A DNA stretch of 64,000 bases, from the NCBI GenBank assembly GCA_022843485.1, contig JALHNM010000010.1, forward strand, positions 1 to 64,000. The letters are read 5' to 3'. Below, piece by piece: positions 1 through 64,000 of the stretch; position 1 is the stretch's first letter, and each line of letters begins with the position of its first letter. The notes beneath the pieces were generated by a model. The model was given only the letters and a program-made list of their open reading frames with translations, made no database searches and had not been told where the DNA came from. Both the position numbers and the translations under genes were made by a program. Origin of the DNA: Fimbriimonadaceae bacterium. GTDB taxonomy: Bacteria > Armatimonadota > Fimbriimonadia > Fimbriimonadales > Fimbriimonadaceae.

Positions 1-21
1 GAGCACCTTCGCTGCTTTCAT
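1..21 (-). CDS. Start of the next early-operon gene (partial)
   Basis: An ATG at 19-21 lies two bases after the stop of the preceding gene and opens seven codons (MKAAKVL) before the window edge. The close spacing suggests translational coupling within the same leftward early operon. Nothing can be said about function. Confidence 0.5.
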
Positions 22-23
22 GG

Positions 24-227
24 TCAAACCTCGTCCTCGATTTCGTACTCGCCGACCATGTTCCCGTTCACGTCCCGGATGCTGCGAGAGTGGTCCGGCC
101 GGGGGTTGCGCACGTCTTCGATCTCGTCCGCGACTTTGCGCAGCGCTCGCGCGATCTGGGAGCCCGTGAGCATCGCAGCATTGCCCAACGCAATGCGCAC
201 CGTGAATCGATCTGCTCGCTTTGCCAT
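24..227 (-). CDS. Small early protein, 67 aa, unknown function
   Basis: The start chosen is the ATG at 225-227 (MAKRADRF), because a strong GGAAGGGAAGG ribosome binding site precedes it; a longer frame to 260 would start inside the intergenic hairpin. The product is mixed-charge with an acidic C-terminus (EYEIEDEV). It has no recognisable domain or membrane segment. It is the last complete gene of the leftward early operon in the window. Confidence 0.65.
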   Translation of the reverse strand: MAKRADRFTVRIALGNAAMLTGSQIARALRKVADEIEDVRNPRPDHSRSIRDVNGNMVGEYEIEDEV

Positions 228-250
228 CGTTACCTTCCCTTCCTTTTTCT

Positions 251-276
251 GACGTGCCATGCGGCACGCGTATTCA
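251..276 (-). repeat. Intergenic hairpin, TGAATACGC type, copy 1
   Basis: Read on the minus strand this is TGAATACGC followed by a short GTGCC-GCAT-GGCAC stem-loop, and its first TGA is the stop codon of the upstream gene. Related copies lie at 1967-1992 and 3083-3108. It sits where the other gaps of this operon carry a longer two-hairpin element. Role unknown; RNA processing or translational control is plausible. Confidence 0.55.
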
Positions 277-795
277 AACCTTTTCGACGAATCCGAGGTT
301 CGTCACCCGGACGACGGGGCACGCTCCTCCGCCCAGGTCGACGCTTTCGCCGATGGGGAGGGTGCGGACCTTGCGGCACGTTTCCGCGTCCTCTGCGTTG
401 TCGGCGAGGAACGCGGCGAGCGTGGTGCGCGGAATCTCGTTCTCGGGCGTACGGTCCACCAGGAAGCCGTCCGCATCGTCGAGCACGCTCAACGAGACCT
501 GCGACTGCAGCCAGCCGTGCACGAGCGCGTCGGCAGCGGCGTCCACATCGTACTGCGGCGCACGGCCGTCGAGGCTCAAGCCCCCGGGCTGCCGCTGCAG
601 TAGCGTGCTCGCGTAGTACCGCGACACGAGGAACCCCCGGGGGTCGATGTGCTTGTGCTTCTCGCTCAGGGCGTAGAACTCCACCAGCGGATCGGGCTTG
701 TCGTGGACGAGGCAATCCTCGCGACCCCAACGCTCGCCCTTGCGCACGAGCCGCACGTCGAGCGTGCAGCCCTGATCGGTCTGAATGCGGAACAT
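274..795 (-). CDS. Early protein, 173 aa, unknown function
   Basis: The ATG at 793-795 (MFRIQTDQ) follows AAGGAAGGGAACG and is preferred to an in-frame start at 951 that would read through the two-hairpin element. The protein is soluble and mixed-charge (motifs DPRGFLVSRYYAS and GWLQSQVSLSVLDDADGF) and matches no family I recognise. It belongs to the leftward run of small early genes that share one architecture of start region. Confidence 0.65.
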   Translation of the reverse strand: MFRIQTDQGCTLDVRLVRKGERWGREDCLVHDKPDPLVEFYALSEKHKHIDPRGFLVSRYYASTLLQRQPGGLSLDGRAPQYDVDAAADALVHGWLQSQVSLSVLDDADGFLVDRTPENEIPRTTLAAFLADNAEDAETCRKVRTLPIGESVDLGGGACPVVRVTNLGFVEKV

Positions 796-809
796 CGTTC
801 CCTTCCTTC

Positions 810-886
810 TGGGCCTTCCGCCCTCTCTCACCTCGACGCGTCGAGAGGAGAGAGCGCGGCACGTTCGCGAGGAACGTGCGGCTCGA
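810..886 (-). repeat. Two-hairpin intergenic element, copy 1
   Basis: On the minus strand this element has two stems: a GCACGTTC/GAACGTGC hairpin with a 5-nt loop, then a longer stem built on CTCGACGCGTCGAG flanked by CTCTC/GAGAG. It ends just before the ribosome binding site of the 274-795 gene. Copies at 1290-1366, 2202-2278 and 2738-2813 occupy the same position before other genes. Confidence 0.8.
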
Positions 887-887
887 A

Positions 888-1274
888 TCAGAAACCAGAC
901 AGGCCCTTGCGTTCCGCCAGGTCGCGCATCGCGGCGCGTATCGCCGGGCACACCTCGTCGCGAAACGCGATCCAGCGCAGCCCGTCCTCACCGAGCGGAT
1001 ACCCGGCCACGTGCCCACGCCAGCGCTCGCACCAGCGATCTGCGTTGGCCAGATCCGCGCTCGTAGGATCGTCCGACTCTTGGACGATCACGACGCCTCC
1101 GTCGTGCCGATGCAGTCCCCAGGCGCGCACGCGCGCCCCGTGCGTCGTGATGTCTACGTCGGGCGCGCGTCCCGAGAGCAAGTACAGCGCAGCCATTCGG
1201 TTCGTGTGCGCGGTTTGCTTCTCTGCGCTCGCTTCCGCGATCGCCGCATCCCGCGAGGGCTTGCGTGGTGCCAT
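888..1274 (-). CDS. Early protein, 128 aa, unknown function
   Basis: The ATG at 1272-1274 lies downstream of AGGAAGGGAACG. The product (MAPRKPSRD at the N-terminus, a DPTSADLANADRWCERW segment mid-protein) is soluble and Arg/Ala-rich, with no recognised domain. It is flanked on both sides by copies of the two-hairpin element, so it can be viewed as one cassette of a modular early operon. Confidence 0.65.
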   Translation of the reverse strand: MAPRKPSRDAAIAEASAEKQTAHTNRMAALYLLSGRAPDVDITTHGARVRAWGLHRHDGGVVIVQESDDPTSADLANADRWCERWRGHVAGYPLGEDGLRWIAFRDEVCPAIRAAMRDLAERKGLSGF

Positions 1275-1289
1275 CGTTCCCTTCCTATC

Positions 1290-1366
1290 TGGGCCTTCCG
1301 CCCTCTCTCACCTCGACGCGTCGAGAGGAGAGAGCGCGGCACGTTCGCGAGGAACGTGCGGCTCGA
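1290..1366 (-). repeat. Two-hairpin intergenic element, copy 2
   Basis: This copy is essentially identical to copy 1 across about 77 bases, although the genes on either side are unrelated. It lies between the stop of the 1368-1943 gene and the start of the 888-1274 gene on the minus strand. Confidence 0.8.
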
Positions 1367-1367
1367 T

Positions 1368-1943
1368 TCAGCGATATCCGTAGACCCCCAGGCCTTTCGC
1401 GATCGCGAGGATCTCTTCGTCGGTGAACCCGCCGCCCTCGACGTGGAAGTCGCGACGCTCTTCGTCGATCTGGGCGTCGCATTCGACGAACCAGCGCGGT
1501 ACGCCGCTACTGCAGTCCGCTTCTAGCGCGGAGGGGTTCTCATCCCGGATCGCGCGAATCGTCGCGTCGACCCAAGAGGGATCGTCTTCGTCGAGATCTT
1601 CGATCGTGATGACGATCGTGTCCTTCCACCCACGCCGATCCGTGTCGCCTTTCGCCGCGCTCTCTTCGGAGACCGTGTCGAAAGTCACGTCCACAACGCG
1701 GCACACGTCGCCGCCCACTCGCGTGATCGTCACCCCGTTGCGGGTGTCCGACTCGCCCGGACGGAGCTTGCGCAGATCGTCCAGGCCCGTGCGCCGCTCG
1801 CTCTCGGGCAGGCGCAGCTGTGCCGCGATGAAATCGCCGACCCGGACAGGCGCCTCGCCTTCCGCTTGATCATCCCCGTAGTCTTTTGGGGGGTGAGTCT
1901 CGACCTTGCCGTTGACCAGAATGGCGAAGTTTTTTTCGTCCAT
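1368..1943 (-). CDS. Early protein, 191 aa, unknown function
   Basis: The ATG at 1941-1943 (MDEKNFAILVNG) follows GAAGGGAAGGCAACG; the upstream in-frame start near 1973 is inside the hairpin. The protein is acidic, with a DLDEDDPSWVDATIRAIRDEN stretch, and no domain is recognised. Its 5' gap carries the short TGAATACGC-type hairpin rather than the two-hairpin element. Confidence 0.65.
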   Translation of the reverse strand: MDEKNFAILVNGKVETHPPKDYGDDQAEGEAPVRVGDFIAAQLRLPESERRTGLDDLRKLRPGESDTRNGVTITRVGGDVCRVVDVTFDTVSEESAAKGDTDRRGWKDTIVITIEDLDEDDPSWVDATIRAIRDENPSALEADCSSGVPRWFVECDAQIDEERRDFHVEGGGFTDEEILAIAKGLGVYGYR

Positions 1944-1966
1944 CGTTGCCTTCCCTTCTTTGTTCC

Positions 1967-1992
1967 GACGCACTATGCGGCGTGCGTATTCA
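1967..1992 (-). repeat. Intergenic hairpin, TGAATACGC type, copy 2
   Basis: The minus strand reads TGAATACGCACGCCGCATAG and can fold a CGCAC/GTGCG stem. Relative to copy 1 (251-276) the stem bases differ but pairing is kept, which supports function as RNA structure. Confidence 0.5.
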
Positions 1993-2000
1993 AAACTTTT

Positions 2001-2189
2001 TCAGCGTCGCCGCGAGCGCTTGCGCGCCTCGGCTTCCGTGAGCCCGAGCCACTGCGAAGGGTCGGAACCCATCGCGCCCGTGACCTTGCCGGCCCTCAGT
2101 AGCAGGTGAATCCGACTCCCGCGATCCGGGAGCACTAGCTCCATCGCGCCATCGGCGCGCACGTGAACGTGCTCTTTGAAGCGTGCCAT
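2001..2189 (-). CDS. Small basic early protein, 62 aa
   Basis: Starts at the ATG 2187-2189 (MARFKEHVHVRAD) behind AAAGGAAGGCAACG and ends in a basic tail (EARKRSRRR). The compact beta-rich N-terminal half (VHVRADGAMELVLPDRGSRI) and basic tail could suit nucleic-acid or phosphate binding, but this is only inferred from composition. It is another cassette of the leftward early operon. Confidence 0.6.
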   Translation of the reverse strand: MARFKEHVHVRADGAMELVLPDRGSRIHLLLRAGKVTGAMGSDPSQWLGLTEAEARKRSRRR

Positions 2190-2201
2190 CGTTGCCTTCC
2201 T

Positions 2202-2278
2202 TTGGGCCTTCCGCCCTCTCTCACCTCGACGCGTCGAGAGGAGAGAGCGCGGCACGTTCGCGCAGAACGTGCGGCTCG
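2202..2278 (-). repeat. Two-hairpin intergenic element, copy 3
   Basis: Same architecture as copies 1 and 2. The loop of the first hairpin differs slightly (GCGCA in place of GCGAG on the plus strand) while its GCACGTTC/GAACGTGC-type stem is retained. Confidence 0.8.
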
Positions 2279-2280
2279 TG

Positions 2281-2724
2281 TCAGTGCTCGCGAAGATCTT
2301 CCCAAGGATCCGCGTCTTCTTCCATCGCGAACATCGAAAGCACCTCGCCGTGCGTGTTCGCGAAGTCGAGCATGGCCGGGGTGTACCCGTTCTCCTCGAA
2401 ATACTCGTCATCGGTGTCCCCGGGCTTGAGCACGGCCCACTGCAGGGCGCCGCGCGTTGCTTCATCCGAGTCGATCGCTTGCGACGGGGGCACGCCGCAG
2501 TACTCCGAATGAATGATCGGATCTTCGGATTCGGACGAGAAGAGCGCAAAGCCGATCTCGTACTGTCCTGTCTTCGCGCGCCGGTTTGTGTCCCACGTGA
2601 CTAGTTCGAACGTGGGGCCCTTCCCTTCGATGTAGGGTGTGAGTCGCACGTGCCGGAGGAGAGTGTCCTCGTTCACGCGGTAGCCGCGCGGCGCGAGGAC
2701 GCGCAAGATCGTTTCGATTTCCAT
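2281..2724 (-). CDS. Acidic early protein, 147 aa, unknown function
   Basis: The ATG at 2722-2724 (MEIETILRVLAPRG) has AAAGGAAGGCAACG upstream. The protein is strongly acidic (DTDDEYFEENG, MEEDADPWEDLREH). Acidic small early proteins are often DNA mimics or host-takeover factors in phages, but nothing in the sequence proves that here. It lies between two copies of the two-hairpin element. Confidence 0.65.
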   Translation of the reverse strand: MEIETILRVLAPRGYRVNEDTLLRHVRLTPYIEGKGPTFELVTWDTNRRAKTGQYEIGFALFSSESEDPIIHSEYCGVPPSQAIDSDEATRGALQWAVLKPGDTDDEYFEENGYTPAMLDFANTHGEVLSMFAMEEDADPWEDLREH

Positions 2725-2737
2725 CGTTGCCTTCCTT

Positions 2738-2813
2738 TGGGCCTTCCGCCCTCTCTCACCTCGACACGCGTCGAGAGGAGAGAGCGCGGCACGCTCGCAA
2801 GCGTGCGGCTCGA
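2738..2813 (-). repeat. Two-hairpin intergenic element, copy 4 (diverged, stems kept)
   Basis: Both stems are altered but still pair. The first is GCACGCT/AGCGTGC instead of GCACGTTC/GAACGTGC, and the second is CTCGAC-GCGT-GTCGAG instead of CTCGACGCGTCGAG. Such paired changes are good evidence that the folded RNA (or cruciform) is what is selected. Confidence 0.8.
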
Positions 2814-2814
2814 T

Positions 2815-3054
2815 TCACTTGGGGCGAGCGCCAACCGTGACATGCCAGTCACCGATGTAGCGGGCAGCCTCTTCCGTCGCGAGGGCTAAGGCCTCCGCTT
2901 CCGCTACGTCCCGATCCAGCGACGCATGCCGCCAAGGGGAACGAAGCTCGCGCCCGTTGTTCCACACCTGCGCAACCCACCCGCCTTTGCCGGGCATCGT
3001 GTTCAGGTTAGGGACCGCTCCGTGTTCTATCGCGATCTGGGGAGTCGCTTCCAT
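2815..3054 (-). CDS. Small early protein, 79 aa, first of the leftward small-gene operon
   Basis: The ATG at 3052-3054 (MEATPQIAIEHG) follows an AGAGAGGGAACG leader. The sequence WVAQVWNNGRELRSPWRHAS then a helical EAEALALATEEAARYIG suggests a small alpha/beta fold, but I do not recognise it. It is the first gene after the 600-bp non-coding gap at 3055-3654, so any promoter for the small-gene operon should lie in that gap. Confidence 0.65.
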   Translation of the reverse strand: MEATPQIAIEHGAVPNLNTMPGKGGWVAQVWNNGRELRSPWRHASLDRDVAEAEALALATEEAARYIGDWHVTVGARPK

Positions 3055-3082
3055 CGTTCCCTCTCTTTCGTTCGCGGGTGTT

Positions 3083-3108
3083 GACGTTTCATTCGGCCCG
3101 CGTATTCA
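3083..3108 (-). repeat. Intergenic hairpin, TGAATACGC type, copy 3
   Basis: The minus strand again begins TGAATACGC and continues GGGCCGAATG; the stem is weaker than in copies 1 and 2. It precedes the start of the 2815-3054 gene. Confidence 0.4.
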
Positions 3109-3424
3109 CTTGCTTGAATCTTTTTTGTTCCTCAGTCCCGGACCTATCTCGAGACGGATCTCAAGCGTTGGGTCCGCGCCTCAGGAGCGCCTCGCCTTCT
3201 TTCCCTCTTTCCCTTTCTCGCGGGGGTGTGACGTTCGCCCCGTTCTGTTTATTTCCGAGATTCGATCTTTTTCTTTGGGGGCCCTCGGCTTCCGGTTTCG
3301 CCCGGCTTCCCTTGGGTCGCCCTCTTTAGACGGAGGGCCAGGGGGTTTATTCAAAGGATTCGGAGAAAACTCACACGACCAGAAAACCCAATAAAATCAA
3401 GGGGTTGGCCGGGGCCCTCCCCTT

Positions 3425-3468
3425 GGGCGCACCCCCAGGCCCCCTTTAGGGGGCCTGGGGGTGCGCCC
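3425..3468. repeat. Perfect 20-bp inverted repeat with a 4-base loop
   Basis: Two 20-base arms, GGGCGCACCCCCAGGCCCCC and its exact complement, are separated by TTTA. The stem is extremely GC-rich and would form a very stable hairpin or cruciform. No T-run follows on either strand, which argues against a simple intrinsic terminator. A replication or packaging signal, or a transcription barrier, are possible. Confidence 0.85.
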
Positions 3469-3495
3469 GCGCGTGCGCGTAGTAAACGCGCGCGT

Positions 3496-3549
3496 AAACG
3501 CGCGCTCGCGCGCGTACGCGTAGGAAACGCGCGCTCGCGCGCGTACGCG
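3496..3549. repeat. CG-alternating tract with two 25-bp direct repeats
   Basis: The 25-mer beginning AAACGCGCGCTCGCGC occurs at 3496-3520 and 3525-3549, a 29-bp period, inside a longer purine-pyrimidine alternating stretch (about 3460-3600). Such DNA readily adopts the Z form and is very rich in BssHII (GCGCGC) and similar sites. Nothing indicates a coding role. Confidence 0.7.
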
Positions 3550-3654
3550 CGTTCTTCTCCGTCCGCACAAAGGCGTGCACGCGTACGCGTACGCGCGCGA
3601 TCCATATGCGGGCAGCGCTACCCGGGGCACGCGCGTGCGCGCGATCCCTAGGTG

Positions 3655-4281
3655 CTACAGCGTGCCGCGTACCAGGGAAGGGCGCGCATAAAACGTGTTC
3701 CGCGTTTCGACGTCGCCCGCACTGCAGTCGATCGGGATCAAACCTAGTCGTGCAGCGCGTTCGTGATCTACCGCTCCGCCCCAGTCGTGCGGCTCGCTCA
3801 TGCAGTGGTGCGTGCGCACGCCGCTGCGGATCTCTCGTGCGCGCTCCATCACAGCGAGGCAACGCTCGCGGTACGTTCGCCACGGCGCGTGCGGCACCCG
3901 CACATAGGTCTCCTCGCCCGATGCGCTGTCGACGCCGCGTCGCACGGTCGCAGCTGGCCACTCCTCGGGCGCCGTGCAGCTCTCGTCGAGATGCCGCACC
4001 CATCGCTTGTTCGTCTCGCCCGTCCAGATGCGGCCGCTGTAGGCTCGAGCAAAGGCCCGGTAGCTGATGCCCTCTCGAGCTGCGCCGGCGCGCAGCACCG
4101 CGTCGATGCCTTCCGCATCGCCCGTGTCATCCCATCCCGCTTCGTGGATCGTGATCTGCGCGAGCACGAGCTCCTCGCTCGGGCGCCGTTGGCTGCTGGC
4201 GGCTCGAGCGAGCAACGCGACCGCCAACACGAGCACCAGCCCGAACACGATCCAGACGATCCCCAACTTCTTCTTTTCCAT
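3655..4281 (-). CDS. Membrane-anchored protein, possible cell-wall hydrolase-like
   Basis: The ATG at 4279-4281 (MEKKKLGIVWIVFG) follows GGAGGCAGCG. Residues 6-28 form one hydrophobic helix after a Lys-rich N-terminus, so the remaining 180 residues probably face outward. The ectodomain begins LAQITIHEAGWDDTGDAEG and includes ARAYSGRIWTGETNKRWV, loosely like SleB/lysozyme-type domains where a Glu near an early helix is catalytic. It also loosely resembles the hydrolase-like protein at 56568-57257. The enzymatic call is tentative; the membrane anchor is clear. Confidence 0.55.
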   Translation of the reverse strand: MEKKKLGIVWIVFGLVLVLAVALLARAASSQRRPSEELVLAQITIHEAGWDDTGDAEGIDAVLRAGAAREGISYRAFARAYSGRIWTGETNKRWVRHLDESCTAPEEWPAATVRRGVDSASGEETYVRVPHAPWRTYRERCLAVMERAREIRSGVRTHHCMSEPHDWGGAVDHERAARLGLIPIDCSAGDVETRNTFYARPSLVRGTL

Positions 4282-4348
4282 CGCTGCCTCCAAAACGGAA
4301 ACGAGACGGCCTGTGCAAAAGGTCGTCTCGCCAATAGCGGGAGCTAGT

Positions 4349-5056
4349 TCAGCCCCGCGGTGCCTTGCGCCCCTCGTGCAGCTCCTTGCCGGCCGCCGCG
4401 ATGGGGACCGCCAGCTGCGCCGGGATGTTCGCCGCAGCCAGGTGCAGCATGACCTCGCGGTCCGTCAGGCCGCGCTCGTAGAGCCCGTAGACGAACCAGA
4501 CCGTGTAGAGGGGCTGCTGCCGGTTCGGGACGCCCCGAAGCCCGCGCAGCTGCCGCACGATGCGCTCGACGCGGTCCTGGGAAGGGATCACCAGCTTCTG
4601 CGCGTCGAAGGTCCGGTAGAAGTTGTAGACCGCCGCCTGGAGCGCGATCTCCGACAAGTACAGCGGCGCCAGCCCAGGCATGCGGGCGGCCGCCACCCGG
4701 AACGCACCTGCCTCGCCCTCCATCGAAAAGTCGAGCCCGTGCTGGATGTGGTCCCAGTCATGGATGGCTCGAGCCTTCCAGTTCGTCACGGGCTCCCAGA
4801 GCGGCGTGTCGCTCTCCCCCGTCCACACCAACATCTGCCGCTCCCCGAGCACGCGGTCGCGCATCTCCTCGAACGAGCGATACGGATCCTTGGCGACGAA
4901 CTTCACGGCGACCCTCTTGGTCAGCTCCGCGAACGTCTCCTCGATGCGCCGCACCTCCGCGTCGATCGCAGCGCGTGCCTCGGGAGTCCCCAACGCGTCC
5001 ACGCCCTCTCGGTACGCTCGCGCCAGGGTCTCGAGCTCTGCCTTCGTCGCGGTCAT
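4349..5056 (-). CDS. Conserved-looking phage protein, 235 aa, HDWDHIQHG motif
   Basis: Starts at the ATG 5054-5056 (MTATKAELETLAR). The first 60 residues are helical, and a His/Asp cluster HDWDHIQHGLDF lies at about 98-109, which could bind a metal. The C-terminal half is helical with PNRQQPLYTVWFVYGLYERG. I do not know the family. It begins eight bases before the start of the neighbouring basic protein frame and belongs to the leftward operon. Confidence 0.6.
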   Translation of the reverse strand: MTATKAELETLARAYREGVDALGTPEARAAIDAEVRRIEETFAELTKRVAVKFVAKDPYRSFEEMRDRVLGERQMLVWTGESDTPLWEPVTNWKARAIHDWDHIQHGLDFSMEGEAGAFRVAAARMPGLAPLYLSEIALQAAVYNFYRTFDAQKLVIPSQDRVERIVRQLRGLRGVPNRQQPLYTVWFVYGLYERGLTDREVMLHLAAANIPAQLAVPIAAAGKELHEGRKAPRG

Positions 5057-5063
5057 CCGAGCC

Positions 5064-5270
5064 TCAGCGCGACTTGCGCTTCTTCGCCTTGCGCTTCCGC
5101 CCGCCCAGCGTCGCCGCGCAGCTCGAGCGCTTCATCTTGCGACCTTTGGCGCACATGATCCCCTTGGACTTCCAGCCCGCAGGACACGCACACGAGGTCG
5201 CCGACTTGCGCTTCTTCGCCTTGCGGGTGCAGAAGCTCGGGGGATTCTTGGATGCGCAGGGATGTGCCAT
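5064..5270 (-). CDS. Small basic Cys-containing protein, 68 aa
   Basis: The product is packed with Lys/Arg clusters (RKAKKRKS, RKRKAKKRKSR) and five Cys residues (CAS, FCT, CACPAG, CAKG, SCAA). Composition resembles the tiny basic proteins among the virion genes (51487, 52279, 54274). A nucleic-acid-binding role is likely from charge alone; no fold can be assigned. Confidence 0.55.
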   Translation of the reverse strand: MAHPCASKNPPSFCTRKAKKRKSATSCACPAGWKSKGIMCAKGRKMKRSSCAATLGGRKRKAKKRKSR

Positions 5271-5294
5271 GGCCCGATGCTAGCCTTTCCCGAG

Positions 5295-5498
5295 CTACGA
5301 CGCCACCTTGGGGGTGTGGGGCATCAGGGCCTTGAGCGTCTTGCGGACGTGCAGCTTGCACATCGCACACGCGTCGTACGTCTGCGGGTCCTCCCCCGCC
5401 TCCGTGACCTCGATGTGAACCCAGCCCTCGGCCGTCTCACTGTGCTTGTCGCAGCGCTCGCAACGCCACTGCCCCGTCTTCGGTGCTTCCCAGGCCAT
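5295..5498 (-). CDS. Small zinc-ribbon protein, 67 aa
   Basis: Two CxxC pairs, CERC at residues 13-16 and CAMC at 44-47, flank a beta-rich segment (GWVHIEVTEAG), the layout of a zinc ribbon. Such proteins in phage early operons often bind DNA or host proteins. It overlaps neither neighbour and uses TAG as stop. Confidence 0.6.
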   Translation of the reverse strand: MAWEAPKTGQWRCERCDKHSETAEGWVHIEVTEAGEDPQTYDACAMCKLHVRKTLKALMPHTPKVAS

Positions 5499-5501
5499 CG
5501 C

Positions 5502-5792
5502 TCACCGCCGCTTCTTGGCTTTGGGCTTGGTCCGCTCGACGGCCGCCGGTCGCTCGAGGGAGCGGTCCAACGCCGCGGCGAGCTCCCTCGTGCTCTCCGA
5601 CTCCGTCGTGCCCCCCGCAGCCTTCAAGGCCGCGTTGCGGAGGAACGAGCCGTGCCTCACGCCGTGTGCCTTGCAGTGCGTCTGCACCGTGAGCCACTGG
5701 GATGGTTTGAACCGGACGCTGCGAACGATGGCCTTGTCGCCGTCCTCGTCCATCTCGTCCATCGCTGTCGCAGGGGTAGCTGCCATGATCAC
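5502..5792 (-). CDS. Ribbon-helix-helix type DNA-binding protein
   Basis: The central part (VRSVRFKPSQWLTVQTHCKAHG then FLRNAALKAAG, about residues 22-60) has the beta strand plus two helices of ribbon-helix-helix regulators; the tail is basic (ERTKPKAKKRR). The start may be the ATG at 5790-5792 or the one two codons later at 5784-5786. A promoter candidate at 5797-5825 would begin transcripts at about 5790, giving a leaderless or nearly leaderless message for the later start. It is a likely regulator of this operon or of the ACTAC-type sites upstream. Confidence 0.6.
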   Translation of the reverse strand: MIMAATPATAMDEMDEDGDKAIVRSVRFKPSQWLTVQTHCKAHGVRHGSFLRNAALKAAGGTTESESTRELAAALDRSLERPAAVERTKPKAKKRR

Positions 5793-5796
5793 ACCT

Positions 5797-5825
5797 AGAC
5801 TACAATGCTACTACAGATAGAACAA
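5797..5825 (-). promoter_or_regulatory. Candidate sigma-70-like promoter
   Basis: The minus strand has TTGTTC, a 17-base spacer and TAGTCT. The spacer carries GTAGTAGCATTG, related to the GTAGT motifs of other control regions in this element. It directly precedes the ribbon-helix-helix gene. Confidence 0.4.
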
Positions 5826-5837
5826 CCGTGCCACTGA

Positions 5838-6095
5838 CTACATCCAGCGGCGGACCGTGCTCGACAAGAACACCGCGAGCACCTTCCCATCCGCCTCCCG
5901 CACCACCCGCGTGGGTGTCGTGTCCCCTTCGTTCTTCGCTCGCTCCGCCGCAATCAGCAGAGCCTGGTCGAGCCGCGTCATCCGCAACGTCCCCCCGAAC
6001 GGAGACGTGTAGGGCTTCCAGGCCCCCACCACTGCGGTGCCTTCCCCGATCGTGATCGAGCCGGCGGGCGCCAGGTACTGCACCTCGAAGCTCAC
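5838..6095 (-). CDS. Small protein, 85 aa, unknown function
   Basis: A GTG start at 6093-6095 overlaps the stop of the upstream gene (GTGA), typical translational coupling in this element. The sequence (FEVQYLAPAGSITIGEGTAVV, LAVFLSSTVRRWM) looks beta-rich and soluble. It ends 45 bases before the promoter candidate at 5797-5825. Confidence 0.55.
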   Translation of the reverse strand: MSFEVQYLAPAGSITIGEGTAVVGAWKPYTSPFGGTLRMTRLDQALLIAAERAKNEGDTTPTRVVREADGKVLAVFLSSTVRRWM

Positions 6096-6700
6096 TTCGT
6101 CGCCTTCGCCACGACCTGCACCTCGGGCTCCACCGCGATGCCCGGGATCGGGTTCGCCATCCCGTACTTGCTCACGTGCTCCTTGATCCGCTTGTCGTCG
6201 GGCATCAGGAACTCGCGCGGGATGATCGCCGCGTTCACCACCCGGTACGAGAACCGCTCGCGGAACGACAAGCCCTGCGGGGCCTCCGTCCCTTGGATAG
6301 CGCCCGACACCTGCGCCGCGAGCCGCACGTCGCCCTGCTGCAGCGCCATCTGCGTCTGTTGCTGCGCGATCCGGTTCTGCTCGTAGATCGCCTTCTGCGC
6401 CGCGCCGATCGCCGACTTGAGCAGCACCTCGGCCTCCTCGAGCCGCTGCTCGGCCGGGCGGAAGAAGTCCCGGATCTCCTTGAGCGCCTCGTTCAGCGGT
6501 CGAGTGATCCGCTCCTTGCGCTCCTTGAGCCGCTTCATGTCGCCCTTGATGTGCTGCAAGATCGGGCTCACCGCCGCGATGTCCTCGCTCGAGCGCACCA
6601 TCGCCGCCATGCCGCGGATCTCCTCGAGGGCCGCGCCGGCCCCCGCACTCTCGCGCTGCGCCTCCGCCGCGACCTCTGCCTTGTTCACGATCTCCGTCAC
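6092..6700 (-). CDS. Phage coiled-coil protein of the replication/recombination region
   Basis: The GTG at 6698-6700 (VTEIVNKAEVAAEA) is chosen because it overlaps the stop of the upstream gene in a GTGA. After an acidic helical first half (LKERKERITRPLNEALKEI, a long coiled coil at about residues 40-120) the C-terminus reads FRERFSYRVVNAAIIPREFL then MPDDKRIKEHV and IPGIAVEP. That arrangement (an IPREFL/MPD motif, then IPGI) recurs in a common phage protein family found beside recombination genes; its function is not established. Confidence 0.6.
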   Translation of the reverse strand: MTEIVNKAEVAAEAQRESAGAGAALEEIRGMAAMVRSSEDIAAVSPILQHIKGDMKRLKERKERITRPLNEALKEIRDFFRPAEQRLEEAEVLLKSAIGAAQKAIYEQNRIAQQQTQMALQQGDVRLAAQVSGAIQGTEAPQGLSFRERFSYRVVNAAIIPREFLMPDDKRIKEHVSKYGMANPIPGIAVEPEVQVVAKATK

Positions 6701-6873
6701 GACCGCCTCGCTCGTCCCAGAGTCTTGTCTTGCGCCCGGCGCATCGCGTTGTCGCGGCGCCGGTACTGCCCGATCTTCTGGCCGTGCAGGAAGAGGCGCC
6801 AGCTCGCAGCCCACGGCTCGATGCGCCACTCGCCCCACACCCAGACGCTCCCTACCTTTTGAAATCCGGTCAC
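6697..6873 (-). CDS. Small Trp-rich protein, 58 aa
   Basis: A GTG at 6871-6873 follows GAGGAG by eight bases. The protein (VWVWGEWRIEPWAASWRLFL, then a basic tail RRRDNAMRRAQDK) is short and Trp/Arg-rich. It overlaps the start of the following coiled-coil gene by four bases. A shorter frame than usually annotated, but its ribosome binding site and overlap favour reality. Confidence 0.5.
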   Translation of the reverse strand: MTGFQKVGSVWVWGEWRIEPWAASWRLFLHGQKIGQYRRRDNAMRRAQDKTLGRARRS

Positions 6874-6893
6874 GTTGTCTGCTCCTCGCCTTT

Positions 6894-7454
6894 TCACGAC
6901 GGTCCTCGCAATCGCTGCATGCCCCAGAGATTGAGCCCCACCCCATCCCACCCGTTGTGCTTCAAGTGATCTGGCACGTGCTGCATCGAGGCCTCCACCA
7001 GCTTCCGCTCGAAGACCGAGAGCGAAGGCTTGATGCGGTGCTCGACCATCTTCTCCTTCGGGATCTGCCCCTTCCAGTCCCGCGGCTCGACGAGCACCAC
7101 CTGCACGTCCGCGCGGACCTCGGGCAGCATGTGCACCCCACCCGAGAGGTAGCTGAGGTCGATGAGGTCGTTCGGATTCGTCTTCGCGCCCTGAGGCCCC
7201 GGGTACACCCGCATCTTCTCGATCACCAGGGACGCGGCGGGCGGCAAGCCCCCGAGCGCTAGGCGCAGTTGCCCGAGCACATGCCTCGCGACCATCGCCA
7301 CGTCGTCACCGCCGACCTGCGTCGGCGTCTCCGAGCGCACCACGCCCGCACAGAGGATGTGCCCACTGTCCCCTGCGTACGCCCAGCCCAGCGCGTTCTT
7401 GCCCGGGTCGATCGACAAGAGCGGCATCCGTAGCGGCGGCGGGAACCTGCTCAT
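6894..7454 (-). CDS. RuvC-like Holliday junction resolvase
   Basis: The ATG at 7452-7454 (MSRFPPPL) lies six bases after AGGAGG. The 186-residue protein has the RNase H-fold signature of RuvC-type nucleases: SIDPGKNALGWA with Asp16, LVIEKM with Glu79, and HNGWDGVGLNLWG with Asp170. It would cut four-way junctions formed in recombination-dependent replication and before packaging. It overlaps the preceding methyltransferase gene by four bases, fitting a DNA metabolism operon. A related structure-specific nuclease role cannot be excluded. Confidence 0.75.
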   Translation of the reverse strand: MSRFPPPLRMPLLSIDPGKNALGWAYAGDSGHILCAGVVRSETPTQVGGDDVAMVARHVLGQLRLALGGLPPAASLVIEKMRVYPGPQGAKTNPNDLIDLSYLSGGVHMLPEVRADVQVVLVEPRDWKGQIPKEKMVEHRIKPSLSVFERKLVEASMQHVPDHLKHNGWDGVGLNLWGMQRLRGPS

Positions 7455-8110
7455 GCTGCCTCCTGCGTCAGGAACGTGCGCCCCAGCGTGCGCTCCGCCT
7501 CGCGCTTCCAAAGCGCCGCTCGAGGCCCACGGTACGCCAGCGCCTGGTGGAACGGGCTCGGGTCCTTCTCGCCCGTGTGCTGCACCCGGAAGTTCAAGAA
7601 CGTGATCGCATCCGCGACCTCCCACAAGTCGATCTGCCACCACGAGCCCGCCGTGCGCACCGGCAAGAGCCAGACGATCTCGTCAGGAGCTCCCCGCTCC
7701 GCCGTGTGCCTCTTGCGCTCTCCCTTCTCGGGCAAGCCCAAGATCCGGTCGAACTCGAGCTGCGTGTCCGCGCCGCGCAAGATCCAAGGCGCCTCCGAGA
7801 GAACGCTATACGGAGGGTTCACGTAGACGAGCCCCATCCCCGGGCCCCACGGCAGCTCGAGCCCGCTCCCCACCACCGCCACGTGCGCCGGGATCAATCC
7901 CCGCGCCGGGATCGGAAGCGGCACGCCGTGCGGCATCCCCTCGGGCGCGTAAGCCGCAAGGTAGTACCGGACCTGCGCCGGCACCAAGCTCCCAGGATGC
8001 GAGCACGGGTCCAGGCCGATCGGCCCCAGGATGCGGATGATCTCCTCGAACACCCGCGGAGGAGTGCCGACCGAGTCCCGCTCCGAGAACGTGTTCTCAG
8101 ACCTTCCCAC
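7451..8110 (-). CDS. Phage Dam-type N6-adenine DNA methyltransferase
   Basis: The 219-residue protein opens with TPPRVFEEIIRILGPIGLDP, the usual N-terminus of the phage Dam family, and has the catalytic NPPY tetrapeptide at residues 98-101 (YVNPPYS). It would methylate adenine in phage DNA to block host restriction or mark DNA. The GTG start at 8108-8110 lies 14 bases inside the upstream gene. Target sequence cannot be read from the protein. Confidence 0.8.
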   Translation of the reverse strand: MGRSENTFSERDSVGTPPRVFEEIIRILGPIGLDPCSHPGSLVPAQVRYYLAAYAPEGMPHGVPLPIPARGLIPAHVAVVGSGLELPWGPGMGLVYVNPPYSVLSEAPWILRGADTQLEFDRILGLPEKGERKRHTAERGAPDEIVWLLPVRTAGSWWQIDLWEVADAITFLNFRVQHTGEKDPSPFHQALAYRGPRAALWKREAERTLGRTFLTQEAA

Positions 8111-8375
8111 GCCCCGCCTTCTTCGCGTAGTGCCGCATCCGACGCCGCTGCGCCCGGTTCAGCTCGAGCCTCCTCGGCAGCTTCGCGAGGATGGCCGTCA
8201 CCGCGATCCGATCCTCCTGATCCATCTTCGTGTGCCACGCGATCTCGCCCGTCGCCTCGTCGCGCCGCGCCAGCAAGAGCGTGTCGAGCAGCACGTCGAT
8301 GTGCGTGTTGTACCGATTGACCCGGATCTCCGGCCGGTCCTGCTTCGACTCGCCCGTGATGATGTCCGTCTTCAT
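8097..8375 (-). CDS. Small basic protein, 92 aa, unknown function
   Basis: The ATG at 8373-8375 (MKTDIITGESKQD) is preceded by GGAGGCAGC and lies in the last codons of the polymerase gene. The C-terminus is basic (RAQRRRMRHYAKKAGRGKV), suggesting nucleic-acid binding. Position directly after the polymerase suggests a replication accessory, but no family is recognised. Confidence 0.6.
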   Translation of the reverse strand: MKTDIITGESKQDRPEIRVNRYNTHIDVLLDTLLLARRDEATGEIAWHTKMDQEDRIAVTAILAKLPRRLELNRAQRRRMRHYAKKAGRGKV

Positions 8376-10528
8376 GCTGCCTCCAGAAGCGGCTCGTAGG
8401 GAATGAGCCGCCCGTTCTTGTCGAAGCGCGCCTCGGCGCTCTTGATCCACCGCTTCATCAGCGCCGGCACCACCTTCGGAGGCACGTCCGGCATCCACCT
8501 GCGGCCCGCCTCCTCCATGAGCTCGGCCACGCGGTACGCCGCCTCGTGCGCGATGTCCACCGGGTGCTCGCACAGGAACTCGTCGTGCACGAAGTCCACG
8601 ATGCGGCTCCCCTCGAGCGGCGAGCGCCGCCCGCCCCGATCCACCCCGAGGTAGCTCTCGCGAGCGATCTCGTACCCTGCATCCTTCGCGCAGTCCGCCG
8701 CGAGCCCCTGGAAGAAGCTGTTTGCCGACTCGGTGTACGTGCACCACGCCCGGCGCCGAAGGCTGCGGACCTGGATGACCTCGCCCACGCCGCCGTGCTC
8801 GACCAGATCGCTGATGTACCGGAAGTAGGCCTTGGGATCCCACTCGTTGTACCAGGCCGTGCGGATCTTCTGCGCCTCGGCCGGCGTGAACACGATGCCG
8901 TAGTTGCTCTTGGCGTACTCGATGAACGTCTTCCAGCCCATGCCGCCCATGAAGCCGAACGTGCCGGGCTTGCACCGCTGCCGAGCCTCCTTCACCACCG
9001 ACTCCTTGCGGCGGGCCCAGACATCCTCGTACGTCGTGCCGAGCCACCGCGCCGCGAGCGCGAGGTGCACGTCCTTGTCCGCGTTCAGCGCCTCGATCAT
9101 CCGGTAGACCGGCCGCCCGATGTCGATGGACGCCTGGCACCAGCTGCACGCCTCGAACATCGAGAAGTCGTTCGTGCTCAGCCAGAACCCGTCCCGCGGC
9201 ACGAAGCACTGCCGCACGCCCAGCTTCTCGTCGAGGTGCTTGTCCAGCTTCGCGAGCCGATCGATGCCGAGCTGCCGCCTCGGGTTCTGGAGCTGGTACG
9301 AGTACGCGGACGGCGCTTCCTTCTTTTTCTTGTTCTTGCCGCCCGAGCAGCTCGTGCGCCCCGTCTCGAGCAGCACGTTGAAGCGACTCTGGATCGGCAT
9401 GCCGAGCTGCGCCGGCACCTCGAGCGCCCCGATGTCCTTGCTCAGGATCGTGCTGAGGCTCGTGAAGCTCGCGTAGTCCGAGAGCACCCCGTCCCCACTG
9501 TCGATGCACGCCTCCTCGTCGAGCGCGACCTCGCCGTGCGGCGTCGTCTTGGGCTTGCGCCCCTGCGACGTGGCGATGGCGACGACGCGCGCCGCAGCCG
9601 CCTTCGTGTCCTTGCTCCCGTCCGGGCGGACGAGCCCCGCCTGCCGCAGCCGCGCGAAGACCTGGTCCCGCTCGCGGCCGACGATCTCCCGCAAGAGCCC
9701 CACCATCATCGGGTCCACACGGAAGCCCCGCGCAACCATGAGCGCCAGCCAGAACTGCGCTCGAGTCTGCCGGAAGAGGTCGATCAACGTGAGCTCGGCC
9801 CCGACGCGCTGGGGTTGCTGCCCGAAGTGGCGCACCGCCGTGTCGCGCGAGCCGAGCGACAACGGATCGATGATCGACTGCAACACCGCGCCGCCCACGA
9901 TCGAGTCCCCGATCGAGTAGTCCACCGCGCCCGGGTCCCACTGCTCCGTGCGGACGTTCCAGAGCGTGCCGTAGCGCAAGCGCCACGTGTCCTTGTCCAT
10001 GTCCACGTTCAGGTGCCGCTTCGCCAGCGCCTGGAGGTTGTACTCGTGCTTGATGTACGAGCCGTCGGGCAAGTACATGCCGTCGTACTGGTTCGTCGCG
10101 ATGTCGTTGAGCATCTGCGCGAGCTGGCAGCAGATGATCCTATTCTGGTCGAGCGCGTCGAAGATGAGCGCCAAGAGCGCGGGCTCCTCGTTCGCCGCGA
10201 CGAGCAAGTCGTAGCTGATGTTCGCGCCCGAGAGCAGCGAGCGCGGATCCCGAAGCATCGTCCAGAGCGTGTGCATCAGCTCGGCTCGGTCGAAGTTCGC
10301 GTGGTAGAGCGCCGGGTCGTGGACGCGCGGCGGCACAGGCGACTGCTCGACGAGCGCCGGCTTCATCGACATGCACACCAGCTTCGGTGCGGTGCGCCCC
10401 GGCTGGATCAGGAACGTCTCGAAGTCGAACGGCACGTGCATCGCCACGGGCTCCTGCCCGGGCCGGATGCTGCGCAGCACGTAGTCCATGTGCGGCGTGA
10501 ACCGCACCTGCCTGTGGTCGTAGATCAC
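8372..10528 (-). CDS. Family A DNA polymerase with 3'-5' proofreading exonuclease
   Basis: A 718-residue replicative polymerase. The exonuclease domain shows DFET (Asp35, Glu37), NISYD (Asp107) and YSIGD (Tyr204-Asp208), the three Exo motifs. The polymerase domain shows motif A NDFSMFE (Asp454), the O-helix KPGTFGFMGGMG (Lys520, Phe524) and motif C VHDE (Asp649, Glu650). No 5'-3' exonuclease domain is present, as usual for phage enzymes. A Lys-rich loop (about 398-404) follows the RTSCSG segment. The ends overlap both neighbours by four bases, placing it in the replication operon. Confidence 0.92.
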   Translation of the reverse strand: MIYDHRQVRFTPHMDYVLRSIRPGQEPVAMHVPFDFETFLIQPGRTAPKLVCMSMKPALVEQSPVPPRVHDPALYHANFDRAELMHTLWTMLRDPRSLLSGANISYDLLVAANEEPALLALIFDALDQNRIICCQLAQMLNDIATNQYDGMYLPDGSYIKHEYNLQALAKRHLNVDMDKDTWRLRYGTLWNVRTEQWDPGAVDYSIGDSIVGGAVLQSIIDPLSLGSRDTAVRHFGQQPQRVGAELTLIDLFRQTRAQFWLALMVARGFRVDPMMVGLLREIVGRERDQVFARLRQAGLVRPDGSKDTKAAAARVVAIATSQGRKPKTTPHGEVALDEEACIDSGDGVLSDYASFTSLSTILSKDIGALEVPAQLGMPIQSRFNVLLETGRTSCSGGKNKKKKEAPSAYSYQLQNPRRQLGIDRLAKLDKHLDEKLGVRQCFVPRDGFWLSTNDFSMFEACSWCQASIDIGRPVYRMIEALNADKDVHLALAARWLGTTYEDVWARRKESVVKEARQRCKPGTFGFMGGMGWKTFIEYAKSNYGIVFTPAEAQKIRTAWYNEWDPKAYFRYISDLVEHGGVGEVIQVRSLRRRAWCTYTESANSFFQGLAADCAKDAGYEIARESYLGVDRGGRRSPLEGSRIVDFVHDEFLCEHPVDIAHEAAYRVAELMEEAGRRWMPDVPPKVVPALMKRWIKSAEARFDKNGRLIPYEPLLEAA

Positions 10529-11784
10529 TTCACGCCTCCGAGTCCGAAGGCCAGAAGCTCGAAGGCACGCTGGGCCTGGGCGGGGACCACCGCGTTGCCA
10601 AGCGCTCGAAGCCGGTCCACCCGATAGGAAAGCCCATCAGCGCCTCGACGAACCGCGGGTTCAGTACCCGGGTGCCGCTCGAGGTAGCGTCGCCACCCGT
10701 CGGTGTCGTCGGGTCCGGGAGGGAATGCTGGGTGGCCTGCGTCCGCAAGTTCATCCCGCCCTCCCGCTGCGGCGATACTCCCGGCCCCGAAGTCCCGTCT
10801 TGCGCGGTCGGTGTTGACCAGCCCGTCGCCGCCATCGGCAGGTGAGGGCTCCCACTCCCGTCCCTCCCGTTCGGCCCGCCCTTGTCCCCGTCCGTCGCTC
10901 GAGGCGTCGGCCAGCCCGAGATCGCCATCGCCGAGAGATGCCGTCCATGTCCGTTCCGAATGCTCTGCGGCGGCTCCTTGGTCGTGCGGTTCGCGCTCTC
11001 GCTCGCGACCGGCGTCGGCCACTCCTTCGCCGCGATCGACAACGGCACCCCCGCCCCATTCCCGTTCACGCCCTTGTTCTTGGCCGCGAGCACTGCCTGC
11101 CTCGCCCGCCACGCCTCCGGCTCCTCCCCGTCGTTGAACCTCGCCGCTGTCGGGGTGGGCCACGCCCTCATCGCGTCCGTCAGCGTCACGCCCGGCCTGC
11201 CCCAGTCGTAGTGCGCTCGCGCCGCTGACCGGCTGTCCATCGCCGTCGGCGTGGGCCAGCCCAAACCAGAAGATTCGCTCTCGCTTGTGCGGGGCTCCGA
11301 CATCAGAAGCTCGCGCGACAAGCGTCTGCACGCCGTAACCCAAGCCTTCCATCTCTTCGACGACTCGCTGCAATCCCAGGGTGGTGTGAGCGGCCACGTT
11401 CTCGCAAAAGACTGCTGTCGGCCGAATCTCACCAACGACGCGAGCAACATCGGGCCAGAGGTTCGAGTCGCCCTCGTGCCCCGCTCGCCGACCGGCGTGG
11501 CTGAAGTCTGTGCACGGGTAGCCGCCAACAATGAGATCCACGACGCCACGCCAGCAGCGGCCGTCGAAGGTTCGGAAGTCGCTCCAGATAGGAGCCGCGT
11601 CCAAGCGGCCTTCTTCCATGCGCGCGACCAGAACCGCGGCTGCATACGCTTCCCTCTCCACGTAGCAGACGACGCGAGGCGCGAAGCCTGCTCGTCGGAG
11701 AGCTTGCTCGACTCCTCGGTCCAGCCCGCCGACCCCGGAGGCGAAGGACAGGATTCGGATCTCTCGTTCGGAACAAAAAGCCAC
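10525..11784 (-). CDS. C5-cytosine DNA methyltransferase
   Basis: Motif I ILSFASGVGGLDRG is at 11-24, the catalytic PC at 90-91 (GGYPCTDFSHAGRR), ENV at 128-130 and the APHKRERIFW motif at 164-173. After a low-complexity Gly/Arg/Glu-rich region the C-terminus has RVDRLRALGNAVVPAQA, the usual last motif. It methylates cytosine in phage DNA, presumably against restriction. The GTG start at 11782-11784 lies three bases from the 3' end of the tRNA-like sequence and has no evident ribosome binding site. The variable region is also open in a second frame with conserved-looking WPTPT repeats. Confidence 0.85.
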   Translation of the reverse strand: MAFCSEREIRILSFASGVGGLDRGVEQALRRAGFAPRVVCYVEREAYAAAVLVARMEEGRLDAAPIWSDFRTFDGRCWRGVVDLIVGGYPCTDFSHAGRRAGHEGDSNLWPDVARVVGEIRPTAVFCENVAAHTTLGLQRVVEEMEGLGYGVQTLVARASDVGAPHKRERIFWFGLAHADGDGQPVSGASALRLGQAGRDADGRDEGVAHPDSGEVQRRGGAGGVAGEAGSARGQEQGREREWGGGAVVDRGEGVADAGREREREPHDQGAAAEHSERTWTASLGDGDLGLADASSDGRGQGRAEREGREWEPSPADGGDGLVNTDRARRDFGAGSIAAAGGRDELADAGHPAFPPGPDDTDGWRRYLERHPGTEPAVRRGADGLSYRVDRLRALGNAVVPAQAQRAFELLAFGLGGVK

Positions 11785-11786
11785 AC

Positions 11787-11861
11787 TGACGAAGACGGGA
11801 TTTGAACCCGCACCTCTCGAGCCTAGGACTCGAGCGCTCTAACCGATTGAGCTACGACGCC
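11787..11861 (-). tRNA. tRNA-like gene with unusual anticodon arm
   Basis: The minus strand folds a D arm (GCTC/GAGC), a 4-nt variable loop and a T arm GCGGG-TTCAAAT-CCCGT, all tRNA-like. The anticodon arm is CTCGAG-TCCTAGG-CTCGAG. With a 6-bp stem and 7-nt loop the anticodon would be CTA without the usual U33; with a 5-bp stem and 9-nt loop it would be CCT (Arg) behind a normal U33. The acceptor stem GGCGTCG/CTTCGTC has two mismatches and no CCA is encoded. It may be a decayed or specialised tRNA, or an attachment-site relic. Confidence 0.6.
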
Positions 11862-11864
11862 ACC

Positions 11865-11924
11865 TGCCCTATTCGCTGAGGTCAGGGCACAACCTGGGTG
11901 AATGCACCGTTAGCGAGACGGTGC
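11865..11924 (-). other. Two small hairpins between SSB-like gene and tRNA
   Basis: TGCCCT/AGGGCA at 11865-11889 and GCACCGT/ACGGTGC with a 7-nt loop at 11904-11924 lie in the 74-bp gap. Neither is followed by a T-run on the minus strand, so processing or attenuation is more likely than strong termination. Confidence 0.4.
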
Positions 11925-11935
11925 GTTCCGCGCTC

Positions 11936-13036
11936 TCAGGCGCGGCCCATGCGCTGAAGCTCGCGCAGGTCGGCCTCGGACTTGATCTCCTTGGTGTTGT
12001 GGAACGCACCGGGCTGCGAAGGGTGCGGGTACCAGCCGGGCGGCGGGAACGCGACGGGGGCCTGCGGGGCTCCCATCGGCGCGAACCCGGGCGCCTGGTT
12101 CATCGGCGGTGCGTACTGCACGGGCGGTGCTCCGCCCCAAGGCGGCGGGGCTCCGAGAGCGGGAGGGCCTCCGGGAGCGGGCGGCATGTTCGGCTGGTAT
12201 CCGACGCCCATCTGAGCGGCTTGCGGATGGTAGGGCAGCACGGGCTGCGGTGCTGCCTGAGGAGCAGGTGCTTGCGGAGCCTGGGGCCCGCCCCACGAGG
12301 TCGGAGCCTGCTGCGCCGCGCCCGGGGCCGGCGACCAGTTGTGGATGGTGAAGGGCTTGTTCGCCTTCGTCGTCGTCGACGCGGTGCGAAGCTCCACGAT
12401 CGAGCCCTTGTGCGGCTGCGTCGGGCCGATCGCCGCCGCGCCCACCACCCTGTCGACCGCCGCCTTGATCGCTTCGCTGTCCGTGAGCCCCATCATGGCG
12501 CCGATCATCGCCTTGAAGTTGGGCAGGCTCATGTCCTGGTTCCACTTGATCATGTACTTGGCGCTGCGACCCGCCTGCAGCAGCGGATCGTCCGACTCGA
12601 GGATGTCGAACTCGGCGTTCACGTAGTTGTCGTTGCGCCCCTCGAAGTACACGACACTGGTGTTGCGCACGAGGTAGCGCCGGTCCGCGTTGAAGTGCGG
12701 CAGCCTCGAGCCGGTGGGGTCGGCACTCTCGATGCCGTCCATCGGATCGGCGTTGGCCGGCGGGCGGGGTGGCGGTGCCGCGTAGCCGGGCTGCGGAGGC
12801 GGACCTCCGTAGTAGCCCTGCTGCGGCGGGCCTCCGTAGTAGCCCGGGGGCGGCTGCTGCGGGTAGCCCTGCTGAGGCGACTGCGGGTAGCCCTGCGGCG
12901 GCTGCGGGTAGCCCTGGGGCGCGGCCGCGACCGGCTGCGGGTAGCCCTGGGGCGGCTGAGGATAGCCCTGCTGAGGTGCCTGCGGGTATCCCTGAGGAGG
13001 TCCCGGCGGATAGCCAGGCTGGTACGGGTTCGTCAT
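11936..13036 (-). CDS. SSB-like protein with GYPQ-repeat low-complexity arms
   Basis: The ATG at 13034-13036 begins MTNPYQPGYPPG. Residues 1-95 are tandem Gly-Tyr-Pro-Gln repeats; residues 110-250 form a folded domain (LPHFNADRRYLVRNTSVVYF, AKYMIKWNQDMSLPNFKAMI, KPFTIHNWSP) that resembles phage OB-fold ssDNA-binding proteins of the DUF669 type; the rest is again Pro/Gln/Gly-rich. The SSB reading is inferred from fold pattern and its place between polymerase and helicase genes. The arms are of the kind that drive protein condensation. It is served by the promoter candidate at 13119-13147. Confidence 0.5.
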   Translation of the reverse strand: MTNPYQPGYPPGPPQGYPQAPQQGYPQPPQGYPQPVAAAPQGYPQPPQGYPQSPQQGYPQQPPPGYYGGPPQQGYYGGPPPQPGYAAPPPRPPANADPMDGIESADPTGSRLPHFNADRRYLVRNTSVVYFEGRNDNYVNAEFDILESDDPLLQAGRSAKYMIKWNQDMSLPNFKAMIGAMMGLTDSEAIKAAVDRVVGAAAIGPTQPHKGSIVELRTASTTTKANKPFTIHNWSPAPGAAQQAPTSWGGPQAPQAPAPQAAPQPVLPYHPQAAQMGVGYQPNMPPAPGGPPALGAPPPWGGAPPVQYAPPMNQAPGFAPMGAPQAPVAFPPPGWYPHPSQPGAFHNTKEIKSEADLRELQRMGRA

Positions 13037-13118
13037 GTGCTTGCGTCTTTCTCTTGAGCGTGTTCGAGAGCGTGATCGTGATCGTGTTCTTGTTCGTGTC
13101 GGCGTGTGCCGCGTTGTC

Positions 13119-13147
13119 GATGTAGTAGATCCGTAGTCGCGGGTCAA
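13119..13147 (-). promoter_or_regulatory. Candidate promoter for the SSB-like gene
   Basis: The minus strand reads TTGACC, a 17-base spacer and TACATC. The spacer contains GCGACTACG, the 9-bp motif repeated in other control regions. The site overlaps the end of the helicase region and would start a transcript about 75 bases before the SSB-like gene. Confidence 0.45.
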
Positions 13148-13156
13148 GCCCTTGTT

Positions 13157-16150
13157 TTAGGCCTTCTTGTGCTTTTTGATGGATCCACCGAACTCGTCGA
13201 TCACGATGTCGCAGTACGTGAGTTTTTGCGGTTGCCCGGTCATGTCCGTGAGCGCTCGCGCATCGCTGCACGCTCTCCAGAAACTGTCGAGCTGCTCCTG
13301 CACCGTCGTGATGAACTGATACACGACCTCGTCCGCTTCCTGGCCTTCTCGATGCGTGCGCCCGAGGAGCTGCTCCATCTGCTTGCCGTTCGGCGGTACA
13401 GACGTGATGAGGTTCGTCGACCACGCCTGAAGGTTGCGCCCCTCGCTGTTGCTGGCGATGCTCGCAATCATGGGTTGCTTGGGCGGGTGCTGCTCGATGA
13501 AGCGCTTGGTGATCGCGTCGATCCCGCCCTGGCCGTAGTACGGCACGCCCGTGCGCCGGGCGAGCTCGTGGCCGAACTCCGTGTGCTCGACCCACACGAT
13601 GCCGCCCTGCGTGTCCTTCGGGACCTCTTCGGCTTCGCCCTTCATCCAGCGGGCGCAGAAGTCCAGCGCTGCGGAGTCGAGCCACACCGCCTCCCGGTTC
13701 TTCTCGGGGTCGTAGAGCCCCTGCACCTCGCGCCACTGCTTGAGCGGCTCGCTGTCGTAGAGCCCCGCGTCGATCGCGTCCATCACCTGCTTGGGAGAGT
13801 CGAGGTGCGAGCGGTTCGTCTTCAAGATGGTCCGCATGTACGAAGACCACGCAGTGCGCTTCTCGCGCCAGACGTGCGGCGGGGCCGGGTTCCACCGATA
13901 GTAGAAGCCGAGCCCGACCGACCGCATGTGCCTCCACAGCTCGATGGCGTCGAGCAACGGCTCCCCGTCCGGGCGATCCCAGCGCTCGCGCAATCCTCGG
14001 ATTGCTTCGATGCTGGCCACGCTCTCGAGCATCAGCCGGATGTTCTCGACCCGGAGCGACGCGCCGATCATCGGCGAGGTCGTGGCGACCACACCCGGCG
14101 TCTCCATCACCCGGCGCATCACAGCGCGTCGCACCACGCCTAGGCCCTCGTCGTACGCGACGCGCGAGAGATGCTCCCGCTCCTCGGGCGTGCAGAACTG
14201 CACCAGCGCCCCGGGAGCCGTGCGCCCCTCGTCGTCCCGCTTCTGGTCCAGAGCCATGCTCCACGTGATGCCGTCCTCGAACGTCACGGGCAGCGGCGAC
14301 TTCGCGATCCGCGTGCCGTCCGCAGCTCGCGTCGGCCTCAGCGCCCACCGCAGCATGTGCGAGAAGTCCAGGATCGATCGCTTCATGATCGTGCCCGACA
14401 TCCCCACGAACACCACGTTCTCGTTCCCCTCGAGATACCGCTTCACGCGCTTCGTTACGGCTGCGGCGGGGTTTCGCAGGCGGTGGCAGTTGGAGACCAG
14501 CGTGTTGTCGGCAAAGTAGTTGTGGTCGGTGTCGACCTCGAGATCATACACCCAAGCACCTGCAGCACCACATCCCTCAGGTCCGTCCGCACTTGTTTGT
14601 TCGAGAATCTCAACACGTGCCACCCGAGCTGGTTCAAGATGCCAGTCTTGCGTTTGTCCAGGAACTTCCACTTGCGCGATTTGTGCGATGCGCCGTCGAT
14701 CTCGATCGCTATGCGCCGCTCCACATCCGCCAGATCCACCTTGTAGCACGTGGGTAGACTGGGCCCTGTCGCGCCCTTCGTGGAGATCGGATACTCCATA
14801 GGGCAGTGCCCGTTCAGCGCTTCGTGCAGCATCTTCTGCGGGACGGTCAGTTGCCCGTTGCCGCCCCTCGCCAAGAACGTCCTCCCTTTCAAGGCTTTGC
14901 TCATTTTGGCCAACACCCGGGGGTCCTTGGTGGGGTTGTTCAAACGCATCCTCTCGGAATGCCACGGTTGCGGTTTCCCCTTGAGCGCTTTGGATATCGC
15001 TGTGCTTCGCTTCTGCAGAGTTTCGACGGACGGTGGAGGGCGCGCCGCCGACGAGCAAGACGTGCTGCAATACTTGCGCGGTTTGTTCTTCTGCAACGAC
15101 GCCAAGACGCGGATCGTTTTGCCGCACTTCGGGCAAGCCGTCTCCGCTCGAGGTGCTTGTGGTCCACTCCTGCGCTGTTTCTCCTCGGGTCTGTTCTGAA
15201 TGGCCTTGCAAGCGCAGGCCAGCGTGCAGTGTGTGGGGGTTCGCTTCCCCCTCCGCACGACCCGTGCTTGCTTCCCGCACCCGGCGCAGGTGATCTCCAC
15301 GTAGTAGACATAGCGCACGTACATAGCCGCGTTCCGTCCAGATCTTGTGGTCTTCCGTGCAGGTCAACGTGCCGTGTGTGTGGTGCACGCGGACCAGCCG
15401 TTTGTGGGATTCCTTCTTGACGCGGCGGACTATCTTCCGCCAGTGCAATCCGCTCTCCCCTGCGGCAAGTACGTGCTTGCCGACCCCTTCGTCGACCACT
15501 CGCGCGATGGGCACCTGCCCCGCGTCCGTATGGACCAAGGTGCTGCCGGGGAAGCACTCGTCGCACACGAGCACGTCGGGCTGCGCCTCGTCGAGCATCT
15601 TCGCGTTCTGCGTCCTGCCGAGCTTCTCGTAGCTCTCCATGCGAACGCGCGGGATCAGCCAGTCGACCCGGTACTTCGCCGCCTCCCTGTGCGTCTTGTC
15701 GATCAGCTTCGCAGGCAGCAAGAGGAGCGGGCGCCGCGCCTCGAGCACCAGGAACGCCAGGAGCGAGGTCAGCGTCTTGCCCGCGCCCACGCTCGCCGAG
15801 AGGAGCAGCCCGCGGTTGTAGTACATCTCGAACAACGCGGCGACTTGGATCGGGCGCAAGGCCTGCTTGCCGTTCTGCTGCCGCAACCACGCCTCGAGCC
15901 GCAGCACGTGCAAGTACGGTCGCACCTGCGGGTACACGCCCAAGATCTGCTCGTCCGTGGCTTTGAGCGTGATCGCCCGGTACATCCACGCACGGACCTC
16001 GGCGGGCATCGGCGGAACTTCGGGATACGCGTCCTCCCACTTCCGCCTCGGCAACGCGGCGATGCGGCGCAGCTCCGCACTGTCGTCGACAGCACGGGCG
16101 CCGCCGAACGGCGTGTCCTTGTGGAATGGGTTTCCGCGCTTGCGAGCCAC
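13157..16150 (-). CDS. SF2/SNF2-type helicase interrupted by an intein
   Basis: The GTG at 16148-16150 (VARKRGNPF) follows GGAG by nine bases; a TTG eight codons earlier is the alternative. The 997-residue precursor has Walker A GAGKT at about 122-126, the motif II residues DE-CH split by an intein (residues 199-554), and C-terminal helicase motifs SEGRNLQ and LLGRTHREGQ. After splicing the helicase would be about 641 residues with an intact DECH box. Residues 51-88 form a helical module also found twice in the adjacent nuclease. It probably unwinds or remodels DNA in replication-recombination with that nuclease. Confidence 0.85.
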   Translation of the reverse strand: MARKRGNPFHKDTPFGGARAVDDSAELRRIAALPRRKWEDAYPEVPPMPAEVRAWMYRAITLKATDEQILGVYPQVRPYLHVLRLEAWLRQQNGKQALRPIQVAALFEMYYNRGLLLSASVGAGKTLTSLLAFLVLEARRPLLLLPAKLIDKTHREAAKYRVDWLIPRVRMESYEKLGRTQNAKMLDEAQPDVLVCDECFPGSTLVHTDAGQVPIARVVDEGVGKHVLAAGESGLHWRKIVRRVKKESHKRLVRVHHTHGTLTCTEDHKIWTERGYVRALCLLRGDHLRRVREASTGRAEGEANPHTLHAGLRLQGHSEQTRGETAQEWTTSTSSGDGLPEVRQNDPRLGVVAEEQTAQVLQHVLLVGGAPSTVRRNSAEAKHSDIQSAQGETATVAFREDAFEQPHQGPPGVGQNEQSLEREDVLGEGRQRATDRPAEDAARSAERALPYGVSDLHEGRDRAQSTHVLQGGSGGCGAAHSDRDRRRIAQIAQVEVPGQTQDWHLEPARVARVEILEQTSADGPEGCGAAGAWVYDLEVDTDHNYFADNTLVSNCHRLRNPAAAVTKRVKRYLEGNENVVFVGMSGTIMKRSILDFSHMLRWALRPTRAADGTRIAKSPLPVTFEDGITWSMALDQKRDDEGRTAPGALVQFCTPEEREHLSRVAYDEGLGVVRRAVMRRVMETPGVVATTSPMIGASLRVENIRLMLESVASIEAIRGLRERWDRPDGEPLLDAIELWRHMRSVGLGFYYRWNPAPPHVWREKRTAWSSYMRTILKTNRSHLDSPKQVMDAIDAGLYDSEPLKQWREVQGLYDPEKNREAVWLDSAALDFCARWMKGEAEEVPKDTQGGIVWVEHTEFGHELARRTGVPYYGQGGIDAITKRFIEQHPPKQPMIASIASNSEGRNLQAWSTNLITSVPPNGKQMEQLLGRTHREGQEADEVVYQFITTVQEQLDSFWRACSDARALTDMTGQPQKLTYCDIVIDEFGGSIKKHKKA
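14455..15324 (-). CDS. Vsr/DUF559-like homing endonuclease encoded out of frame inside the intein
   Basis: A 289-residue frame, shifted by one base from the helicase-intein frame, opens at an ATG inside the end of intein block B. It has two zinc knuckles (Cys13/16/33/37 and Cys64/67/86/90), NUMOD3-like repeats (ISKALKGK, MSKALKGR) and a nuclease domain with VDLAD (Asp197), IAIEIDGASH (Glu208, Asp210, His214) and Asp223, the EDxHD pattern of very-short-patch-repair-like homing enzymes. GGAA lies seven bases before the start. It would cut intein-free helicase genes and drive intein spread. The last codons overlap the C-terminal splicing block and motif II. Confidence 0.8.
   Translation of the reverse strand: MYVRYVYYVEITCAGCGKQARVVRRGKRTPTHCTLACACKAIQNRPEEKQRRSGPQAPRAETACPKCGKTIRVLASLQKNKPRKYCSTSCSSAARPPPSVETLQKRSTAISKALKGKPQPWHSERMRLNNPTKDPRVLAKMSKALKGRTFLARGGNGQLTVPQKMLHEALNGHCPMEYPISTKGATGPSLPTCYKVDLADVERRIAIEIDGASHKSRKWKFLDKRKTGILNQLGWHVLRFSNKQVRTDLRDVVLQVLGCMISRSTPTTTTLPTTRWSPTATACETPPQP
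14489..15556 (-). mobile_element. Intein in helicase motif II with dual-coding centre
   Basis: The helicase frame shows block A CFPGSTLVHTD (Cys1 codon 15554-15556), block B GTLTCTEDHKIW, then about 240 residues without any intein or endonuclease motif, then block F AWVYDLEVDTDHNYFADN and the end LVSN before Cys+1 (Asn codon 14489-14491). The penultimate residue is Ser rather than His, as in some natural inteins. The insertion splits the DECH box between Glu and Cys. The 240-residue centre is the wrong-frame reading of the endonuclease gene and happens to lack stops. Confidence 0.85.
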
Positions 16151-16174
16151 GTGTTCGTTCTCCGAGGACAGCAA

Positions 16175-16206
16175 AGCCCGGCCGACTCAACGAGCGCGGC
16201 CGGGCT
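16175..16206 (-). terminator. Possible attenuator or terminator
   Basis: Arms AGCCCGGCC and GGCCGGGCT with a 14-base loop lie between the nuclease stop and the helicase start; on the minus strand the stem is followed by TTTG only. The short T-run suggests partial termination or an RNA processing site. Confidence 0.45.
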
Positions 16207-16219
16207 CCAAAAGGACCGA

Positions 16220-18478
16220 TCAGTCCGCGCCGATCAGCTTCCGCAGGATGTCGCCGATCTTGTTGTGCGCGTCGAGGAGCTTGCGGATCTGCTCCACGCC
16301 GGAGAGAACCGGCTCGAGGGGGGGCGGGTCCCACATCTTCACGTCGGGCCCCTGGAGCGCGGTGTGCGTGGTGTTCGTGGCGGGGTCCCACGAGAGCTTC
16401 GCCTGCTCCGAGAGCTGCTGCGCGGGTGCCTGGGCTGCGGGCGCCATGCCCTTCGCGCGCATCTCGTTCCGCACCGTCGAGCGCAGGTTCACCTCGCGCA
16501 AGCCCTTCACGTCGATGTTGTGCTGCTTCGCGAGGTCCCTCAGCGCCTTGGCGTCCATCGCGTCGTACGCGTCGCCGCCCTCCTTGGGTGCCTTGCCGGG
16601 CGCAGGCGTGTTCGCGTCCGGCGTCGGCTGCGCGAGCTCCGGGAGCCCCGCGCTCTCCGGCGCGTTGATGCCCGTCGCCCGCTGCGGGCCGAACACCTCG
16701 AGCCGCAGCTCATCCAGGTACGGCCGCGCCGCCGTGTAGACGCCCAAGATCTGAGCGTCCGTCGCGCCCTGCTTCAGCGCGTAGAGGACCATCGCCTTCA
16801 ACTGCGGGTCGATCGGGGGCGGCGGCGTGGCCGGCACCGCGACGCGCATGTTGACCTCGTCGATCGTCCGCAAGTCCGCGCGCAGCTGCGTCAGCATCGG
16901 CGCGACCCACGACCACCGCTCCGCGATCTCCGCATTCGAGTGATTCGCGCGAATCGCGCCGATGATCGCCTCCCGGATCTCCTTGGGCCACGTCTCCGTG
17001 CTCGAGGGGTAGTGGTTCTGCGCGGGCGGCGAGGGCGGTGCTTGCGGCGGGGCAGGAGGAGCAGGCGGCGCCGGGGGGGAGAGACGAGCCCAAGTCTCCT
17101 CCGTGTTCGGCAGGAACTGCGGAGCCGCGACATCGCCGTTCCACACCCAGGCGGGGTCCTGGTGCACCTGCCAGGGCGCCGGCAGCGTTCGGACGGGCGG
17201 TGCCTGGGGCGGCTGGGGCGGCTGGGGCGCGGCCACGACCTGGAAGGTCTGCGAGTGCGGAGGCACCGTCTGCGACTGCGGAGGGACCGCGTGCGTGTTC
17301 AGCTCGAACCCGTTCGGCGTCGGCTGCAGCTGCGGCCAGCTCTGCGTCGGCTGCTGGGGCGGGAGCGTGTGCGGATCCCAGAAGCTCGGCTGCGCGACTG
17401 GGGGTGGCGCGCCGAATCCGTTCTGCGGTGCGGGGAAGGGCGAGGGCGCCCCGAACGGATGCAGCGGTTGCTGCATCGGCATCGCACCGAGCAACGGCAC
17501 CAGCCCTCCCTGCACCGGCGGCGGGGGTGCCGCCTGCACATGCCCCGAACTCAACGCCTGCTTCGTCGCCTCGATCTTCGCCATCAAATCTTCACTCGTG
17601 CTCATGCTTGCCTCCATCTGCTGCTGTGCCGTCATCCGGCACGGTTTGTTCTTGAACGGGCACCCGCCGTACGCTCCGCACGCGGACACATCCTTGGGCA
17701 TCTGATCGCCCCGCATCCCCAGCGCCTTCGCGCGCAAGGGCCCGACGATCGCCAGATCCTCCCACTTCGAGAGCTCGCGAATCACGTGCTCCTTCGTCAC
17801 CGTCTGGAACGAGACCTCGCTCTTGTACGGCTTGCTCGTCTTGTAGTAGACCCACCGAAGGTTCACTCGAGGAGCCGTCGGGTTCCTCGTGAACGCCACG
17901 TGCGCATAGACGAGCGCCTGCACGTCGTAGAGCAGATCGTCCGGCAGCTTCCGATACCCGAGATTGCTCGTCGTCTTGTGATCGAGCACCTCGGGGATGA
18001 ACACCGCCCGCCCGAGCACCTGCGAGCCATCGGGCAGCGTGTAGACGACGGGCCCCATGCCGTGCTGCTCGTGCTCCTCGCGCTGGTACGACGAGTCGAT
18101 GAAGCCGCGCCACACGGCGGGATAGCGCGTCAGGAACGGGACCGTGAAGCCGCCCTCGACATCGTGGTGCGGCCCGGGCGGCGGAAGATGGTGCAGGCCC
18201 GACTCGGCGATCTTGCCGATCTCGTAGACCTTGTTCCCGATGACGAGCACCTCGTCCCGGTTCGGCGGAATGCCCTTGCTCAACCACGACTCGAGCACCT
18301 CGTGTGTGCGCGTCCCGGCCCTCGCCGACGCGTGCTGCGGCGTCGGCAAGCCGTCGAGGTACTGATACCCCCACTTCGCCGGGCACGAGTGGAACGTGTC
18401 GAGCTGGCTCGCACTCATCCGCACCATGGGCGGCGCGGGCACGTGACTGCCCGCGAGGACTGGCAGGTGAACGCTCAC
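16220..18478 (-). CDS. Cas4/RecB-like nuclease fused to Pro-rich linker and DNA-binding-like C-terminus
   Basis: The N-terminal 290 residues are a PD-(D/E)XK nuclease: FHSCPAKW (Cys32), GTRTHE (His59), RGFID (Asp128), VLDHKTT (Asp166, Lys168), QALVYAH, and a final CGAYGGCPFKNKPC giving Cys267/273/280, which with Cys32 could hold a 4Fe-4S cluster. Residues 315-495 are Pro/Gln-rich and disordered. Residues 500-537 and 559-596 are two copies of a helical module shared with the helicase, and 640-675 resemble a SAP DNA-binding motif. At 752 residues it is far longer than ordinary Cas4. The GTG start overlaps the upstream stop. Confidence 0.75.
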   Translation of the reverse strand: MSVHLPVLAGSHVPAPPMVRMSASQLDTFHSCPAKWGYQYLDGLPTPQHASARAGTRTHEVLESWLSKGIPPNRDEVLVIGNKVYEIGKIAESGLHHLPPPGPHHDVEGGFTVPFLTRYPAVWRGFIDSSYQREEHEQHGMGPVVYTLPDGSQVLGRAVFIPEVLDHKTTSNLGYRKLPDDLLYDVQALVYAHVAFTRNPTAPRVNLRWVYYKTSKPYKSEVSFQTVTKEHVIRELSKWEDLAIVGPLRAKALGMRGDQMPKDVSACGAYGGCPFKNKPCRMTAQQQMEASMSTSEDLMAKIEATKQALSSGHVQAAPPPPVQGGLVPLLGAMPMQQPLHPFGAPSPFPAPQNGFGAPPPVAQPSFWDPHTLPPQQPTQSWPQLQPTPNGFELNTHAVPPQSQTVPPHSQTFQVVAAPQPPQPPQAPPVRTLPAPWQVHQDPAWVWNGDVAAPQFLPNTEETWARLSPPAPPAPPAPPQAPPSPPAQNHYPSSTETWPKEIREAIIGAIRANHSNAEIAERWSWVAPMLTQLRADLRTIDEVNMRVAVPATPPPPIDPQLKAMVLYALKQGATDAQILGVYTAARPYLDELRLEVFGPQRATGINAPESAGLPELAQPTPDANTPAPGKAPKEGGDAYDAMDAKALRDLAKQHNIDVKGLREVNLRSTVRNEMRAKGMAPAAQAPAQQLSEQAKLSWDPATNTTHTALQGPDVKMWDPPPLEPVLSGVEQIRKLLDAHNKIGDILRKLIGAD

Positions 18479-18831
18479 GTGGCGAGGACCCAGTCCTCCG
18501 CGAGCAGATCCGTCTGCGACGCGAGCCAGGGCACGAACCCGTTGTCCGCCGTCTTCATGCCGATGAACGACATGAGCCTCGGCGAGTTCGCGACGCGGTC
18601 CTCCCCTTTCGGGCCTGCCCCGAGCCAGTCTCGCATCGCCGTGATCCCCGCTGCCACCAGCTTCTCAGAAGGCGTGATTCGCAGGCTGACGAGCGCGCTG
18701 GCCTGCGCGTTGCTGTCCGCGAGGCTCCCGTGCGGCACGACGAGCACCAGCCACATGCCCTTGCCGTTCCAGCCCTCGCGGGCGATCCGTTCGCCGCTCT
18801 TGAGCGCGGCGAGTGCTTCTCCGAAGTTCAT
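18475..18831 (-). CDS. tad2: Tad2-like anti-Thoeris protein (DUF2829)
   Basis: The 118-residue protein begins MNFGEALAALKSGERIAREG with GWNGKGMWL, and ends MKTADNGFVPWLASQTD plus LLAEDWVLAT. These are the hallmarks of DUF2829. Members of this family (Tad2) are known to bind and sequester the nucleotide signal made by Thoeris defence. The gene overlaps both neighbours by four bases, so it is made with the replication proteins, early in infection. The family call is strong; activity against a specific Thoeris type is inferred. Confidence 0.8.
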   Translation of the reverse strand: MNFGEALAALKSGERIAREGWNGKGMWLVLVVPHGSLADSNAQASALVSLRITPSEKLVAAGITAMRDWLGAGPKGEDRVANSPRLMSFIGMKTADNGFVPWLASQTDLLAEDWVLAT

Positions 18832-19400
18832 GTTCCAGTCCTCTTCTCGCGCAAGAAGAGCGCGTGCTCGGCGATCTGGTCCTTGTAGATCCAGTCTTCG
18901 ATCCGCACCCGCCGCTCGTCGAGGTACTGCGCGCTCGTCGCGGGCGTCATGATGCGCAGTGCGTTGTCTGCACCAGAGCCGGAGTTGTGGGTGAGGATCA
19001 CGCGGATCGCGTTCTCGAGCCAGGCCACGTCCATGTACTTCCTGTGAATCAGGCGCCGCGTGCGGCCCACGTCCTTCAGGAAGCGGTCAGCCTCTTCCGC
19101 GCCGTCTCCCAACACGAGCGGGCAGTGGATCAAGTCCCCGTTGAAGGCCCGCGCGACCAGATGCAGACCGACGGGGTGCTCGGACCACAGCCGCGTCAAG
19201 CCCCGCCCCAGCAGCGTCTTGCCCGTACCCGGCGGCCCGTTGAGAACGAGGACGCGGTCCGCCTTCTCGAGGTTCGTGATGTTCGCGATCCAGTTCTCGA
19301 GCTGCGGGTACTGCGACCCCGCCATCAGGCGGAGCCACGCGTCGATTTCCGCGTGCTGCTTGGCCTGCACCGGACGGAGCTTGTTCTTGAAGACTGCCAT
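18828..19400 (-). CDS. Truncated paralogue of the SF3-type ATPase, Walker B altered
   Basis: The 190 residues align with residues about 288-500 of the helicase at 19673-21616 (shared IDxWLRLMAG, NGPPGTGKTLL, HCPLVLGD, IAEHALFLRE). Walker A is intact at 55-62. Walker B reads LVLGDGAEE instead of LVFGDEVAP, so the catalytic Glu is lost. It may bind but not efficiently hydrolyse ATP, and could act as a regulatory subunit or inhibitor of the main helicase. GAGAGGGTGAAC precedes the ATG at 19398-19400. Confidence 0.75.
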   Translation of the reverse strand: MAVFKNKLRPVQAKQHAEIDAWLRLMAGSQYPQLENWIANITNLEKADRVLVLNGPPGTGKTLLGRGLTRLWSEHPVGLHLVARAFNGDLIHCPLVLGDGAEEADRFLKDVGRTRRLIHRKYMDVAWLENAIRVILTHNSGSGADNALRIMTPATSAQYLDERRVRIEDWIYKDQIAEHALFLREKRTGT

Positions 19401-19432
19401 GTTCACCCTCTCTCGTAGTCGCGGCGTCGTCG

Positions 19433-19462
19433 TGTCTACTACGAAACGCCACCCTTCGTCAA
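19433..19462 (-). promoter_or_regulatory. Candidate promoter with GTAGT sites
   Basis: The minus strand has TTGACG, an 18-base spacer ending in TTTCGTAG and TAGACA. It is followed downstream by GCGACTACG (19414-19422), and TCGTAGT/ACTACGA form a 7-bp inverted repeat. The -10 match is weak. Confidence 0.3.
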
Positions 19463-19663
19463 GGCGCGTCCGAGCTTCGCGGACTCGATTCCCTGCCGCA
19501 TGTTCTGGATCTTCCGCGCAGCGCTCACCGCGGGGGGCTGCCGCGCCACGATGCGCGCGTCCCCGCCCTTGCGCACGATGCAGAAGATCGTCTCGAGGGC
19601 CTGCACCTCCGAGTCGGAGAAGGACGTGCTCGCGCGGTGTTTGCTGTCTTCGTTGTCGCTCAT
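19439..19663 (-). CDS. Small helical protein, 74 aa
   Basis: Begins at the ATG 19661-19663 (MSDNEDSKHRAS) and reads SDSEVQALETIFCIVRKGGD then AARKIQNMRQGIESAKLGRA, a small helical protein with a basic C-terminus. It lies between the two related ATPase genes. No family recognised. Confidence 0.5.
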   Translation of the reverse strand: MSDNEDSKHRASTSFSDSEVQALETIFCIVRKGGDARIVARQPPAVSAARKIQNMRQGIESAKLGRALTKGGVS

Positions 19664-19672
19664 GAGGATCTT

Positions 19673-21616
19673 TCAGTTCGTTGCTGTCTTTTTGAGCGGC
19701 ATGTCGAGCGCGGCGATTGCCGATCGAATGCCTTCTGCGGTCGAGAAGCCCGTCTCCTCGGCCCACGTGATCAGGTTCTCGGTGTCGATGATGCGGTACC
19801 AGATCTGTCTTCCCTGCTTGTCCCGGAGCTGCGCTCGAGTCCCCGTCGAGAGACCGGCGATCGCCTGCGACACGCGGCTCGAGGTCGGCGTCGGCGTGCT
19901 CGTCGGGTAGAGGCCCCAGTGGTCCACGAACACCTTCGTGTTCACCGCCAAGGCCCCCTCATGCGCGCGGATGAGCGCCCGGTTCTCCATCGCCATCAGC
20001 TTGCTCGGGTCGAGCAGGTAGCTCACCAGCCAGTTGCAGATCGCGCTCCTGATGCCGGTGCTCGTGGTCAGCGACCTGGCCAGCTCGCTCGCGCCGCCCG
20101 ATGCGATGAGCCGCGAGTGCCGCTTCACCACGATCGTGTCGCGCAGGTAGAGCGCGTGCTCCGCGATGAGATCTCGCTCCACCCACGACTCGGCGATCTG
20201 CCCGTGCTTGACCCGCAGGTCCTCCAAGTACGCAGCCGCGACTTGGTCCGTGTGGATGTAAAAAAATCTCTCGACGAGCGCGGCGATGTCGTTGATCGTC
20301 ATGTGCTCGTTGCTGCTGAGGAGCTCGCGGTTGTTCGCCGCCAAGATCAGCCGCACGCTCCCCTTCACCACTGCGGCCGGCAAGAACTTCCGCTTCAACG
20401 GCCGCTGCCGTGCCTGGATGAACTCTCGGATCTCCCCCGTGCGCACGCGGCCTCGGAAGTCCTTCGGCGCCACCTCGTCCCCGAACACCAGCGGGCACTG
20501 CAAGAGCGCCTCGTTGAAGTTCTGCCCGAGCACGTCCTCGAAGTTGCTGGGCCCCGACTTGCTCCAGATCCGCGCCAGGCCGCTCGCGAGCAGCGTCTTG
20601 CCCGTGCCCGGAGGTCCTTCGAGGTAGAGCGCGCTCGAGGGCTCCTTGAGCAGCGTGACGCCCGCGATCCACTCGAGCAGCCTCGGGTACTCCTTGCCCG
20701 CCATCAGCCGCAACCAGCGATCGATGTCCCGGTGCTCCTTGGGCTGGATGTCCCGGATCGGGCACGGCGCCTCGGTGAACACGTTCGCGGTCGAGTCGAA
20801 GTAGCAGTAGTTCGCCGTCAGGTCGGCGACGATGCTCGAGGCGACCTCGCCGTACTCGCGCACGAGTTCCGCCGAGGTCTTGGCCCGCGTCGCCTTCTCG
20901 GTCGTGATGTCGAACGACACGCCCACGCTCGCGGCGGGCGCGAGGATGCTCCGCGCCGCGTTCGCCATGTCGTCGAGCGTGTAGGGGCCCCGGTAGTTCC
21001 CCTCCCTGCACACCCCGTCCTCGTCGGAGATCCCTCCGAACAGGTAGAAGCTCTTGCCCTTCTGGATGATCCAGCGCCGCTTCATCGACCCCTCGAGCTG
21101 CTCCTCGAACGCGCGAATCTCGGCTTCGGTGTAGGGCGTGTCGCGCTGCCCGCGGAAGTACGCGGCGATCCGAGAGTCCCGATCGACCTCGGTCCTGCTG
21201 CGCTCCTGCTGCTTGCGCCGCACCAGCTTCTCGAGCGCGTCCTCGAGGCTCGGGCCGTCCATCCCCATCTGGTGCAGGCTCGGGGCGAGCAGCTGCCCCA
21301 CGCTCTCGGGGCTCGCGTACGGGTGCTTCTCGGCGATCGTCGCGCACACCCGGAACAGCATCGTGTCCCGGCCCCCCGGCGCGGCGAAGGGCAGCCCGTC
21401 GCAGATCGCTCTGAGAGCCTCGACGATCTCGAGCTTCCCCTGCTTCTTGCTCCGGCTCCAGACCTTGGCGATCTCCCGCAGCTCGTGCTTGGTCAGATCG
21501 TACTGGGCGGGCTCGGGGCCCTTGATCTCACGGTAGGCGACCGCGACCTTGTTCCACGCCGGATCTTCAGGAGGAGCCGTGCGGATCAGCTCGTCGATGT
21601 CGATCGCGAGTTGCAC
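19673..21616 (-). CDS. Phage SF3/D5-type replicative helicase (AAA+ ATPase)
   Basis: A 647-residue protein with an N-terminal helical region and a C-terminal ATPase: Walker A LEGPPGTGKTLL (334-341 core), Walker B PLVFGDEV (Asp380, Glu381), sensor-like LILAANNRELL (about 424-434). The order after a separate AEP primase matches phage and plasmid primase-helicase pairs of the D5/VapE type. A GTG start at 21614-21616 abuts the primase stop. It probably loads at the origin candidate near 22.5 kb and unwinds DNA for the family A polymerase. Confidence 0.75.
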   Translation of the reverse strand: MQLAIDIDELIRTAPPEDPAWNKVAVAYREIKGPEPAQYDLTKHELREIAKVWSRSKKQGKLEIVEALRAICDGLPFAAPGGRDTMLFRVCATIAEKHPYASPESVGQLLAPSLHQMGMDGPSLEDALEKLVRRKQQERSRTEVDRDSRIAAYFRGQRDTPYTEAEIRAFEEQLEGSMKRRWIIQKGKSFYLFGGISDEDGVCREGNYRGPYTLDDMANAARSILAPAASVGVSFDITTEKATRAKTSAELVREYGEVASSIVADLTANYCYFDSTANVFTEAPCPIRDIQPKEHRDIDRWLRLMAGKEYPRLLEWIAGVTLLKEPSSALYLEGPPGTGKTLLASGLARIWSKSGPSNFEDVLGQNFNEALLQCPLVFGDEVAPKDFRGRVRTGEIREFIQARQRPLKRKFLPAAVVKGSVRLILAANNRELLSSNEHMTINDIAALVERFFYIHTDQVAAAYLEDLRVKHGQIAESWVERDLIAEHALYLRDTIVVKRHSRLIASGGASELARSLTTSTGIRSAICNWLVSYLLDPSKLMAMENRALIRAHEGALAVNTKVFVDHWGLYPTSTPTPTSSRVSQAIAGLSTGTRAQLRDKQGRQIWYRIIDTENLITWAEETGFSTAEGIRSAIAALDMPLKKTATN

Positions 21617-22267
21617 TCAGCGCACCACTCCGCCCCAAAGATGCCGCCCGAGCGACTGGTCGATGTAGATCGGCTGGGCCGGTGGGTTCGCAGGATGCGC
21701 GGGGACGAAGTAGCAGTGCGTCGCGTCCACGCAGCTCCGGTCGGCGATCGCCCGCTTCCACGCGTAGCGCTTCTGGAGGGCGTGGCTGACCGTCCTCCAC
21801 TCGTCGATGCCCACCGGGCGGGAGAACGGCACCACGAGGCGCCCACGCACCAGCTCGGGGCCTTCCTGGGGCTCCCAGGCGGACGCGAAGCGGTCTGGGG
21901 TGCTCGCGGGCGTCTTGCGCGAGGCCCGGAGCGCCTTGAGGGCTTCCTGGGTCTTGATGGGGTCCCCGTGCGACCAGCTCGAGCAGAACATGAAGGGCAC
22001 GTCCATGCGCCCAAGGAGCTCGGCGATGTCGTCCATGGGCACGTCGTCGTAGTCGAAGACCCCGAAGTGCACGCGCATGGCGTTCGGCAGGTCCTTCTTC
22101 GTCCCCGGGGGCCACTCGCACGGCGAGAACATCGGGATCCCCATCTTTCGCGGGTACGGCCGCGGGGGCCCGAGCGCCGCGACCAGCTCAGGGAAGCTCG
22201 CGTACTGGGCCACCGTCCGCTGCGCCGCAGTGGGGTGCTCGTTCGGAAACCACGTGGCGCTGATCAC
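21617..22267 (-). CDS. Archaeo-eukaryotic-type primase/PrimPol
   Basis: The GTG at 22265-22267 (VISATWFPNEHP) is chosen; a TTG-initiated extension to 22486 would read through a long inverted repeat. Residues show the AEP pattern: FDYDD (Asp72, Asp74), SWSHGD (His100), RGRLVVPFSRPV (141-152) and SCVDATHCYFVPA (Asp181). At 216 residues it is a catalytic core without its own helicase, which is the next gene. It would make primers for phage replication, starting from the adjacent iteron region. Confidence 0.75.
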   Translation of the reverse strand: MISATWFPNEHPTAAQRTVAQYASFPELVAALGPPRPYPRKMGIPMFSPCEWPPGTKKDLPNAMRVHFGVFDYDDVPMDDIAELLGRMDVPFMFCSSWSHGDPIKTQEALKALRASRKTPASTPDRFASAWEPQEGPELVRGRLVVPFSRPVGIDEWRTVSHALQKRYAWKRAIADRSCVDATHCYFVPAHPANPPAQPIYIDQSLGRHLWGGVVR

Positions 22268-22334
22268 AAGACGACGCTCCCTAGGGCACCCCAAGAGGCG
22301 GGCGCCTTCACTCTCTGCTCGGGGGTTTCTCGTT

Positions 22335-22438
22335 CGCTCGAGGGTGAAGGCCAGGCCGGACAGGTTGCACCGGGGTGTCCAAGCAGAAGGGGAGGTCTGC
22401 GCCACCACGACCGTCTGTCTGGCCTGCACCCTCGAGCG
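22335..22438. repeat. Long inverted repeat in the primase leader
   Basis: CGCTCGAGGGTGAAGGCCAG at 22335-22354 pairs with 22419-22438 at 19 of 20 positions across a 64-base loop. It lies 70-170 bases upstream of the primase start and would form a stable hairpin in the leader RNA, or a cruciform. Likely control of primase expression or part of the origin. Confidence 0.7.
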
Positions 22439-22541
22439 AGCGAGTGGTGCGAGGGGTGTTCTACCGATCGAGAGCGAGGGCGTCAAGCACGATCGGCGCC
22501 CGCCCCCTCGCGACGGGCTCCCGGGCCCGTTCGGGGGTCGT

Positions 22542-22774
22542 TGTCACCACTGTCACCACTGTTTCAGCAGAAGGGGGTCTCAAACCATATAGGGGGTACT
22601 ACACTTTTTTGACTACATTATCCTACTTTCGGTGTAGTTTTTCTATCTCCTTACTAATATGAAGAAAAAGCTGGTGACAGTGGTGACATTGGGGTTTGGA
22701 GGCCTGTTTATAGGGGTCTGCCTGTCACCACCTCTGTCACCATCGCTCGATTTCAGGTGGTGACAGTGGTGACA
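22542..22774. repeat. GGTGACA iterons, candidate replication origin
   Basis: Four sites match TGGTGACAGTGGTGACA: 22542-22558 (reverse), 22672-22688 (forward), 22723-22742 (reverse, 3 extra bases) and 22758-22774 (forward). They give eight GGTGACA half-sites with 9-bp periodicity, set in AT-rich DNA just upstream of the primase-helicase genes. Iterons next to replication genes typically bind an initiator; a repressor-operator array is the alternative. Confidence 0.7.
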
Positions 22775-23000
22775 AAAACTACCGTGCGAGCACAAAACGC
22801 GCAGTGTGGTTGTAAATACCTACATCCACCTACTTTTGGGGTAGTTTTTTGGCTGTGAGAAACCTCTCCACCTTTTTGACTACATCTGCGCTCAAACACT
22901 TATTCTTTTTCTCACACATTTTTGGGCTAGTTTTGCTTAGTTTAGTTTTTTCCGGCCGGCTTTGTGAAAATCCTCACGCACTTTTACGGTACTTTTACAC

Positions 23001-23034
23001 CTATCTTCTGATAGGACGGCCTATCGCCCGATAG
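23001..23034. repeat. Tandem CTATC-GATAG hairpins
   Basis: CTATCTTCTGATAG (23001-23014) and CTATCGCCCGATAG (23021-23034) are two small palindromes with identical arms and different 4-base loops, 20 bp apart, so on the same face of the helix. Probably a pair of operators. Confidence 0.55.
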
Positions 23035-23088
23035 TTGCACTGCGTTTTCTCATAAAGTTTCGTCAACGATTTCGACACCCGCCTTTTT

Positions 23089-23118
23089 CGTAGTCGCTTT
23101 GTAGTTGACGCGACTACG
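23089..23118. promoter_or_regulatory. Inverted pair of the CGTAGTCGC motif
   Basis: CGTAGTCGC (23089-23097) and its exact complement GCGACTACG (23110-23118) flank GTAGTTGA. The same 9-mer appears in upstream regions at 13132 and 19414, with close variants at 31619, 42066 and 44634. It immediately precedes the first rightward gene and is a likely operator. Confidence 0.6.
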
Positions 23119-23141
23119 GAGGTCGGGCACACCTCGCCGGT

Positions 23142-23501
23142 ATGACGAAATCGTCGAATCCCGAAAACGAAACCCCCGTCCACCCCGTCCACCCCGACCA
23201 GGAGATCATCGACTTCTTCCTCGCCTGCGCCCAGGACGCCCGAGAGGGCCGTGTCCTCTTCGTGATGGCCTCGGTCGGGGTCGTGAAGCCGCCCGCACCC
23301 CGGGGGCCCCTCGACCCCGCCGGGCCCCCCGCCAACCGCTTCGCCGTGAACGTCGGAGCGTTCGTCGCCTCGCGCACGCAGCTCGTCGAGCCCGTGAGCC
23401 TCGCCTCCGCCTGCGAGGACGTGCGCCGGGGTGCGGCCTACGCCGCCGACCAAGTCACCGCCCGGTGCGCCGCCGCGCTCCCTCAGGAGCCGCCGTCGTG
23501 A
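23142..23501 (+). CDS. First gene of the rightward accessory operon, 119 aa
   Basis: Begins MTKSSNPENETPVHPVHPDQ, then a helix EIIDFFLACAQDAREG and a Pro-rich loop. No family recognised. GGAGG lies some 20 bases before the ATG, so the ribosome binding site is poorly placed. The stop overlaps the next gene's GTG. Confidence 0.5.
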   Translation: MTKSSNPENETPVHPVHPDQEIIDFFLACAQDAREGRVLFVMASVGVVKPPAPRGPLDPAGPPANRFAVNVGAFVASRTQLVEPVSLASACEDVRRGAAYAADQVTARCAAALPQEPPS

Positions 23502-23644
23502 AGAAGGAACGCGAGGATGCGATCTTCGGGTGCGGATGCGCGAGCGTGATGCTGCTCGGCGTCCTTCTGGCGAAGCTGGCGTTCATCGCCGTGATCGTCG
23601 GCGTCGTGGTGTGGGCCCTCCGCGCGGCGGGGGTGTCCTTGTGA
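23498..23644 (+). CDS. Small membrane protein, 48 aa
   Basis: A GTG start overlaps the previous stop (GTGA). After VKKEREDAIFGCGCASVMLL the rest is hydrophobic (LAFIAVIVGVVVWALRAAG), giving one long or two short membrane helices. Overlaps the next gene by four bases. Function unknown. Confidence 0.6.
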   Translation: MKKEREDAIFGCGCASVMLLGVLLAKLAFIAVIVGVVVWALRAAGVSL

Positions 23645-24108
23645 ACCGCGAGGCCTTCAGCGCCATCACGCTCGCTCAGGTCCAGTACCTGGAGGCGAAC
23701 GGCTGGCAGAGGGGTCGCGAGGAAGGTACGTGGACCGAGCCCCAGTGCTTGGGGCGGCGCGGGCGGACCTTGGAGTTCGGGCACGCCGTCAACTCTCAGC
23801 TGTACCACGACCGCAACTGGGTCAAGATAGCACCTGCCGACACCCCGCCCTCGTTGATGCAGAGGCTCGAGTGGCAGTACGGGGAGATCCGCAGGGAGTG
23901 GCCTCAGCGCCACGAGCCCGGCTACCGGACTAGCTCGCGCAGGCGTCGTCAGGACATCCGCGGACGCATTCGGACCATCGCTCGTCTTCAAGCGGAGGGT
24001 GGGGTCGCTCTGACGCGGGTGGAGAAGTGCAGGCTCGAGCGCGCCATGCATGCCAAGCATCACCGGGAGACGGGCTGCCCTTGCGGCAAGGAAGGACCTC
24101 CGTACTGA
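23641..24108 (+). CDS. Basic protein, 155 aa, unknown function
   Basis: The GTG at 23641 (VNREAFSAITLAQVQYLEAN) overlaps the previous stop. The C-terminal half is basic (RTSSRRRRQDIRGRIRTIAR) and ends with a CPCGKEG metal-binding-like motif. A DNA- or RNA-associated role is possible; no family is recognised. Confidence 0.5.
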   Translation: MNREAFSAITLAQVQYLEANGWQRGREEGTWTEPQCLGRRGRTLEFGHAVNSQLYHDRNWVKIAPADTPPSLMQRLEWQYGEIRREWPQRHEPGYRTSSRRRRQDIRGRIRTIARLQAEGGVALTRVEKCRLERAMHAKHHRETGCPCGKEGPPY

Positions 24109-24251
24109 TCTGCCACACCTGTGGAAACCCACGACGCCTGGGCCGACACCACGAACTCTGCCCTGTACCGCACCGGCCTGTAGAGCGCCCCCTGCGCGCC
24201 TACCTGTGCGAGCCTTGCGAGGAAGCCCTCAAACGAAAGACCACCCCATGA
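24105..24251 (+). CDS. Zinc-ribbon micro-protein, probable non-AUG start
   Basis: The frame has two CxxC pairs (CHTC, CEPC) and runs to 24251, ending KRKTTP. No ATG, GTG or TTG lies at a sensible place, but a CTG at 24105-24107 overlaps the upstream stop (CTGA) and has GGAAGGA about eight bases before it. A GTG at 24027 would give 74 residues overlapping the upstream gene. The start is unresolved; the zinc ribbon is convincing. Confidence 0.45.
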   Translation: MICHTCGNPRRLGRHHELCPVPHRPVERPLRAYLCEPCEEALKRKTTP

Positions 24252-24838
24252 AACACCTCTTGCTCTTCATCCTCCTCCCCGCGTGCGTGTCGGTCGTGCC
24301 CTACCCGGACGGCGGCACGGACGCGCAGACGCCCGACGCGGGCGTGCTTGTCGAGGCCGACGGGGGCGACCGCGACACCTCGAGCCCGCCGGCCGACGTG
24401 CCGAGCCCGAGGGACGCGGGACCTCCGCCGGACATCCGCACGCCCGCGGGGTTCGCTCGAGCTGCGGGCGTGCTCATCTGCGAGGCGTGGGCGAGGTGCC
24501 CGAGCTGCACGTTGCCGGCGGGGGACTGCCCTGCGATGCGGGCGACGGGCGAGCTCGCGGTGCACGACCCCTTGGACTTCGACCCCGATCGAGCCGCCGC
24601 GTACCTCGAGCTGCTCGAGAGCGCGTACGCGTCGTGCGAGCAGGTGAGCCAGCTCGAGCACGCGACGATGTACCCGTACTGGGGCGACGGGATGCCTGGG
24701 GACCCGCCGGAGACGGGCACGCCGTGCACGAGCCCGGACGACTGCACGACGAGGAACTGCCAGCCTGTGGGGCTCTTCGCGGAGCGGCGCTGCGTCGCGC
24801 TGCCCGCAGCTTCTCCGAGGGGGCCGCTGTGTCTGTGA
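24248..24838 (+). CDS. Secreted lipoprotein, Cys-rich, DGG-type
   Basis: The ATG at 24248 overlaps the previous stop. MKHLLLFILLPAC is a short lipoprotein signal with the lipobox LPAC, followed by an Asp/Gly/Pro-rich stalk (DGGTDAQTPDAG, PSPRDAGPPP). The mature part has about nine Cys. Stalks of this kind are typical of surface lipoproteins in Polyangiales-type Myxococcota, so this is probably a host-derived gene. A lysogen-surface role such as superinfection exclusion is conceivable but not shown. Confidence 0.65.
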   Translation: MKHLLLFILLPACVSVVPYPDGGTDAQTPDAGVLVEADGGDRDTSSPPADVPSPRDAGPPPDIRTPAGFARAAGVLICEAWARCPSCTLPAGDCPAMRATGELAVHDPLDFDPDRAAAYLELLESAYASCEQVSQLEHATMYPYWGDGMPGDPPETGTPCTSPDDCTTRNCQPVGLFAERRCVALPAASPRGPLCL

Positions 24839-24848
24839 AGGAGCAATC

Positions 24849-25598
24849 ATGAGCAGGGATGCAACAGGACTCTATTCGGGTTGGGCGGTGCGTTTGGTTG
24901 CTTGCCCCGTGTGCGGTGCTGCGAAGGGCGCGGCGTGCGACGTGGCCGTCGAGGGCTACGCCGAGCACGGCGTGCACTGGGACCGCACCGAGAGCGTGCC
25001 TGCGGGCGCGACCGAGGAGGCCGCAAGCACTGCCGTCTACACAACCCCGGACGGGGAGGTGCGGGACATGGCGGAGATCAACAAAGCGCTTCAGGAGGAG
25101 GGTCGGGACGAGTGCTTGCTGCACTTCGCCATCGAGGCGATCGACAACCCCCGGGACGCGGCGCACTTCGCGCTGCTCGAGAAGGTGCTCGCGGAGTACG
25201 GCGTGCCCGAGAACGCGCATGTGGGCTCCCCTGCCATGGTGGGGAACCGCAGGCTGCAGATCGAGTGGGCGGCCGCGCAGGCGCTCGAGGCGTTGCAGCT
25301 CGTTCCTGACGAGGAACGGCGCGTCCGCATGATGGCGATCATGACCGTGAGCAACGTGCTCGAGGCGCTCAAGGACGGGGGTGAGTGGCCGCCGAAGGGT
25401 ACTTCTCCGAAGCCGCCGCTCGGCGAGCCGCCGGCGTGGCTGAAGCGCGAGCAGCGCCTCGAGCAGTACCGCCAAGAACTCGCGGACATAGGTGGCCGCC
25501 TGGAGCGCGGGCAAGCGCGTTCGATCCGAGAGCTACTCGAGCTTTGCCGCGAGCTCTGCATCGAGAACGAGAAGCTGAGGAAGGGGACACCGACATGA
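24849..25598 (+). CDS. Zinc-finger N-terminus plus helical domain, 249 aa
   Basis: The ATG at 24849 follows AAGGAGCAATC. Residues 17-45 (VACPVCGAAKGAACDV then EGYAEHGVHWDR) have the CPxCGA-x-C-x-H pattern common in small phage zinc proteins. From about residue 75 the protein is helical (DMAEINKALQEEGRDECLL) and ends in a coiled coil (LERGQARSIRELLELCRELC). It may be a fusion of two once separate genes. Confidence 0.55.
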   Translation: MSRDATGLYSGWAVRLVACPVCGAAKGAACDVAVEGYAEHGVHWDRTESVPAGATEEAASTAVYTTPDGEVRDMAEINKALQEEGRDECLLHFAIEAIDNPRDAAHFALLEKVLAEYGVPENAHVGSPAMVGNRRLQIEWAAAQALEALQLVPDEERRVRMMAIMTVSNVLEALKDGGEWPPKGTSPKPPLGEPPAWLKREQRLEQYRQELADIGGRLERGQARSIRELLELCRELCIENEKLRKGTPT

Positions 25599-26269
25599 CG
25601 ACCCCGCGCATCACCGCGCTCTCTTTGCGGCGCTGGCCCCCGGACCTCAGCGCTTTGCCTCTCGAGCACCAGATCCGTCCGCACACCCACCGTTTCCTCG
25701 TCTCGGGCAAGGTCGAGGACGTGCAGGATCGGTTCCTCACGGTGCAGATCGAGCGCCGGCCTTCCTATCGGATCCAGGTCGCGATGCCGAAGTTCCTCGA
25801 GCACGGACTCAAGCCCGGGGATCGCATTAGCGAGGTGGGAGTGCTTGGGCGCCGCTTCCGGGGGCCCATCCACAACCGGCACCAGGAGCTGACGTTCTTC
25901 GTGCGACCGCGCGAGGAGCCCCAGGACGACGGCAACCCCTTCGCCACGCACGAGACGAGGTTCGGTGTGCTCGGGACGCCGGAGGCGATGGACGAGAGCG
26001 TGTGGTGGACGACGGCGCTCGGGGAGCGGATGCGGGCACAGCAGATGTCGGACTCGCATCTGGCGCACGTGCTGCAGCTCATCTTGCGCCAGACGCTCTT
26101 GCGCCTGGCGATGGGCGATCGCTTCAAGCGTTCGCTCGCGCGCCCGGAGGACGCGAAGCTCTTCCTGACGGTTGCGCGGAGTCGTTTCTTGCGGCACGCG
26201 CTCAAGGAATGGGAGCGGCGCAAGTTGCCGTGGTGGGGTACTTTTCAGGGCGAGGCGCAGACGACATGA
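25595..26269 (+). CDS. Protein of 224 aa, unknown function
   Basis: The ATG at 25595 overlaps the previous stop (ATGA). The N-terminal half looks like a small beta barrel (HRFLVSGKVEDVQDRFLTV, YRIQVAMPKFLEHGLKPGD), the C-terminal half is helical and basic (QLILRQTLLRLAMGDRFKRS). Possibly an OB- or PilZ-like domain plus a helical tail, but I cannot assign a family. Confidence 0.5.
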   Translation: MTTPRITALSLRRWPPDLSALPLEHQIRPHTHRFLVSGKVEDVQDRFLTVQIERRPSYRIQVAMPKFLEHGLKPGDRISEVGVLGRRFRGPIHNRHQELTFFVRPREEPQDDGNPFATHETRFGVLGTPEAMDESVWWTTALGERMRAQQMSDSHLAHVLQLILRQTLLRLAMGDRFKRSLARPEDAKLFLTVARSRFLRHALKEWERRKLPWWGTFQGEAQTT

Positions 26270-26715
26270 GCCCCATCATCAACCCCACCGGGGAGTACAG
26301 CTTCATCACCGAGCGTCTCGCGATCGGCGGGGTGCGTGCGTACGGGCTCGGCACGGAGCTCGCGAGGAACTTCGACTTCGCCGTGAACGTGGCGGAGGAG
26401 ATCGAGAAGGCGATGCTGACGAAGCCCTCGCACCACATCGCGAGCATGCACTGCGGGTTCGACGACACGCACAAGCTCGCGCCCGAGCTGCCGAAGATCG
26501 AGCGCGCTGTCCAGCTCGTGCAGATGCACCGGGCGTTCGGCAGGCGCGTGCTCGTCACGTGCGCGCAAGGGCGCAACCGATCGGCGCTGGTCGTGGCGGA
26601 GACGCTGATCCGGGAGGGCGCGAGCCCCGAGTTCGTCGTGCGCACGATTCGCGAGCGGCGCGCGAACTCGCTCGCGAACACCACGTTCGTCGAGTGGCTG
26701 ATGAGGAAGCGGTGA
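26266..26715 (+). CDS. Dual-specificity-type protein phosphatase
   Basis: The 149-residue protein has VLVTCAQGRNRSALVV, the C-x5-R-S phosphate loop with Cys99 and Arg105 (His before Cys is replaced by Thr), and HCGFDDTHKLAPE at 62-74 supplying candidate general acid Asp66/67. It would dephosphorylate host or phage phosphoproteins (Ser/Thr/Tyr), of interest because Myxococcota are rich in Ser/Thr kinases. Overlaps the previous gene by four bases. Confidence 0.7.
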   Translation: MSPIINPTGEYSFITERLAIGGVRAYGLGTELARNFDFAVNVAEEIEKAMLTKPSHHIASMHCGFDDTHKLAPELPKIERAVQLVQMHRAFGRRVLVTCAQGRNRSALVVAETLIREGASPEFVVRTIRERRANSLANTTFVEWLMRKR

Positions 26716-26816
26716 TGGAGATGGAGGCATACTGGATCGGGGCCTGCACCGGCTTCGGCTGGGGCGCGGTCGCCACGGGTGTGCTCTTCGCGATGCTGTA
26801 CGGGCCTCGCCGGTGA
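26715..26816 (+). CDS. Membrane micro-protein, 33 aa
   Basis: MEMEAYWIGACTGFGWG continues into AVATGVLFAMLYGPRR, a single membrane helix with a basic end. The ATG overlaps the end of the phosphatase gene and the stop overlaps the next GTG start, so coupling supports it despite its size. Confidence 0.5.
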   Translation: MEMEAYWIGACTGFGWGAVATGVLFAMLYGPRR

Positions 26817-27244
26817 TCCTCGGGTTCACGGGCACGCGCGCGGGCATGACGGCGGCGCAGGCACGCGAGGTGCGCAAGATCTTCCAGGACCTGGGCCCAG
26901 CACTGACGCACGTCGCACACGGAGACTGCTTTGGAGCGGACATAGACTTCGATCGACTGGTCCGGCAGAGGCCGTACGACACGTGGCGGTTGATTCACCC
27001 CAGCGACATCGAGCACGACCGCGCGGACTGCGCGTACGAATCGAACCGAAACACCATCCGCTACCCTCCGCGCCCGCCTCTCGAACGGAACCGGGACATC
27101 GTGCTGCAGGCGGATCGGATGCTGGCGTGCCCGAAGGGCCCCGAGGAGCGGCGCTCGGGCACGTGGGCGACGGTGCGTGCCGCCGTGAAGGAGGGCAAGA
27201 AGGTGCTGATCATCATGCCAAATGGCGAGAGGAGCGAGCGATGA
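26813..27244 (+). CDS. SLOG-superfamily nucleotide-binding protein
   Basis: The 143-residue protein begins MILGFTGTRAGMTAAQ, then HGDCFGADIDFDRL and IHPSDIEHDRADC, and ends ADRMLACPKGPEERRSGTW and KVLIIMPNGER. GxTGTR, HGxxxGAD and SGTW are the features of DprA/LOG-like Rossmann proteins (DUF2493-type). Some relatives sense or process nucleotide-derived signals in anti-phage defence. Here it may act in nucleotide binding or signalling; its exact substrate is unknown. Confidence 0.65.
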   Translation: MILGFTGTRAGMTAAQAREVRKIFQDLGPALTHVAHGDCFGADIDFDRLVRQRPYDTWRLIHPSDIEHDRADCAYESNRNTIRYPPRPPLERNRDIVLQADRMLACPKGPEERRSGTWATVRAAVKEGKKVLIIMPNGERSER

Positions 27245-27603
27245 GCGGAGGATCGTTCAACTACCTGTTCAGCAAGATGATGTCCGGCGAAGCGAACCCC
27301 CATGAGCTGCGTCCGATGATCGAGGAGATGCGTCGTCGGGGCATCAACAAGATCGCCGACGAGCTCGAGGCCCGCGCGGACGCTTGGATGGCTGTGCAGC
27401 AGCGGTACGCGGACCTCGCGCACGAGATCGAGTGGCACTGCAGCGGGGACTACGGCGCGGACCAAGTCGACGAGGAGCTGAAGCGGTTGGGGCATGAACC
27501 CCAAGTGCTCGAGAAGCGGTGCCGGTGCGTCATAGGCGAGACGGACGGCCCGAGGTGCTCGCTCGCGGCGGGACACGACGGGCTCTGCAACACGTCGTTC
27601 TAG
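27241..27603 (+). CDS. MSGGSFNY-type phage protein, 120 aa
   Basis: Starts with MSGGSFNYLFSKM, a start seen in a widespread small phage protein family of unknown function. A helical stretch with LEARADAWMAVQQRYADLAH follows, then DLAHEIEWHCSGDYGADQVD, then Cys-rich CRCVIGETDGPRCSL and GHDGLC, which may bind zinc. Its stop TAG shares the palindrome CTAG with the stop of the convergent gene. Confidence 0.6.
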   Translation: MSGGSFNYLFSKMMSGEANPHELRPMIEEMRRRGINKIADELEARADAWMAVQQRYADLAHEIEWHCSGDYGADQVDEELKRLGHEPQVLEKRCRCVIGETDGPRCSLAAGHDGLCNTSF

Positions 27604-28328
27604 ACCTCGTAGATCCACTCCTTCGCGACCATGTTCTTGGGCGCTTCCCAGCCTGGGGGCATGGGAACGGAGGCGTCGAGGGAGATCCAGCGCTTGACGC
27701 CCTCCTTGGGCGTGCCGGCCTGGATGAAGATGTGATCGGGCGTGCTCGAGCGCGTGGTCTGGATGACCTTGAAGCGGCAGGGGATGCCGACGGACATGAG
27801 CGCGGCGCAGCCTAGGCTGCTGAAGTCGTCGCAGTCCGCGGTACCCGTTCCGAGGGTGTGGCGCGGGTGCATGTACGTGTCCGCGCCCGAGATGTCGGAC
27901 GTGTAGCGCACGTCGCGGCGGAGGGCCTTGAAGATGGCCAAGATCTCGGCCTCGGTGTTCTTCTCGGGCACGCACCACTGCTCGCCGTTCCAGCCGCTGC
28001 GGCACTTCTTGGAGAGCTCGGCGCGGGTCCAGGCGATGACCTTGGGGTCGAACTTGCCCTTCTCGGCGTTGGTGATGATCTGCTCGAGGCGGTCGTCGAG
28101 GTTGTTGACCGACTTGAGGGTGACGCGCATGGACCCGTTGGGGGTGTTCATGCGGGGCCCCTGCCGCAGGGTCGTCAGGTTGCGCTTGCGGCGCTTGACG
28201 ACCTGCGAGCGCGGCCCGCCCGCGTCGGTGCGCCCGAGGCCCTTGCTGAGGTGCCCGAGGCCCCTGTTGAGCGCGGACAGGCCGCCGTAGATGGAGACAG
28301 CACCGAGCGCGAGGCTGAAGAGATCCAT
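27600..28328 (-). CDS. Transglutaminase-like cysteine protease/cross-linker
   Basis: The ATG at 28326-28328 (MDLFSLALGAVSIYGG) begins a hydrophobic N-terminal helix. A transglutaminase-like triad follows: TADCDDFSSLGC with Cys166, TPDHIFI with His199 and WISLDAS with Asp218. Such domains act as proteases, amidases or cross-linkers. The N-terminal anchor and location next to a large virion-like protein suggest a role in particle assembly or entry. No good ribosome binding site is seen. Confidence 0.65.
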   Translation of the reverse strand: MDLFSLALGAVSIYGGLSALNRGLGHLSKGLGRTDAGGPRSQVVKRRKRNLTTLRQGPRMNTPNGSMRVTLKSVNNLDDRLEQIITNAEKGKFDPKVIAWTRAELSKKCRSGWNGEQWCVPEKNTEAEILAIFKALRRDVRYTSDISGADTYMHPRHTLGTGTADCDDFSSLGCAALMSVGIPCRFKVIQTTRSSTPDHIFIQAGTPKEGVKRWISLDASVPMPPGWEAPKNMVAKEWIYEV

Positions 28329-28353
28329 GCTACCGAGCGTAGCATGAAAAGAC

Positions 28354-28379
28354 GAAAGCCCGACCGAGGCCGGGCTTTC
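28354..28379 (-). terminator. Rho-independent terminator
   Basis: GAAAGCCCG and CGGGCTTTC flank an 8-base loop; on the minus strand the stem is followed by GTCTTTTC. It lies between the 609-residue protein gene and the transglutaminase-like gene and would end the upstream transcript. Confidence 0.7.
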
Positions 28380-28468
28380 GTGGTGGGTAGTGCTGAACAA
28401 GGTTCTGCGCGGCGGGCGTCATCCCAAAGATAACCGCCGCACGTCGGCTCAGCGCTCGGAGCGTAGCA

Positions 28469-30298
28469 TCACTCGCCCTCGTCGCCAGCCTCTTCTTCCT
28501 CGCCATCGTCCTCGCCGTCGTCTTCGGCGGGGGCCGGCAGGGTCTCGGGTGCGGGCGCAGGAGCCTCGGCGGCAGGAGGCGCGACGGACTGGGGTGCCAG
28601 GACGACGGGCGCGGGCACGGGGGCCGGGAGGGGCTCGAGGTTCATGAGCTGCCGGACCACGGTGTGGAAGGAGATCCAGTGCTCGGTGAAGGAATCGGAG
28701 ATGCGCACGGCGGCGCGCTCGTCGAGGAGGCCCTTGTCGATCAGCATCTTCAGCCAGCCGCGGAGGCCGTTCAGGGCGGGCTCGGAGCGGTCGTTGACGG
28801 CGTGATCGAGGAGCGAGTCCACGAACGCGGTCCAGACGGGGATGTTGCGCAGGGTGTAGAGGGTCTCGGTGGTGTGTTGGATGCGCTTCTCGTGGGAGTC
28901 GGCGGCTTCCATGGTCGCGCAGAGGTCGCGCATGTTCGAGGGGAACTGGACGGGAGCGGCGGCTGCACGCTGCTGGGCGGTCGCGGGCGCCACGGCGGGG
29001 CGCTGCGGGGCGGGCACGGGAGCCGCCTGGTGGACGGGAGCCTGCGCCGGGAGCTGGCGAGGTGCGGTCGCGGCAGCGCGACGCTGGTCGATGTTGGCGC
29101 CCATCATCTTGCCGAGGCTATCGCCGAACATCTTGTTCGAGAAGAGGGCTCCGAGGGCGTCGAAGAAGGTAGCGCCGGCGGGCGCGGCGTTGTCGGCACC
29201 GGCGACGCTCGTCGCCACCTCCTTGAGCACCTTGAGTTTCTCGAGTTCGTCGATGAGGGAGACCTGCTTCTGGGAGCCCTGGACGGTCTGGAGGAAGTTC
29301 ACGGCTTCCTTCATGGCGTCGAGATCGCTCTTGGGCTGGGTCTGGGGGCGCGCCAGCTCGAGCAGGTCTCGCGTGGAGAGCTCGGGCTTGGCGAACACGC
29401 GATCGACGAGGACGGGCAGCATCAGCGTGACCACCTTCTCCATCAGCGGGCTCATCTCGGACGCGGCCGGCATGGCAGGCGGCATCGGCATCGGGGCGGC
29501 CTTGAGGGCGGCCAGCTCGGCCTTGAGGGCGGCCAGCTCGGGGTCCTGCCGTTGCGTCAGCAACTGCATCATCATCTGCTGGCTCTGCTGCGCCTGCGCC
29601 GCCTGCATCTGCATCATGGCGACCATGAGTTCCGTGTTGCTGTCCTTCCCCTTGAGGTCGGTGAGCAGCTTGTTCGTGCGGTGCATGAGGTCGATCGGGT
29701 CGGGAGCGGGGGTTGCGGGCTGCATGGCGTTCTTCTCTCGGAGCTGGTCGAGCATCTTGAGCATGACGGTGTCGGTGGCGGCCGGCGTGGTGCCGGTCAG
29801 CTCGCCGCCGATGGGCTCGGGCAGGTTGACCTCGCCCGCGTTGGTCTCGCGGTTCGTGGCATCGAAGACGGAGATCTGGTAGCGCCCGCCGCCCCACTTC
29901 GGGCGCACGTACGTCATGATGAAGGACTCGGCATCGCCGCTCGAGGCGATGGCGCGCATGGACCATTCGCCGATGGGGCCCCAGTCGCCGTCCTGCATCA
30001 GCCGCCGCACGCGGACCTTCTCGGCGCCCGGGAACATCTTGGCGAGCGAACCGAGCTTGCGGAGGCCGGGGGAGTTGAGGGTGGCCTCGCGCTGCTGGGC
30101 GGCCCGATCCCAACTGCGGACCTCAGCCGGGCGGGGCCTCGGCGCCGTCGGGGGAGGCGCGAACGCGTTCAGGTCCAAAGGTTGCGAGAGGGGGTTGGCG
30201 TCCGGCGGTGCAGCCGGCTCGAGGATGCCCGAGACCTCGGGCGAGATCGTCGTTTCCAGGTTGCGAATCAAGTCTCCAGCGAGTGCATTCAGCGACAT
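28469..30298 (-). CDS. Large coiled-coil and Pro-rich protein, 609 aa, possibly virion-associated
   Basis: The ATG at 30296-30298 (MSLNALAGDLIRN) follows GGAGAGGCC. Residues 85-165 look like a folded domain (SLAKMFPGAEKVRVRRLMQD, GGGRYQISVFDATNRE), residues 190-285 are a Met/Gln-rich coiled coil, residues 400-450 are Ala/Pro-rich, 460-560 a helical domain, and the tail is Pro then Glu/Asp-rich (EDDGEDDGEEEEAGDEGE). A modular structural or scaffold protein is plausible; no family is recognised. It has its own promoter with paired operators. Confidence 0.6.
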   Translation of the reverse strand: MSLNALAGDLIRNLETTISPEVSGILEPAAPPDANPLSQPLDLNAFAPPPTAPRPRPAEVRSWDRAAQQREATLNSPGLRKLGSLAKMFPGAEKVRVRRLMQDGDWGPIGEWSMRAIASSGDAESFIMTYVRPKWGGGRYQISVFDATNRETNAGEVNLPEPIGGELTGTTPAATDTVMLKMLDQLREKNAMQPATPAPDPIDLMHRTNKLLTDLKGKDSNTELMVAMMQMQAAQAQQSQQMMMQLLTQRQDPELAALKAELAALKAAPMPMPPAMPAASEMSPLMEKVVTLMLPVLVDRVFAKPELSTRDLLELARPQTQPKSDLDAMKEAVNFLQTVQGSQKQVSLIDELEKLKVLKEVATSVAGADNAAPAGATFFDALGALFSNKMFGDSLGKMMGANIDQRRAAATAPRQLPAQAPVHQAAPVPAPQRPAVAPATAQQRAAAAPVQFPSNMRDLCATMEAADSHEKRIQHTTETLYTLRNIPVWTAFVDSLLDHAVNDRSEPALNGLRGWLKMLIDKGLLDERAAVRISDSFTEHWISFHTVVRQLMNLEPLPAPVPAPVVLAPQSVAPPAAEAPAPAPETLPAPAEDDGEDDGEEEEAGDEGE

Positions 30299-30323
30299 TT
30301 TGGCCTCTCCTAGTATCTGCAAC

Positions 30324-30351
30324 GTTATAAGTCTACGATTCGTAGCATCAA
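30324..30351 (-). promoter_or_regulatory. Regulated promoter for the 609-aa protein gene
   Basis: The minus strand shows TTGATG, a 16-base spacer and TATAAC. The spacer contains the perfect palindrome CTACGAATCGTAG, so a bound repressor would block RNA polymerase. Confidence 0.6.
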
Positions 30352-30368
30352 GATTCTACGATCCGTAG
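30333..30368. promoter_or_regulatory. Two 13-bp operators, CTACGA-T-TCGTAG
   Basis: A perfect palindrome at 30333-30345 and a one-mismatch copy at 30356-30368 lie 23 bp apart, that is about two helical turns. One sits between -10 and -35, the other just upstream. A lysogeny repressor or the integrase/excisionase system could bind here, since the integrase gene ends 25 bp away. Confidence 0.65.
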
Positions 30369-30393
30369 CAGCAGCGTGATGCTGCGGAAAGCA

Positions 30394-31365
30394 TCATCGT
30401 GGGATCGTGTTCCGCAGATAGGCGACGGCCTGGCCGGCGCGTTCCGCGCTCGGGGCCTGGAGCACGAGGCGAGCGTCACGTTGCACGATGGCCCCGAGCA
30501 CGTCGGAGTCCTGCACGTCGAGGTAGTGGGCGTAGGTGGTCTTCACGTCCTTGTGCCCGAGCACCTTGGTCATGGTGGCCATGTCGACCCCATTTTTCCA
30601 GAGGGCCGTGGCGTACGTGTCGCGAAGGGAGTGCAGCGTGAGCTTGCCGGGGGAGGGCACGGTCTTGCGGATCGCGGCGCAGTGGTGGCGCATGGTTCGG
30701 GTCGAGATGTGGCCGGCAAGAGACGGGAAAACCCAGTCCGAGTCGCCGTGGACGTGCTGGCGCCAGTTCTTCATGTAGCTGAGGAAGATGGGCACCCCAT
30801 CCATGAGGATCGGCACGAGACGCACGAGCCCACCCTTGCCCCGGATGATGAACACGATGTGCTCTTGGTGCCGATTCGTCCCGGCTACCGGCAGGGCCAC
30901 CTTGCGGATCGAGTGCTTGAGGGAGAGGGTGGCGAGCTCGTTACTGCGGAGGCCCGTGTAGGGCAGGAGCAAGAGCGCGGTGCGGAAGGGCTCATCGAGC
31001 TTGGAGGCGGCCCTCAAGTACGCGAGGATGGACTCCCCCTGGAGGGCGTTGGGCACTGGCGCGGCGGCCTTGGGGGTGTCGGCGTGCAGGACGGGGGGCA
31101 CGAGGCCGTGCCCCTCGCACCAGCGGAGGTAGTAACAGGCCCCGGCCTTGTAGACGTGCACGGACCGAGGAGCGAAATCTTTGGCCATCAGCCAGGCCAC
31201 GAAGTTGCCCATGGTCTGAGGGGGCAGTCGGTCGAAGGGTAGCCGGCTCTCCTGCAGGAACTTGAGGAAGTGGTTGGCCGCGTCGACGTACTTGATCCGG
31301 GTGTTCTCGGCCCTCACGCGACCCAGGTGCGCCGAGAACTTTTCGATCGAGAACTCGTCGCTCAT
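30394..31365 (-). CDS. int: Tyrosine recombinase (phage integrase)
   Basis: The 323-residue protein starts MSDEFSIEKFSAH. It has an N-terminal SAM-like core-binding domain and a catalytic domain with Arg140 (YTGLRSNEL), Lys178 (RGKGGL), His245-x-x-Arg248 (LHSLRDTYAT), His271 (GHKDV) and nucleophile Tyr281 (AHYLD). It would integrate and excise the element. The ATG overlaps the upstream small gene. The attachment site is probably in an adjacent gap (30299-30393 or 31596-31727). Confidence 0.9.
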   Translation of the reverse strand: MSDEFSIEKFSAHLGRVRAENTRIKYVDAANHFLKFLQESRLPFDRLPPQTMGNFVAWLMAKDFAPRSVHVYKAGACYYLRWCEGHGLVPPVLHADTPKAAAPVPNALQGESILAYLRAASKLDEPFRTALLLLPYTGLRSNELATLSLKHSIRKVALPVAGTNRHQEHIVFIIRGKGGLVRLVPILMDGVPIFLSYMKNWRQHVHGDSDWVFPSLAGHISTRTMRHHCAAIRKTVPSPGKLTLHSLRDTYATALWKNGVDMATMTKVLGHKDVKTTYAHYLDVQDSDVLGAIVQRDARLVLQAPSAERAGQAVAYLRNTIPR

Positions 31366-31595
31366 CGGCAGGCTCGAGCGCGCTTGCGCAGGGTCGTCAT
31401 GGGGAGGGCGCCAGTGACCTTGATGCCGTTCGAGTACACGCGCACCAGGCGCCCGCAGAGCATCACGCGGCGGACGCGACCGTGCTGGGAGCCGATGCGC
31501 GCGAACGCCAGGGCGTTGGCCAGCTTGTCGTTCGAGAACGACCAGCACTCCTTCTTGCGGAAGGTCCGGTTCGCGAGGGAGCAGACTGTGATCAT
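31362..31595 (-). CDS. Small basic protein upstream of integrase, 77 aa
   Basis: MITVCSLANRTFRKKECWSF begins a basic protein ending TTLRKRARACR. It overlaps the integrase start by four bases, the position often held by an excisionase or directionality factor, but no winged-helix signature is evident. A longer start at 31676 is possible. Confidence 0.45.
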   Translation of the reverse strand: MITVCSLANRTFRKKECWSFSNDKLANALAFARIGSQHGRVRRVMLCGRLVRVYSNGIKVTGALPMTTLRKRARACR

Positions 31596-31727
31596 GGTAG
31601 TTGCTCGGTAGTAGTTTTGTAGTCGCTCAATAGGAGTCTTGACTACGCAGCTCAGTAACTGCGGATGGCAAAACATAGTCTATCTGTAGGCGTTGTCTCG
31701 TGTTCTTTCTTGGGCTACAAGTCGGGC
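31596..31727. promoter_or_regulatory. Divergent control region of integrase and virion-side genes
   Basis: This gap has GTAGTTGCTCGGTAGTAG, TGTAGTCGC (31619) and TTGACTACGCAG (about 31639), all members of the GTAGT/ACTAC motif set. A short AT-rich stretch with TATCTGTAG follows. Probably back-to-back promoters with shared operators; also a candidate attP region. Confidence 0.45.
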
Positions 31728-32111
31728 ATGGATCAACAGAGGCGCACTCTCTCCGGCATGGTCAATGGGCTCCCCATCACCGTGCCGATCTCCCCGGCCG
31801 CTGCGGCTGTCATCCACACCCTCGACGCGGCACAAGCGGGGGACTCGAACGGGCGACCGTTCTTGGACCAGCTGTCGCTCTGGGTGAGCAACGCGGACGC
31901 GGCGGCCACGGTCCTCACCGTGACGATCACCCCGCCCGGCGGCACGCCCATCGTCACGACGGTGGCGGTTCCGATCAGGAGCATCGTCCAGGTCTTCAAC
32001 GAGACCGTGCTGGGCGGAGCGGCCTCGGGCCTCGGCGGCGCCACGATCTCGGTCCAGACCTCGGCTGGTGTCATGACCGCCTGGGGTTGGTTCGTCCGCA
32101 CCGGCGGCTGA
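31728..32111 (+). CDS. Beta-rich virion-type protein, 127 aa
   Basis: MDQQRRTLSGMVNGLPITVP is followed by alternating beta-strand patterns (SLWVSNADAAATVLTVTITP, ATISVQTSAGVMTAWGWFV) like a small jelly-roll or Ig-like domain. An in-frame ATG at 31665 is the alternative start. It opens the rightward structural region. Function is inferred from pattern and place only. Confidence 0.5.
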   Translation: MDQQRRTLSGMVNGLPITVPISPAAAAVIHTLDAAQAGDSNGRPFLDQLSLWVSNADAAATVLTVTITPPGGTPIVTTVAVPIRSIVQVFNETVLGGAASGLGGATISVQTSAGVMTAWGWFVRTGG

Positions 32112-32162
32112 GCCATCTGCGAATGAGGCGCCGCATTTCGCGGCGTGGAGAGACGAGGGAAC

Positions 32163-32540
32163 ATGAAGCAGTTGGATGAAGCCGCATTGATGAAGGCAGC
32201 GACCTTCGACTCGATGGACACGATCTACTCGCCGAATGGCGGGCACATCGTGGTCGTCGCAGTGCTGGCCGGGGTACCCGTGTGCTGGCAGTGCGGCGAG
32301 CCCTTCGACCAGAACGACGGCCGGTACGCGCTGATCGAGAAGAAGAACGACATCGACACCTCGGTGCCGGTGGGCGTGCACCGCAAGTGCTTCAACCCGG
32401 CCCAGCAGTTCAGCGTCGGCGTGCAGCTTCGCAAGGCGGCGGCGGGGATCCTCGAGAAGACGAAGCTCGCCAAGGTGCTCGCGGGCGCGGACAGGATCGC
32501 GAACGCCGCGCTCGAGAGCGCCAAGAAAGTCGTCCTCTAA
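32163..32540 (+). CDS. Zinc-binding protein, 125 aa
   Basis: The ATG at 32163 follows GAGAGACGAGGGAAC. A CWQCGEPF motif at about 41-48 and HRKCF at about 76-80 provide Cys/His ligands of a zinc finger; the C-terminal 45 residues are helical and basic (KTKLAKVLAGADRIANAAL). Unknown role. Confidence 0.55.
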   Translation: MKQLDEAALMKAATFDSMDTIYSPNGGHIVVVAVLAGVPVCWQCGEPFDQNDGRYALIEKKNDIDTSVPVGVHRKCFNPAQQFSVGVQLRKAAAGILEKTKLAKVLAGADRIANAALESAKKVVL

Positions 32541-32550
32541 AGGAGCGCTC

Positions 32551-33249
32551 ATGGAGATCGAGAACTACGCGGACGGTAGCTACAGCACCTCGGACTACGG
32601 GGGTCGGGGCGACATCTTCGCCTTGGTGCCCCGGGTGTTCCCGGTGCCGGACTACCTCGCCGAGTACTTCGATCTCGGCAAGGCGCTGCGCGTCGCGACG
32701 GACACCTGCACCTTGCAGCAAGGCAAGTGCTGGGTGATTCGTCGCGACCGCATGCTGCCTCGAGCGGGGCAGCGGTGCGGGCGCGGGGAGTGCGGGTGGA
32801 GGAGCCCGAACAGCCCAGGGCTCGCGGCGGAGCTCGAGGGCTTGCGGGACGGCTCGCTCGCGCGGGCGCTCGGCGGCACGCCCGTCGCGCTCGCGACGAG
32901 CCGGGGGCTGGCGGTGGTCCAGGACGGCACCGTGCTGCCCTTGTGGCAGCGGGTGTACCGGAACACGGGCGCCAACCACTTCGTCGTGCAGGGCCCGAGC
33001 GAGACGTACTCGGCGGCGGTTCGCGCGGCGATGGTGCTGGCGGACCGGACGCAGGCGCAGCGGCTCGTGTACCGCACGGGCGTCAGCGGGGAGCCCATCC
33101 CGATGCTCTACGTCGAGCCTGGGGGCCTCACGCGCTCGGCCAGGGGCCCGCGCGGGGACGCGACGCAGGTGTCGCTGATGGATCAGTTCGAGCTGCGGCA
33201 GGCCATGGCGGCTTCCGCAGGTGGATCTTTGATGCCCCACGGGATGTGA
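32551..33249 (+). CDS. Protein of 232 aa, unknown, first of receptor module 1
   Basis: The ATG at 32551 follows AAGGAGCGCTC. The sequence (MEIENYADGSYSTSDYGGRG, then WQRVYRNTGANHFVVQGPSE) is soluble, with four Cys near residues 52-86. No family is recognised. It leads the set of genes up to the large fibre at 34761 and overlaps the next gene. Confidence 0.55.
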   Translation: MEIENYADGSYSTSDYGGRGDIFALVPRVFPVPDYLAEYFDLGKALRVATDTCTLQQGKCWVIRRDRMLPRAGQRCGRGECGWRSPNSPGLAAELEGLRDGSLARALGGTPVALATSRGLAVVQDGTVLPLWQRVYRNTGANHFVVQGPSETYSAAVRAAMVLADRTQAQRLVYRTGVSGEPIPMLYVEPGGLTRSARGPRGDATQVSLMDQFELRQAMAASAGGSLMPHGM

Positions 33250-33599
33250 TCGTCATGGCGATGACGGTCACCCTCATGCCCGACGGGCTGCACCATGCCA
33301 TCGCGACCGGCGAGATCACGGTTGGTGCGGGCTTCGGCGAGGTTGTGGGCCTGGGCATCGGGCAACTGATGCAGCTCCGGCTGCCGTTCGAGTCGCGGGT
33401 CTACACCCCGGTCGGGTTCGAGGAGCAGTTCTTCATCCTGGCCAAGAGCCTGGACGGTAACGTGAGCGACGTGCGCTTGAACGCGATCCCTTTCGTCTAC
33501 GACGACGTGGGGGTGATCTTGCGCCTCGACGTGGACATCACGGCGGACCCCGCGAACACGTACATGCAGCTCGAAGCCCACCACTCGGTAGGCAGGTGA
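33246..33599 (+). CDS. Receptor-module protein A, copy 1
   Basis: A GTG at 33246 overlaps the previous stop; the ATG at 33255 is the alternative. Residues from GFGEVVGLGIGQLMQLRLPF to the end LEAHHSVGR align closely with the product at 42124-42366 (shared LRLPF, SLDGNVS, LNA, VDI, EAHH). Beta-rich, probably a small structural or adaptor protein of the adhesin complex. The duplicate marks two related modules. Confidence 0.6.
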   Translation: MIVMAMTVTLMPDGLHHAIATGEITVGAGFGEVVGLGIGQLMQLRLPFESRVYTPVGFEEQFFILAKSLDGNVSDVRLNAIPFVYDDVGVILRLDVDITADPANTYMQLEAHHSVGR

Positions 33600-33603
33600 C
33601 TGC

Positions 33604-34059
33604 ATGGCGCAAATCATCTTCATCCCGTTGGGGAGTGGTGGCGGTGGCGGAGGTCCAGCCGAAGTTTTCCAGTGGAACGCCAACGGCGACCTGCCTGCCT
33701 TCGACCCGCAGGCCGGCAGCTTCAACGGCTTCCTCTCGAGCAACGCGCTTCTAGCGGGGCCTGGTCCGTTCGACGGGCAGCGACAGGTGCTCGCTGCGCA
33801 GACCATCGCGGCGCTCCGGGTAACGCAGAGGGTCCCGAGCACGGCGCCCAGCACGACCACGGTCGAGTTCTACCGGATCCGAGGGGGTGTGGTAACGAGT
33901 CTGGGCACCGTGTCGCTGAACAACACGGTCCAGTTCCAGGCGGCCAGCGCGCCTCCGCTCGCGGCGGGCCTGCAGGCGGCTGACGTGTTGTTCGTGTCCT
34001 TCGCGGCCATCCCTGGGCTGGACGCCGCTGACTTCTCCTGCTGGCTGGCGCTCGTATGA
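33604..34059 (+). CDS. Receptor-module protein B, copy 1
   Basis: MAQIIFIPLGSGGGGGG opens a 151-residue beta-rich protein. Its start context (GTGACTGCATGGC after protein A) matches that of the 42371 gene, and the first strand (MAxxxFIxxx) is alike. Likely a fibre-base or connector subunit. The Gly run may be a hinge. Confidence 0.5.
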   Translation: MAQIIFIPLGSGGGGGGPAEVFQWNANGDLPAFDPQAGSFNGFLSSNALLAGPGPFDGQRQVLAAQTIAALRVTQRVPSTAPSTTTVEFYRIRGGVVTSLGTVSLNNTVQFQAASAPPLAAGLQAADVLFVSFAAIPGLDAADFSCWLALV

Positions 34060-34751
34060 CCACAGGACTGCTATCGAAGGTGATCGCGTCGGCGGACGCC
34101 GCCACAGGGCTGATCGCGGCGGCGAACGGCACGGTGCAGAAGGTCGCGGGCGACTCGCTCGGGCGCCTGTGGGCGCGCGTGTTCGGCGACACGCCGCACG
34201 ACAGCCCCGACAACACGAACCCGAGCGCGAACTACCCGGTGAAGATCGGCGGACGCGCGGCCCCCTCGGCGGCCGGCTTCGCGGCGCCCGTGGTGGTGGA
34301 CGACCGCACGGACGCGGCGTTCGACGTGAACGGGCGCATGATCGTGGCGGTCGGGGCGATGCCCTCGAGCAGCGCGGTGCTGACGACGCCCAACCCGATC
34401 GCGGACGGGACGACGAGCGTCTACTCGGTGCTGGCTCCTGTGGCGGGCAGCGGCACAGGGCAGCTCTTGATCAAGGGCGGGAGTGGGCGCCTCAGGCGCG
34501 TCCAGGCGCACAACAACAGCCCCAGCGCGACGCTGTACCTGCAGGTGTTCAACTCGGTCAACACGGCCGGCATCGTGACCGGCACGTGGCACTGGGGGAT
34601 GTTGGCCATACCTCCGGGCGGCGTCGGAGAGTACGACTTCTCGGAAGCGGACCTCGCGTGCACGGCAGGCATTGCGGTCGCGCTCAGCACCACCCAAACC
34701 TCCTACACGGCAGCCGCAGTCACCGGCGTGTTCTGCGCGCAGTACGCGTGA
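34056..34751 (+). CDS. Virion-type protein, 231 aa
   Basis: The ATG overlaps the previous stop. After an amphipathic start (MTTGLLSKVIASADAATG), a central segment (NYPVKIGGRAAPSAAGFAAP, then FDVNGRMIVAV) and a C-terminal beta domain (LYLQVFNSVNTAGIVTGTWH) resemble accessory proteins of phage adhesins. It lies ten bases before the big fibre gene. Confidence 0.5.
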   Translation: MTTGLLSKVIASADAATGLIAAANGTVQKVAGDSLGRLWARVFGDTPHDSPDNTNPSANYPVKIGGRAAPSAAGFAAPVVVDDRTDAAFDVNGRMIVAVGAMPSSSAVLTTPNPIADGTTSVYSVLAPVAGSGTGQLLIKGGSGRLRRVQAHNNSPSATLYLQVFNSVNTAGIVTGTWHWGMLAIPPGGVGEYDFSEADLACTAGIAVALSTTQTSYTAAAVTGVFCAQYA

Positions 34752-34760
34752 GGTGAGACA

Positions 34761-37700
34761 ATGGCGTTGTTCGTAGCACCGGATGGAGTTTCGATAGGAG
34801 CGGGCACGCAGACCGCGCTCTCGGGCACCGTCGTGCTCTCGAACTCGAACGGGATCTCCTTCGGGATGAGCGGGAGCTCGCGAATCACGGCCTCGTACAC
34901 GGTCCCCTCGACGGCAGGCCTCATCTCGGCCGTCAACGTCTCGGCAGGCACGACCTCGACGAACGCGACCGCGTTCACTTTTGCGAACGCGAACGGGGTG
35001 TCGTTCGGCCTGAACGGGCAGACGATCACGGCATCGGTGGCCGGGGCCGGTGGTGGGGGTGTCGCCATCGCCGGAGGCACGCAGACCGCTACGAGCGGCA
35101 CTGTCGTCTTCTCGAACTCGAACGGGATCTCCTTCGGGCTCAGCGGCAGCACGCGGATGACCGCGTCGTACACGGTGCCCTCGACGGCAGGGCTGATCTC
35201 TGCCGTCAACGTCTCGGCAGGCACCACGTCGAACAACCTCAGCGCTCTCACCTATGCGAACGCGAACGGTGTTTCGTTCGGGCTGAACGCTTCGACGGTG
35301 ACGGCGTCGGTCGCGGCAGGAGCGACCGCGACCGGCAACTTCGGAGCTCTCGGTGCGGGCACCCAGACCGCAACGAGCGGCACTGTCGTGTTCTCGGACA
35401 GCAACGGGATTTCCTTCGGGATGAGCGGCTCCTCGCGGATCACCGCTTCGTACACGGTGCCCTCGACGGCAGGCCTCATCTCGGCAGTCAACGTATCCGC
35501 AGGCACCACGTCGAACAACCTCACTGCGCTGACCTATGCGAACGCAAACGGCGTTTCGTTCGGCCTGAACGCGTCGACTGTGACGGCGTCGGTTGCTGCG
35601 GGCGCCACGGCGACCGGCAACTTCGGGGCTCTCGGTGCGGGCACCCAGACCGCTACGAGCGGTACCGTCGTCTTCTCGGACTCGAACGGGATCTCCTTCG
35701 GGATGAGCGGCTCCTCGCGGATCACCGCTTCGTACACGGTGCCCTCGACGGCAGGACTGATCTCCGCAGTCAACGTATCGGCAGGCACCACGTCGAACAA
35801 CCTCAGTGCCCTCACCTATGCGAACGCGAACGGCGTTTCGTTCGGCCTGAATGCTTCGACGGTGACGGCGTCGGTGGCGGCAGGAGCGACCGCGACCGGC
35901 AACTTCGGGGCTCTCGGCGCGGGCACCCAGACTGCTACGAGCGGCACCGTTGTCTTCTCGGACTCGAACGGGATCTCTTTCGGGATGAGCGGCAGCTCGA
36001 GGATCACCGCTTCGTACACGGTGCCCTCGACGGCAGGGCTGATCTCCGCCGTCAACGTCTCGGCAGGCACCACGTCGAACAACCTCACTGCGCTGACCTA
36101 CGCGAACTCGAACGGCGTTTCGTTCGGCCTGAACGCGTCGACTGTGACGGCGTCGGTGGCAGCAGGCGCCACCGCGACCGGCAACTTCGGAGCTCTCGGT
36201 GCGGGCACGCAGACCGCTACGAGCGGCACCGTTGTCTTCTCGGACTCGAACGGGATCTCCTTCGGGATGAGCGGCAGCTCGAGGATCACCGCTTCGTACA
36301 CGGTGCCCTCGACGGCAGGCCTCATTTCGGCAGTCAACGTCTCGGCAGGCACGACCTCGACGAACGCGACCGCGTTCACCTTTGCGAACGCGAATGGCGT
36401 TTCGTTCGGGATCAACGGGCAGACGATCACAGCGTCGGTCGCGCCCGGAGGAGCGGGTGGTGTCGCCATCGCCGGAGGCACGCAGACCGCCACGAGCGGT
36501 ACCGTCGTGTTCTCGGATTCCAACGGGATTTCCTTCGGGATGAGCGGCAGCTCGAGGATCACCGCTTCGTACACGGTGCCTTCGACGGCAGGCCTGATCT
36601 CTGCCGTCAACGTTTCGGCAGGGACCACGTCGAACAACCTCACTGCGCTGACCTACGCGAACGCGAACGGCGTTTCGTTCGGCCTGAACGCTTCGACTGT
36701 GACGGCGTCGGTGGCAGCAGGCGCCACCGCGACCGGCAACTTCGGAGCTCTCGGTGCGGGCACGCAGACCGCTACGAGCGGCACCGTTGTCTTCTCGGAC
36801 TCGAACGGGATCTCCTTCGGGATGAGCGGCAGCTCGAGGATCACCGCTTCGTACACGGTGCCCTCGACGGCAGGACTGATCTCCGCAGTCAACGTATCGG
36901 CAGGCACCACGTCGAACAACCTCAGTGCCCTCACCTATGCGAACGCGAACGGCGTTTCGTTCGGCCTGAATGCTTCGACGGTGACGGCGTCGGTGGCGGC
37001 AGGAGCGACCGCGACCGGCAACTTCGGCGCTCTCGCAGCGGGCACCCAGACCGCAACGAGCGGCACGGTCGTCTTTTCGGACAGCAACGGGATCTCCTTC
37101 GGGATGTCGGGCTCCTCGAGGATCACCGCTTCGTACACGGTGCCCTCGACCGCCGGCCTCATCAGCGCGGTGAACTTCTCGGCCGGGACCACCAGCACAA
37201 ACGCCACTGCGGTTACGTTCGGCAACGCCAACGGGTTCAGCTTCGGGCTCAACGCCGGCACGATCACAGGGTCGTACACGGTGCCAACCGTCCCCAGTAT
37301 TGCGACGCAGGTCTATGATGTCGGCTCAGCGGGTTCGACGGGCACAGTTACCCGGTATGCCCCGGAAGACCACCGTCACGCAGGCGTGTTCTATGTGGCG
37401 GCCGGAAGCAACACCGGCAACACGCTCGGGAACACCACGCCGCAGCACGGCGCATGGGTCATCGCGGGTACCGGGAACATCACGATCTCTGGGTCCACCG
37501 GAGGTGCCGGCGTTCATACGGCCTGGGTGTCCGGCAGCCAGAGTACGGCCCCGGGCGCCATCGCAGGAGGCACGCAGACTGCGACGAGCGGCACGGTCGT
37601 CTTCTCGAACAGCAACGGGATTTCCTTCGGGCTCAGCGGCAGCACGCGGATGACGGCGGACTTCGCCGCGATCAAGTCGATCAGCGCAGGCACGACTCGA

Positions 37701-38807
37701 GCGACGAACGGCGAGGTGGTGTTCGGGGATGGCGGCGGCATCACGTTCGGCATGAACGGGAACACGCTGACGGCGACGGTCGTCCCGGGAGCTGCCGCAG
37801 GCATCGCAGCGATCGGTGCAGGCACGCAGACCGCCACGAGCGGGACCATCCTGTTCAAGGACGGCAACAACGTCACGTTCGGGATGAGCGGAACGGCGGA
37901 GGTCACGGCCTCCGCGAACCCAGGCGTGAGCGCGCTCAGCGCAGGCACGCAGTCCGCGAACTCTGGCTTGGTCGAGTTCAAGAATCAGAACGGGATCTCG
38001 TTCGGGCTGAGCGCGAGCTCGATCATGACGGCGTCCCACAACGGCATCACGACGCCGATCGTCACCCTGTCGAGCTACATGCCGTGGCCGTTCGTCAACA
38101 CGGGTACGGGCGCGTTGGGGCTCGCCACGAACACCAGCACCCCCATGACGCTGCTGCCGTTCAACGTGCCCGTGCCGGTGTTCGCCGAGGCGCTTCGGGC
38201 GGTCGTGTCGATGAGCTTCCAGACCGGCGGCACCTCGAGCTACAACCAGTCCGGGACGTTGCAGTGGGGCCTCTACAGTCGCGAGACCGGCACCAACTCT
38301 ACGCGGCTCGTGCAGATGGGGTCGAGCTCGTTCAGCTACGGCGTCTCGTACAACAACTCGACGATCAGCATCTCGCAGGTCTCGACCACGAACTTCGGTA
38401 GCGCGGACTACTCGTACGTGCAGACCACGTCTGCGGGCCTCAACATCTCGTCGGGGTACACCGGCTTCAAGCTGATGTGGCTCAAGCTCAACTCGACGCT
38501 CACCCAGGGTGCCTACTGGCTGGGTTTGCACCACAGGAACTCCTCCTCGAGCTTCAACTCGGGGCTTCGCATGTCGTTCTTCGGGCACACCGAGACGGTC
38601 ACGGGGCTTGCGCCCATGGGCAGCTTCTCGTCCGCGTGGAGCACGGGCACGAACGTGCCGGGGCAGCTCGGCGGCAACTTCTTGGCGTTCGGAGGCTCGT
38701 ACTCTGTTGCGGCACTGACGCAGTTGCAGGCCACGGTCACGCTCTCGCAGCTCACACAGAACGTGGGCTTTCAGCCCTGGGCGGACTTCGTCACACGCAT
38801 GACCTAG
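34761..38807 (+). CDS. Giant repeat-containing fibre/adhesin, 1348 aa
   Basis: GAGGTGAGACA precedes the ATG. Residues 1-830 are nine beta-rich repeats of 91-94 residues, each with a GTQTATSGTVVFSDSNGISF-like strand set and a TASYTVPSTAGLISAVNVSA set. Then a YAPEDHRHAGVF segment, a His-rich metal-binding type used in trimeric phage fibres, two more degenerate repeats and a distinct C-terminal domain from about 1100 (YMPWPFVNTGTGA to the end), likely the receptor tip. No signal peptide. It should form a long trimeric shaft with a terminal knob. Confidence 0.8.
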   Translation: MALFVAPDGVSIGAGTQTALSGTVVLSNSNGISFGMSGSSRITASYTVPSTAGLISAVNVSAGTTSTNATAFTFANANGVSFGLNGQTITASVAGAGGGGVAIAGGTQTATSGTVVFSNSNGISFGLSGSTRMTASYTVPSTAGLISAVNVSAGTTSNNLSALTYANANGVSFGLNASTVTASVAAGATATGNFGALGAGTQTATSGTVVFSDSNGISFGMSGSSRITASYTVPSTAGLISAVNVSAGTTSNNLTALTYANANGVSFGLNASTVTASVAAGATATGNFGALGAGTQTATSGTVVFSDSNGISFGMSGSSRITASYTVPSTAGLISAVNVSAGTTSNNLSALTYANANGVSFGLNASTVTASVAAGATATGNFGALGAGTQTATSGTVVFSDSNGISFGMSGSSRITASYTVPSTAGLISAVNVSAGTTSNNLTALTYANSNGVSFGLNASTVTASVAAGATATGNFGALGAGTQTATSGTVVFSDSNGISFGMSGSSRITASYTVPSTAGLISAVNVSAGTTSTNATAFTFANANGVSFGINGQTITASVAPGGAGGVAIAGGTQTATSGTVVFSDSNGISFGMSGSSRITASYTVPSTAGLISAVNVSAGTTSNNLTALTYANANGVSFGLNASTVTASVAAGATATGNFGALGAGTQTATSGTVVFSDSNGISFGMSGSSRITASYTVPSTAGLISAVNVSAGTTSNNLSALTYANANGVSFGLNASTVTASVAAGATATGNFGALAAGTQTATSGTVVFSDSNGISFGMSGSSRITASYTVPSTAGLISAVNFSAGTTSTNATAVTFGNANGFSFGLNAGTITGSYTVPTVPSIATQVYDVGSAGSTGTVTRYAPEDHRHAGVFYVAAGSNTGNTLGNTTPQHGAWVIAGTGNITISGSTGGAGVHTAWVSGSQSTAPGAIAGGTQTATSGTVVFSNSNGISFGLSGSTRMTADFAAIKSISAGTTRATNGEVVFGDGGGITFGMNGNTLTATVVPGAAAGIAAIGAGTQTATSGTILFKDGNNVTFGMSGTAEVTASANPGVSALSAGTQSANSGLVEFKNQNGISFGLSASSIMTASHNGITTPIVTLSSYMPWPFVNTGTGALGLATNTSTPMTLLPFNVPVPVFAEALRAVVSMSFQTGGTSSYNQSGTLQWGLYSRETGTNSTRLVQMGSSSFSYGVSYNNSTISISQVSTTNFGSADYSYVQTTSAGLNISSGYTGFKLMWLKLNSTLTQGAYWLGLHHRNSSSSFNSGLRMSFFGHTETVTGLAPMGSFSSAWSTGTNVPGQLGGNFLAFGGSYSVAALTQLQATVTLSQLTQNVGFQPWADFVTRMT
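34803..37290 (+). repeat. Nine tandem 273/282-bp coding repeats
   Basis: Units start at 34803, 35076, 35358, 35640, 35922, 36204, 36477, 36759 and 37041. Adjacent units are nearly identical in DNA as well as protein, differing mainly at silent sites. Two unit types (273 and 282 bp) alternate in blocks, implying recent amplification and easy gain or loss by recombination. Confidence 0.9.
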
Positions 38808-38810
38808 CGG

Positions 38811-38839
38811 TTGACAGACATAAGCTATCGAGGTATCCG
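38811..38839 (+). promoter_or_regulatory. Sigma-70-like promoter
   Basis: TTGACA at 38811-38816, 17 bases, TATCCG at 38834-38839. A start of transcription near 38846 would leave almost no leader before the GTG at 38849. It follows the fibre gene stop directly. Confidence 0.6.
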
Positions 38840-38848
38840 TAGGTCCTC

Positions 38849-39022
38849 GTGACGCCCCCGCCGGAGTACCCGAAAGTGCTGTTCGTCCGTATCTCGGACG
38901 GGCTCGAGCTGAAGTTGGACTTGCGGGTCATGGCGGAGAGGGCCGCACGCCCCGGGGTCAAGATCACGAAGGCGGATGTGGTACGGGAGATCTTGCTGCA
39001 AGCACTGAAGGACGATCGATGA
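38849..39022 (+). CDS. Ribbon-helix-helix micro-protein, 57 aa, near-leaderless
   Basis: Starts at GTG 38849 (VTPPPEYPKV). The strand LFVRISDGLELKLDLRVM, then a helix AERAARPG, a turn and KADVVREILLQAL make a typical ribbon-helix-helix DNA-binding domain. It overlaps the glycosyltransferase ATG (ATGA). With the promoter at 38811 it may autoregulate the glycosyltransferase operon. Confidence 0.65.
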   Translation: MTPPPEYPKVLFVRISDGLELKLDLRVMAERAARPGVKITKADVVREILLQALKDDR

Positions 39023-39777
39023 AGCGCAAGACCAAGACCGGGATGGTACCGGCGCAGGAGGCTCTCGGCGCTCTCGAGGGCCTGGGGTTCGAGCGCATCG
39101 CGCTCTTGCCCGGCACGACGTACAAGGACAACTCGACGGTCATCGTCGTGCCGTCGCGGGGTCTGGTGCATCACCGGGTGGTGACGGCGCTCCAGGGCGT
39201 GATCGGGCCCATGAACCAGAAGAGGGCGATGCTGTTCGCGGTAGGCGACGAGGTCGGCAAGGCCTACAACCGCATGATCGAGCACGTCCTCGCGCACCCC
39301 GAGCTGTCGAAGTGGAAGTACCTCATGACGCTCGAGGACGACAACCTGCCGCCGCCCGACGCGCACATCCGGCTGCTCGAGTCGATCGAGGCCACGAAGA
39401 TGGATGCGATGAGCGGGATCTACTTCACCAAGGGTGAGGTGAACATGCCCATGGCGTACGGGGACCCCGAGGAGTTCACGCGCACGGGAGTTCTGGACTT
39501 CCGCCCGCGGGACATTCGTGCGGCGCTCGCACGCGGGCAGGTCATGGAAGTGAACGGCATCGCGATGGGGTGTGCGTTGTGGCGCATGGACTTGTTCAGG
39601 GAGATCCCGGCTCCGTGGTTCGTCACGGTCGCGGACTATATCCCTGGGCAGGGCACCAAGGCCTTCACGCAGGACCTCCACTTCTGCGAGCAGGCGCGCC
39701 GGAAGGGGAAGCGGTTCGGCGTCGACTTCCGGGTACGCGTGGGGCATCTCGACATCAACACGAACACGGTTTACTGA
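39019..39777 (+). CDS. GT-A family glycosyltransferase
   Basis: The 252-residue protein has MTLEDDNLPPPDAHI with the metal-binding DD at 107-108, MSGIYFTKGE, a GCALWRMDLFR acceptor-side motif and TQDLHFCEQARRKG. These fit a family 2-like GT-A fold. It would glycosylate virion proteins or alter the host surface after infection. It is coupled to the ribbon-helix-helix gene upstream and is followed by a methyltransferase. Confidence 0.75.
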   Translation: MKRKTKTGMVPAQEALGALEGLGFERIALLPGTTYKDNSTVIVVPSRGLVHHRVVTALQGVIGPMNQKRAMLFAVGDEVGKAYNRMIEHVLAHPELSKWKYLMTLEDDNLPPPDAHIRLLESIEATKMDAMSGIYFTKGEVNMPMAYGDPEEFTRTGVLDFRPRDIRAALARGQVMEVNGIAMGCALWRMDLFREIPAPWFVTVADYIPGQGTKAFTQDLHFCEQARRKGKRFGVDFRVRVGHLDINTNTVY

Positions 39778-39786
39778 GAGGGATTC

Positions 39787-40413
39787 ATGAAGAAGCAGCG
39801 CAGCAAGAAGGTCCTCGAGATCGTCAAAGAGAAGCCCTTGGTCAAGCTCGACCTGGCGTGCGGGCAGTCGCCGAAGGAGGGGTTCGAGGGCGTGGACCTC
39901 TACGCACCGAACGCCAAGCACAAGGTCGATCTCTTCAAGTTCCCCTTCCCGTGGAAGTCGCACAGCGTAGACGAGCTGCACGCGTCGCACTTCCTCGAGC
40001 ACCTGCCCATGCGCGAGGTCGAGGAGCGGGACATCCTGGCGGGCGGTCGCACGGGCGGGGAGAAGATCATCGGCAAGGACTTCCTCTTCGCGTTCATGGA
40101 CGAGTGCTGGCGCGTGCTGAAGCCCAACGGGACGATGACCATCATCGTGCCGAACGCCACGAGCACGCGCGCGTTCCAGGACCCGACGCACCGGCGGTTC
40201 CTGGTGGCGGCCACGTTCTTCTACTTCAACAGGGAGTGGCGCGAGGCGCAGAGGCTCAACCACTACAGGGTGGACTGCAACTTCGGCTTCAACGCGGTCC
40301 CGATCGTGTCCGTCGAGGAGACGCTGCGGTCCGAAGAGGTCCAGCGGCAGCGGTTCAACGAGCTCTGGAACGTGATCCAGGACTGGCAGGCAGTGCTGAC
40401 GGCCATGCCGTAG
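39787..40413 (+). CDS. Class I SAM-dependent methyltransferase
   Basis: The 208-residue protein has KLDLACGQSPKEGFEGVDLY as SAM-binding motif I, HFLEHLP, and WRVLKPNGTMTIIVPNAT. It is probably a small-molecule or sugar methyltransferase working with the preceding glycosyltransferase. AGAGAGGGATTC precedes the ATG. Confidence 0.75.
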   Translation: MKKQRSKKVLEIVKEKPLVKLDLACGQSPKEGFEGVDLYAPNAKHKVDLFKFPFPWKSHSVDELHASHFLEHLPMREVEERDILAGGRTGGEKIIGKDFLFAFMDECWRVLKPNGTMTIIVPNATSTRAFQDPTHRRFLVAATFFYFNREWREAQRLNHYRVDCNFGFNAVPIVSVEETLRSEEVQRQRFNELWNVIQDWQAVLTAMP

Positions 40414-40423
40414 AGGAAGTGCC

Positions 40424-42058
40424 ATGAGCATTCTGATGATCGAGGACATCGAGAAGCGCGCGAAGGCGCTGCCGGAGCTGGTCGACTCCGCCACGGACAT
40501 CTGGCGGAACGACAGCGGGGGGCACGACATCCGCATCCTTCGGTCGGCGCGGGACGCCAACAAGGTGCTGGCGCAGCTCGTCGCCCCCTCGACGGACCTG
40601 CTGGTGTTCCTCGCGCACGCCCGGCACGACGTTCTCGGGCTCGTCGCCGAGGTGCGTGCGGAGCGCGCGAAGCACGAGGCGACTCGAGCTGCTGCGGAAG
40701 CAGATCTGAAAGCGGCGGCCGCGCAGCTCGCGGAGCAGACGCGGGTGAGCCAGCAGACGTTGCAGGAGCGGACGCAGGCCTACGAGCGGCAGTCGGAGCA
40801 GCTGCAGGTCCAGGCGGATGCGGCCGACGCGGCGTTGCGGGCGGAGATTCAAGCCTTGAAGGATCAGCACGCCAAGGACTTGGCCGCCGCCGAAGCGCTG
40901 ATGCGCGAGGAGATCCAAGCGCTGAAGGAGCAGCACGCCGAGGACTTGGCGGCCGTGCGGGAGGCTCGCGACGCGGCGCTCGCGGAGCAGCAGGACCGCT
41001 TCAAGCAGGAGCGAGAGAACGCTCGGCAGGCGGCAGCTCGGCTCGAGGATCGCTTCCAGGCGGTGCTCAAGGAGCGCGACGAAGAGGACGCGCTCGTCAA
41101 GGCCATGCACGCCCGCACGCTCACTGCGAAGGACGAAGAAGCACTGGCGCAGCGGGACGAGGCACGAGAGCGGGAGGAGGCGCTCAAGGCCGCGCACGAG
41201 AAAGTTCTCGAGGAGATGCTCGACGCAGCTCTGGCCGAACACCGGCAGGCGCTCGAAGAGGAGCGAACCGCGCGCAACGCGCTGATCGAAGAGGCGGAGC
41301 GCAAGGCCATCGCGGCGGCGAACGTGAAGGCGCAGGAGGCGATCGAGGAAGCCCAGCGAGTGTTCGAGGAGCGGCGCGTCGCGCAAGAGGAGGCGGCAGC
41401 CGAGCGCGAGACCGCGCGCGAGCAGGCGCTCGAGGCGGAACGAGCCGCGTGGAACGAGCAGATCGACGCGGAGCGCGATGCGCGGGCGACTGCCATCGCG
41501 GACGCGCAGCAGGCGTTGGGGTTCTCTGCACGGGCGTTCGAGGAGCGACTCGAAGAAGCACAGCGGTCGTTCGAGGAGAGGCTCGCCGCGCAAGAGACTG
41601 CCGCCGCAGAGCGCGACGCGACGCGGCAAGCGGAACACGAGCAGGCGTTCGAGGCGGAGCGAGCGGCGTGGAACAAGCTGGTCGACGCAGAGCGCGCGGA
41701 GAGGGCGGCGGAGACGGGCGCTTGGCAGGCGCGGGCGGAAGCGTGGGACGCGGGGGCGGCAGCGTGGGACGCGCAGCGACTCGAGCAGCAGAAGCGCACC
41801 GAAGACCTCGCAGCGGCGTACGAGCGGCGGCTCGAGGAGAACGGCCAGACCACGCAACACTACGTCGAGAAAGCGCAAGCCCTCAAGGAAGAGCTCGCGA
41901 GCAAGCAGGCGGAGCTGACGCAGGCTCTCGAAGCCACAGAGGAGCAGGCCCGCGCTTCGGAACGAGCGCTCGAGGTTCTGCGCGCCCAGATCGTCGAGCT
42001 CGAGGCGAAGATCGCCCCCAAGCCCCGGAAGCGCGCCGCGAAGGCAAAGCCGCAGTAG
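40424..42058 (+). CDS. Long coiled-coil protein, 544 aa
   Basis: Residues 1-80 form a folded head (DIRILRSARDANKVLAQLVA, then STDLLVFLAHARHDVLGLV, a motif frequent in phage proteins). From 80 to about 530 the chain is an almost unbroken Glu/Ala/Arg/Gln coiled coil with repeated EERLAAQE-like units, ending in a basic KPRKRAAKAKPQ. It could be a filament or virion strut, or a segregation-type protein. It lies between the two adhesin modules. Confidence 0.6.
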   Translation: MSILMIEDIEKRAKALPELVDSATDIWRNDSGGHDIRILRSARDANKVLAQLVAPSTDLLVFLAHARHDVLGLVAEVRAERAKHEATRAAAEADLKAAAAQLAEQTRVSQQTLQERTQAYERQSEQLQVQADAADAALRAEIQALKDQHAKDLAAAEALMREEIQALKEQHAEDLAAVREARDAALAEQQDRFKQERENARQAAARLEDRFQAVLKERDEEDALVKAMHARTLTAKDEEALAQRDEAREREEALKAAHEKVLEEMLDAALAEHRQALEEERTARNALIEEAERKAIAAANVKAQEAIEEAQRVFEERRVAQEEAAAERETAREQALEAERAAWNEQIDAERDARATAIADAQQALGFSARAFEERLEEAQRSFEERLAAQETAAAERDATRQAEHEQAFEAERAAWNKLVDAERAERAAETGAWQARAEAWDAGAAAWDAQRLEQQKRTEDLAAAYERRLEENGQTTQHYVEKAQALKEELASKQAELTQALEATEEQARASERALEVLRAQIVELEAKIAPKPRKRAAKAKPQ

Positions 42059-42065
42059 TAGATAG

Positions 42066-42093
42066 GTAGTCGCGGACAGCACTGTACGACTAC
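42066..42093. promoter_or_regulatory. GTAGTCG/CGACTAC inverted pair
   Basis: GTAGTCGC (42066-42073) and CGACTAC (42087-42093) form an inverted repeat just upstream of adhesin module 2. It belongs to the same motif family as 23089-23118. A likely operator or recombination boundary. Confidence 0.45.
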
Positions 42094-42123
42094 GGTGGCT
42101 TCGGGGAGGTCGCGGCGCTGGGC

Positions 42124-42366
42124 GTGGCGCAGCTCATGCGCCTGCGCCTGCCCTTCGCGCGGAGTGTCACGACGGTGCCGGGGTTTTCGGACCAGCTCTA
42201 CGTCACGGCGCGCTCGCTCGACGGCAACGTGTCGAACGTCGCCCTGAACGCGACTCCCGTCACGTTCGACGCCACGGGCCCCATCCTCCAGGTCAACGTG
42301 GACATCAGCGCCTTCCCGGCGTCGATGGACATCTTGATCGAAGCTCACCACACCATCGGACGGTGA
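42124..42366 (+). CDS. Receptor-module protein A, copy 2, probably 5'-truncated
   Basis: The GTG-initiated 80-residue frame (MAQLMRLRLPFARSV to EAHHTIGR) aligns with the C-terminal two thirds of the protein at 33246-33599. Similarity continues upstream of this start (GFGEVAALGVAQLM in the same frame) back to about 42082, where only a CTG could start. The gene therefore looks cut at its 5' end, next to the inverted repeat. It may still be translated as the shorter form. Confidence 0.6.
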   Translation: MAQLMRLRLPFARSVTTVPGFSDQLYVTARSLDGNVSNVALNATPVTFDATGPILQVNVDISAFPASMDILIEAHHTIGR

Positions 42367-42370
42367 CCGC

Positions 42371-42721
42371 ATGGCCCATCTAACTTTTATCGGTTTCGTC
42401 GGCGGCGCGGACCTCAACCCCGAGGTGATCGACTTCGCGGGCGCCTCGTACGACATGACGAGCGCGGACGCGAACCGCGTCGTGCGGTGCTCGAGCGGCG
42501 TGGCCGTGTCGGTCAACGTGCAGCCCGCCCAGGCCGCAGGTACGACGACCGAGTTCGTCCAGGAGGGGGTCGGTCAGATCACCATCCTCGGGGCGGGCGG
42601 CCTCACCATCCGCAAGCCCGCGTTCTATAACGCCGCCACCGCGCAGCAGTTTTCCTCGGTCGTCGTCACGATCTTGGACACGAACGAAGCGCTCATCCGA
42701 GGCGATCTCGAGGCAGCATGA
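42371..42721 (+). CDS. Receptor-module protein B, copy 2
   Basis: MAHLTFIGFVGGADLNPEVI opens a 116-residue beta-rich protein: ADANRVVRCSSGVAVSVNVQ, then GQITILGAGGLTIRKP. Such segments are common in phage tail-associated proteins. It follows copy 2 of protein A with the same spacing as in module 1 and overlaps the next gene. Confidence 0.55.
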   Translation: MAHLTFIGFVGGADLNPEVIDFAGASYDMTSADANRVVRCSSGVAVSVNVQPAQAAGTTTEFVQEGVGQITILGAGGLTIRKPAFYNAATAQQFSSVVVTILDTNEALIRGDLEAA

Positions 42722-43875
42722 GCAGCACGCTCTTGCGAATCGCGGCGGCGGCGGCCATGCAGGGTGCTCGAAGGAGCAAGTCGTCGCTTGACCTCGGCGT
42801 CGTCGGGACTTTCGGCCGCACCGGCGCGAAGATGGCTTGTGACGGGTCGCAAGCGTCGTTACTCGAGTACGCGAGCGGGGCGCGATGCTACGAGGACCGC
42901 GGCGACGGCGCGGGCTCGCTCCTCTGCTTCGAGGACGGCTACCGGCAGTGGATCCAGCGGTCCAGCATCCAGGGCAGCGGCACGACGCCCACCGCGCCGT
43001 GGACCTTCACTTCGTGGAACATGGGCTCGCCCGCGATCGCCGCGCCCGATGGCGTGGTCGAAGCGTACCCGAACAACACCGTTAGTACCTCGACCGCGTG
43101 CCGCGCCGTGCAGGCGCTCTCTGGCAGCGGAGCGGCCATCGCCGACTCCACACGCGTGTGTATCTCCGCCTATGTCAAGGACGCGGCCGCGGACATCTTC
43201 TGCTTCCGCGTGATCAACAAGGCCGGCACCACGATCGACTCAGGCAACAAGACCTCCGCGGCGGACTGGGCGCGCTACTACAACGGCGTCACCGCTGGCG
43301 TCGGCGTGGGGAACATCACCGCCGGCTTGCTGAACGGCAACAGCACCGCACAGCGCTTCTGGGACGGGATGTGGGGCGTCCAGTTCGACGTGGGAGAGTA
43401 CTTCCCGCACCGGCTCGCGCGGACCGCAGGCGCGGCTGTCGCGGACGTGGGCGCGGACTCCCTCACACTCTCGGCGGGCGAGGGCGCGATGCTTTTCGAC
43501 GGCTCGTGGCGCATCCCCGAGGTGAGCCTCGACGGAAGCGACACAGAGCGCAACACGGCGAACGTATTCGACCTCTGGTCGGTGGACGGCAACAACCGAC
43601 TCTCCCTCGAGTGGGACACGACCGTCTGGCGCGTGCGCGCCTATCAGGGCGGTGTGTTGCGGGCCGAGAGCGTGCCGGTCGCGTGGCTGTCCTACGGGCT
43701 GATCGGTACCGTGGACGTGAGGCCGGCGGACGGCGTCATCGCCATCGAGGGCATCGACGGACCCGTCGGCACGGCGTGGACTTGGGCCGCAGGCATTTCG
43801 AGATTCGGCGGTCGTGTTGGCGGGGGTAACGAGCTGCGAGGCCGCATGTCCGACACCATCACGAGGGTGACATGA
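42718..43875 (+). CDS. Tail-fibre/adhesin-like protein, 385 aa
   Basis: After a helical N-terminus (MSSTLLRIAAAAAMQGARRS) the sequence has WDGMWGVQFDVGEYFPHRLA and a second beta domain (ANVFDLWSVDGNNRLSLEWD, LIGTVDVRPADGVIAIEG), typical of carbohydrate-binding jelly-roll (LamG-like) modules on phage fibres. It replaces the giant fibre of module 1 and overlaps the esterase gene that follows. Confidence 0.65.
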   Translation: MSSTLLRIAAAAAMQGARRSKSSLDLGVVGTFGRTGAKMACDGSQASLLEYASGARCYEDRGDGAGSLLCFEDGYRQWIQRSSIQGSGTTPTAPWTFTSWNMGSPAIAAPDGVVEAYPNNTVSTSTACRAVQALSGSGAAIADSTRVCISAYVKDAAADIFCFRVINKAGTTIDSGNKTSAADWARYYNGVTAGVGVGNITAGLLNGNSTAQRFWDGMWGVQFDVGEYFPHRLARTAGAAVADVGADSLTLSAGEGAMLFDGSWRIPEVSLDGSDTERNTANVFDLWSVDGNNRLSLEWDTTVWRVRAYQGGVLRAESVPVAWLSYGLIGTVDVRPADGVIAIEGIDGPVGTAWTWAAGISRFGGRVGGGNELRGRMSDTITRVT

Positions 43876-44627
43876 GCTTCGCCGGACCTATCGAGTTGAT
43901 CTGGTGCGGGCAGTCGAACGCGCTCGGCACCAACGTGGGTGCGTACCCCCCGCCCTACTCCAACACGACCGACCGCAGCGACATCTTGGCCGTGAAGAAC
44001 ACCACGATCGGAGCCACTTCGGTGGTACAGCCGTGGGGAAACCTGCGCCCGAATCAGCCCGCCGGCAACAACTGGACGGGGCCCGACATGCCGTGCTCGA
44101 TCGACCTCACCGACGATTTCGGCAAGGTGGGTGTGCACATCATCATGCGCGCGAAAGGCTCGACGGCCCTGGCGGTCGAGTGGCTGCCCACTGATGCCGC
44201 CGTGGCTCCGGGCGAGGACTGGCGCACGCTCCGCGATCTTGTGGCGGCCACGCGAGCCGCGCAGCCCACGGAGACCGCCAACGCGCGTCCGTGGGTGGTC
44301 TGGATCCAGGGCGAGCAGGACGCCAACGATGTTACAGAGGCCGGCAACTACGAGACCAACCTCCGCGAATCGTGCAAGCAATGGGTCAGGTACTTCGGCC
44401 CAGGGACCCGGATCATCATCGTGTACTTGCACGACGACTGCACGCGCCCGTTCCGGGCCACAGTCCGCGCCGCCGAAGAGGCGATCGTCGCCGAGTGGGA
44501 GGGCCGTGCGTTCGGTCTCGACCCAACACCGCTGTGCACCGTCGCAGGTGACGGCATCCACTACGACGATCAAGGACTCGCAGTGGGGAAAGCCCTGGGA
44601 GCTCTCATCGCGGGCGAGAACCCGTAA
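43872..44627 (+). CDS. SGNH-type carbohydrate esterase
   Basis: The 251-residue protein has WCGQSNALG with the nucleophile Ser15 in the GQSN block, VWIQGEQDAND, and DGIHYDDQG carrying the catalytic Asp/His. This is the pattern of sialate O-acetylesterase-like (CE6/DUF303) enzymes. It probably deacetylates host surface glycan during adsorption, coupled to the fibre-like protein before it. Confidence 0.75.
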   Translation: MSFAGPIELIWCGQSNALGTNVGAYPPPYSNTTDRSDILAVKNTTIGATSVVQPWGNLRPNQPAGNNWTGPDMPCSIDLTDDFGKVGVHIIMRAKGSTALAVEWLPTDAAVAPGEDWRTLRDLVAATRAAQPTETANARPWVVWIQGEQDANDVTEAGNYETNLRESCKQWVRYFGPGTRIIIVYLHDDCTRPFRATVRAAEEAIVAEWEGRAFGLDPTPLCTVAGDGIHYDDQGLAVGKALGALIAGENP

Positions 44628-44695
44628 TCCACACGACTACTCAACACCTACGCAGCAACTACGTTTTGCCACAAAAAAGTAACTACTGCGCAGGG

Positions 44696-44725
44696 TTGAC
44701 CGACACACCCCGTATCCGCTAAAAG
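44696..44725 (+). promoter_or_regulatory. Promoter for the main virion operon
   Basis: TTGACC at 44696-44701 with CTAAAA after 17 bases or TAAAAG after 18. Upstream lies a cluster of ACTAC motifs (44634, 44660, 44683). It precedes the membrane protein gene at 44771. Confidence 0.55.
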
Positions 44726-44770
44726 AAGAAACATCGAAAGCCCTCATGTATGGGCGAGGAGAAGAAGAAC

Positions 44771-45331
44771 ATGGGTCGCTACAACATGAGTGGGCTCCGA
44801 ACGTACGGCTACGGCGATGATCTCGGCGCGTTCATGACCGCCGACGATCTCAAGGATGCGCTGATGGCGTCGGGTTCCGGCGCGGTCGGCATCCTCGCCA
44901 CGAGCTTCCTGCTCAGCAAGCTGCCGGCGGACATGGTCGCCGATCCGGCGATGAACTCCCGCCTCAAGAGCCTCATCGGCGTCGGCATCGGCGTCCTCGG
45001 CGGCCGGGCGATCTACATGTACGGCAACCGCGACGCGGCCATGGGCTTCGTCGGCGCCGTCGCCGGTGCGTCGCTCGCCTCGCTGGCGGCCAGCTGGGCG
45101 CCCGAGACCTTCCCGAGCGTGGCGCTCGCGGGCGGCGGGCTCAGCGACATGGACATCCGTGCGCTCGAGGCGACCGTCGCCTCGAACGAGCGCGGCTGGT
45201 CCCCTCCGGCGCAGCTCTCCTCGCCCAGCGTGATGGAGCAGACCCTGCGCAGCACCGAGACCAGCACCGAAGAGATCGCCGCGTACACCCACTTCATGGG
45301 CGACCGCAGCGCGCCTCCCCCGAGCTTCTGA
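44771..45331 (+). CDS. Multi-helix membrane protein, 186 aa, virion-type
   Basis: The ATG at 44771 follows the GAGGAGAAGAAGAAC leader shared by virion genes; an in-frame start lies seven codons earlier. MGRYNMSGLRTYGYG is followed by three or four hydrophobic stretches between residues 35 and 120 (ALMASGSGAVGILATSFLLS, LIGVGIGVLGGRAIYM, AAMGFVGAVAGASLASLA) and a soluble tail. It is the first gene of the virion operon, just before the capsid candidate, as would suit a viral membrane protein. Confidence 0.6.
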   Translation: MGRYNMSGLRTYGYGDDLGAFMTADDLKDALMASGSGAVGILATSFLLSKLPADMVADPAMNSRLKSLIGVGIGVLGGRAIYMYGNRDAAMGFVGAVAGASLASLAASWAPETFPSVALAGGGLSDMDIRALEATVASNERGWSPPAQLSSPSVMEQTLRSTETSTEEIAAYTHFMGDRSAPPPSF

Positions 45332-45407
45332 TCATCAGACGCTCCCGACTCGCAGACAGACTCAGGCCGTCGCGCACCTCGTAGTAGGGCGGATCACGGC
45401 GGCCAAA

Positions 45408-45430
45408 CCCACTCGCATGCAGTGAGTGGG
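45408..45430 (+). other. Hairpin in the capsid-candidate leader
   Basis: CCCACTC and GAGTGGG pair across a 9-base loop, ending about 18 bases before the ribosome binding site of the 45463 gene. Probably stabilises or processes the message. Confidence 0.5.
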
Positions 45431-45462
45431 CGTGGAAGAGACCCAGCAGAGGAGAAGACAAC

Positions 45463-46191
45463 ATGGGCAGCATTCTCGTTCCGATTCAGGGCCAGCCGGG
45501 CCTCTTCCGCGAAGTGGACGAGGCGACGGGCGCACCGATGGGTGATCGCGTCGTCAACATCCGCGACTTCCGCGAGGGCGACAAGTACGACACCGTCGCC
45601 ATCCCGACGGGCGTCATCACCGCGGGCACCGAGTTCACGTTCTTCAACAACCTGCAGGGCAAGTCGCAGGGCGTGGACACCAACCTCCGCACCTCGAGCA
45701 AGCTCTCGGCGGGCGAGTCGATGGTGCTCGACCGGATCGGTCTGCACGTTCGGCTCTCGACCGGCCAGGCGTTCCCCGCGCCTCAGGACATCAAGACCAT
45801 CCTCGAGAACAGCTTCTACCGGCTGAAGATCAACGACATCCTCCAGGACGAGGGTCCCGCGATCAAGTTCCCCTCGGGCTATGGCCTCTACGGTCAGACC
45901 AACGAGAACGGACAGGGCATCGTCACCAACGGCGTGCCCGCGACCGCCTCGACCGCTCGCCTCGTCAAGAAGCAGCTCCTCAACCAGAACCACGAGCTCG
46001 ACGGCCGGCTGATGTTCAATCAGCGCCAGTGGCTCACCTCGACCGTGCTCGGCCCGGCGCCGTTCGCGACCGCAGGCACCGAGCTCCCCGTCATCACGGT
46101 GCAGACCTCCACCTCGCCCCCGGCGAACGCGGCGGTTCTCGTGACGAACTTCCTGCACGGCCTCATCCGCGCCGCCGTCAGCAAGGGCTGA
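45463..46191 (+). CDS. Candidate major capsid protein (jelly-roll type)
   Basis: The 242-residue protein follows the strong leader CAGAGGAGAAGACAAC and is bracketed by a leader hairpin and a strong terminator, the sign of the most abundant product. It is beta-rich: VVNIRDFREGDKYDTVAIPT, TEFTFFNNLQGKSQ, ESMVLDRIGLHVRLSTG, FYRLKINDILQDEG. Size and pattern suit single jelly-roll capsid proteins of membrane-containing viruses rather than an HK97-type fold. The assignment rests on expression signals and pattern only. Confidence 0.45.
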   Translation: MGSILVPIQGQPGLFREVDEATGAPMGDRVVNIRDFREGDKYDTVAIPTGVITAGTEFTFFNNLQGKSQGVDTNLRTSSKLSAGESMVLDRIGLHVRLSTGQAFPAPQDIKTILENSFYRLKINDILQDEGPAIKFPSGYGLYGQTNENGQGIVTNGVPATASTARLVKKQLLNQNHELDGRLMFNQRQWLTSTVLGPAPFATAGTELPVITVQTSTSPPANAAVLVTNFLHGLIRAAVSKG

Positions 46192-46238
46192 TCGCTCGCG
46201 AGGGGCATCCGCGCCCGCGACTGCGCAAGCGGTCCAGA

Positions 46239-46271
46239 GCGAGCCCCGGTTCGACCCGAGCCGGGGCTCGC
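46239..46271 (+). terminator. Strong hairpin terminator after the capsid candidate
   Basis: GCGAGCCCCGG and CCGGGGCTCGC form an 11-bp stem followed by TTGGTTTCT. It probably reduces read-through so that the upstream gene is made in excess. Confidence 0.65.
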
Positions 46272-46315
46272 TTGGTTTCTGAGAGAGATTTTCTGGAGAG
46301 AGTACGGAGGAGCAC

Positions 46316-46834
46316 GTGGCCCGACAAGACATCACGCCCGCACAGATCCCGCCGGGCGACCTGCTGACCTACTACGGCGACCTCGCCAGCGGCGCTCTTC
46401 GTCCCGAGGACGTGAAGATCGAGACGCTGAGCTTCTCCGTGACGATCGGGCCCGACGGCCAGATCCGCAGCCAGGACCCGCAGAACGGGACGATCCAGAT
46501 CGTCTCCCGCTACAACCTGGCTCTCGAGACGGTCCGTGGCGCCATCCTGAGCCCCGACCTCGCGGGCGCAGCGCCCGGTCTCGTGAAGTTCAACCTCAAG
46601 GAGCAGGGGCGCAACTTCGACGTGTTCAAGCGGCCGGTGGGCTTCTCGACGCTGGTCGAGGGGTGCAGCAACCCGCTCGATTGGCGCGGCGTGTACATTT
46701 GTATCCCCGGCACCCAGTTCGAGGTGACGTGGTTCGTGGACCAGACCCTCTGGCCCGTGCTGGTCGGTGGCACTCGGCGGCTCGAGCTGACGGTCAGCGG
46801 CAGCTACATCGCGTGCAACCCCAACCAGGAGTGA
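46316..46834 (+). CDS. Virion-type beta-rich protein, 172 aa
   Basis: A GTG at 46316 follows ACGGAGGAGCAC. The sequence (VKIETLSFSVTIGPDGQIRS, FEVTWFVDQTLWPVLVGG, RRLELTVSGSYIACN) is beta-rich, again jelly-roll-like. It is the second protein after the capsid candidate and could be a minor capsid or spike-base protein. Confidence 0.5.
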   Translation: MARQDITPAQIPPGDLLTYYGDLASGALRPEDVKIETLSFSVTIGPDGQIRSQDPQNGTIQIVSRYNLALETVRGAILSPDLAGAAPGLVKFNLKEQGRNFDVFKRPVGFSTLVEGCSNPLDWRGVYICIPGTQFEVTWFVDQTLWPVLVGGTRRLELTVSGSYIACNPNQE

Positions 46835-46837
46835 TCG

Positions 46838-47194
46838 GTGAAGTTCTCGGTCGATTTCGGTGACGACGAACGCGGCAAGCTGATTGCCCGCGCGTATGTC
46901 GCTGCCGTTGTCGGCCCGCTGCGCCGGCCGAACGGGCGACCCACGCCGTTCGCGCTGACCACGGCTTCGGTGCAGATCGCTATCAACAACACCCAAGATC
47001 GGGTGATGCACGTGGCGGTGAGCCTCACGAGCGCGGCGCTGCAAGCGCTGCTGTTCAGCAACGGGGCGAACCAGGGCGCGCAGGCTCAGTCGCTGAACTT
47101 CGTCACCAACCACATCCTCTATCCGAGCGAGTCCTTGTACGTGCGCACGGTGGCGGGCAACGCGACGATCTCGGTCGTGACGGAGACCTTCTGA
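46838..47194 (+). CDS. Virion-type beta-rich protein, 118 aa
   Basis: A GTG start three bases after the previous stop. MKFSVDFGDDERGKLIARAY and VQIAINNTQDRVMHVAVSLT, then SLYVRTVAGNATISVVTETF, predict a compact beta sandwich. Candidate minor capsid or vertex protein. No family recognised. Confidence 0.5.
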   Translation: MKFSVDFGDDERGKLIARAYVAAVVGPLRRPNGRPTPFALTTASVQIAINNTQDRVMHVAVSLTSAALQALLFSNGANQGAQAQSLNFVTNHILYPSESLYVRTVAGNATISVVTETF

Positions 47195-47195
47195 G

Positions 47196-47744
47196 ATGGA
47201 CGAGAACGATCTCGACTCGTACGTGCAGGTGTTCATGGAGGGGCAGGACCGCGGTTACGCGCCCGTCTCGACCCGCACGTCGGAGCGCGACATCAACGTT
47301 CCCTTCCCTGTGCTGCCTGGGTATCTGCAGGGCGTCACGGCGGCAGCACCTCGGTCGGTGAACCCGACAGCGCTCGCGCCGAAGCAGCGGGCTGCGTACG
47401 TGGCGGCTGTGCGTGCGCGTGCGGTGGCGGCCCGGGCTCCTGCGCCGATGATGCTGACGACCTCGGCACCTGCTGCGAAGAGCTTTCCGGCGGCGCAGGC
47501 GGCGGGGGGCTCGTTGCCCTCCCCCTCTCCAGCGATGGGCGCCTCGTCGCCTCCGCCGCCGGACGCCACCACGCTCCTGCCGATGCCGTCCCCGCCTTCG
47601 TTTCCTTCGGCGATCACCACGAACGTGGCGCCGGGCTCGTGTCCTCCTTGTTCGTGCCCCGGCGGGATCTCCACCGGATCCATTTTGGCCCTCCTCGCAG
47701 CGGCGGGCTTTGCGAGCTACCTCCTCACGCAACGTGGGAAGTGA
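47196..47744 (+). CDS. Pro/Ala-rich protein with C-terminal membrane anchor
   Basis: The acidic N-terminus (MDENDLDSYVQVFMEG) precedes a Pro/Ala-rich middle and the C-terminal helix GSILALLAAAGFASYLLTQ ending RGK; CPPCSCPGG lies just before the helix. It is the first of a run of proteins with one C-terminal membrane segment and a basic end. Confidence 0.6.
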   Translation: MDENDLDSYVQVFMEGQDRGYAPVSTRTSERDINVPFPVLPGYLQGVTAAAPRSVNPTALAPKQRAAYVAAVRARAVAARAPAPMMLTTSAPAAKSFPAAQAAGGSLPSPSPAMGASSPPPPDATTLLPMPSPPSFPSAITTNVAPGSCPPCSCPGGISTGSILALLAAAGFASYLLTQRGK

Positions 47745-47791
47745 CGCGAGCGGAATCATCGAGTAGAATCGCGGAGTCGAGGAGAAGAACC

Positions 47792-48544
47792 ATGCGTGAG
47801 CAAATCGCAGTGTTGGATGGAATCAACGGTCTGGGCATGTCCGACCCGTACGCGCAGGACTACTCCGAGTTCGATGGACCTCGTGAGTTCACGCCCGTCC
47901 CTGGCGGCGGCGCGAATCGCTCGGGCGGCAGTGACTGGCACCCGATGACCCCCACGCTCCCCTCGAGCGAGGGCCTGGCCAGCTCGCTCGGCATGGAGAC
48001 CGTCAGCGGCGGTGGCTGGGCGGGGCGGAGCTACTCGCCCGTCCCCGGCGGCGGCGCGAACTACCAGGGCGGAAGCAACTGGCATCCCCTGACGCCCACG
48101 ATGCCCTCGAGCGAGGGGCTGGCCGGCACGCTCTCGATGGAAGAGGTCCCTGGCTACGCGGGGCGCAGCTTCACGCCGGTCCCCGGCGGCGGTGCGAACT
48201 ACACGGGCGGCTCCAACTGGAAGACCGAGTTCCCCACGAAGATCTCGAGCCAGGGCCTCGTCGGCTATCGCGGTCGCGGCCTGCGCGGGCTCGGCGAGAT
48301 CAGCGCGCTCGAGCGGGCCGCGTACTGCGGCGTGCTGACTGCGATCCGGCTCACGGGTCGGGCGATGTCCAAGCAGCAGATGGCGGGCATGGTGCTGCTC
48401 GCGATGACGCAGATGCCTGCGAGCGTCGTGCGCAACACCAAGACGGTGAGCTACTACGCGGCGCTCCAGACTGCCAGCCGGAGCATGCCTCTGGCGAGCG
48501 CCCGGGGCATCGCGCAGCGCGCGGCGCAGCACTGCGGCGGGTGA
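47792..48544 (+). CDS. Virion-type protein with three PVPGGGAN repeats
   Basis: The ATG at 47792 follows CGAGGAGAAGAACC. Three repeats of about 38 residues share FTPVPGGGANxxGGSxW and SSEGL; the segment GYRGRGLRGLGEISAL then leads to a helical C-terminal domain (RMSKQQMAGMV-like region at about 190-250). The repeats may coat or bridge surfaces. The GLRGLG segment recurs in other virion-type proteins. Confidence 0.6.
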   Translation: MREQIAVLDGINGLGMSDPYAQDYSEFDGPREFTPVPGGGANRSGGSDWHPMTPTLPSSEGLASSLGMETVSGGGWAGRSYSPVPGGGANYQGGSNWHPLTPTMPSSEGLAGTLSMEEVPGYAGRSFTPVPGGGANYTGGSNWKTEFPTKISSQGLVGYRGRGLRGLGEISALERAAYCGVLTAIRLTGRAMSKQQMAGMVLLAMTQMPASVVRNTKTVSYYAALQTASRSMPLASARGIAQRAAQHCGG

Positions 48545-48554
48545 GGCGGCCGCG

Positions 48555-50228
48555 GTGCGGCACGGGGTCGAGGCGTATCTCGCGGAGTTCGCGGGAGAGC
48601 TGACGGAGGCGCCTTCGCGATTCGCGACGCCCTCGTACAGCATTCCTGCGCCCGCCCCCGTCCCGAGCCCGACCGTGACGACTGCGGGGGACCTCGCGCC
48701 CGGGAGCACGGCCATTCGTCCGGTGGTTCGGCCGGTCGTGCGCTTGTGGCTCAACACGGTCGAGGGGTGGCGCGGGGAGATGCAGGAGGCGGGCGTGCAG
48801 CTCGCGGCGCTGCAGCGAGACGCGGACTCGAGGCGGAGGCAGGGTGTCGAGCGGCGTGCGGAGGACACGTTCGTCGCGGGGGCGATCCACCTGAATCCGA
48901 ACTACGTCACGCGCGAGTTCGCGGTGCCGAGGGATGGCACGTGCGACTTGCGCCTGCTGACGTGGCCCGACGTGTGGCTGGCGGCGCAGGCGATTCTGCG
49001 CAAGCTCGCGGCGGCGCCTCCGGTCGGCACTCCGGGCGCGGACATCTTCTCGTGGGTAAAGAACATCCATGCGGCGCGGCGCCTGATGTTCGAGGCCACG
49101 AACTACCGGAGCGCGTTCTTCGACATCGTGCCGGCAGCGAGCGGCGGTCCTCGAGCTGGCATCGTGTACCGGGAGGGCCTGGCGTCTGATGCGCAGTCGC
49201 GAGGCGTCTACACGCGCCCGACGAGGCCTGCGACGGTCACGCTGCTGGACGCGATGAACTACGCGCCTCGGCCCGTGGGCGGATACCAGGAGCTCCTCGG
49301 GGCGTACCTGACGCAGCAGGCGATCATGTGGTGGACCGTCAAGGACGTGCGGTTCGCGAACGCGGACGGCTCGATCGAGACGGGCATCCAGACCTTCGGC
49401 GAGGAGCAGGGTCTCGCGGGCGAGGTGGAGTTGCAGACACCGGCGGACGGGCAGATCCGCAACTCGCCGAGGGCGCTCTACACGCGGCTGTTCGGCAACC
49501 TCGCGTGGGTGCAGGCGCAGGTCGCGCTCCTGTGGACGCGCACGAGCGCGGACAGCCCCTACACCGGCACGAGGATCGCGGACGTTGCGGATGCGGATCG
49601 CCGTCGCTGGCGCGCCTATGACGTGACGGTGGACGTGGGCGCCTGGATCCGAAACGCGCAGCGCTATGCGGCGTACTTCGGTGATCCGCGGCTGAGCATG
49701 GCGGCGGTCCTCGAGCGCACGACGGGCTTCTACCTGAACTCCTACTTGGACTACGGGGCCCAGGCGGGGCTCGTGCCGCGGGAGGACCTCGCGGCCGCCC
49801 AGGCGCAGGCGAACGCGATCCAGTCGAGGATCCAGGCGGAGCTGCGGACGGCGGTCTACACGGCCACGGGGCTGATGACGGCGATCTTGAGTCTGATCCC
49901 GGTGGTCGGCTCGATCATCGGCGGTGTGATCGCGGGCGTCGTGGCGTTGCTCGTGGAGCTCGGCGGTGCGGCCTCGGGCGGCGCCTTCATGAGTCCGGTG
50001 CTGCCGCTCTACACGCGGGTGTTCGCGGGCTCGTGCCGGAGCAGCACGTGGATCGAGCCCCCGGCCCCGCCAGCGGCCCCGGGCACGACGCCCGTCGTGG
50101 ACCCGGGCCCGCCGCCCTCGACTCCTCCTGACGAAGACCCCGGCCCGAGCAAGGGTCCTGCGGGCATCGTGATCGGCGCCGGTGCCCTCGCGTTCGGCTT
50201 CTGGCTCCTCTCCCGCAGTTCGAGGTAG
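48555..50228 (+). CDS. Large virion-type protein, 557 aa, C-terminal membrane helices
   Basis: A GTG start follows GTGAGGCGGCCGC. The soluble part of about 430 residues is helical and beta mixed (LLTWPDVWLAAQAILRKLAA, NIHAARRLMFEATNYRSAFF). A Gly/Val/Ile-rich segment LIPVVGSIIGGVIAGVVALL lies near 440-465, then a Pro linker and the last helix GIVIGAGALAFGFWLLSRSS. Probably a major membrane-associated virion protein. Confidence 0.6.
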   Translation: MRHGVEAYLAEFAGELTEAPSRFATPSYSIPAPAPVPSPTVTTAGDLAPGSTAIRPVVRPVVRLWLNTVEGWRGEMQEAGVQLAALQRDADSRRRQGVERRAEDTFVAGAIHLNPNYVTREFAVPRDGTCDLRLLTWPDVWLAAQAILRKLAAAPPVGTPGADIFSWVKNIHAARRLMFEATNYRSAFFDIVPAASGGPRAGIVYREGLASDAQSRGVYTRPTRPATVTLLDAMNYAPRPVGGYQELLGAYLTQQAIMWWTVKDVRFANADGSIETGIQTFGEEQGLAGEVELQTPADGQIRNSPRALYTRLFGNLAWVQAQVALLWTRTSADSPYTGTRIADVADADRRRWRAYDVTVDVGAWIRNAQRYAAYFGDPRLSMAAVLERTTGFYLNSYLDYGAQAGLVPREDLAAAQAQANAIQSRIQAELRTAVYTATGLMTAILSLIPVVGSIIGGVIAGVVALLVELGGAASGGAFMSPVLPLYTRVFAGSCRSSTWIEPPAPPAAPGTTPVVDPGPPPSTPPDEDPGPSKGPAGIVIGAGALAFGFWLLSRSSR

Positions 50229-50236
50229 AACACACC

Positions 50237-51451
50237 ATGCTCTCCTACGCATCTCAGACTCCTCGAGCCTACGCCTCCAAGGTCCAGCGGTACGCACCTG
50301 GCGATCCGCGTCGCAAGGTCGCGGCAGCTCGAGCTGTGCTCGCACTGCGAGCGGCCGAGGCTGCGCAGCGGCAGGACTTCGCCGGAGCGCGCCACGCGCT
50401 GAACGGGCTCGAGCAGCTCGCGACGTTCGGCGACATCGACACTGCGGCGATCTCCGCCCGCATCTCTCGAGATCTGACGAACGCGGCGGGGCGGCTCACG
50501 CCCGACGCACGCGCGATCGCGACCGGACAGCGCGTGTCGGGGATCATCGCGACGGTGGCGGGGATCGTCGGACCCGTCACGCAGATCATCGCGCAGGCGA
50601 CGAACGACCCCGGGATCATCCGCGCGGTCAGCTGGATGAATCTGATCATCGCTGGGCAGGTGTCGCCTTCGTTCGGCGAGGACGACCTGCGGCTGATGGC
50701 CAGTGCGTGCGGCGCCTGGAACGGTGGCGTGAAGGCGGCAGTGATGGGCATCAAGGCGGCGCTCACGCTCACGCTCACGCTCGCGGGCGGGGAGGCGGCG
50801 ACGGTCGGTCCTCAGGTGGTCAACAGCCTCTTCGGCTGGATCATCACGGCGCTCGACACCATCTGCACGAACCTGGCGACGGTGTTTCCGCCGGCCTCGT
50901 TGCCGCCCTCGTGCGCGGGCGCGGGCGTTCGGCCGGGCACGGGCGACGTGCCTGCGGGGGCTGCGGGCTGCTGTCCCGGACTCGTGTTCGACGCGAGCAG
51001 CGGCCGCTGCCAGAACGAGAGCACCGTGACGCCGGTGGGTGCGGCGATGGCGCGCTGGGTGACGGCGTGGACGGCCCGCCGCAACGTCGAGGTGTTCTTG
51101 TCGGGGGTGCCGGGCGTGAGTGCGACCGCGCTCGCGAACGCGCAGGCGAACGACGCGAGCACGGCGGCCGAGCTGTGCGCGGCGGAGACTGCACTGCTCG
51201 CGTTCAGGAATCCGATCCCGGCTCGAGGCACGATGCCGACTGCAGAAGCGGCTGCCCGCGCGATGACGAACACGCTGACGCTCGCAGCGACGTTCTACTC
51301 GGCGCCGAGCACGCGGCCGCGTTGCTACATCTTGCGCCCTCCCGCGAGCGGGTGCTCGTGCGGGGGTGTGAGCTCGGGTGGCGGGAGCGGCGGAATCGTC
51401 GCGTTCGCGTTGCCCGCTGCTGCACTCGTGTGGTACATGATGAAGGGTTGA
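50237..51451 (+). CDS. Virion-type membrane protein, 404 aa
   Basis: MLSYASQTPRAYASKVQRYA begins a helical domain (LALRAAEAAQRQDFAGARHA); hydrophobic segments occur near 100-140 (GIIATVAGIVGPVTQIIAQA). A Cys-rich part (CCPGLVFDASSGRCQNE) lies near 235-250 and a C-terminal helix GIVAFALPAAALVWYMMKG closes it. It resembles its neighbours in anchoring but no family is recognised. Confidence 0.6.
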   Translation: MLSYASQTPRAYASKVQRYAPGDPRRKVAAARAVLALRAAEAAQRQDFAGARHALNGLEQLATFGDIDTAAISARISRDLTNAAGRLTPDARAIATGQRVSGIIATVAGIVGPVTQIIAQATNDPGIIRAVSWMNLIIAGQVSPSFGEDDLRLMASACGAWNGGVKAAVMGIKAALTLTLTLAGGEAATVGPQVVNSLFGWIITALDTICTNLATVFPPASLPPSCAGAGVRPGTGDVPAGAAGCCPGLVFDASSGRCQNESTVTPVGAAMARWVTAWTARRNVEVFLSGVPGVSATALANAQANDASTAAELCAAETALLAFRNPIPARGTMPTAEAAARAMTNTLTLAATFYSAPSTRPRCYILRPPASGCSCGGVSSGGGSGGIVAFALPAAALVWYMMKG

Positions 51452-51486
51452 TCGGTTTTCCGACAGTCCCCTGAGGAGAAGAAGAC

Positions 51487-51624
51487 ATGCCGTACTCGGT
51501 CCACGCAGGCAAGAAGAAGATCTCCTGCCACAAGAAGAAGGCCTCCGCGCGGAAGAAGGCGGCCGCTCTGCGCGCCGCTGGCCGCAAGAAGGTCACCGTT
51601 CGCAAGCGCAAGAGCTGCTCCTGA
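51487..51624 (+). CDS. Tiny Lys/Arg-rich protein, 45 aa
   Basis: The ATG at 51487 follows the strong leader GAGGAGAAGAAGAC. The product (MPYSVHAGKKKISCHKKKAS start, RKKVTVRKRKSCS end) is more than one third Lys/Arg with two Cys. Composition is protamine-like, suiting condensation of packaged DNA or lining of the membrane. Easily missed because of size. Confidence 0.65.
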   Translation: MPYSVHAGKKKISCHKKKASARKKAAALRAAGRKKVTVRKRKSCS

Positions 51625-51676
51625 ACATCGTCGCGTCGCACTCCGCGACGTAGAACCCCAACTCGAGGAGAAGACG

Positions 51677-51994
51677 ATGGCCAGCAAAAAGAAGAGCAGG
51701 AAGGCCCGAGCGGGCGCACCCATGTGCGACTGCCCGAGCACGGCAGCGCGCAAGGCGTTCAAGAACGCCAAGACCTGCGCGGCGAAGTCGCGAGCGTTCG
51801 ACGTGATCAAGCGTCTCGCGTCCGAGGACGAGAAGACGCTGAAGCCCGGTCGGCGAGCGCTGCTGTTCCGCGACCTGCTGAAGAAGCAGACGCAGGTGAA
51901 CTCGACGTGCTCGGCCGAGGAGGCTTCGGACAGCTCGCGCTTCAACGGCCTCGGGCGCGTTCGTTCGCGTCGTCGCCGTCGGGCGCGTCGCTGA
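51677..51994 (+). CDS. Basic Cys-containing virion-type protein, 105 aa
   Basis: The leader CGAGGAGAAGACG precedes the ATG. Basic N-terminus (MASKKKSRKARAGAPMCDCP), helical centre with further Cys, and a tail FNGLGRVRSRRRRRARR. A DNA-binding virion protein is likely from charge and expression signal. Confidence 0.6.
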   Translation: MASKKKSRKARAGAPMCDCPSTAARKAFKNAKTCAAKSRAFDVIKRLASEDEKTLKPGRRALLFRDLLKKQTQVNSTCSAEEASDSSRFNGLGRVRSRRRRRARR

Positions 51995-52018
51995 GAGACC
52001 TTGGAGAGGGGCTCAACC

Positions 52019-52246
52019 ATGCATCCGATCGCCACAGAGACCGTCCCGATCTCGCACATGGAGTACCGCTTGCGGCAGCTCAGTGCGCAGTATCGCCCGG
52101 ACAAGACTTCCAACCCCAAGGTGAGCCACATCTACTACTCGGCCCCCTCGCGGCGCTGGCTGCTGGTGAAGCGCAAGAACGCGCAGGCCGTGGTGATCAC
52201 CCACTGGGCAACCTGTCCCTGCGCTCTGACGCAGGCATCCGTCTGA
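52019..52246 (+). CDS. Small protein, 75 aa, unknown
   Basis: The ATG at 52019 follows GGAGAGGGGCTCAACC. The sequence (YRLRQLSAQYRPDKTSNPKV, then WLLVKRKNAQAVVITHWATC) is a small beta-rich basic protein with CPC near the end. Located among the basic virion-type proteins. Confidence 0.55.
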   Translation: MHPIATETVPISHMEYRLRQLSAQYRPDKTSNPKVSHIYYSAPSRRWLLVKRKNAQAVVITHWATCPCALTQASV

Positions 52247-52278
52247 TTTCCAGGCGGTAGAAAGAGGAGAAGAAGACC

Positions 52279-52389
52279 ATGGCCAAGAAGCGCAAGGCGA
52301 AGCGAGCTCGCAAGTCCAGCAAGAAGACCACCCGTCGTCGGCGGGCCAAGAAGGGGAGCAAGCGCACCCTTCACTGCACCTGCAAGTGA
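52279..52389 (+). CDS. Protamine-like micro-protein, 36 aa
   Basis: The ATG at 52279 follows GAGGAGAAGAAGACC. MAKKRKAKRARKSSKKTTRR continues with RRAKKGSKRTLHCTCK: 22 of 36 residues are Lys or Arg. The strong leader implies high expression. A DNA-condensing virion protein is the natural reading. Confidence 0.65.
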   Translation: MAKKRKAKRARKSSKKTTRRRRAKKGSKRTLHCTCK

Positions 52390-52428
52390 GGACTGCTCGT
52401 CGGGCGTAGAGCTCGGCGGCGCCCCTCG

Positions 52429-52463
52429 AGTGGTCCGGCCGTGCGTGAGCCGGCCGGGCCACT
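52429..52463 (+). terminator. Hairpin terminator after the basic-protein genes
   Basis: AGTGGTCCGGCC pairs with GGCCGGGCCACT, one mismatch, followed by TTCCGCATTCTTTC. It separates the strongly led small gen genes from the membrane-anchored operon at 52488. Confidence 0.55.
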
Positions 52464-52487
52464 TCCGCATTCTTTCAGGAGACACCC

Positions 52488-52877
52488 ATGGCCTTGGACC
52501 CGACCCGGCGCCCCATTGCCGGCGCCCGCATCCCTGCGACCGAGGTCGCGGTGGTGTGGCTGCAGCGGCAGTTGAACAGCGGCGCTCTCCGTCCGGGGAT
52601 TGCTGAGGACGGCGTCATGGGGCCGCAGACCGAGGCGGCGTTGCGGGCCTACGTCACGGGGGTGCTCCGGCAGCCGGTCTCGTCGCCCGTGTACGTGGCG
52701 CAGGTGAATCCAACGGACCGGACGCGAGTCGCGGTGTCGACCGCGCTCGAGGCGGCGCTCGCGGGCGCGGCCGGATCCGCAGAAGGGGGCGGCATGCTCA
52801 TGCCGTTGCTCGGGGTCGCTGCGGTCGTCGGGGTGTTCTATTTCTACTCGCGAGACAAGAGCCGAGGCCGACGATGA
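52488..52877 (+). CDS. Peptidoglycan-binding protein with C-terminal membrane anchor, copy 1
   Basis: CAGGAGACACCC precedes the ATG. Residues 19-58 (VVWLQRQLNSGALRPGIAED, then GVMGPQTEAALRAYV) are a PG_binding_1 domain. The C-terminus MLMPLLGVAAVVGVFYFYS plus RDKSRGRR is one membrane helix with a basic end. It would link a virion membrane to host peptidoglycan. The next gene is its paralogue. Confidence 0.75.
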   Translation: MALDPTRRPIAGARIPATEVAVVWLQRQLNSGALRPGIAEDGVMGPQTEAALRAYVTGVLRQPVSSPVYVAQVNPTDRTRVAVSTALEAALAGAAGSAEGGGMLMPLLGVAAVVGVFYFYSRDKSRGRR

Positions 52878-53260
52878 TCTACACCCCTGTGCTCGCGGTT
52901 CAGCGGTACCTCAATCAATGGGGAGCGCGCCCCTCCGTGGCAGAGGATGGCGTGTGGGGCCCGCAGACGGAAGCTGCGCTCTCTGCATTCGCGCGCATGA
53001 ACGTGCTGCCCTATGAGCGAGGGGTAGGCTACTTGGTGCCCACGGGAGCGTTGCTCATGTCCAACACGATGGGTGTGTCGGACATGCTGTACGCCCGGCT
53101 CACCAACCCACCCCGGATGCCCGGAGAGTCGGCCGAGGGGTCGTCGGGTTTGTTCGTCGTCGGGGCGGTGGTCGTCGGTGCGCTCCTCTACTGGAGTTCG
53201 CAGGGGAAGCGCACGGGCTTGCGCGGGATCCGAGCGCGACGGCGGCGAGGTCGGCGATGA
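52874..53260 (+). CDS. Peptidoglycan-binding protein with C-terminal membrane anchor, copy 2
   Basis: The ATG overlaps the previous stop. VLAVQRYLNQWGARPSVAED and GVWGPQTEAALSAF form a PG_binding_1 domain at residues 6-40; GLFVVGAVVVGALLYWSSQ is the membrane helix; the end KRTGLRGIRARRRRGRR is strongly basic. It is a tandem duplicate of the previous gene that has diverged. Confidence 0.75.
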   Translation: MIYTPVLAVQRYLNQWGARPSVAEDGVWGPQTEAALSAFARMNVLPYERGVGYLVPTGALLMSNTMGVSDMLYARLTNPPRMPGESAEGSSGLFVVGAVVVGALLYWSSQGKRTGLRGIRARRRRGRR

Positions 53261-54270
53261 CCTGCGCGATCCCGCCGCTCGACCAGAGCGAAGTCCGCAT
53301 CGGGCGCGGCTACGGCATCGGGTACAACAGTGCCCGCACCGTCCGGGACCAGCTGCACGCGGGCATGGACTTCGTCGCGAGCGGCGGGGCGCCGGTGCTC
53401 GCGCCGTTGCCGGGTGTCGTCGACTTCTTGACGTTCGACGACGGGCCTCGCATCTCGGCGGACCAGGCACGAGGGGGCGCTCGAGGGCAGGTCCGGCAGA
53501 TGGGCGGGTACGGCAACGCGGTGGTGCTGCGGCACGACGTTGCGGTGCCTGGGCTGCCGAACCCGTTCTTCACGAGCTACAACCACATGCGCGGGCATGG
53601 GCCGGGGCTGGCGCCGGGCGTGGCGGTGGCGACGGGGCAGCTTCTCGGCACGGTCGGCGGGACCACGAACCGGCAGTTCCCGGGGATGGGCGCTCACCTG
53701 CACATGGAGTTGCGGCGCGTTCCTTTCCCCGGGAGCTACGAGCGGGACACGCTCGACCCGAATCTCATGTGGAGCGGGCTCGGTATCGACTGGATCGGAG
53801 GGCGCACGGAGATCGAGCGTCGGGTCGGCGGGCAGTTGCTCATCCGCGCGGACGGGCCTTCGGGACCTGCGGTGTGCCCGAGGACGACGGCGGGGCTCGC
53901 TGCGTTCGGCTACTCGAGGACGCGCGTCGAGCGCGTGAAGCCGCATGACCTGCCGTTCTACTTGAGCGGCATCGACGCGTACATGAGCGAGCTCCCGGGC
54001 TTCACGTTCGGGTCGGTGCCGGCGGGGTACGTGGATCCGGTGCGGCTCAAGACGAGCTACTCGAGCAAGGGCACGACGCAGGCCCCGCGCGAGGGCTCGC
54101 CGGCTGCGGACGTGATGCCCCCGGACTACGCGCCCTCGGGCTCGCCGGTGGCGACCGCGGCCGGTGCTGCGGCTTCTGCGGGAGCGGCTGCGGTCGGGAA
54201 CTCGGCGATCTGGATCGGCGGCGGGATCGCAGCGGCGATCGTGATCGCGGGCATGATGAAGGGCAGGTAG
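53257..54270 (+). CDS. M23 metallopeptidase with C-terminal membrane anchor
   Basis: The 337-residue protein has His34-x3-Asp38 (LHAGMDF), a long insertion, SYNHMRG (His110) and the HLHME motif at 147-151, a complete M23 zinc site. After a Pro/Ala linker it ends in IWIGGGIAAAIVIAGMMKG. It should cut peptide cross-links of peptidoglycan during entry. MTCAIPPLDQ at its start matches the 54550 protein. Confidence 0.8.
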   Translation: MTCAIPPLDQSEVRIGRGYGIGYNSARTVRDQLHAGMDFVASGGAPVLAPLPGVVDFLTFDDGPRISADQARGGARGQVRQMGGYGNAVVLRHDVAVPGLPNPFFTSYNHMRGHGPGLAPGVAVATGQLLGTVGGTTNRQFPGMGAHLHMELRRVPFPGSYERDTLDPNLMWSGLGIDWIGGRTEIERRVGGQLLIRADGPSGPAVCPRTTAGLAAFGYSRTRVERVKPHDLPFYLSGIDAYMSELPGFTFGSVPAGYVDPVRLKTSYSSKGTTQAPREGSPAADVMPPDYAPSGSPVATAAGAAASAGAAAVGNSAIWIGGGIAAAIVIAGMMKGR

Positions 54271-54273
54271 GCG

Positions 54274-54546
54274 ATGGCGACAAAGAAGCGAAAGCGGAAG
54301 AGCGGGCTGCGGGGTACGCCTGCCGAACATCTCACGCAAGCGGCGGAACTGAAGAAGATCACGGCCGCAAATCTTCGAGCGAACAACACCTGCGCGGGCG
54401 CGCTCATGAACGTGGGGGATGCTGCCGTGATGCGCGAACACGCACTCGAGGCTGGTGTGGCTGGCAGGAAGCTGCGCAAGGCAGCTATCCGCACGATGAA
54501 CAGCGCCGTCGCGAACGCAAAGAAGCTCTGCGGCTGCGGTCGTTGA
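54274..54546 (+). CDS. Basic helical protein, 90 aa
   Basis: MATKKRKRKSGLRGTPAEHL starts a basic protein with helices (LEAGVAGRKLRKAAIRTMNS) and ends KKLCGCGR. Similar in style to the basic proteins at 51677 and 5064, with the GLRGTP segment also found at 56568-57257. Probably DNA-associated. Confidence 0.6.
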   Translation: MATKKRKRKSGLRGTPAEHLTQAAELKKITAANLRANNTCAGALMNVGDAAVMREHALEAGVAGRKLRKAAIRTMNSAVANAKKLCGCGR

Positions 54547-54549
54547 GCC

Positions 54550-55386
54550 ATGCCCTGCGCGCTTCCGCCGGTCGACCAGGCCTCCTCCCAGCTCGGGTGG
54601 GGGTGGGGGAACTTCTCGGGCTCGGGGCGCGCCTTGGCGTTGCACCGGGGCTTGGACTTCATGGCGGACGAGGGCTCGCCGGTGCTGGTGCCGTACGCGG
54701 GGACGGTCGTGGCGGTCGGCAGGCAGGACTACGGGGACGCGATTCGGCCGGGGGCTGATGGGCTTGGGCACTACGTGGCGATCGCTCACGGGGCCGTGGA
54801 GGCGGGGCAGCGCCCGATCGCCACGAGGTACGCGCACCTGAGGAGCGCCAGTCCGTTGCGGGTCGGGCAGCGGGTCGCGGCGGGGGACTTGGTCGGGTAC
54901 GTGGGCACGAGCGGCAGGGCGCCGGGCAGTCGGCCGCTCCTGTTCTTTCAGACGCTCTGGGACCGGGACGGGATGGACTACGTGAACGCCGTGCCGCTAG
55001 AGCCGCTGCGGTACTTCTTCGCGCCTCTCGGGGTGCAGCACGAGGGCGGGCAGGTGCCTGGACCTCCGGTGACGCCGTACACGAGCACGCCGACGTGGGG
55101 CGGGAGGCTTCTGCAGGACTCGAGCTGCGAGGCGCCGGGCTTGGCGAGCGTGGCGGACCCGAGGCGGCAGCAGGCTCGCTACGCGCGGTTCGGGAGCACG
55201 CAGCTTTCGAGTCGTGCGGTCTACCCGCCGGCATTATACGATGCGGGCACGTCGCCCGATTCCTCGAGCGGCGTTCTCGTCCTCGGGCTGGCTGCTCTCG
55301 CGGGCGGGGTGTGGTGGCTGACCAGGAAGGCAGCACCGAAGCCCCCGCCTTGGTGGGTGCGACAGCAGCGCTGGAGACGGAAATGA
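54550..55386 (+). CDS. M23-like protein lacking the second zinc motif, membrane-anchored
   Basis: The 278-residue protein starts MPCALPPVDQ like the 53257 product. It keeps His32-x3-Asp36 (LHRGLDF) and YAHL (His96), but where HxH should be it reads PLLFFQTL (131-133). It is thus a likely pseudo-enzyme that binds rather than cuts peptidoglycan. C-terminal anchor GVLVLGLAALAGGVWWLT with a basic end RQQRWRRK. Confidence 0.75.
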   Translation: MPCALPPVDQASSQLGWGWGNFSGSGRALALHRGLDFMADEGSPVLVPYAGTVVAVGRQDYGDAIRPGADGLGHYVAIAHGAVEAGQRPIATRYAHLRSASPLRVGQRVAAGDLVGYVGTSGRAPGSRPLLFFQTLWDRDGMDYVNAVPLEPLRYFFAPLGVQHEGGQVPGPPVTPYTSTPTWGGRLLQDSSCEAPGLASVADPRRQQARYARFGSTQLSSRAVYPPALYDAGTSPDSSSGVLVLGLAALAGGVWWLTRKAAPKPPPWWVRQQRWRRK

Positions 55387-55718
55387 GCTTCTTTCACATC
55401 GCGTGCGTCGTGGTCTTCGTCGCGCTCACGGTCCCGGGCTTCGTGCTCGCCGTGAGGGCGCTGCCGCGGGTCGAGGCCTGGGTGGTGGCAGGCATCAAGC
55501 CCTGGGCCTGCGACATCTGCATGTGCTTCTGGTCCACGGGGCTGTGGGTGCTGGGGTACGCGTGGCTCGAGGAGGATGCGCGGATCTTGCTCGCGTGCGG
55601 GCCGGCGTACTCGCTGGCGCTCTTGCTGCTGGCGTACATGCAGCGTCCTCCGCCGGGTAGCGGGCCCCCGCCCGAGCCGCCGGAGACGACGGGTCTTGCT
55701 GAGGAGCTCGAGGGCTGA
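55383..55718 (+). CDS. Three-helix membrane protein, 111 aa
   Basis: The ATG overlaps the previous stop. Hydrophobic segments at 5-25, 48-62 and 68-85; ACDICMCFWSTGLWVL resembles the Cys pairs of DUF1360-like small phage membrane proteins. Pro/Glu-rich tail. A holin or virion membrane role is possible. Confidence 0.55.
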   Translation: MSFFHIACVVVFVALTVPGFVLAVRALPRVEAWVVAGIKPWACDICMCFWSTGLWVLGYAWLEEDARILLACGPAYSLALLLLAYMQRPPPGSGPPPEPPETTGLAEELEG

Positions 55719-56224
55719 TGCTGCCCTTGCTCGGCAAGATCGCGCTCGCGTACGTCGGTGTCGAGACGGTGGACGCGTTCGTGTTGCGGCGCTGGTGGCG
55801 GCGCACCTCGTATCGCGCCGCGCTCGAGAAGGCGCGAGCGACGGGCAAGCCGTTGCTGGTCGTCGGGCGCCCGCAGGCCGGGTACATCAACAACGTGATC
55901 GGCCCGGACTACGGCTGCGGCGACGTGTGCACGGACATCATCGGGTGCTCGCCGTGCCCGAGGGAGATGAAGGGGCCGCTCGAGGAGATCCTTCCGAGGA
56001 TGCCGACGAGCTCGCACGTGATCTACGTCTCGTGCACGCTCGAGTACGTCGACAACCTGCCGTGGTGCGCGGCGGAGTTGGACCGGGTCGCGGTGCCGGG
56101 CGGGCTGTTCGTCGTGCGCGTCGCCCCCGGGTCCAGCACGTTCTGGTTGTGGCCTGGGGCGAAGTGGGTGCTCGCGTCCGCGCCCCCGGGTCCCTGGCGG
56201 TTCATGCGCAGGTCGGGCACGTGA
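55718..56224 (+). CDS. Methyltransferase-like protein with N-terminal hydrophobic segment
   Basis: After MLPLLGKIALAYVGVETVDA and a basic patch, the sequence (GPDYGCGDVCTDIIGCSPCP, YVSCTLEYVDNLPWC, VAVPGGLFVVRVAPGS) follows the later half of class I methyltransferase folds, but the SAM-binding Gly loop is not clear. It may be degenerate. Overlaps both neighbours. Confidence 0.45.
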   Translation: MLPLLGKIALAYVGVETVDAFVLRRWWRRTSYRAALEKARATGKPLLVVGRPQAGYINNVIGPDYGCGDVCTDIIGCSPCPREMKGPLEEILPRMPTSSHVIYVSCTLEYVDNLPWCAAELDRVAVPGGLFVVRVAPGSSTFWLWPGAKWVLASAPPGPWRFMRRSGT

Positions 56225-56571
56225 CCTCGTGGGCCGAGTGGCTGGTGCAGGCTCGACCTGCGCTGCAGCGCGGGGAGAAGGTCCCGGTGCCGACGGACAT
56301 CCCGCCACCGCCCTCGGCGGGGTTCACGCAGTACACGGGGCCCACGGAGAACCACGGCCAGATCGAGGACTGGGTGCATCCGCTCGAGAACGGCTCGCGC
56401 CTGCACGCGTACAAGTACGCGGACGGGCGATGGTTCGTGCACCTCGACAACTACGACCCGAACGTGTCGCTGCTCTACCTCGTGCTGCACCTTGGTTCGG
56501 AGACCTCGGTGGGCAAGCTCGCGCTCCTGGGCGGTCTCGGCTACCTGGGGTATCGTTGGGCGAGGCGATGA
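56221..56571 (+). CDS. Membrane-anchored protein, 116 aa
   Basis: A GTG overlaps the previous stop. The soluble part has QIEDWVHPLENGSRLHAYKY and GRWFVHLDNYDP; the end KLALLGGLGYLGYRWARR is a short membrane helix with basic residues. Same topology as neighbours; function unknown. Confidence 0.55.
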   Translation: MTSWAEWLVQARPALQRGEKVPVPTDIPPPPSAGFTQYTGPTENHGQIEDWVHPLENGSRLHAYKYADGRWFVHLDNYDPNVSLLYLVLHLGSETSVGKLALLGGLGYLGYRWARR

Positions 56572-57257
56572 GTTCGATCCCCACCAACCTCGGCACGATC
56601 GTGGGCGGCAGCAGCTATCGCTACCAGCTGACGCCGAACGACCTCTTGTGGCTCGCGCGATCGGTGCAGTACGAGGGCGGGAACAACCTCGCGACGGCGT
56701 GGACGTACGCGCAGCGGCAGGTGCTCTACCGGCGGACGAACTCGCTCGCGAGCTTGGTGCAGATGCACAGCCAGCCTGTGAACCCGAAGTGGCGGAGGGA
56801 CGGAGAGTTCTGCCGGCCCGGAGGTCGGTACGCAGGCACGGACCGTTGCTCTCCGAGCCGGCTCGACACGAGGGACGAAGCGGCAAACTTGCCGTGGGCG
56901 AGCGTTCGGGAGAGCATCCGTGATCTGGTCACGCGTTGGGCGTTGGGCGAGACCACGAACCCGGTGCCGAGGGCCACGGACTTCGCGGACCCTGCGGTGT
57001 CGCGAGGCTTCATCGAGCGCAACCCCGGCACGCGCATCGTGCTCGAGGACGGCAACTGGTACTTGGCGGAGACGGGCGCGCAGCGCTGGGCCCCGAACCA
57101 CGTGCAGATCCTTCCGCCGGGGGAGCGCACCGAGACGGGCGGCATGCTCATCCCCGCGGCCATCGCCGCTGCGGGCGCGGTCTGGTACTTCTCGAGGGGC
57201 AAGCGCGGTGGGCTCCGCGGCACGCCGGTCCCGGCCCCGAGGAAGCGGCGGCGATGA
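56568..57257 (+). CDS. Cell-wall hydrolase-like protein with C-terminal membrane anchor
   Basis: The 229-residue protein has LLWLARSVQYEGGNNLATAW (Glu at about 32 as a possible catalytic residue, lysozyme/SleB style) and CRPGGRYAGTDRCSPSRL, then a membrane helix GGMLIPAAIAAAGAVWYFS and the basic tail beginning GKRGGLRGTP. It resembles the early membrane protein at 3655 in layout of its lytic-type domain. Activity is inferred. Confidence 0.55.
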   Translation: MSSIPTNLGTIVGGSSYRYQLTPNDLLWLARSVQYEGGNNLATAWTYAQRQVLYRRTNSLASLVQMHSQPVNPKWRRDGEFCRPGGRYAGTDRCSPSRLDTRDEAANLPWASVRESIRDLVTRWALGETTNPVPRATDFADPAVSRGFIERNPGTRIVLEDGNWYLAETGAQRWAPNHVQILPPGERTETGGMLIPAAIAAAGAVWYFSRGKRGGLRGTPVPAPRKRRR

Positions 57258-57577
57258 GCTGCGCGCACGCCAAGAAGTTCCGTCGGTCGGTGAACATGAC
57301 GCCGGCCGAGATCCGTGCGTGGGCCAAGGACCCGCGGGCGAAGCTGTTCTCGTTGCCGAACACGAGGGCGCGGCTGCCCGCGCTCGCGCGGTTGCGCGCG
57401 AAGCCCGCGAGCCAGTGGACGGAGAAGGACTGCGCGTTCGCAGCTCGCGTCGTGAGCTTCAACGCGCGAATGAGCGGAGCGATGAAGCGGGACGGGTGCA
57501 CGCCCGGCTACGCGGTGTCGCTGCGCAACTGGGGCCGGGCTCCGCGCTCGTGCAAGCCTCCGAAGAGGTCCCGGTGA
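57254..57577 (+). CDS. Basic helical protein, 107 aa
   Basis: MSCAHAKKFRRSVNMTPAEI begins a basic protein with ASQWTEKDCAFAARVVSFNA and an end SCKPPKRSR; four Cys. No membrane segment. Coupled by ATGA overlap to its neighbour. Possibly DNA- or membrane-associated virion component. Confidence 0.5.
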   Translation: MSCAHAKKFRRSVNMTPAEIRAWAKDPRAKLFSLPNTRARLPALARLRAKPASQWTEKDCAFAARVVSFNARMSGAMKRDGCTPGYAVSLRNWGRAPRSCKPPKRSR

Positions 57578-57705
57578 TTCCGCCGGTACAGAGAGCGATC
57601 GCCTGGCGCGACTACGGCAGGCGGCGGCCCACGTCCATGGGGACGCACGAGGAGAAGGCCGCGTGGCTCGAGGCGGTCGTGTGGCTGCTGGAGCGGCTGC
57701 GATGA
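57574..57705 (+). CDS. Micro-protein, 43 aa
   Basis: A GTG start overlaps the previous stop and the end overlaps the next ATG. VIPPVQRAIAWRDYGRRRPT leads to a helix EEKAAWLEAVVWLLERLR. Supported only by coupling and position. Confidence 0.4.
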   Translation: MIPPVQRAIAWRDYGRRRPTSMGTHEEKAAWLEAVVWLLERLR

Positions 57706-58355
57706 GCCGGTACGTCGTCGTGGGCGACTCGCAGGCCGAGGGCGTGCTCATGAGCGGGGCCTTGCCGGCGCTGCTCGGGGAGGACCTCGTCGGGAGCTAC
57801 GATCATCGGGGATGGGGCTCGGCGCGGCTGCTCTCGGACGGGGCCATCGGCACGGCCTTGGGCCGAGCGGCCTCTGCGGGCGCGAAGCTCCTGATCTTCT
57901 CGGGCGGCAACGACAACAACGTGCTAGCCACCCCGGAGGCGTTCGAGCGCTACAAGGAGACGTTGCTCGACATCGTGCGGGCGATCGCGCGCAAGAGCGC
58001 GGCGGCGGACGTGCCGTTGAGCGTGGTGTGGTTCGGGCCGGTGTTCGCGCTCGAGCCCAGCAACGCGCGGCAGCACCCCGACACGGCGCGAGCGATGGCG
58101 TCGGTGCTGCGGTCGAGTGCTGTGCAGCGCGCGGTCGCCGAGGTGCCTGGGGCTCGGGTGTCGTTGCGGTTCGTCGACAGCCAGCCGCTCACCCGTGATC
58201 TGGCGCGCGTCGAGAACGTGCACCTGACGGCGACCAACTACCGGAAGTACGCCGAGCGGGCGCTGAGCGCGGCGGAGAGCGGGGGCGGGCTCCTCGAGCT
58301 GCTGCTCCTCGGAGCGGCCGGGTACGGTGCGTGGCGCTTGTGGAGGATGCGATGA
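57702..58355 (+). CDS. SGNH/GDSL hydrolase with C-terminal membrane anchor
   Basis: The 217-residue protein shows YVVVGDSQAEG (GDS with Ser10), a HRGWGSARLL block, FSGGNDNN and VHLT near 180, the four SGNH blocks. The end GGLLELLLLGAAGYGAWRLW plus RMR is a membrane helix. A deacylase acting on cell-surface or envelope substrates during entry is likely. Confidence 0.7.
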   Translation: MSRYVVVGDSQAEGVLMSGALPALLGEDLVGSYDHRGWGSARLLSDGAIGTALGRAASAGAKLLIFSGGNDNNVLATPEAFERYKETLLDIVRAIARKSAAADVPLSVVWFGPVFALEPSNARQHPDTARAMASVLRSSAVQRAVAEVPGARVSLRFVDSQPLTRDLARVENVHLTATNYRKYAERALSAAESGGGLLELLLLGAAGYGAWRLWRMR

Positions 58356-58708
58356 AGCAGGCAAGAGAACGTGTCGGGTTGGATCGCACACTGCTGTGCG
58401 CGATCCGTTTCTATGCGAAAGCGGATCGGTCGCACGCCTTCGATCCGTCCAAGAGATGGCCGCGAGGCGCCACACCGCCCGCCGACAAGGGGAAGGTCAA
58501 GAAGCTGCTCCGCAAGCAGGGTTTCGGATCGCGAGACATCGACCTGGCGATCACCTACCTGAAGCGGAAGGGCTTCGTCGAGACGGGCACTCGCAGCGTC
58601 GCGCTCACCTCGCGCGGCGGGCGAGTCGGGTGCGCTACGGTCTCGCTGGGGCCGTACACGGAGGCCATGACGTACGGCTCGACGCTCAAGGGAGTGCGGC
58701 GGCGATGA
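58352..58708 (+). CDS. Winged-helix-like protein, 118 aa
   Basis: KKLLRKQGFGSRDIDLAITY and LKRKGFVETGTRSVALTS (about 50-90) resemble a helix-turn-helix with a wing; the N-terminus is helical and basic. It overlaps the previous gene by four bases. It may control late genes, or be structural; the fold call is tentative. Confidence 0.45.
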   Translation: MKQARERVGLDRTLLCAIRFYAKADRSHAFDPSKRWPRGATPPADKGKVKKLLRKQGFGSRDIDLAITYLKRKGFVETGTRSVALTSRGGRVGCATVSLGPYTEAMTYGSTLKGVRRR

Positions 58709-59223
58709 GGCGCTGCGTCGCGAAGAAGCAGATCCCGGGGCACGTGATCGCGCACTGCACGCCGTCCGACGAGCCGGGCGTGGATCTGTACTTCGCGCTC
58801 GACGAGAAGAACCAGCCCAAGGCGTTCCTCGGGTTGAGGAAGCGCGGGTCGGATCTCGTGGTTGAATCGATCACGGTCAAGGACAGCAAGAACATGCGGC
58901 AGCGCCTGGGGACGCGCCTGTATGAGTTCGCGACCGAGCTCGCGTGCAAGGAGAACAAGCGGCTCGTGTCGGATGTCGAGCGGAGCCAGTACGCGGAGGC
59001 GTTCTGGCGCAAGCAGACGAGCAAGGGCCGCTCGATGTGCGTCGAGAAGGGTCGTGGGCAGTTCTTCATGAGCCCGACCGCGCAGCTCTCACCGGCGGAG
59101 ATGCGGAAGCTGCCGCAGCCCGGGGGCCCGACGGGCGAGGAGTGGCCGTGCAAGCGCTACGGCGTGACGCAGCCTTGCTCCGTGACATCCTTGGAGGGCG
59201 TGAAGCGCCGGAGGAAGCGATGA
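58705..59223 (+). CDS. GNAT-like acetyltransferase-type protein
   Basis: The 172-residue protein has VVESITVKDSKNMRQRLGTR and LYEFATELACKENKRLVSDV, then YAEAFWRKQ, the layout of a GNAT acetyl-CoA-binding region (R-x-x-G-T/L then helix). The basic end EGVKRRRKR matches neighbours. It may modify host or virion proteins; the acetyl-CoA loop is not perfectly canonical. Confidence 0.5.
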   Translation: MRRCVAKKQIPGHVIAHCTPSDEPGVDLYFALDEKNQPKAFLGLRKRGSDLVVESITVKDSKNMRQRLGTRLYEFATELACKENKRLVSDVERSQYAEAFWRKQTSKGRSMCVEKGRGQFFMSPTAQLSPAEMRKLPQPGGPTGEEWPCKRYGVTQPCSVTSLEGVKRRRKR

Positions 59224-59489
59224 GCGACAAGAGAGCATTGGTAGAGAAGGCGCAGCAGCTCGGGTTCTTCCTCGCTCGAGGTGCGGGCGGCGCCGAGCAG
59301 CTCCGACGCAAGGTCAAGGGCGGGCGGTGGATCGTGGTCACTGCTGAGGACGACACGCTGGCGCTCCCGCCGAGCTTGCGCTCGAGGGCGAACCGCGCGG
59401 TGTTGCCGAAGCATCCCGACCAGAACCCGGACCCGATCAAGGAGACGGTGTTCGAGACCGCTCTGGCGGCGCTCGCGTCGGTCGAGTAA
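59220..59489 (+). CDS. Small protein, 89 aa, unknown
   Basis: MSDKRALVEKAQQLGFFLAR then KVKGGRWIVVTAEDDTLALP and a helical end VFETALAALASVE. Overlaps the previous stop by four bases. Soluble; no family recognised. Confidence 0.5.
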   Translation: MSDKRALVEKAQQLGFFLARGAGGAEQLRRKVKGGRWIVVTAEDDTLALPPSLRSRANRAVLPKHPDQNPDPIKETVFETALAALASVE

Positions 59490-59498
59490 ACTCCGAGG

Positions 59499-59741
59499 AT
59501 GGAAGAGGCGATCGGTACACTGACAGGCGCGGGCATCCCGGGGGCGATGCTCGTGCTGCTCGGTATGGCGTACTACCGACTCGACCAACGACTCAACGCG
59601 GTGCAAGAGGCTCGGGTCGCGGACGCGCAGCGTGTTGCTGCAGCGGCCCTCGAGCGCGAGGAGAAGTGGCAGACCGTGATTTCGCAGTTGGCTGACGCCG
59701 TTGAACGCGTCGCTGACCGCACCACCGGCGCACGCAAGTAG
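59499..59741 (+). CDS. Small membrane protein with coiled coil, holin/spanin-like
   Basis: MEEAIGTLTGAGIPGAMLVL and LGMAYYRL give an N-terminal membrane helix; the remainder is a coiled coil (RVADAQRVAAAALEREEKWQ). Two genes later comes the amidase endolysin, so a lysis role (holin, or inner-membrane spanin) is plausible from topology and position. Confidence 0.5.
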   Translation: MEEAIGTLTGAGIPGAMLVLLGMAYYRLDQRLNAVQEARVADAQRVAAAALEREEKWQTVISQLADAVERVADRTTGARK

Positions 59742-59749
59742 GAGGTCCC

Positions 59750-59992
59750 ATGAGCGAGCAGCGACCCAAGCGAGATCCGAAGCAATCCACGCCGCGCATG
59801 TTGGCGGTGCGCATGCAGAGGGCGCACGAGGACAAGGTGCCGATGGACTTGGACTACGAGGAGGTCACGGGCGTGATCGACGTGGCCCTCGAGAAGTCGC
59901 GGGCGATCACCGAGGCGGGTGTCGAGAGGGTTCGCGAGCTCTGCCGCAAGCTGGACTCCTCGATGCCCCCGCCCAAGCCGGACCCGGCCTGA
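59750..59992 (+). CDS. Small protein, 80 aa, in the lysis cassette
   Basis: GTAGGAGGTCCC precedes the ATG. MSEQRPKRDPKQSTPRMLAV then YEEVTGVIDVALEKSRAITE; soluble, helical, Pro-rich end. No family recognised. Confidence 0.5.
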   Translation: MSEQRPKRDPKQSTPRMLAVRMQRAHEDKVPMDLDYEEVTGVIDVALEKSRAITEAGVERVRELCRKLDSSMPPPKPDPA

Positions 59993-59998
59993 GGCATC

Positions 59999-60700
59999 GT
60001 GATCCCCTCGTTCCTCAACCTCGTTCCCGACCAGGACCCGAAGATCTTCCCACGGAAGATCGGGGCGGACGGGAAACCCGTCAACACGAGCAAGGTCGTG
60101 GGCGGGCGCACGTTCGTTCGCAAGCCCGAGGACATCACGGGGATCGGCATCCACCAGACCGCGTGCGTGTTCGGGCCTCTCGACGACCCGCAGAAGCGCC
60201 ACCGGCGAGCGCTCAAGGTGCCGGCGCACGTGCTCGCGTTCCGGGACGGCGTCTACGCGCAGAGCGCGCCCTTGCTCTGGGAACTCTACCACGGCAACGC
60301 GCTGAACCCGTTCACGCTCGGGCTCGAGCTCGAGGGGCAGTACCCGGGGCTGCTCGACGACCCGAGCACGCCCGTGCGCGAGGACGAGAAGACGTTCTGG
60401 AAGGGGGGCTCTGGCAAGCCCACGCCGCTCGACGCGCAGGCGCTCGCCACGTTCCGGGTCGCGCTCGCGTTTCTGGTCGAGGAGGGCCGCAAGCTCGGCT
60501 GCCCGATCAAGTACATCTGGGCGCACCGGCAGGCGAACGGGACCAGGGACTCGGATCCGGGGCAAGAGATTTGGCAGCGCGTCGTCATCGAGTTCGGCGA
60601 GCGATCGCTGGGGCTCGAGGCGCGATGCGCGGACACGTGGCGTGATGGGCGCCCGATCCCCAAGGCGTGGGATCCGAGAGGCTTTGGGTCGTACCGATGA
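59999..60700 (+). CDS. N-acetylmuramoyl-L-alanine amidase (endolysin)
   Basis: The GTG at 59999 begins VIPSFLNLVPDQD. The 233-residue protein has the Amidase_2 pattern: TGIGIHQTA (His52), YHGNALNPFTLGLELEGQ (Glu near 112), WAHRQANGTRDSDPG (His176, Asp184/186). It cleaves the amide bond between N-acetylmuramic acid and the stem peptide, for lysis or entry. It has no signal peptide or anchor, so release needs a holin, for which neighbours at 59499 and 60697 are candidates. Confidence 0.8.
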   Translation: MIPSFLNLVPDQDPKIFPRKIGADGKPVNTSKVVGGRTFVRKPEDITGIGIHQTACVFGPLDDPQKRHRRALKVPAHVLAFRDGVYAQSAPLLWELYHGNALNPFTLGLELEGQYPGLLDDPSTPVREDEKTFWKGGSGKPTPLDAQALATFRVALAFLVEEGRKLGCPIKYIWAHRQANGTRDSDPGQEIWQRVVIEFGERSLGLEARCADTWRDGRPIPKAWDPRGFGSYR

Positions 60701-60966
60701 GCATCGAGAACTGGATTCCTGTCTTGGTCACCGCTTTGGTCCACATCTTCGTGGTCGCGCCGGTGATCTACTGGTCATTGAACGCGAAGTTGGAGCGAGA
60801 CATGGACAGCAAGATCAAAGAGCAGCGGACCGAGAACCAAGCATCGTTCGCGCCGAAGAGCGAGGTCGAGGTCCTGAGCAAGGACATGAAGCGCGCCCTC
60901 GATCTGTTCGAGAGGATCGATGGCAAGCTCGACCGCTTCCTGGCGATGAAGCCGCCCACGTCATGA
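60697..60966 (+). CDS. Small membrane protein with coiled coil, lysis-associated
   Basis: MSIENWIPVLVTALVHIFVV with APVIYWSL forms an N-terminal membrane helix; residues 35-85 are a charged coiled coil (EVLSKDMKRALDLFERIDGK). Coupled by ATGA to the endolysin. Holin accessory (XhlA-like) or spanin-like by topology. Confidence 0.5.
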   Translation: MSIENWIPVLVTALVHIFVVAPVIYWSLNAKLERDMDSKIKEQRTENQASFAPKSEVEVLSKDMKRALDLFERIDGKLDRFLAMKPPTS

Positions 60967-61280
60967 ACGTAGAGTGGAAGGAGCGGCTCGAGGCGCTCGA
61001 GGAGCGCGTCGCGCGCATGGAAGGCAGGCAGTTCGAGCTGGCGACGCGCGTCGCCACGCTGGCCGTGCTGATCTCGGAGAGCGCGCTCGAACATCGCGAG
61101 AAGCCCACGGCCGCCAAGGTCCCGAGCCGCGCCGTCGTCGAGCACTACCGGGAGATGCAGGCCTTGGCGGTGGAGATCGGGGACCTGTTCGGCAGCACGC
61201 GCGCGGAGTTCGCGGAGATCCGAGCACGGATGAAGACGCCGCCCGGGGGCTATCCGGCGCCCCCGAAGAGGTCGCGATGA
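60963..61280 (+). CDS. Coiled-coil protein, 105 aa
   Basis: MNVEWKERLEALEERVARME begins a coiled coil; a moderately hydrophobic stretch RVATLAVLISESALEH follows, then a Pro-rich basic end PGGYPAPPKRSR. Overlaps the previous gene. Possibly pairs with the coiled coil at 60697. Confidence 0.5.
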   Translation: MNVEWKERLEALEERVARMEGRQFELATRVATLAVLISESALEHREKPTAAKVPSRAVVEHYREMQALAVEIGDLFGSTRAEFAEIRARMKTPPGGYPAPPKRSR

Positions 61281-61531
61281 GCATGCCCCTGACGCGCAGG
61301 CAGTTGTTCGAGGTGATCCGAGACCTGGACGAGCACTTCGACGGCGTCGGCATGTCGCCGCTCGTGAAGCGTGCGTGGGGGCTCGCCAAGGCCGAGCTGC
61401 GGAACAGGTACGCGTCCCAGCCCGCGCTCGTGCAGAACGCCGTGGACGCGCGGGAGCAGGCTCAGAAGACGCTGGACGGGCTCGAGGCCCAAGCCCCTAC
61501 CAGCGGCGGCCGCGGAACTTCCGGGGCTTGA
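61277..61531 (+). CDS. Last gene of the rightward operon, 84 aa
   Basis: MSMPLTRRQLFEVIRDLDEH is helical; the tail is Gly/Ser-rich. Its end overlaps by 35 bases the convergent gene at 61497, so the two operons meet here without a spacer terminator. Confidence 0.5.
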   Translation: MSMPLTRRQLFEVIRDLDEHFDGVGMSPLVKRAWGLAKAELRNRYASQPALVQNAVDAREQAQKTLDGLEAQAPTSGGRGTSGA

Positions 61532-62735
61532 AGCTCGAGAGCCCGACCGTCTTGCGGCCCGCGGGGGTCATCAGGAAGTAGTAGGCGGCACCCGCGAGGC
61601 CAAGGCCCACAGCGATGCCTCCGAGGCCGAGCTCGAGGCCGGGGCCGGGCGGGTACTTGGGCATGGGCGCGAGCGCCTCGGCTTGGCGAGCGCACTCGGT
61701 GGTGCCCGTGCTGGCGGCGAGGCAGCGCTCGTAGATGGCGCGACGACGCTCGGCGACTCCGGCAGCCGCTTCGGACGCGGCGCGAGCCGCGAGCACCTGG
61801 GTGAGCGCGTACATGGGCACGGCGATGGCGATGACGACCGCGACGATGGAGAGCAGGCCGATGATGATCAGGATGAGCGTGCCGAGGGGGATGGAGACGA
61901 TGCCGCCGTCCCCGAGCCCGCGCAGCCCGCGCACGGCGCCCCCGGCGCCCCCGCCCACGCGGGCGCGGACCTGATTGACGTAGCTCGCGAAGGTGCCCGT
62001 GATCCCGGCGAAGTCGCCGGAGCGGATGCGCTCGACATCGGCGCTCGTGGGGACCCAGGGGATTTCCCGGTCGGGGGCTTCGAGGCCCGGGGGGCGCGTG
62101 ACGGGCGGGATGAGCGCGGCGGTGGTGGGGTCCGCACGACGGATGAGGGCGATCACGGGGTTGTAGATCCCGAGCGCGGCCTTGTAGTAGCTCGTGGCGG
62201 CGGTGTTGTAGGCGCTCACGTCCTCGGAGGAGAGGGGGAGGCCCACGGCGCGCACGGCACGGAGCTTCTGGCGGAGGACTTCGAGGTCGCGCTCGGTCAG
62301 GGCCAGCTGGTAGATGGCGGCGACCACGTCCTGGGGCATGGGCGGCAGGGTGAGGCCCGCCTCGGCAGCCCACGCACCTGCCGTGCGCCCGGCTTCCTCG
62401 AGCAGCGAAGGGGGGAAGCTCCCGAGCCCGCGCAGGCCGCTCAGAGCGGTGCGCTTGGCACCGCCGCCGCAGCCGCAGTCTTCGCCGAGATCACCGAACC
62501 GCGGGCCGGGCGCCATGCGCTTGGACCAGGGCCGGGGCGCGCTCAGACCGCGCAGGGCGGGATCCATCGCCGTCTCGTCGGTGATGACCATGCCGTCCAT
62601 GCCGCCCATGAGCATCCAGCCTGGGGTGACGGGCTCGCGATCGGTGATGGGCTCTCCGCAGCACGGCGCGCCGACGGGCGGCCAGGGCGATGCGTGATCG
62701 GTCGAGGCCGGGAGAAGCTGAACGTCGAGGGGCAT
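61497..62735 (-). CDS. Membrane protein, 412 aa, virion-type, with GLRGLG segments
   Basis: The ATG at 62733-62735 (MPLDVQLLPASTD) overlaps the upstream stop; AGGAG lies before it. N-terminal Cys-rich segment (EDCGCGGG), helical middle, then GTLILIIIGLLSIVAVVIAI (about 290-310) and a second helix GGIAVGLGLAGAAYYFLM near the end, followed by a basic tail (KPRKFRGRRW). ALRGLS, GLRGLGSF and GLRGLGDG occur at three places. Likely a membrane component of the particle. Confidence 0.6.
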   Translation of the reverse strand: MPLDVQLLPASTDHASPWPPVGAPCCGEPITDREPVTPGWMLMGGMDGMVITDETAMDPALRGLSAPRPWSKRMAPGPRFGDLGEDCGCGGGAKRTALSGLRGLGSFPPSLLEEAGRTAGAWAAEAGLTLPPMPQDVVAAIYQLALTERDLEVLRQKLRAVRAVGLPLSSEDVSAYNTAATSYYKAALGIYNPVIALIRRADPTTAALIPPVTRPPGLEAPDREIPWVPTSADVERIRSGDFAGITGTFASYVNQVRARVGGGAGGAVRGLRGLGDGGIVSIPLGTLILIIIGLLSIVAVVIAIAVPMYALTQVLAARAASEAAAGVAERRRAIYERCLAASTGTTECARQAEALAPMPKYPPGPGLELGLGGIAVGLGLAGAAYYFLMTPAGRKTVGLSSFKPRKFRGRRW

Positions 62736-63559
62736 CAGGAACTCCTGCTGAGGCGGTTGGCGCGTTGCTCGAGAGTGCGCGCTTCCATGAACCGACCCTC
62801 GTGGCGACGGCGCTGGGCGAGCTTGCGGAGGCGGTTGGTCTTCACGTAGACGGGCACGCGCCCGAGACCACGGAGGGGGCTGGCTTGGGTGGCGTAGTAC
62901 GCGTAGCCGGCCGCGACGGCGAGGAGGACGAGGATGCCGCCGTTGCTCGAGGGGGCTGCGGCGACGACGGCCGCGCGCCCAGGGGCGCCGGTAGCGAAGA
63001 AGCCGTAACGACTCGCCAAGTCCCCGCTGGGGCCGTTCAACAGCCCCAGCACGGTCGAGATCAGGGACGACAGCAGTGCACCGTCCGCCCGCGCGCAAGG
63101 GCGGGAGAAACCGGAAGCAGTGCACACGAAGGCAGGCCAGGGCATCGGAAGGACTTCGCCCTCGAAGACCTTGGTGACCTTGGTGATCGTGTTCACTTCG
63201 GCCGCGTCCGTGTCGTTGGGCAGCTCGAAGAGGCTGCCCGCGTCCGCGCACTCGGCCCGGCAGCGAGCGACCTCCGCAGCAGAGCCTCCCGCCTCTCGAC
63301 CCGAAGCATCGCAGATGGCTTGGCACGTCGCCAAGGACGGCACAGGCCACACGCCAGCAGGCACCGTCAGCGCGTAGTACGCACCCCGAGCCGCAGTGGC
63401 CGGCACGAAGCGAGGGCGCGGAGTGACCCATGAGCGTTCCACTCGCGCTGGGGAAGGCGTCAGACCCAGAGCGCGCAGCATCGGATCGAGGCGCGCGTCC
63501 ATGAGAGACGGTGGGAACACCTCACCGCCGAAGAGGTACTGCGTGAAGACGTAGCGCAT
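62735..63559 (-). CDS. Membrane-anchored virion-type protein, 274 aa
   Basis: The ATG at 63557-63559 starts MRYVFTQYLFGGEVFPPSLM. A Cys-rich part (ATCQAICDASG, ARCRAECADAG) precedes a helix GGILVLLAVAAGYAYYAT, and the C-terminus carries PLRGLGRVPVYV and a basic end. Same topology as the membrane-anchored series on the plus strand. Confidence 0.55.
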   Translation of the reverse strand: MRYVFTQYLFGGEVFPPSLMDARLDPMLRALGLTPSPARVERSWVTPRPRFVPATAARGAYYALTVPAGVWPVPSLATCQAICDASGREAGGSAAEVARCRAECADAGSLFELPNDTDAAEVNTITKVTKVFEGEVLPMPWPAFVCTASGFSRPCARADGALLSSLISTVLGLLNGPSGDLASRYGFFATGAPGRAAVVAAAPSSNGGILVLLAVAAGYAYYATQASPLRGLGRVPVYVKTNRLRKLAQRRRHEGRFMEARTLEQRANRLSRSS

Positions 63560-63728
63560 CGTCCGCCGAGTCTACACCGAAGCAGCGCAACCCGCGACGA
63601 TTACAGGGCAACTACCTATGTACTACAGCGCACGCGGCTTGTTTCTGGGCGGTCTGCATAGTACGGTGGAGTCCCAAAGCGCCCGAACGGTTCCGGGGCT
63701 TGTTTGACCCTTTCAGGAGATTCAGATC
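63560..63728. promoter_or_regulatory. Divergent intergenic region
   Basis: The gap separates the minus-strand gene at 63559 from the plus-strand gene at 63729. CAACTACCTATGTACTACAG adds further ACTAC motifs, and TTGTTT with TACGGT after 17 bases is a possible rightward promoter. No gene is seen. Confidence 0.4.
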
Positions 63729-64000
63729 ATGGCCATTCAGCCCGCAATCCGTCCCGCTGGCAGCTCGCACACCCTCCGTTTCGTCGGCACGCTCATCGCC
63801 GGTGCGACTCCGCAGACGCTCAACGGCACCGTCCCCGCGACCGCCGCGCCCACCGCGAACACCCCCCTCGAGATCAAGTTCGCTCTCGCGGACATGACGG
63901 ACGCGGCCGCGCGGCTGAATCCCGCGCGGCGCTTGCCCGCGAGCATCTTCGACGACAACCAGCCCGCCGGCAGCTCGCCCCAGGCGAACACCGTCGTGGG
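63729..64000 (+). CDS. Virion-type beta-rich protein (partial, runs off the window)
   Basis: TCAGGAGATTCAGATC precedes the ATG. The visible 90 residues (MAIQPAIRPAGSSHTLRFVG, then PQTLNGTVPATAAPTANTPL) are beta-rich and Thr/Ala/Pro-rich, like other structural proteins here. The gene continues past position 64000. Confidence 0.5.
   Translation, partial: MAIQPAIRPAGSSHTLRFVGTLIAGATPQTLNGTVPATAAPTANTPLEIKFALADMTDAAARLNPARRLPASIFDDNQPAGSSPQANTVV

What the first reader, a model, noticed from the sequence alone, without database searches (positions are those of the whole stretch)
14455..15556. Intein whose centre is dual-coding: homing endonuclease in a shifted frame inside an open intein frame
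Seen: the helicase frame carries intein block A and B, then 240 residues with no known motif, then block F and Asn/Cys+1. The region between encodes, one base out of frame, a 289-residue Vsr/DUF559-type endonuclease with two zinc knuckles. Its start lies inside block B and its last codons overlap block F and the DECH box. Known: free-standing Vsr-like genes have been reported between halves of split inteins. Inference: here the helicase frame has no stop, so the gene may make both a cis-splicing precursor with a meaningless linker and a separate nuclease. It could be a transition between a split and a contiguous intein, or a new dual-coding mobile unit.
Basis: partly seen in the sequence, partly recalled or inferred. 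Interest (0 to 1): 0.9.

Follow-up and report, generated by a model that had tools for sequence, protein, structure and literature searches.

The report
Intein with out-of-frame endonuclease gene
A phage helicase gene carries a self-splicing protein insert (an intein), and a DNA-cutting gene-drive enzyme is written in a second reading frame inside that insert; the same double reading recurs, always in the same phase and without a stop, in about 190 related phage and bacterial sequences, so it is conserved and not an accident.

Summary
Confirmed, and larger than claimed. The helicase ORF (13157-16174, minus) is open throughout. It carries a 356-aa intein (14489-15556) at Walker B, DE|CH. A 289-aa DUF559/Vsr-type endonuclease (HEN) lies in the +1 frame (14455-15324).

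The main worry, that openness is a GC accident, is refuted by homologues. Of 202 distinct HEN loci, 190 sit in the same +1 phase inside one unbroken intein frame at GC 0.28-0.65: 0 host-frame stops in 117.6 kb against 3,254 in the third frame. Three more are open but cut by contig ends, five are broken (three clearly split), four are free-standing. Synonymous shuffling predicts about 10 stops per locus.

The central linker is neutral in the intein frame apart from stop avoidance, while the HEN is under purifying selection. The last ~35 codons are constrained in both frames. Splice residues are intact. Shine-Dalgarno sites are enriched at HEN starts across the family, but the window's own site is weak. 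Phages phi673/phi674 form a natural intein-plus/minus pair.

Best reading: cis-splicing precursor plus independently initiated homing endonuclease. Splicing, translation and cleavage are inferred. Closest published cases are fractured genes and the ShiLan element; one relevant preprint could not be read.

The parts
13157..16174 (-). host gene: SF2/SNF2-type phage helicase ORF, 1005 aa, open throughout (TTG start as listed; true start uncertain)
   Evidence: PHROG DNA helicase 2e-21; DEAD 1e-4
15557..16174 (-). N-extein incl. Walker A GAGKT (15773-15787), ending in motif II ...VCDE
14489..15556 (-). intein, 356 aa, Cys1...Asn356, +1 Cys of extein
15335..15373 (-). intein block B (TxxH: T-E-D-H)
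14455..15324 (-). nested ORF in the +1 frame: DUF559/Vsr-like homing endonuclease, 289 aa (conserved part ends near residue 262 = 14539)
15214..15288 (-). HEN zinc cluster 1 (C13 C16 C33 C37)
15055..15135 (-). HEN zinc cluster 2 (C64 C67 C86 C90), nearly invariant in the family
14599..14736 (-). HEN catalytic core (D197, E208, D210, H214, D223, W235, R239, N242 invariant in 45 homologues)
14627..15283 (-). intein-frame linker, stop-free, predicted disordered, neutral in this frame in homologues
14489..14626 (-). C-terminal part: intein strand RVARVEILEQ (14597-14626) and block F/G (14489-14551) in the helicase frame; the same DNA encodes HEN GWHVLRFSN... in the +1 frame; both frames constrained in homologues
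13157..14488 (-). C-extein (starts CHRLRN; helicase C-terminal motifs)

Best explanation
A mobile dual-coding intein. The whole gene is read in the helicase frame to give a precursor from which the intein (N- and C-terminal Hint halves joined by a disordered, stop-free linker) splices itself out, restoring the DECH motif II of the helicase. The same mRNA is also read from an internal start in the +1 frame to give a free-standing Vsr/EDxHD-type endonuclease with zinc clusters. That enzyme cuts intein-free alleles at the Walker B/motif II coding sequence, and repair copies the element in (homing). Selection keeps the helicase frame free of stops across the HEN because a stop would cut off the helicase C-terminal half. 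The phase is fixed because the HEN's last strand and helix (GWxVLRFxN...) and the intein's C-terminal strand (RVxSVEI) plus block F use the same DNA. Shown by computation: anatomy, phase conservation, stop avoidance, selection on both frames, SD enrichment across the family, empty alleles. Inferred: splicing, HEN translation, cleavage, homing, and the reason for the fixed phase.
For: 1) 190 of 202 distinct HEN loci: IntN and IntC in one open frame with the HEN in +1; 0 host-frame stops vs 3,254 third-frame stops in 117.6 kb; all five broken ones keep the same phase. 2) Synonymous-shuffle null over 119 loci: 1,165 host-frame stops expected, 52 observed, 51 of them in the free-standing L076 (28 vs 27.1 expected) and split L113 (23 vs 26.6), which act as internal negative controls. 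3) Linker: omega_host 0.90 (0.62-1.51) and 1.22 (0.92-1.59), omega_HEN 0.22 (0.18-0.26), stop-creating changes at 0.18x; C-terminal overlap: omega_host 0.40 (0.16-0.91) with omega_HEN 0.16. 4) Host-frame residues exceed the HEN-given expectation at stop-avoiding Gln/Arg positions in the linker and at R-V-x-S-V-E, D/G, Y-N...E-V in the last ~35 columns. 5) Cys1, C-terminal Asn and Cys/Ser+1 present in all 108 inteins parsed, T/SxxH in 99. 6) SD of 5 nt or more at HEN starts in 48% vs 17% background, 6 nt or more 26% vs 6%. 7) AF2: both intein halves pLDDT ~95 with Hint-fold hits, linker ~46; HEN core ~97, top hit I-Bth0305I. 8) phi673/phi674: 906-nt intein vs empty site in otherwise near-identical helicases.
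Against: No wet-lab data. In the window itself the SD before the HEN ATG is weak (3-nt match only) and the penultimate intein residue is Ser instead of His (also Ser in 18 of the 108 parsed inteins). 25% of family HEN starts show no SD of 4 nt or more, so other start routes (coupled, leaderless, frameshift) are possible. Empty relatives of the window helicase are only 36-44% identical, so homing of this copy is not directly shown. The Pfam intein model does not reach its cutoff on the window helicase.
Confidence: 0.85

Rival explanations
1. The open helicase frame is an accident of high GC; only the HEN gene is real, and the intein is split or dead.
For: Long spurious ORFs are common in this GC-rich window (e.g. 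15347-18952 +, 1201 aa). One locus alone gives P=0.004.
Against: Openness holds in 58 loci with HEN GC below 0.40 (down to 0.28), with 0 stops where roughly 10 are expected each; splice residues are intact.
Confidence: 0.02
2. Split intein with a free-standing HEN gene between the halves ('fractured gene'), splicing in trans.
For: L113, L241 and L250 have a stop right after the N half, 15-26 stops in the linker and a separate C-half ORF, with a HEN of the same family.
Against: Window frame is unbroken; 190 of 202 are contiguous and stops are selected against, which trans-splicing would not need.
Confidence: 0.04
3. The HEN is made as an IntN-HEN fusion by programmed +1 ribosomal frameshifting, not by internal initiation.
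For: HEN always sits in +1; a quarter of starts lack a clear SD. Slippery motifs were not searched for.
Against: SD motifs enriched at conserved HEN starts, several near-consensus such as AAAGGAGGTATATAAATG in L096 and AAGGAGG in L073; ATG used in 94 of 107.
Confidence: 0.1
4. RNA intron (group I/II) with an intron ORF, spliced at the RNA level.
For: HENs of this class also occur in introns (I-Bth0305I).
Against: No Rfam match to E=1 in 13100-16600; intein residues and Hint fold present.
Confidence: 0.01

Closest known systems
Fractured genes: split inteins with a Vsr-like HEN gene between the halves (Dassa et al. 2009, NAR, doi 10.1093/nar/gkp095; not held, known from citations and memory)
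   Same: Phage genes for DNA replication/repair, intein halves flanking a Vsr-like HEN gene; L113, L241 and L250 look like this form
   Different: Here the intein frame is contiguous and selected to stay open; HEN in a fixed +1 phase with a bifunctional C-terminal overlap
ShiLan domain (Arsenault et al. 2025, PMC11855218)
   Same: Phage mobile insert, host frame open, HEN hidden in another frame
   Different: HNH nuclease, methylase host, no splicing domain detected, third frame, Mycobacterium phages
I-Bth0305I (EDxHD/Vsr-type homing endonuclease, PDB 3r3p; reviewed in PMC3943268)
   Same: Same catalytic fold (top Foldseek hit; profile E=0.005)
   Different: Intron-associated by its PDB name ('mobile intron protein'), not known to overlap an intein frame
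Classical full-length inteins (e.g. Mtu RecA, PI-SceI)
   Same: Hint splicing domain, HEN placed between block B and block F
   Different: Their HEN is fused in frame and made as part of the intein
Putative intein in phi673 helicase, absent from phi674 (PMC6132909)
   Same: One member of this family; presence/absence was noted in 2018
   Different: The passage found does not mention an out-of-frame HEN

Membership tests
Intein (class 1, cis-splicing) | Cys1, TxxH block B, C-terminal Asn, Cys/Ser/Thr +1 | tested here: met
   window C1, T-E-D-H, N356, C+1; 108/108 for C1, Asn and C/S+1 in the set, T/SxxH in 99
Intein (class 1, cis-splicing) | in-frame insertion in a conserved motif, Hint fold | tested here: met
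   DE|CH Walker B; AF2 and Foldseek
Intein (class 1, cis-splicing) | protein splicing activity | not testable with these tools
   needs expression
Fractured gene / split intein | intein halves on separate ORFs | tested here: not met
   single open ORF in window; met only in L113, L241, L250
Vsr-like / EDxHD homing endonuclease | Vsr/PD-(D/E)xK-like catalytic fold with conserved acidic/His residues | tested here: met
Vsr-like / EDxHD homing endonuclease | site-specific cleavage of the empty allele | not testable with these tools
   only indirect: phi673/phi674 presence/absence with changed +1 codon
Overlapping (dual-coding) gene pair | both frames under selection in the overlap | tested here: met
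   stop avoidance across the overlap; amino-acid constraint in both frames in the C-terminal ~35 codons
ShiLan-type insert | HNH nuclease, no splicing domain | tested here: not met
   DUF559/Vsr nuclease with intact intein domain

The most novel reading that the evidence does not exclude
A widespread, previously undescribed class of mobile inteins whose homing endonuclease is always encoded in the +1 frame of the intein itself, with the phase locked because the nuclease's last strand/helix and the intein's C-terminal strand share the same DNA; split ('fractured') and free-standing forms derive from it.
Probability: 0.6. Interest if true: 0.9.

Novelty: new variant of a known kind. Interest (0 to 1): 0.85.

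Why it matters
Textbook inteins carry their endonuclease fused in frame (stated so in PMC3943268). Here the endonuclease is out of frame in the same DNA, and the intein is kept readable by selection in about 190 phage and MAG loci. It gives a concrete link between contiguous inteins, split inteins and free-standing homing genes, a large overlapping-gene family with a neutral part and a bifunctional part side by side, and testable natural pairs (phi673/phi674 in C. glutamicum; empty, mini-intein and dual-coding alleles at one site in Vibrio phages). In the public phage records read here the nuclease was not annotated; only the helicase frame was.

Tried and rejected
GC accident: rejected by homologues. 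RNA intron: no Rfam hit. Single-sequence viral scan with the window HEN found nothing; an alignment of phage relatives was needed. Linker hydropathy: only slightly more hydrophilic than shuffles (z -1.3), not used as evidence. SD at the window's own HEN start: weak, so internal initiation in this copy rests on the family. Seven 'stop-creating' changes counted in diverged pairs come from scoring sites one at a time; the actual frames are open. Transition hypothesis: not supported as the general state (placement of L113 weakly supported). Papers not held: Dassa 2009, Gorbalenya 1998, Gosselin 2025 preprint.

Full report
WHAT IS THERE. The minus-strand ORF 13157-16174 (1005 aa) is a phage-type helicase without internal stops. 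After ...VCDE it carries a 356-aa intein (15556-14489) with Cys1, block B TEDH, block F VYDLEV and LVSN|CHR, so splicing would restore DECH, motif II. A 289-aa ORF (15324-14455) in the +1 frame matches DUF559 (E=3e-12) and has two Cys4 clusters. Neighbouring window genes are phage-like: DNA polymerase A, DNA methyltransferase, PD-(D/E)XK nuclease, DUF5906 protein, M23 peptidase.

ONE SEQUENCE IS NOT ENOUGH. Keeping the HEN protein and shuffling its synonymous codons leaves the helicase frame open in 0.4% of trials, with 4.8 stops expected.

HOMOLOGUES DECIDE. tblastn found HEN relatives in 40 sequenced phages; in the 30 rows listed the match lies under a gene annotated as helicase, P-loop NTPase or unknown (coil-containing) protein. 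In the ten loci read (phi673, CP-T1, Rostov M3, Vibrio lentus phages, K391, Vibrio crassostreae phages, Pseudomonas MR14; GC 0.43-0.60) the helicase CDS has no stop and the HEN is in +1, while the third frame has 15-24 stops. Scans of IMG/VR and GTDB genomes gave 202 distinct family loci: 190 contiguous with the HEN in +1, three cut by contig ends but open, five broken (three with many stops, two with one), four free-standing. The 190 form 172, 159 and 34 clusters at 90, 70 and 50% identity. No host-frame stop occurs in 117.6 kb; the third frame has 3,254. A synonymous-shuffle null over 119 loci expects 1,165 and finds 52; 51 of these lie in the free-standing L076 and the split L113, at their expected numbers. 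Chromosomal DUF559 genes used as controls have ordinary stop numbers in the corresponding frame. The loci were chosen by HEN similarity, not by openness; the first scans were seeded with dual-coding members, and the scan seeded with L076 and L113 among others was run to offset that. Each scan keeps only its best 80 of about 260-380 relatives, so the share of split and free forms among distant members is not known.

SELECTION IN EACH FRAME. On close pairs the central linker is neutral in the helicase frame (omega 0.90, 0.62-1.51; 1.22, 0.92-1.59) except that stop-creating changes are depleted (0.18x), while the HEN is conserved (0.22, 0.18-0.26). In the C-terminal overlap both frames are constrained (0.40 and 0.16; few sites). 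A column test on 92 representatives, conditioned on the HEN amino acids, finds clear host-frame excess in the linker only at stop-avoiding Gln/Arg positions (e.g. Gln 91% vs 51% at HEN Tyr-Lys) and then at R, V, S, V, E... Y, N, E, V in the last ~35 columns, i.e. the intein strand and block F. HEN GWxVLRFxN and intein RVxSVEI are the same DNA. The split forms L113, L241 and L250 keep this overlap and phase, which suggests that the overlap fixes the phase (inference; common descent alone would also give one phase).

SPLICING AND NUCLEASE PARTS. All 108 parsed inteins have Cys1, Asn and Cys/Ser+1; insertion is in or next to Walker B/motif II, mostly of helicases, and in two examined (L036, L052) of DnaX-type clamp loaders. 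The AF2 intein model has confident halves (1-95, 307-356) and a disordered linker and matches Mtu RecA, Spl DnaX and Ssp DnaB inteins. The HEN model (core pLDDT ~97) matches the I-Bth0305I catalytic domain. Invariant residues include D197, E208, D210, H214, D223.

EXPRESSION. SD sites of 5 nt or more precede 48% of HEN starts vs 17% in matched background; ATG in 94 of 107. The window copy has a weak SD. Internal initiation is therefore the favoured but unproven route.

MOBILITY. phi674 has an empty helicase that differs from spliced phi673 at 17 of 1605 nt; the intein (906 nt) sits at DE|VHH, where the invaded allele has TGT (Cys) in place of GTG (Val), consistent with co-conversion of the +1 residue. 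Presence/absence of this intein was noted in 2018 (PMC6132909). Close Vibrio phages show empty (DECHH, DEAHH), 162-aa mini-intein (K453) and dual-coding alleles at one site. Empty relatives of the window helicase exist at 36-44% identity (L173, L174, L176).

EVOLUTION. On the HEN tree the free-standing L076 nests among dual-coding members (support 96) and the split L113 too, weakly. So the dual-coding state looks old, with the free form L076 derived; the direction for the split forms is open.

NOVELTY. The searches of the held library found no description of an intein whose HEN lies out of frame; the ShiLan element (PMC11855218) is out of frame but has no splicing domain. That paper cites a preprint on 'non-canonical architecture' of actinobacteriophage inteins (doi 10.1101/2025.01.02.630785) for overlapping frames; it could not be read and may describe related cases. 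Dassa 2009 could not be read either. I therefore call it a new variant of a known kind.

Noticed in passing
L175 650-4007: A relative of the window helicase has no intein at Walker B but appears to carry two others: a short one at Walker A (GK|A...N|T) and a longer one at Q|C...N|C before LGRTHR.
   Followed up: no
L182 (Vibrio phage K453) 2104-4224: 162-aa mini-intein without endonuclease at the same DE|CHH site where close relatives are empty or carry the dual-coding intein.
   Followed up: partly
L076 3042-5308: Free-standing endonuclease of the same family directly upstream of an uninterrupted helicase (LIIDEAH), as if it had left its intein.
   Followed up: partly
L286 2584-3199 and L027 3021-3657: Otherwise intact dual-coding inteins with exactly one stop in the intein frame: recent breakage or sequencing error.
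   Followed up: no
L113, L241, L250: AT-rich group of truly split inteins with the same endonuclease, same +1 phase, and a C-half that begins inside the endonuclease gene.
   Followed up: partly
window 15347-18952 (+): 1201-aa antisense open frame over the helicase and the nuclease gene; GC-driven, probably not a gene.
   Followed up: no
L036, L052: Dual-coding inteins in DnaX-like clamp-loader genes at their Walker B motif, so the element has spread beyond helicases.
   Followed up: partly

What the first reader, a model, noticed from the sequence alone, without database searches (positions are those of the whole stretch)
44771..63559. Array of about 17 membrane-anchored virion-type proteins with no tailed-phage hallmark genes
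Seen: genes at 47196, 48555, 50237, 52488, 52874, 53257, 54550, 56221, 56568, 57702 and, on the minus strand, 61497 and 62735 each end in a hydrophobic helix followed by a basic or short polar tail. Others (44771, 55383, 59499, 60697) are membrane proteins of other topology. Several carry PG-binding, M23, SGNH or lysozyme-like domains. No portal, terminase, tape measure or sheath is recognisable. Known: tectivirus-like phages carry internal membranes with lytic membrane proteins but have genomes near 15 kb. Inference: this may be a much larger membrane-containing, probably jelly-roll capsid, temperate virus.
Basis: partly seen in the sequence, partly recalled or inferred. Interest (0 to 1): 0.85.

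Follow-up and report, generated by a model that had tools for sequence, protein, structure and literature searches.

The report
Large tailless membrane-containing bacteriophage, probable
A 96-kb free-standing viral genome carries a cluster of tail-anchored membrane and cell-wall-cutting proteins and no sign of tailed-phage machinery; its clearest viral relative is the tailless, lipid-containing Salisaeta phage SSIP-1, whose genome is less than half as large, so it may be an unusually big member of that little-known kind of virus.

Summary
The window is the first 64 kb of a 96,268-bp contig that is viral from end to end and probably a circular or permuted genome. In 44.7-63.6 kb, 10 of 32 proteins end in a membrane helix plus short, mostly basic tail, against 3 of 113 elsewhere on the contig, 0 of 108 in two tailed phages, and 0.8 expected by shuffling. 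No terminase, portal, HK97 capsid or tail tube was found on the contig by PHROGs, and its only Walker-A proteins are helicases. [quoted passage not shown] SSIP-1's structural genes carry the same array of C-terminal anchors (7 of 24). Best reading: a tailless, internal-membrane phage of broadly SSIP-1-like design with over twice SSIP-1's genome. Not shown: the capsid fold (two AlphaFold runs failed, pLDDT 34), homology of the candidate capsid proteins to SSIP-1 gp45/gp46 (tested, none), and how DNA is packaged (no FtsK/HerA ATPase found). An enveloped, capsid-less virus is not excluded.

The parts
44750..45331 (+). 193-aa hydrophobic protein at the head of the virion cluster, just before the main capsid candidate
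   Evidence: SSIP-1 gp44, which also precedes its paralogous capsid candidates gp45/46, has similar character, but homology not shown
45463..46191 (+). 242-aa orphan, strong ribosome site, isolated by intergenic gaps: main candidate for a major capsid protein (inference from position only)
   Evidence: no relative found in IMG/VR, GTDB contigs, phages, 291 phylum genomes or PDB; AlphaFold failed
46316..46834 (+). 172-aa orphan, second capsid candidate (inference)
   Evidence: no capsid relative
46838..47194 (+). 118-aa orphan, minor capsid or vertex candidate (inference)
47196..47744 (+). C-terminally anchored protein, Pro/Ala-rich ectodomain
47792..48544 (+). 250-aa protein with GGGANY/GGSNW repeats and a GLRGLG motif, no C-terminal helix
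48555..50228 (+). 557-aa protein with internal and C-terminal membrane helices, basic tail SRSSR
   Evidence: no relatives
50237..51451 (+). 404-aa protein, C-terminal anchor
52488..52877 (+). PG-binding-like domain + C-terminal anchor, tail YSRDKSRGRR
   Evidence: matches the PG-binding part of SSIP-1 endolysin gp31, E 9e-5
52874..53260 (+). PG-binding domain + C-terminal anchor, strongly basic tail
53257..54270 (+). M23 peptidase + C-terminal anchor
54550..55386 (+). M23 peptidase + C-terminal anchor, basic tail
55383..55718 (+). two-helix membrane protein (holin-like topology, inference)
56221..56571 (+). small protein with weakly hydrophobic C-terminal stretch and basic tail; fits only the looser rule
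56568..57257 (+). C-terminally anchored protein, tail SRGKRGGLRGTPVPAPRKRRR; enzyme domain not identified
57702..58355 (+). GDSL/SGNH hydrolase-like with short C-terminal hydrophobic stretch
   Evidence: 30.8 bits, cut-off 32.9
59999..60700 (+). N-acetylmuramoyl-L-alanine amidase (Amidase_2), endolysin candidate
61497..62735 (-). two-helix protein with C-terminal anchor and basic tail, two GLRGLG motifs
62735..63559 (-). membrane-helix protein, basic tail of 51 residues
63729..64000 (+). first copy (to contig 64307) of an adjacent paralogous pair, 192 and 175 aa (second copy contig 64403-64930), 49% identical; alternative capsid or vertex candidates
   Evidence: no match to SSIP-1 gp45/46
27600..28328 (-). 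transglutaminase-fold protein (C166/H199/D218 conserved), homolog of SSIP-1 structural protein gp34
28469..30298 (-). 609-aa protein directly upstream of the gp34 homolog, in the place of SSIP-1 gp33 (position only, no sequence match)
30394..31365 (-). XerC/D-type tyrosine recombinase (integrase)
31758..38807 (+). fibre or spike module 1, ending in a 1348-aa tandem-repeat protein (34761-38807)
42124..44627 (+). fibre or spike module 2 (42124 looks paralogous to 33246 by eye; 42371 matches PHROGs virion and minor-tail-protein C-termini; 43872 is a SASA esterase)
19673..21616 (-). DUF5906/AAA (SF3-like) replicative helicase; 18828-19400(-) is a short paralog, 43% identical
8372..10528 (-). family A DNA polymerase
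22300..23140 (.). non-coding stretch with repeats (GTGACAGTGGTGACA and CTAC..TAGTTTTT): candidate replication origin (inference)
798..2812 (-). four copies of an ~88-bp element upstream of successive genes; fifth copy at the other contig end (95787-95875)

Best explanation
Contig C10 is the (nearly) complete genome, about 96 kb, of a tailless phage with a lipid vesicle under its capsid, of the same broad design as Salisaeta icosahedral phage 1. The late + strand cluster encodes capsid candidates (45463, 46316, 46838), two fibre or spike modules, and about a dozen vesicle proteins held by one C-terminal helix. Having no signal peptides (by eye), they are probably inserted tail-first into the host membrane, domain on the cytoplasmic face; when capsid proteins wrap a patch of that membrane, the domains come to lie between vesicle and shell and the short basic tails point to the packaged DNA (inference). 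On entry the vesicle would deploy the anchored M23 peptidases, PG-binding proteins and hydrolases to open the cell wall for DNA delivery. Shown: the array, the anchored lytic domains, absence of detectable tailed-phage genes, homology to SSIP-1 gp34, viral replication genes, integrase. Inferred: lipid in the virion, jelly-roll capsid, topology, entry mechanism. Packaging is unexplained: no FtsK/HerA-type ATPase was found.
For: C-anchored array far above chance and in about the same proportion as in SSIP-1's structural genes, absent in two tailed phages. Transglutaminase protein hits only SSIP-1 gp34 among 50,697 phage records (E 7e-12; hhalign 97.5%); reversed, gp34 finds besides SSIP-1 only a short unannotated phage record and a pleomorphic, membrane-enveloped archaeal virus. 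Catalytic C/H/D conserved. No terminase, portal, HK97 or tail tube in the PHROGs screens; the TerL model finds a terminase on host contig C4 but none on C10, so the search works. Viral replication set: PolA, SF3-like helicase, RNA ligase, ThyX, integrase. Repeat copies confined to the two contig ends support circularity and near-completeness.
Against: Only one protein is specifically homologous to SSIP-1. Capsid candidates show no detectable similarity to SSIP-1 gp45/gp46 and could not be modelled. No packaging ATPase, although P23-77 and PRD1 have one and SSIP-1 has a structural ATPase gp40. A 96-kb genome would need a particle larger than SSIP-1's 100 nm, T=49 capsid for 44 kb (PMC6260650). 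Transglutaminase folds also occur in cells and could be transferred.
Confidence: 0.6

Rival explanations
1. A membrane-enveloped pleomorphic virus without an icosahedral capsid: the anchored proteins sit in a lipid envelope and no capsid or packaging motor exists.
For: No recognisable capsid gene and no packaging ATPase; a gp34-like transglutaminase also occurs in Geoglobus acetivorans pleomorphic virus 1 (PMC10919331).
Against: That virus has a 13-kb genome; here there are several lytic or hydrolase genes and two fibre modules; the specific homolog is a structural protein of an icosahedral phage.
Confidence: 0.13
2. A very divergent tailed phage whose head and tail genes are beyond profile detection, with an unusual set of anchored lysis proteins.
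For: PolA, ThyX, RuvC-like and RNA ligase genes resemble those of tailed phages; nearest PolA record is a tailed phage with terminase and baseplate genes; many phage structural proteins are orphans.
Against: TerL is the most conserved tailed-phage protein; no ORF on the contig carries a Walker A outside the helicases, and the TerL model finds one elsewhere in the same genome; two tailed phages have no C-terminal anchors.
Confidence: 0.15
3. A non-viral mobile element or phage-plasmid (defective provirus) whose anchored hydrolases act on the host's own envelope.
For: Integrase, ParB-like gene, free-standing contig without host flanks.
Against: Endolysin-type amidase, two fibre modules, homolog of a virion protein, full viral replication and nucleotide set; no conjugation genes were noticed.
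Confidence: 0.07
4. The contig is a fragment and the packaging and capsid genes lie on a missing part.
For: No exact terminal overlap.
Against: An ~88-bp element occurs five times, four within 2.8 kb of one end and once within 0.5 kb of the other, nowhere between, as expected if the ends join; the late cluster is flanked by integrase and early genes inside the contig.
Confidence: 0.05

Closest known systems
[quoted passage not shown]
   Same: Transglutaminase-fold structural protein gp34 is homologous to 27600(-) with catalytic residues kept; structural genes show the same array of C-terminal anchors (7/24), including gp34 itself; integrase; PG-binding endolysin.
   Different: 44 kb against 96 kb; capsid candidates gp45/gp46 not detectably related to any window protein tested; structural ATPase gp40 has no counterpart found here; the gp34 homolog has no C-terminal anchor (a hydrophobic N-terminus instead); only one clear specific homolog.
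Thermus phage P23-77 (Matsushitaviridae)
   Same: Tailless, two small capsid proteins of similar size (VP16 173 aa, VP17 291 aa), C-terminally anchored virion proteins (7/34), lytic enzymes.
   Different: 17 kb; FtsK/HerA-type packaging ATPase present there, none here; no sequence similarity noticed.
Tectiviridae (PRD1)
   Same: Internal membrane with virion-associated lytic enzymes.
   Different: 15 kb, protein-primed replication, packaging ATPase P9, few C-terminal anchors (1/22). Not the closest relative.
Odin and FLiP groups of tailless phages
   Same: Tailless viruses that lack a packaging ATPase (PMC5894146, PMC6260650).
   Different: Double jelly-roll capsids and small genomes (about 7-18 kb for that set; FLiP 9 kb ssDNA).

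Membership tests
SSIP-1-like phages | gp34-type transglutaminase structural protein | tested here: met
   E 7e-12, only SSIP-1 hit in 50,697 records; hhalign 97.5%
SSIP-1-like phages | Array of C-terminally anchored proteins among the structural genes | tested here: met
SSIP-1-like phages | Two paralogous capsid-candidate proteins gp45/gp46 | tested here: not met
   No similarity of 45463 or 46316 or 63729/64403; a structural match remains untested
SSIP-1-like phages | Structural ATPase gp40 | tested here: not met
   No counterpart:
Helvetiavirae (vertical single jelly-roll viruses) | Two single jelly-roll major capsid proteins | tested here: inconclusive
   AlphaFold pLDDT 34 in both runs; no PDB sequence match to a capsid
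Helvetiavirae (vertical single jelly-roll viruses) | FtsK/HerA-type packaging ATPase | tested here: not met
   No hit on C10 with PF01580 even at E 10; no Walker A outside helicases
Tectiviridae | Protein-primed polymerase, P9-type ATPase, ~15 kb linear genome | tested here: not met
   Family A polymerase, no packaging ATPase, 96 kb
Caudoviricetes (tailed phages) | Terminase large subunit, portal, HK97 capsid, tail genes | tested here: not met
Internal-membrane viruses in general | Lipid vesicle in the virion | not testable with these tools
   Needs particles

The most novel reading that the evidence does not exclude
A founding member of a new high-rank group of tailless membrane-containing bacterial viruses, about 96 kb, with its own capsid proteins, a dozen tail-anchored wall-degrading and structural vesicle proteins, and no packaging ATPase, i.e. 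a large dsDNA genome enclosed by some other route.
Probability: 0.35. Interest if true: 0.9.

Novelty: new variant of a known kind. Interest (0 to 1): 0.7.

Why it matters
The prokaryotic internal-membrane viruses listed in the reviews read here have genomes of about 7-44 kb, SSIP-1 being the largest (PMC5894146, PMC6260650, PMC6356626). A 96-kb one would show that this particle design scales to the size range of ordinary tailed phages, would give SSIP-1 its first distant relative in the collections searched here, and would pose the question of how so large a genome is packaged without a recognisable motor. Viruses of this kind are missed by surveys that rely on capsid, terminase or ATPase markers.

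Tried and rejected
Relatives of 45463 in IMG/VR, GTDB contigs, INPHARED and 291 genomes of the phylum: none (the 33% match over 80 aa in G077 lies in a 939-aa frame and looks like chance). IMG/VR scans with 48555, 19673, 8372, 46316, 54550: none. gp34 alignment in IMG/VR returns only SSIP-1, nothing in GTDB contigs and weak matches in long frames, taken for cellular transglutaminases, in the phylum. By eye 45463 resembles gp45/gp46 near its N-terminus; hhalign and a profile-shuffle test gave no support (0.3%, z 1.7), so it is not claimed. AlphaFold alone and with gp45/gp46 rows: pLDDT 34 both times, so no fold search was run. 28469 against SSIP-1 gp33: same order, no sequence signal. A GLRG motif shared by array proteins looked like a processing site but lies within shuffle expectation across the array. 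The M23 proteins probably account for the tape-measure PHROGs hit (not checked singly). Several C10 proteins (for example 10533-11784, 47639/47792, 50237/50336) have uncertain start sites.
Full report
Setting. The window is bases 1-64,000 of contig C10 (96,268 bp) of a 2.96-Mb, 20-contig genome. A codon-usage gene finder gives about 154 dense genes (92% coding). No host-like flanks appear on the contig: genes at both ends are small, dense and on the minus strand. There is no exact terminal overlap, but an ~88-bp element that sits upstream of successive genes occurs at 798, 1277, 2192 and 2727 and once more at 95,787, nowhere else. The simplest reading is a circular or permuted genome cut between these copies.

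The array. A strict hydropathy rule finds C-terminal helices in 10 of 32 proteins of 44.7-63.6 kb, nine with net basic tails, against 3 of 113 elsewhere on the contig (Fisher p 1.4e-5). Shuffled copies of the same proteins give 0.8 on average and at most 4 in 300 rounds. Two tailed phages give 0 of 52 and 0 of 56; SSIP-1 gp33-57 gives 7 of 24, P23-77 7 of 34, PRD1 1 of 22. Two anchored proteins carry M23 peptidase domains (53257, 54550), two PG-binding domains (52488, 52874), one a GDSL-like domain (57702); a non-anchored amidase is at 59999. The enzyme domain proposed for 56568 has no profile support.

What is absent. PHROGs and Pfam scans of the predicted proteins find no terminase, portal, HK97 capsid, tail tube or sheath (searches show only the first 25 of 48 and of 56 families, so I scanned most unexplained late proteins again singly). 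The only Walker-A proteins are the SF3-like helicase 19673, its short paralog 18828 and the intein-bearing DEAD helicase 13157. The TerL model finds a terminase on contig C4 of the same genome but none on C10; the FtsK/SpoIIIE model has no hit on C10 even at E 10.

The link to SSIP-1. The minus-strand protein at 27600-28328 has a transglutaminase core. Against 50,697 phage records it matches only Salisaeta icosahedral phage 1, structural protein gp34 (E 7e-12; blastp 3.5e-17; hhalign 97.5%). The catalytic Cys, His and Asp are conserved. Searching with gp34 returns SSIP-1, a 4.5-kb unannotated phage record and a pleomorphic archaeal virus. Weak matches in cellular genomes of the phylum are much poorer. 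SSIP-1 is a tailless icosahedral phage with an internal membrane, about 100 nm, T=49, circular 44-kb dsDNA, two capsid protein types (PMC6260650, PMC6356626). Its structural genes end in the same kind of anchors.

What did not link. Capsid candidates 45463, 46316 and the paralogous pair 63729/64403 show no similarity to SSIP-1 gp45/gp46 beyond reversed or shuffled controls, and 45463 and 46316 match no PDB capsid chain. AlphaFold models of 45463, alone and with SSIP-1 rows, were worthless (pLDDT 34). No relatives were found in IMG/VR, GTDB contigs, phages or 291 genomes of the host phylum. The virus is therefore an orphan, and the SSIP-1 tie rests on one homologous protein plus a shared architecture.

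Mechanism. I think it most likely (0.6) that this is a tailless internal-membrane phage. The proteins show no signal peptide by eye and end in one helix, which suits tail-first insertion into the host membrane; membrane patches would then be wrapped by capsid proteins. The anchored peptidases and PG-binding proteins would act at entry, the soluble amidase at exit. HCIV-1 and HHIV-2 show how C-terminally anchored vesicle proteins organise the shell of such viruses (PMC6414509). Every step after 'anchored proteins are encoded' is inference. The missing packaging ATPase is the largest gap; some tailless phages lack one (PMC5894146, PMC6260650), but they have small genomes. An enveloped, capsid-less virus (0.13) and a very divergent tailed phage (0.15) remain possible.

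Novelty. By broad design it is a known kind; the size, the extent of the anchored lytic set and the lack of recognisable capsid and packaging genes make it a new variant. I have not searched the literature exhaustively; the size comparison rests on the reviews cited. The SSIP-1 primary paper was not available in the library.

Noticed in passing
window 11786-11862 (-): A tRNA with a CUA anticodon (ARAGORN calls it Pyl), i.e. amber-suppressor type; TAG ends 15 of 154 genes on the contig, so wholesale recoding is unlikely, but two gene pairs (53257/54274 and 88171/87637) lie in frame across a single TAG.
   Followed up: partly
window 13157-16174 (-): DEAD-type helicase interrupted by what looks like an intein of several hundred residues (from CFPGSTLVHTD to HNYFADNTLVSNC).
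   Followed up: no
window 798-885, 1277-1365, 2192-2280, 2727-2812; L002 15787-15875: ~88-bp element with an internal inverted repeat, directly upstream of successive minus-strand genes; probably a shared regulatory leader.
   Followed up: partly
window 22300-23140: Non-coding stretch with direct and inverted repeats between divergent gene blocks: candidate replication origin.
   Followed up: partly
window 18828-19400 (-): 190-aa paralog of the helicase 19673 (43% identical) with intact Walker A, directly downstream; role unknown.
   Followed up: no
window 33246-33599 and 42124-42366: By eye, paralogous small proteins that head two separate fibre or spike modules, suggesting duplicated receptor-binding cassettes.
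   Followed up: no
window 52874-53260, 54274-54546, 56568-57257, 61497-62735: Recurrent GLRG motif in basic tails and linkers of the array proteins; 9 in the contig against 1.4 expected, but not unusual when all 4-mers within the array are considered.
   Followed up: partly
G000:C4:151063-152484 (L060): A terminase-like gene (447-aa open frame) on another contig of the same genome, i.e. a separate tailed-phage-like element.
   Followed up: partly
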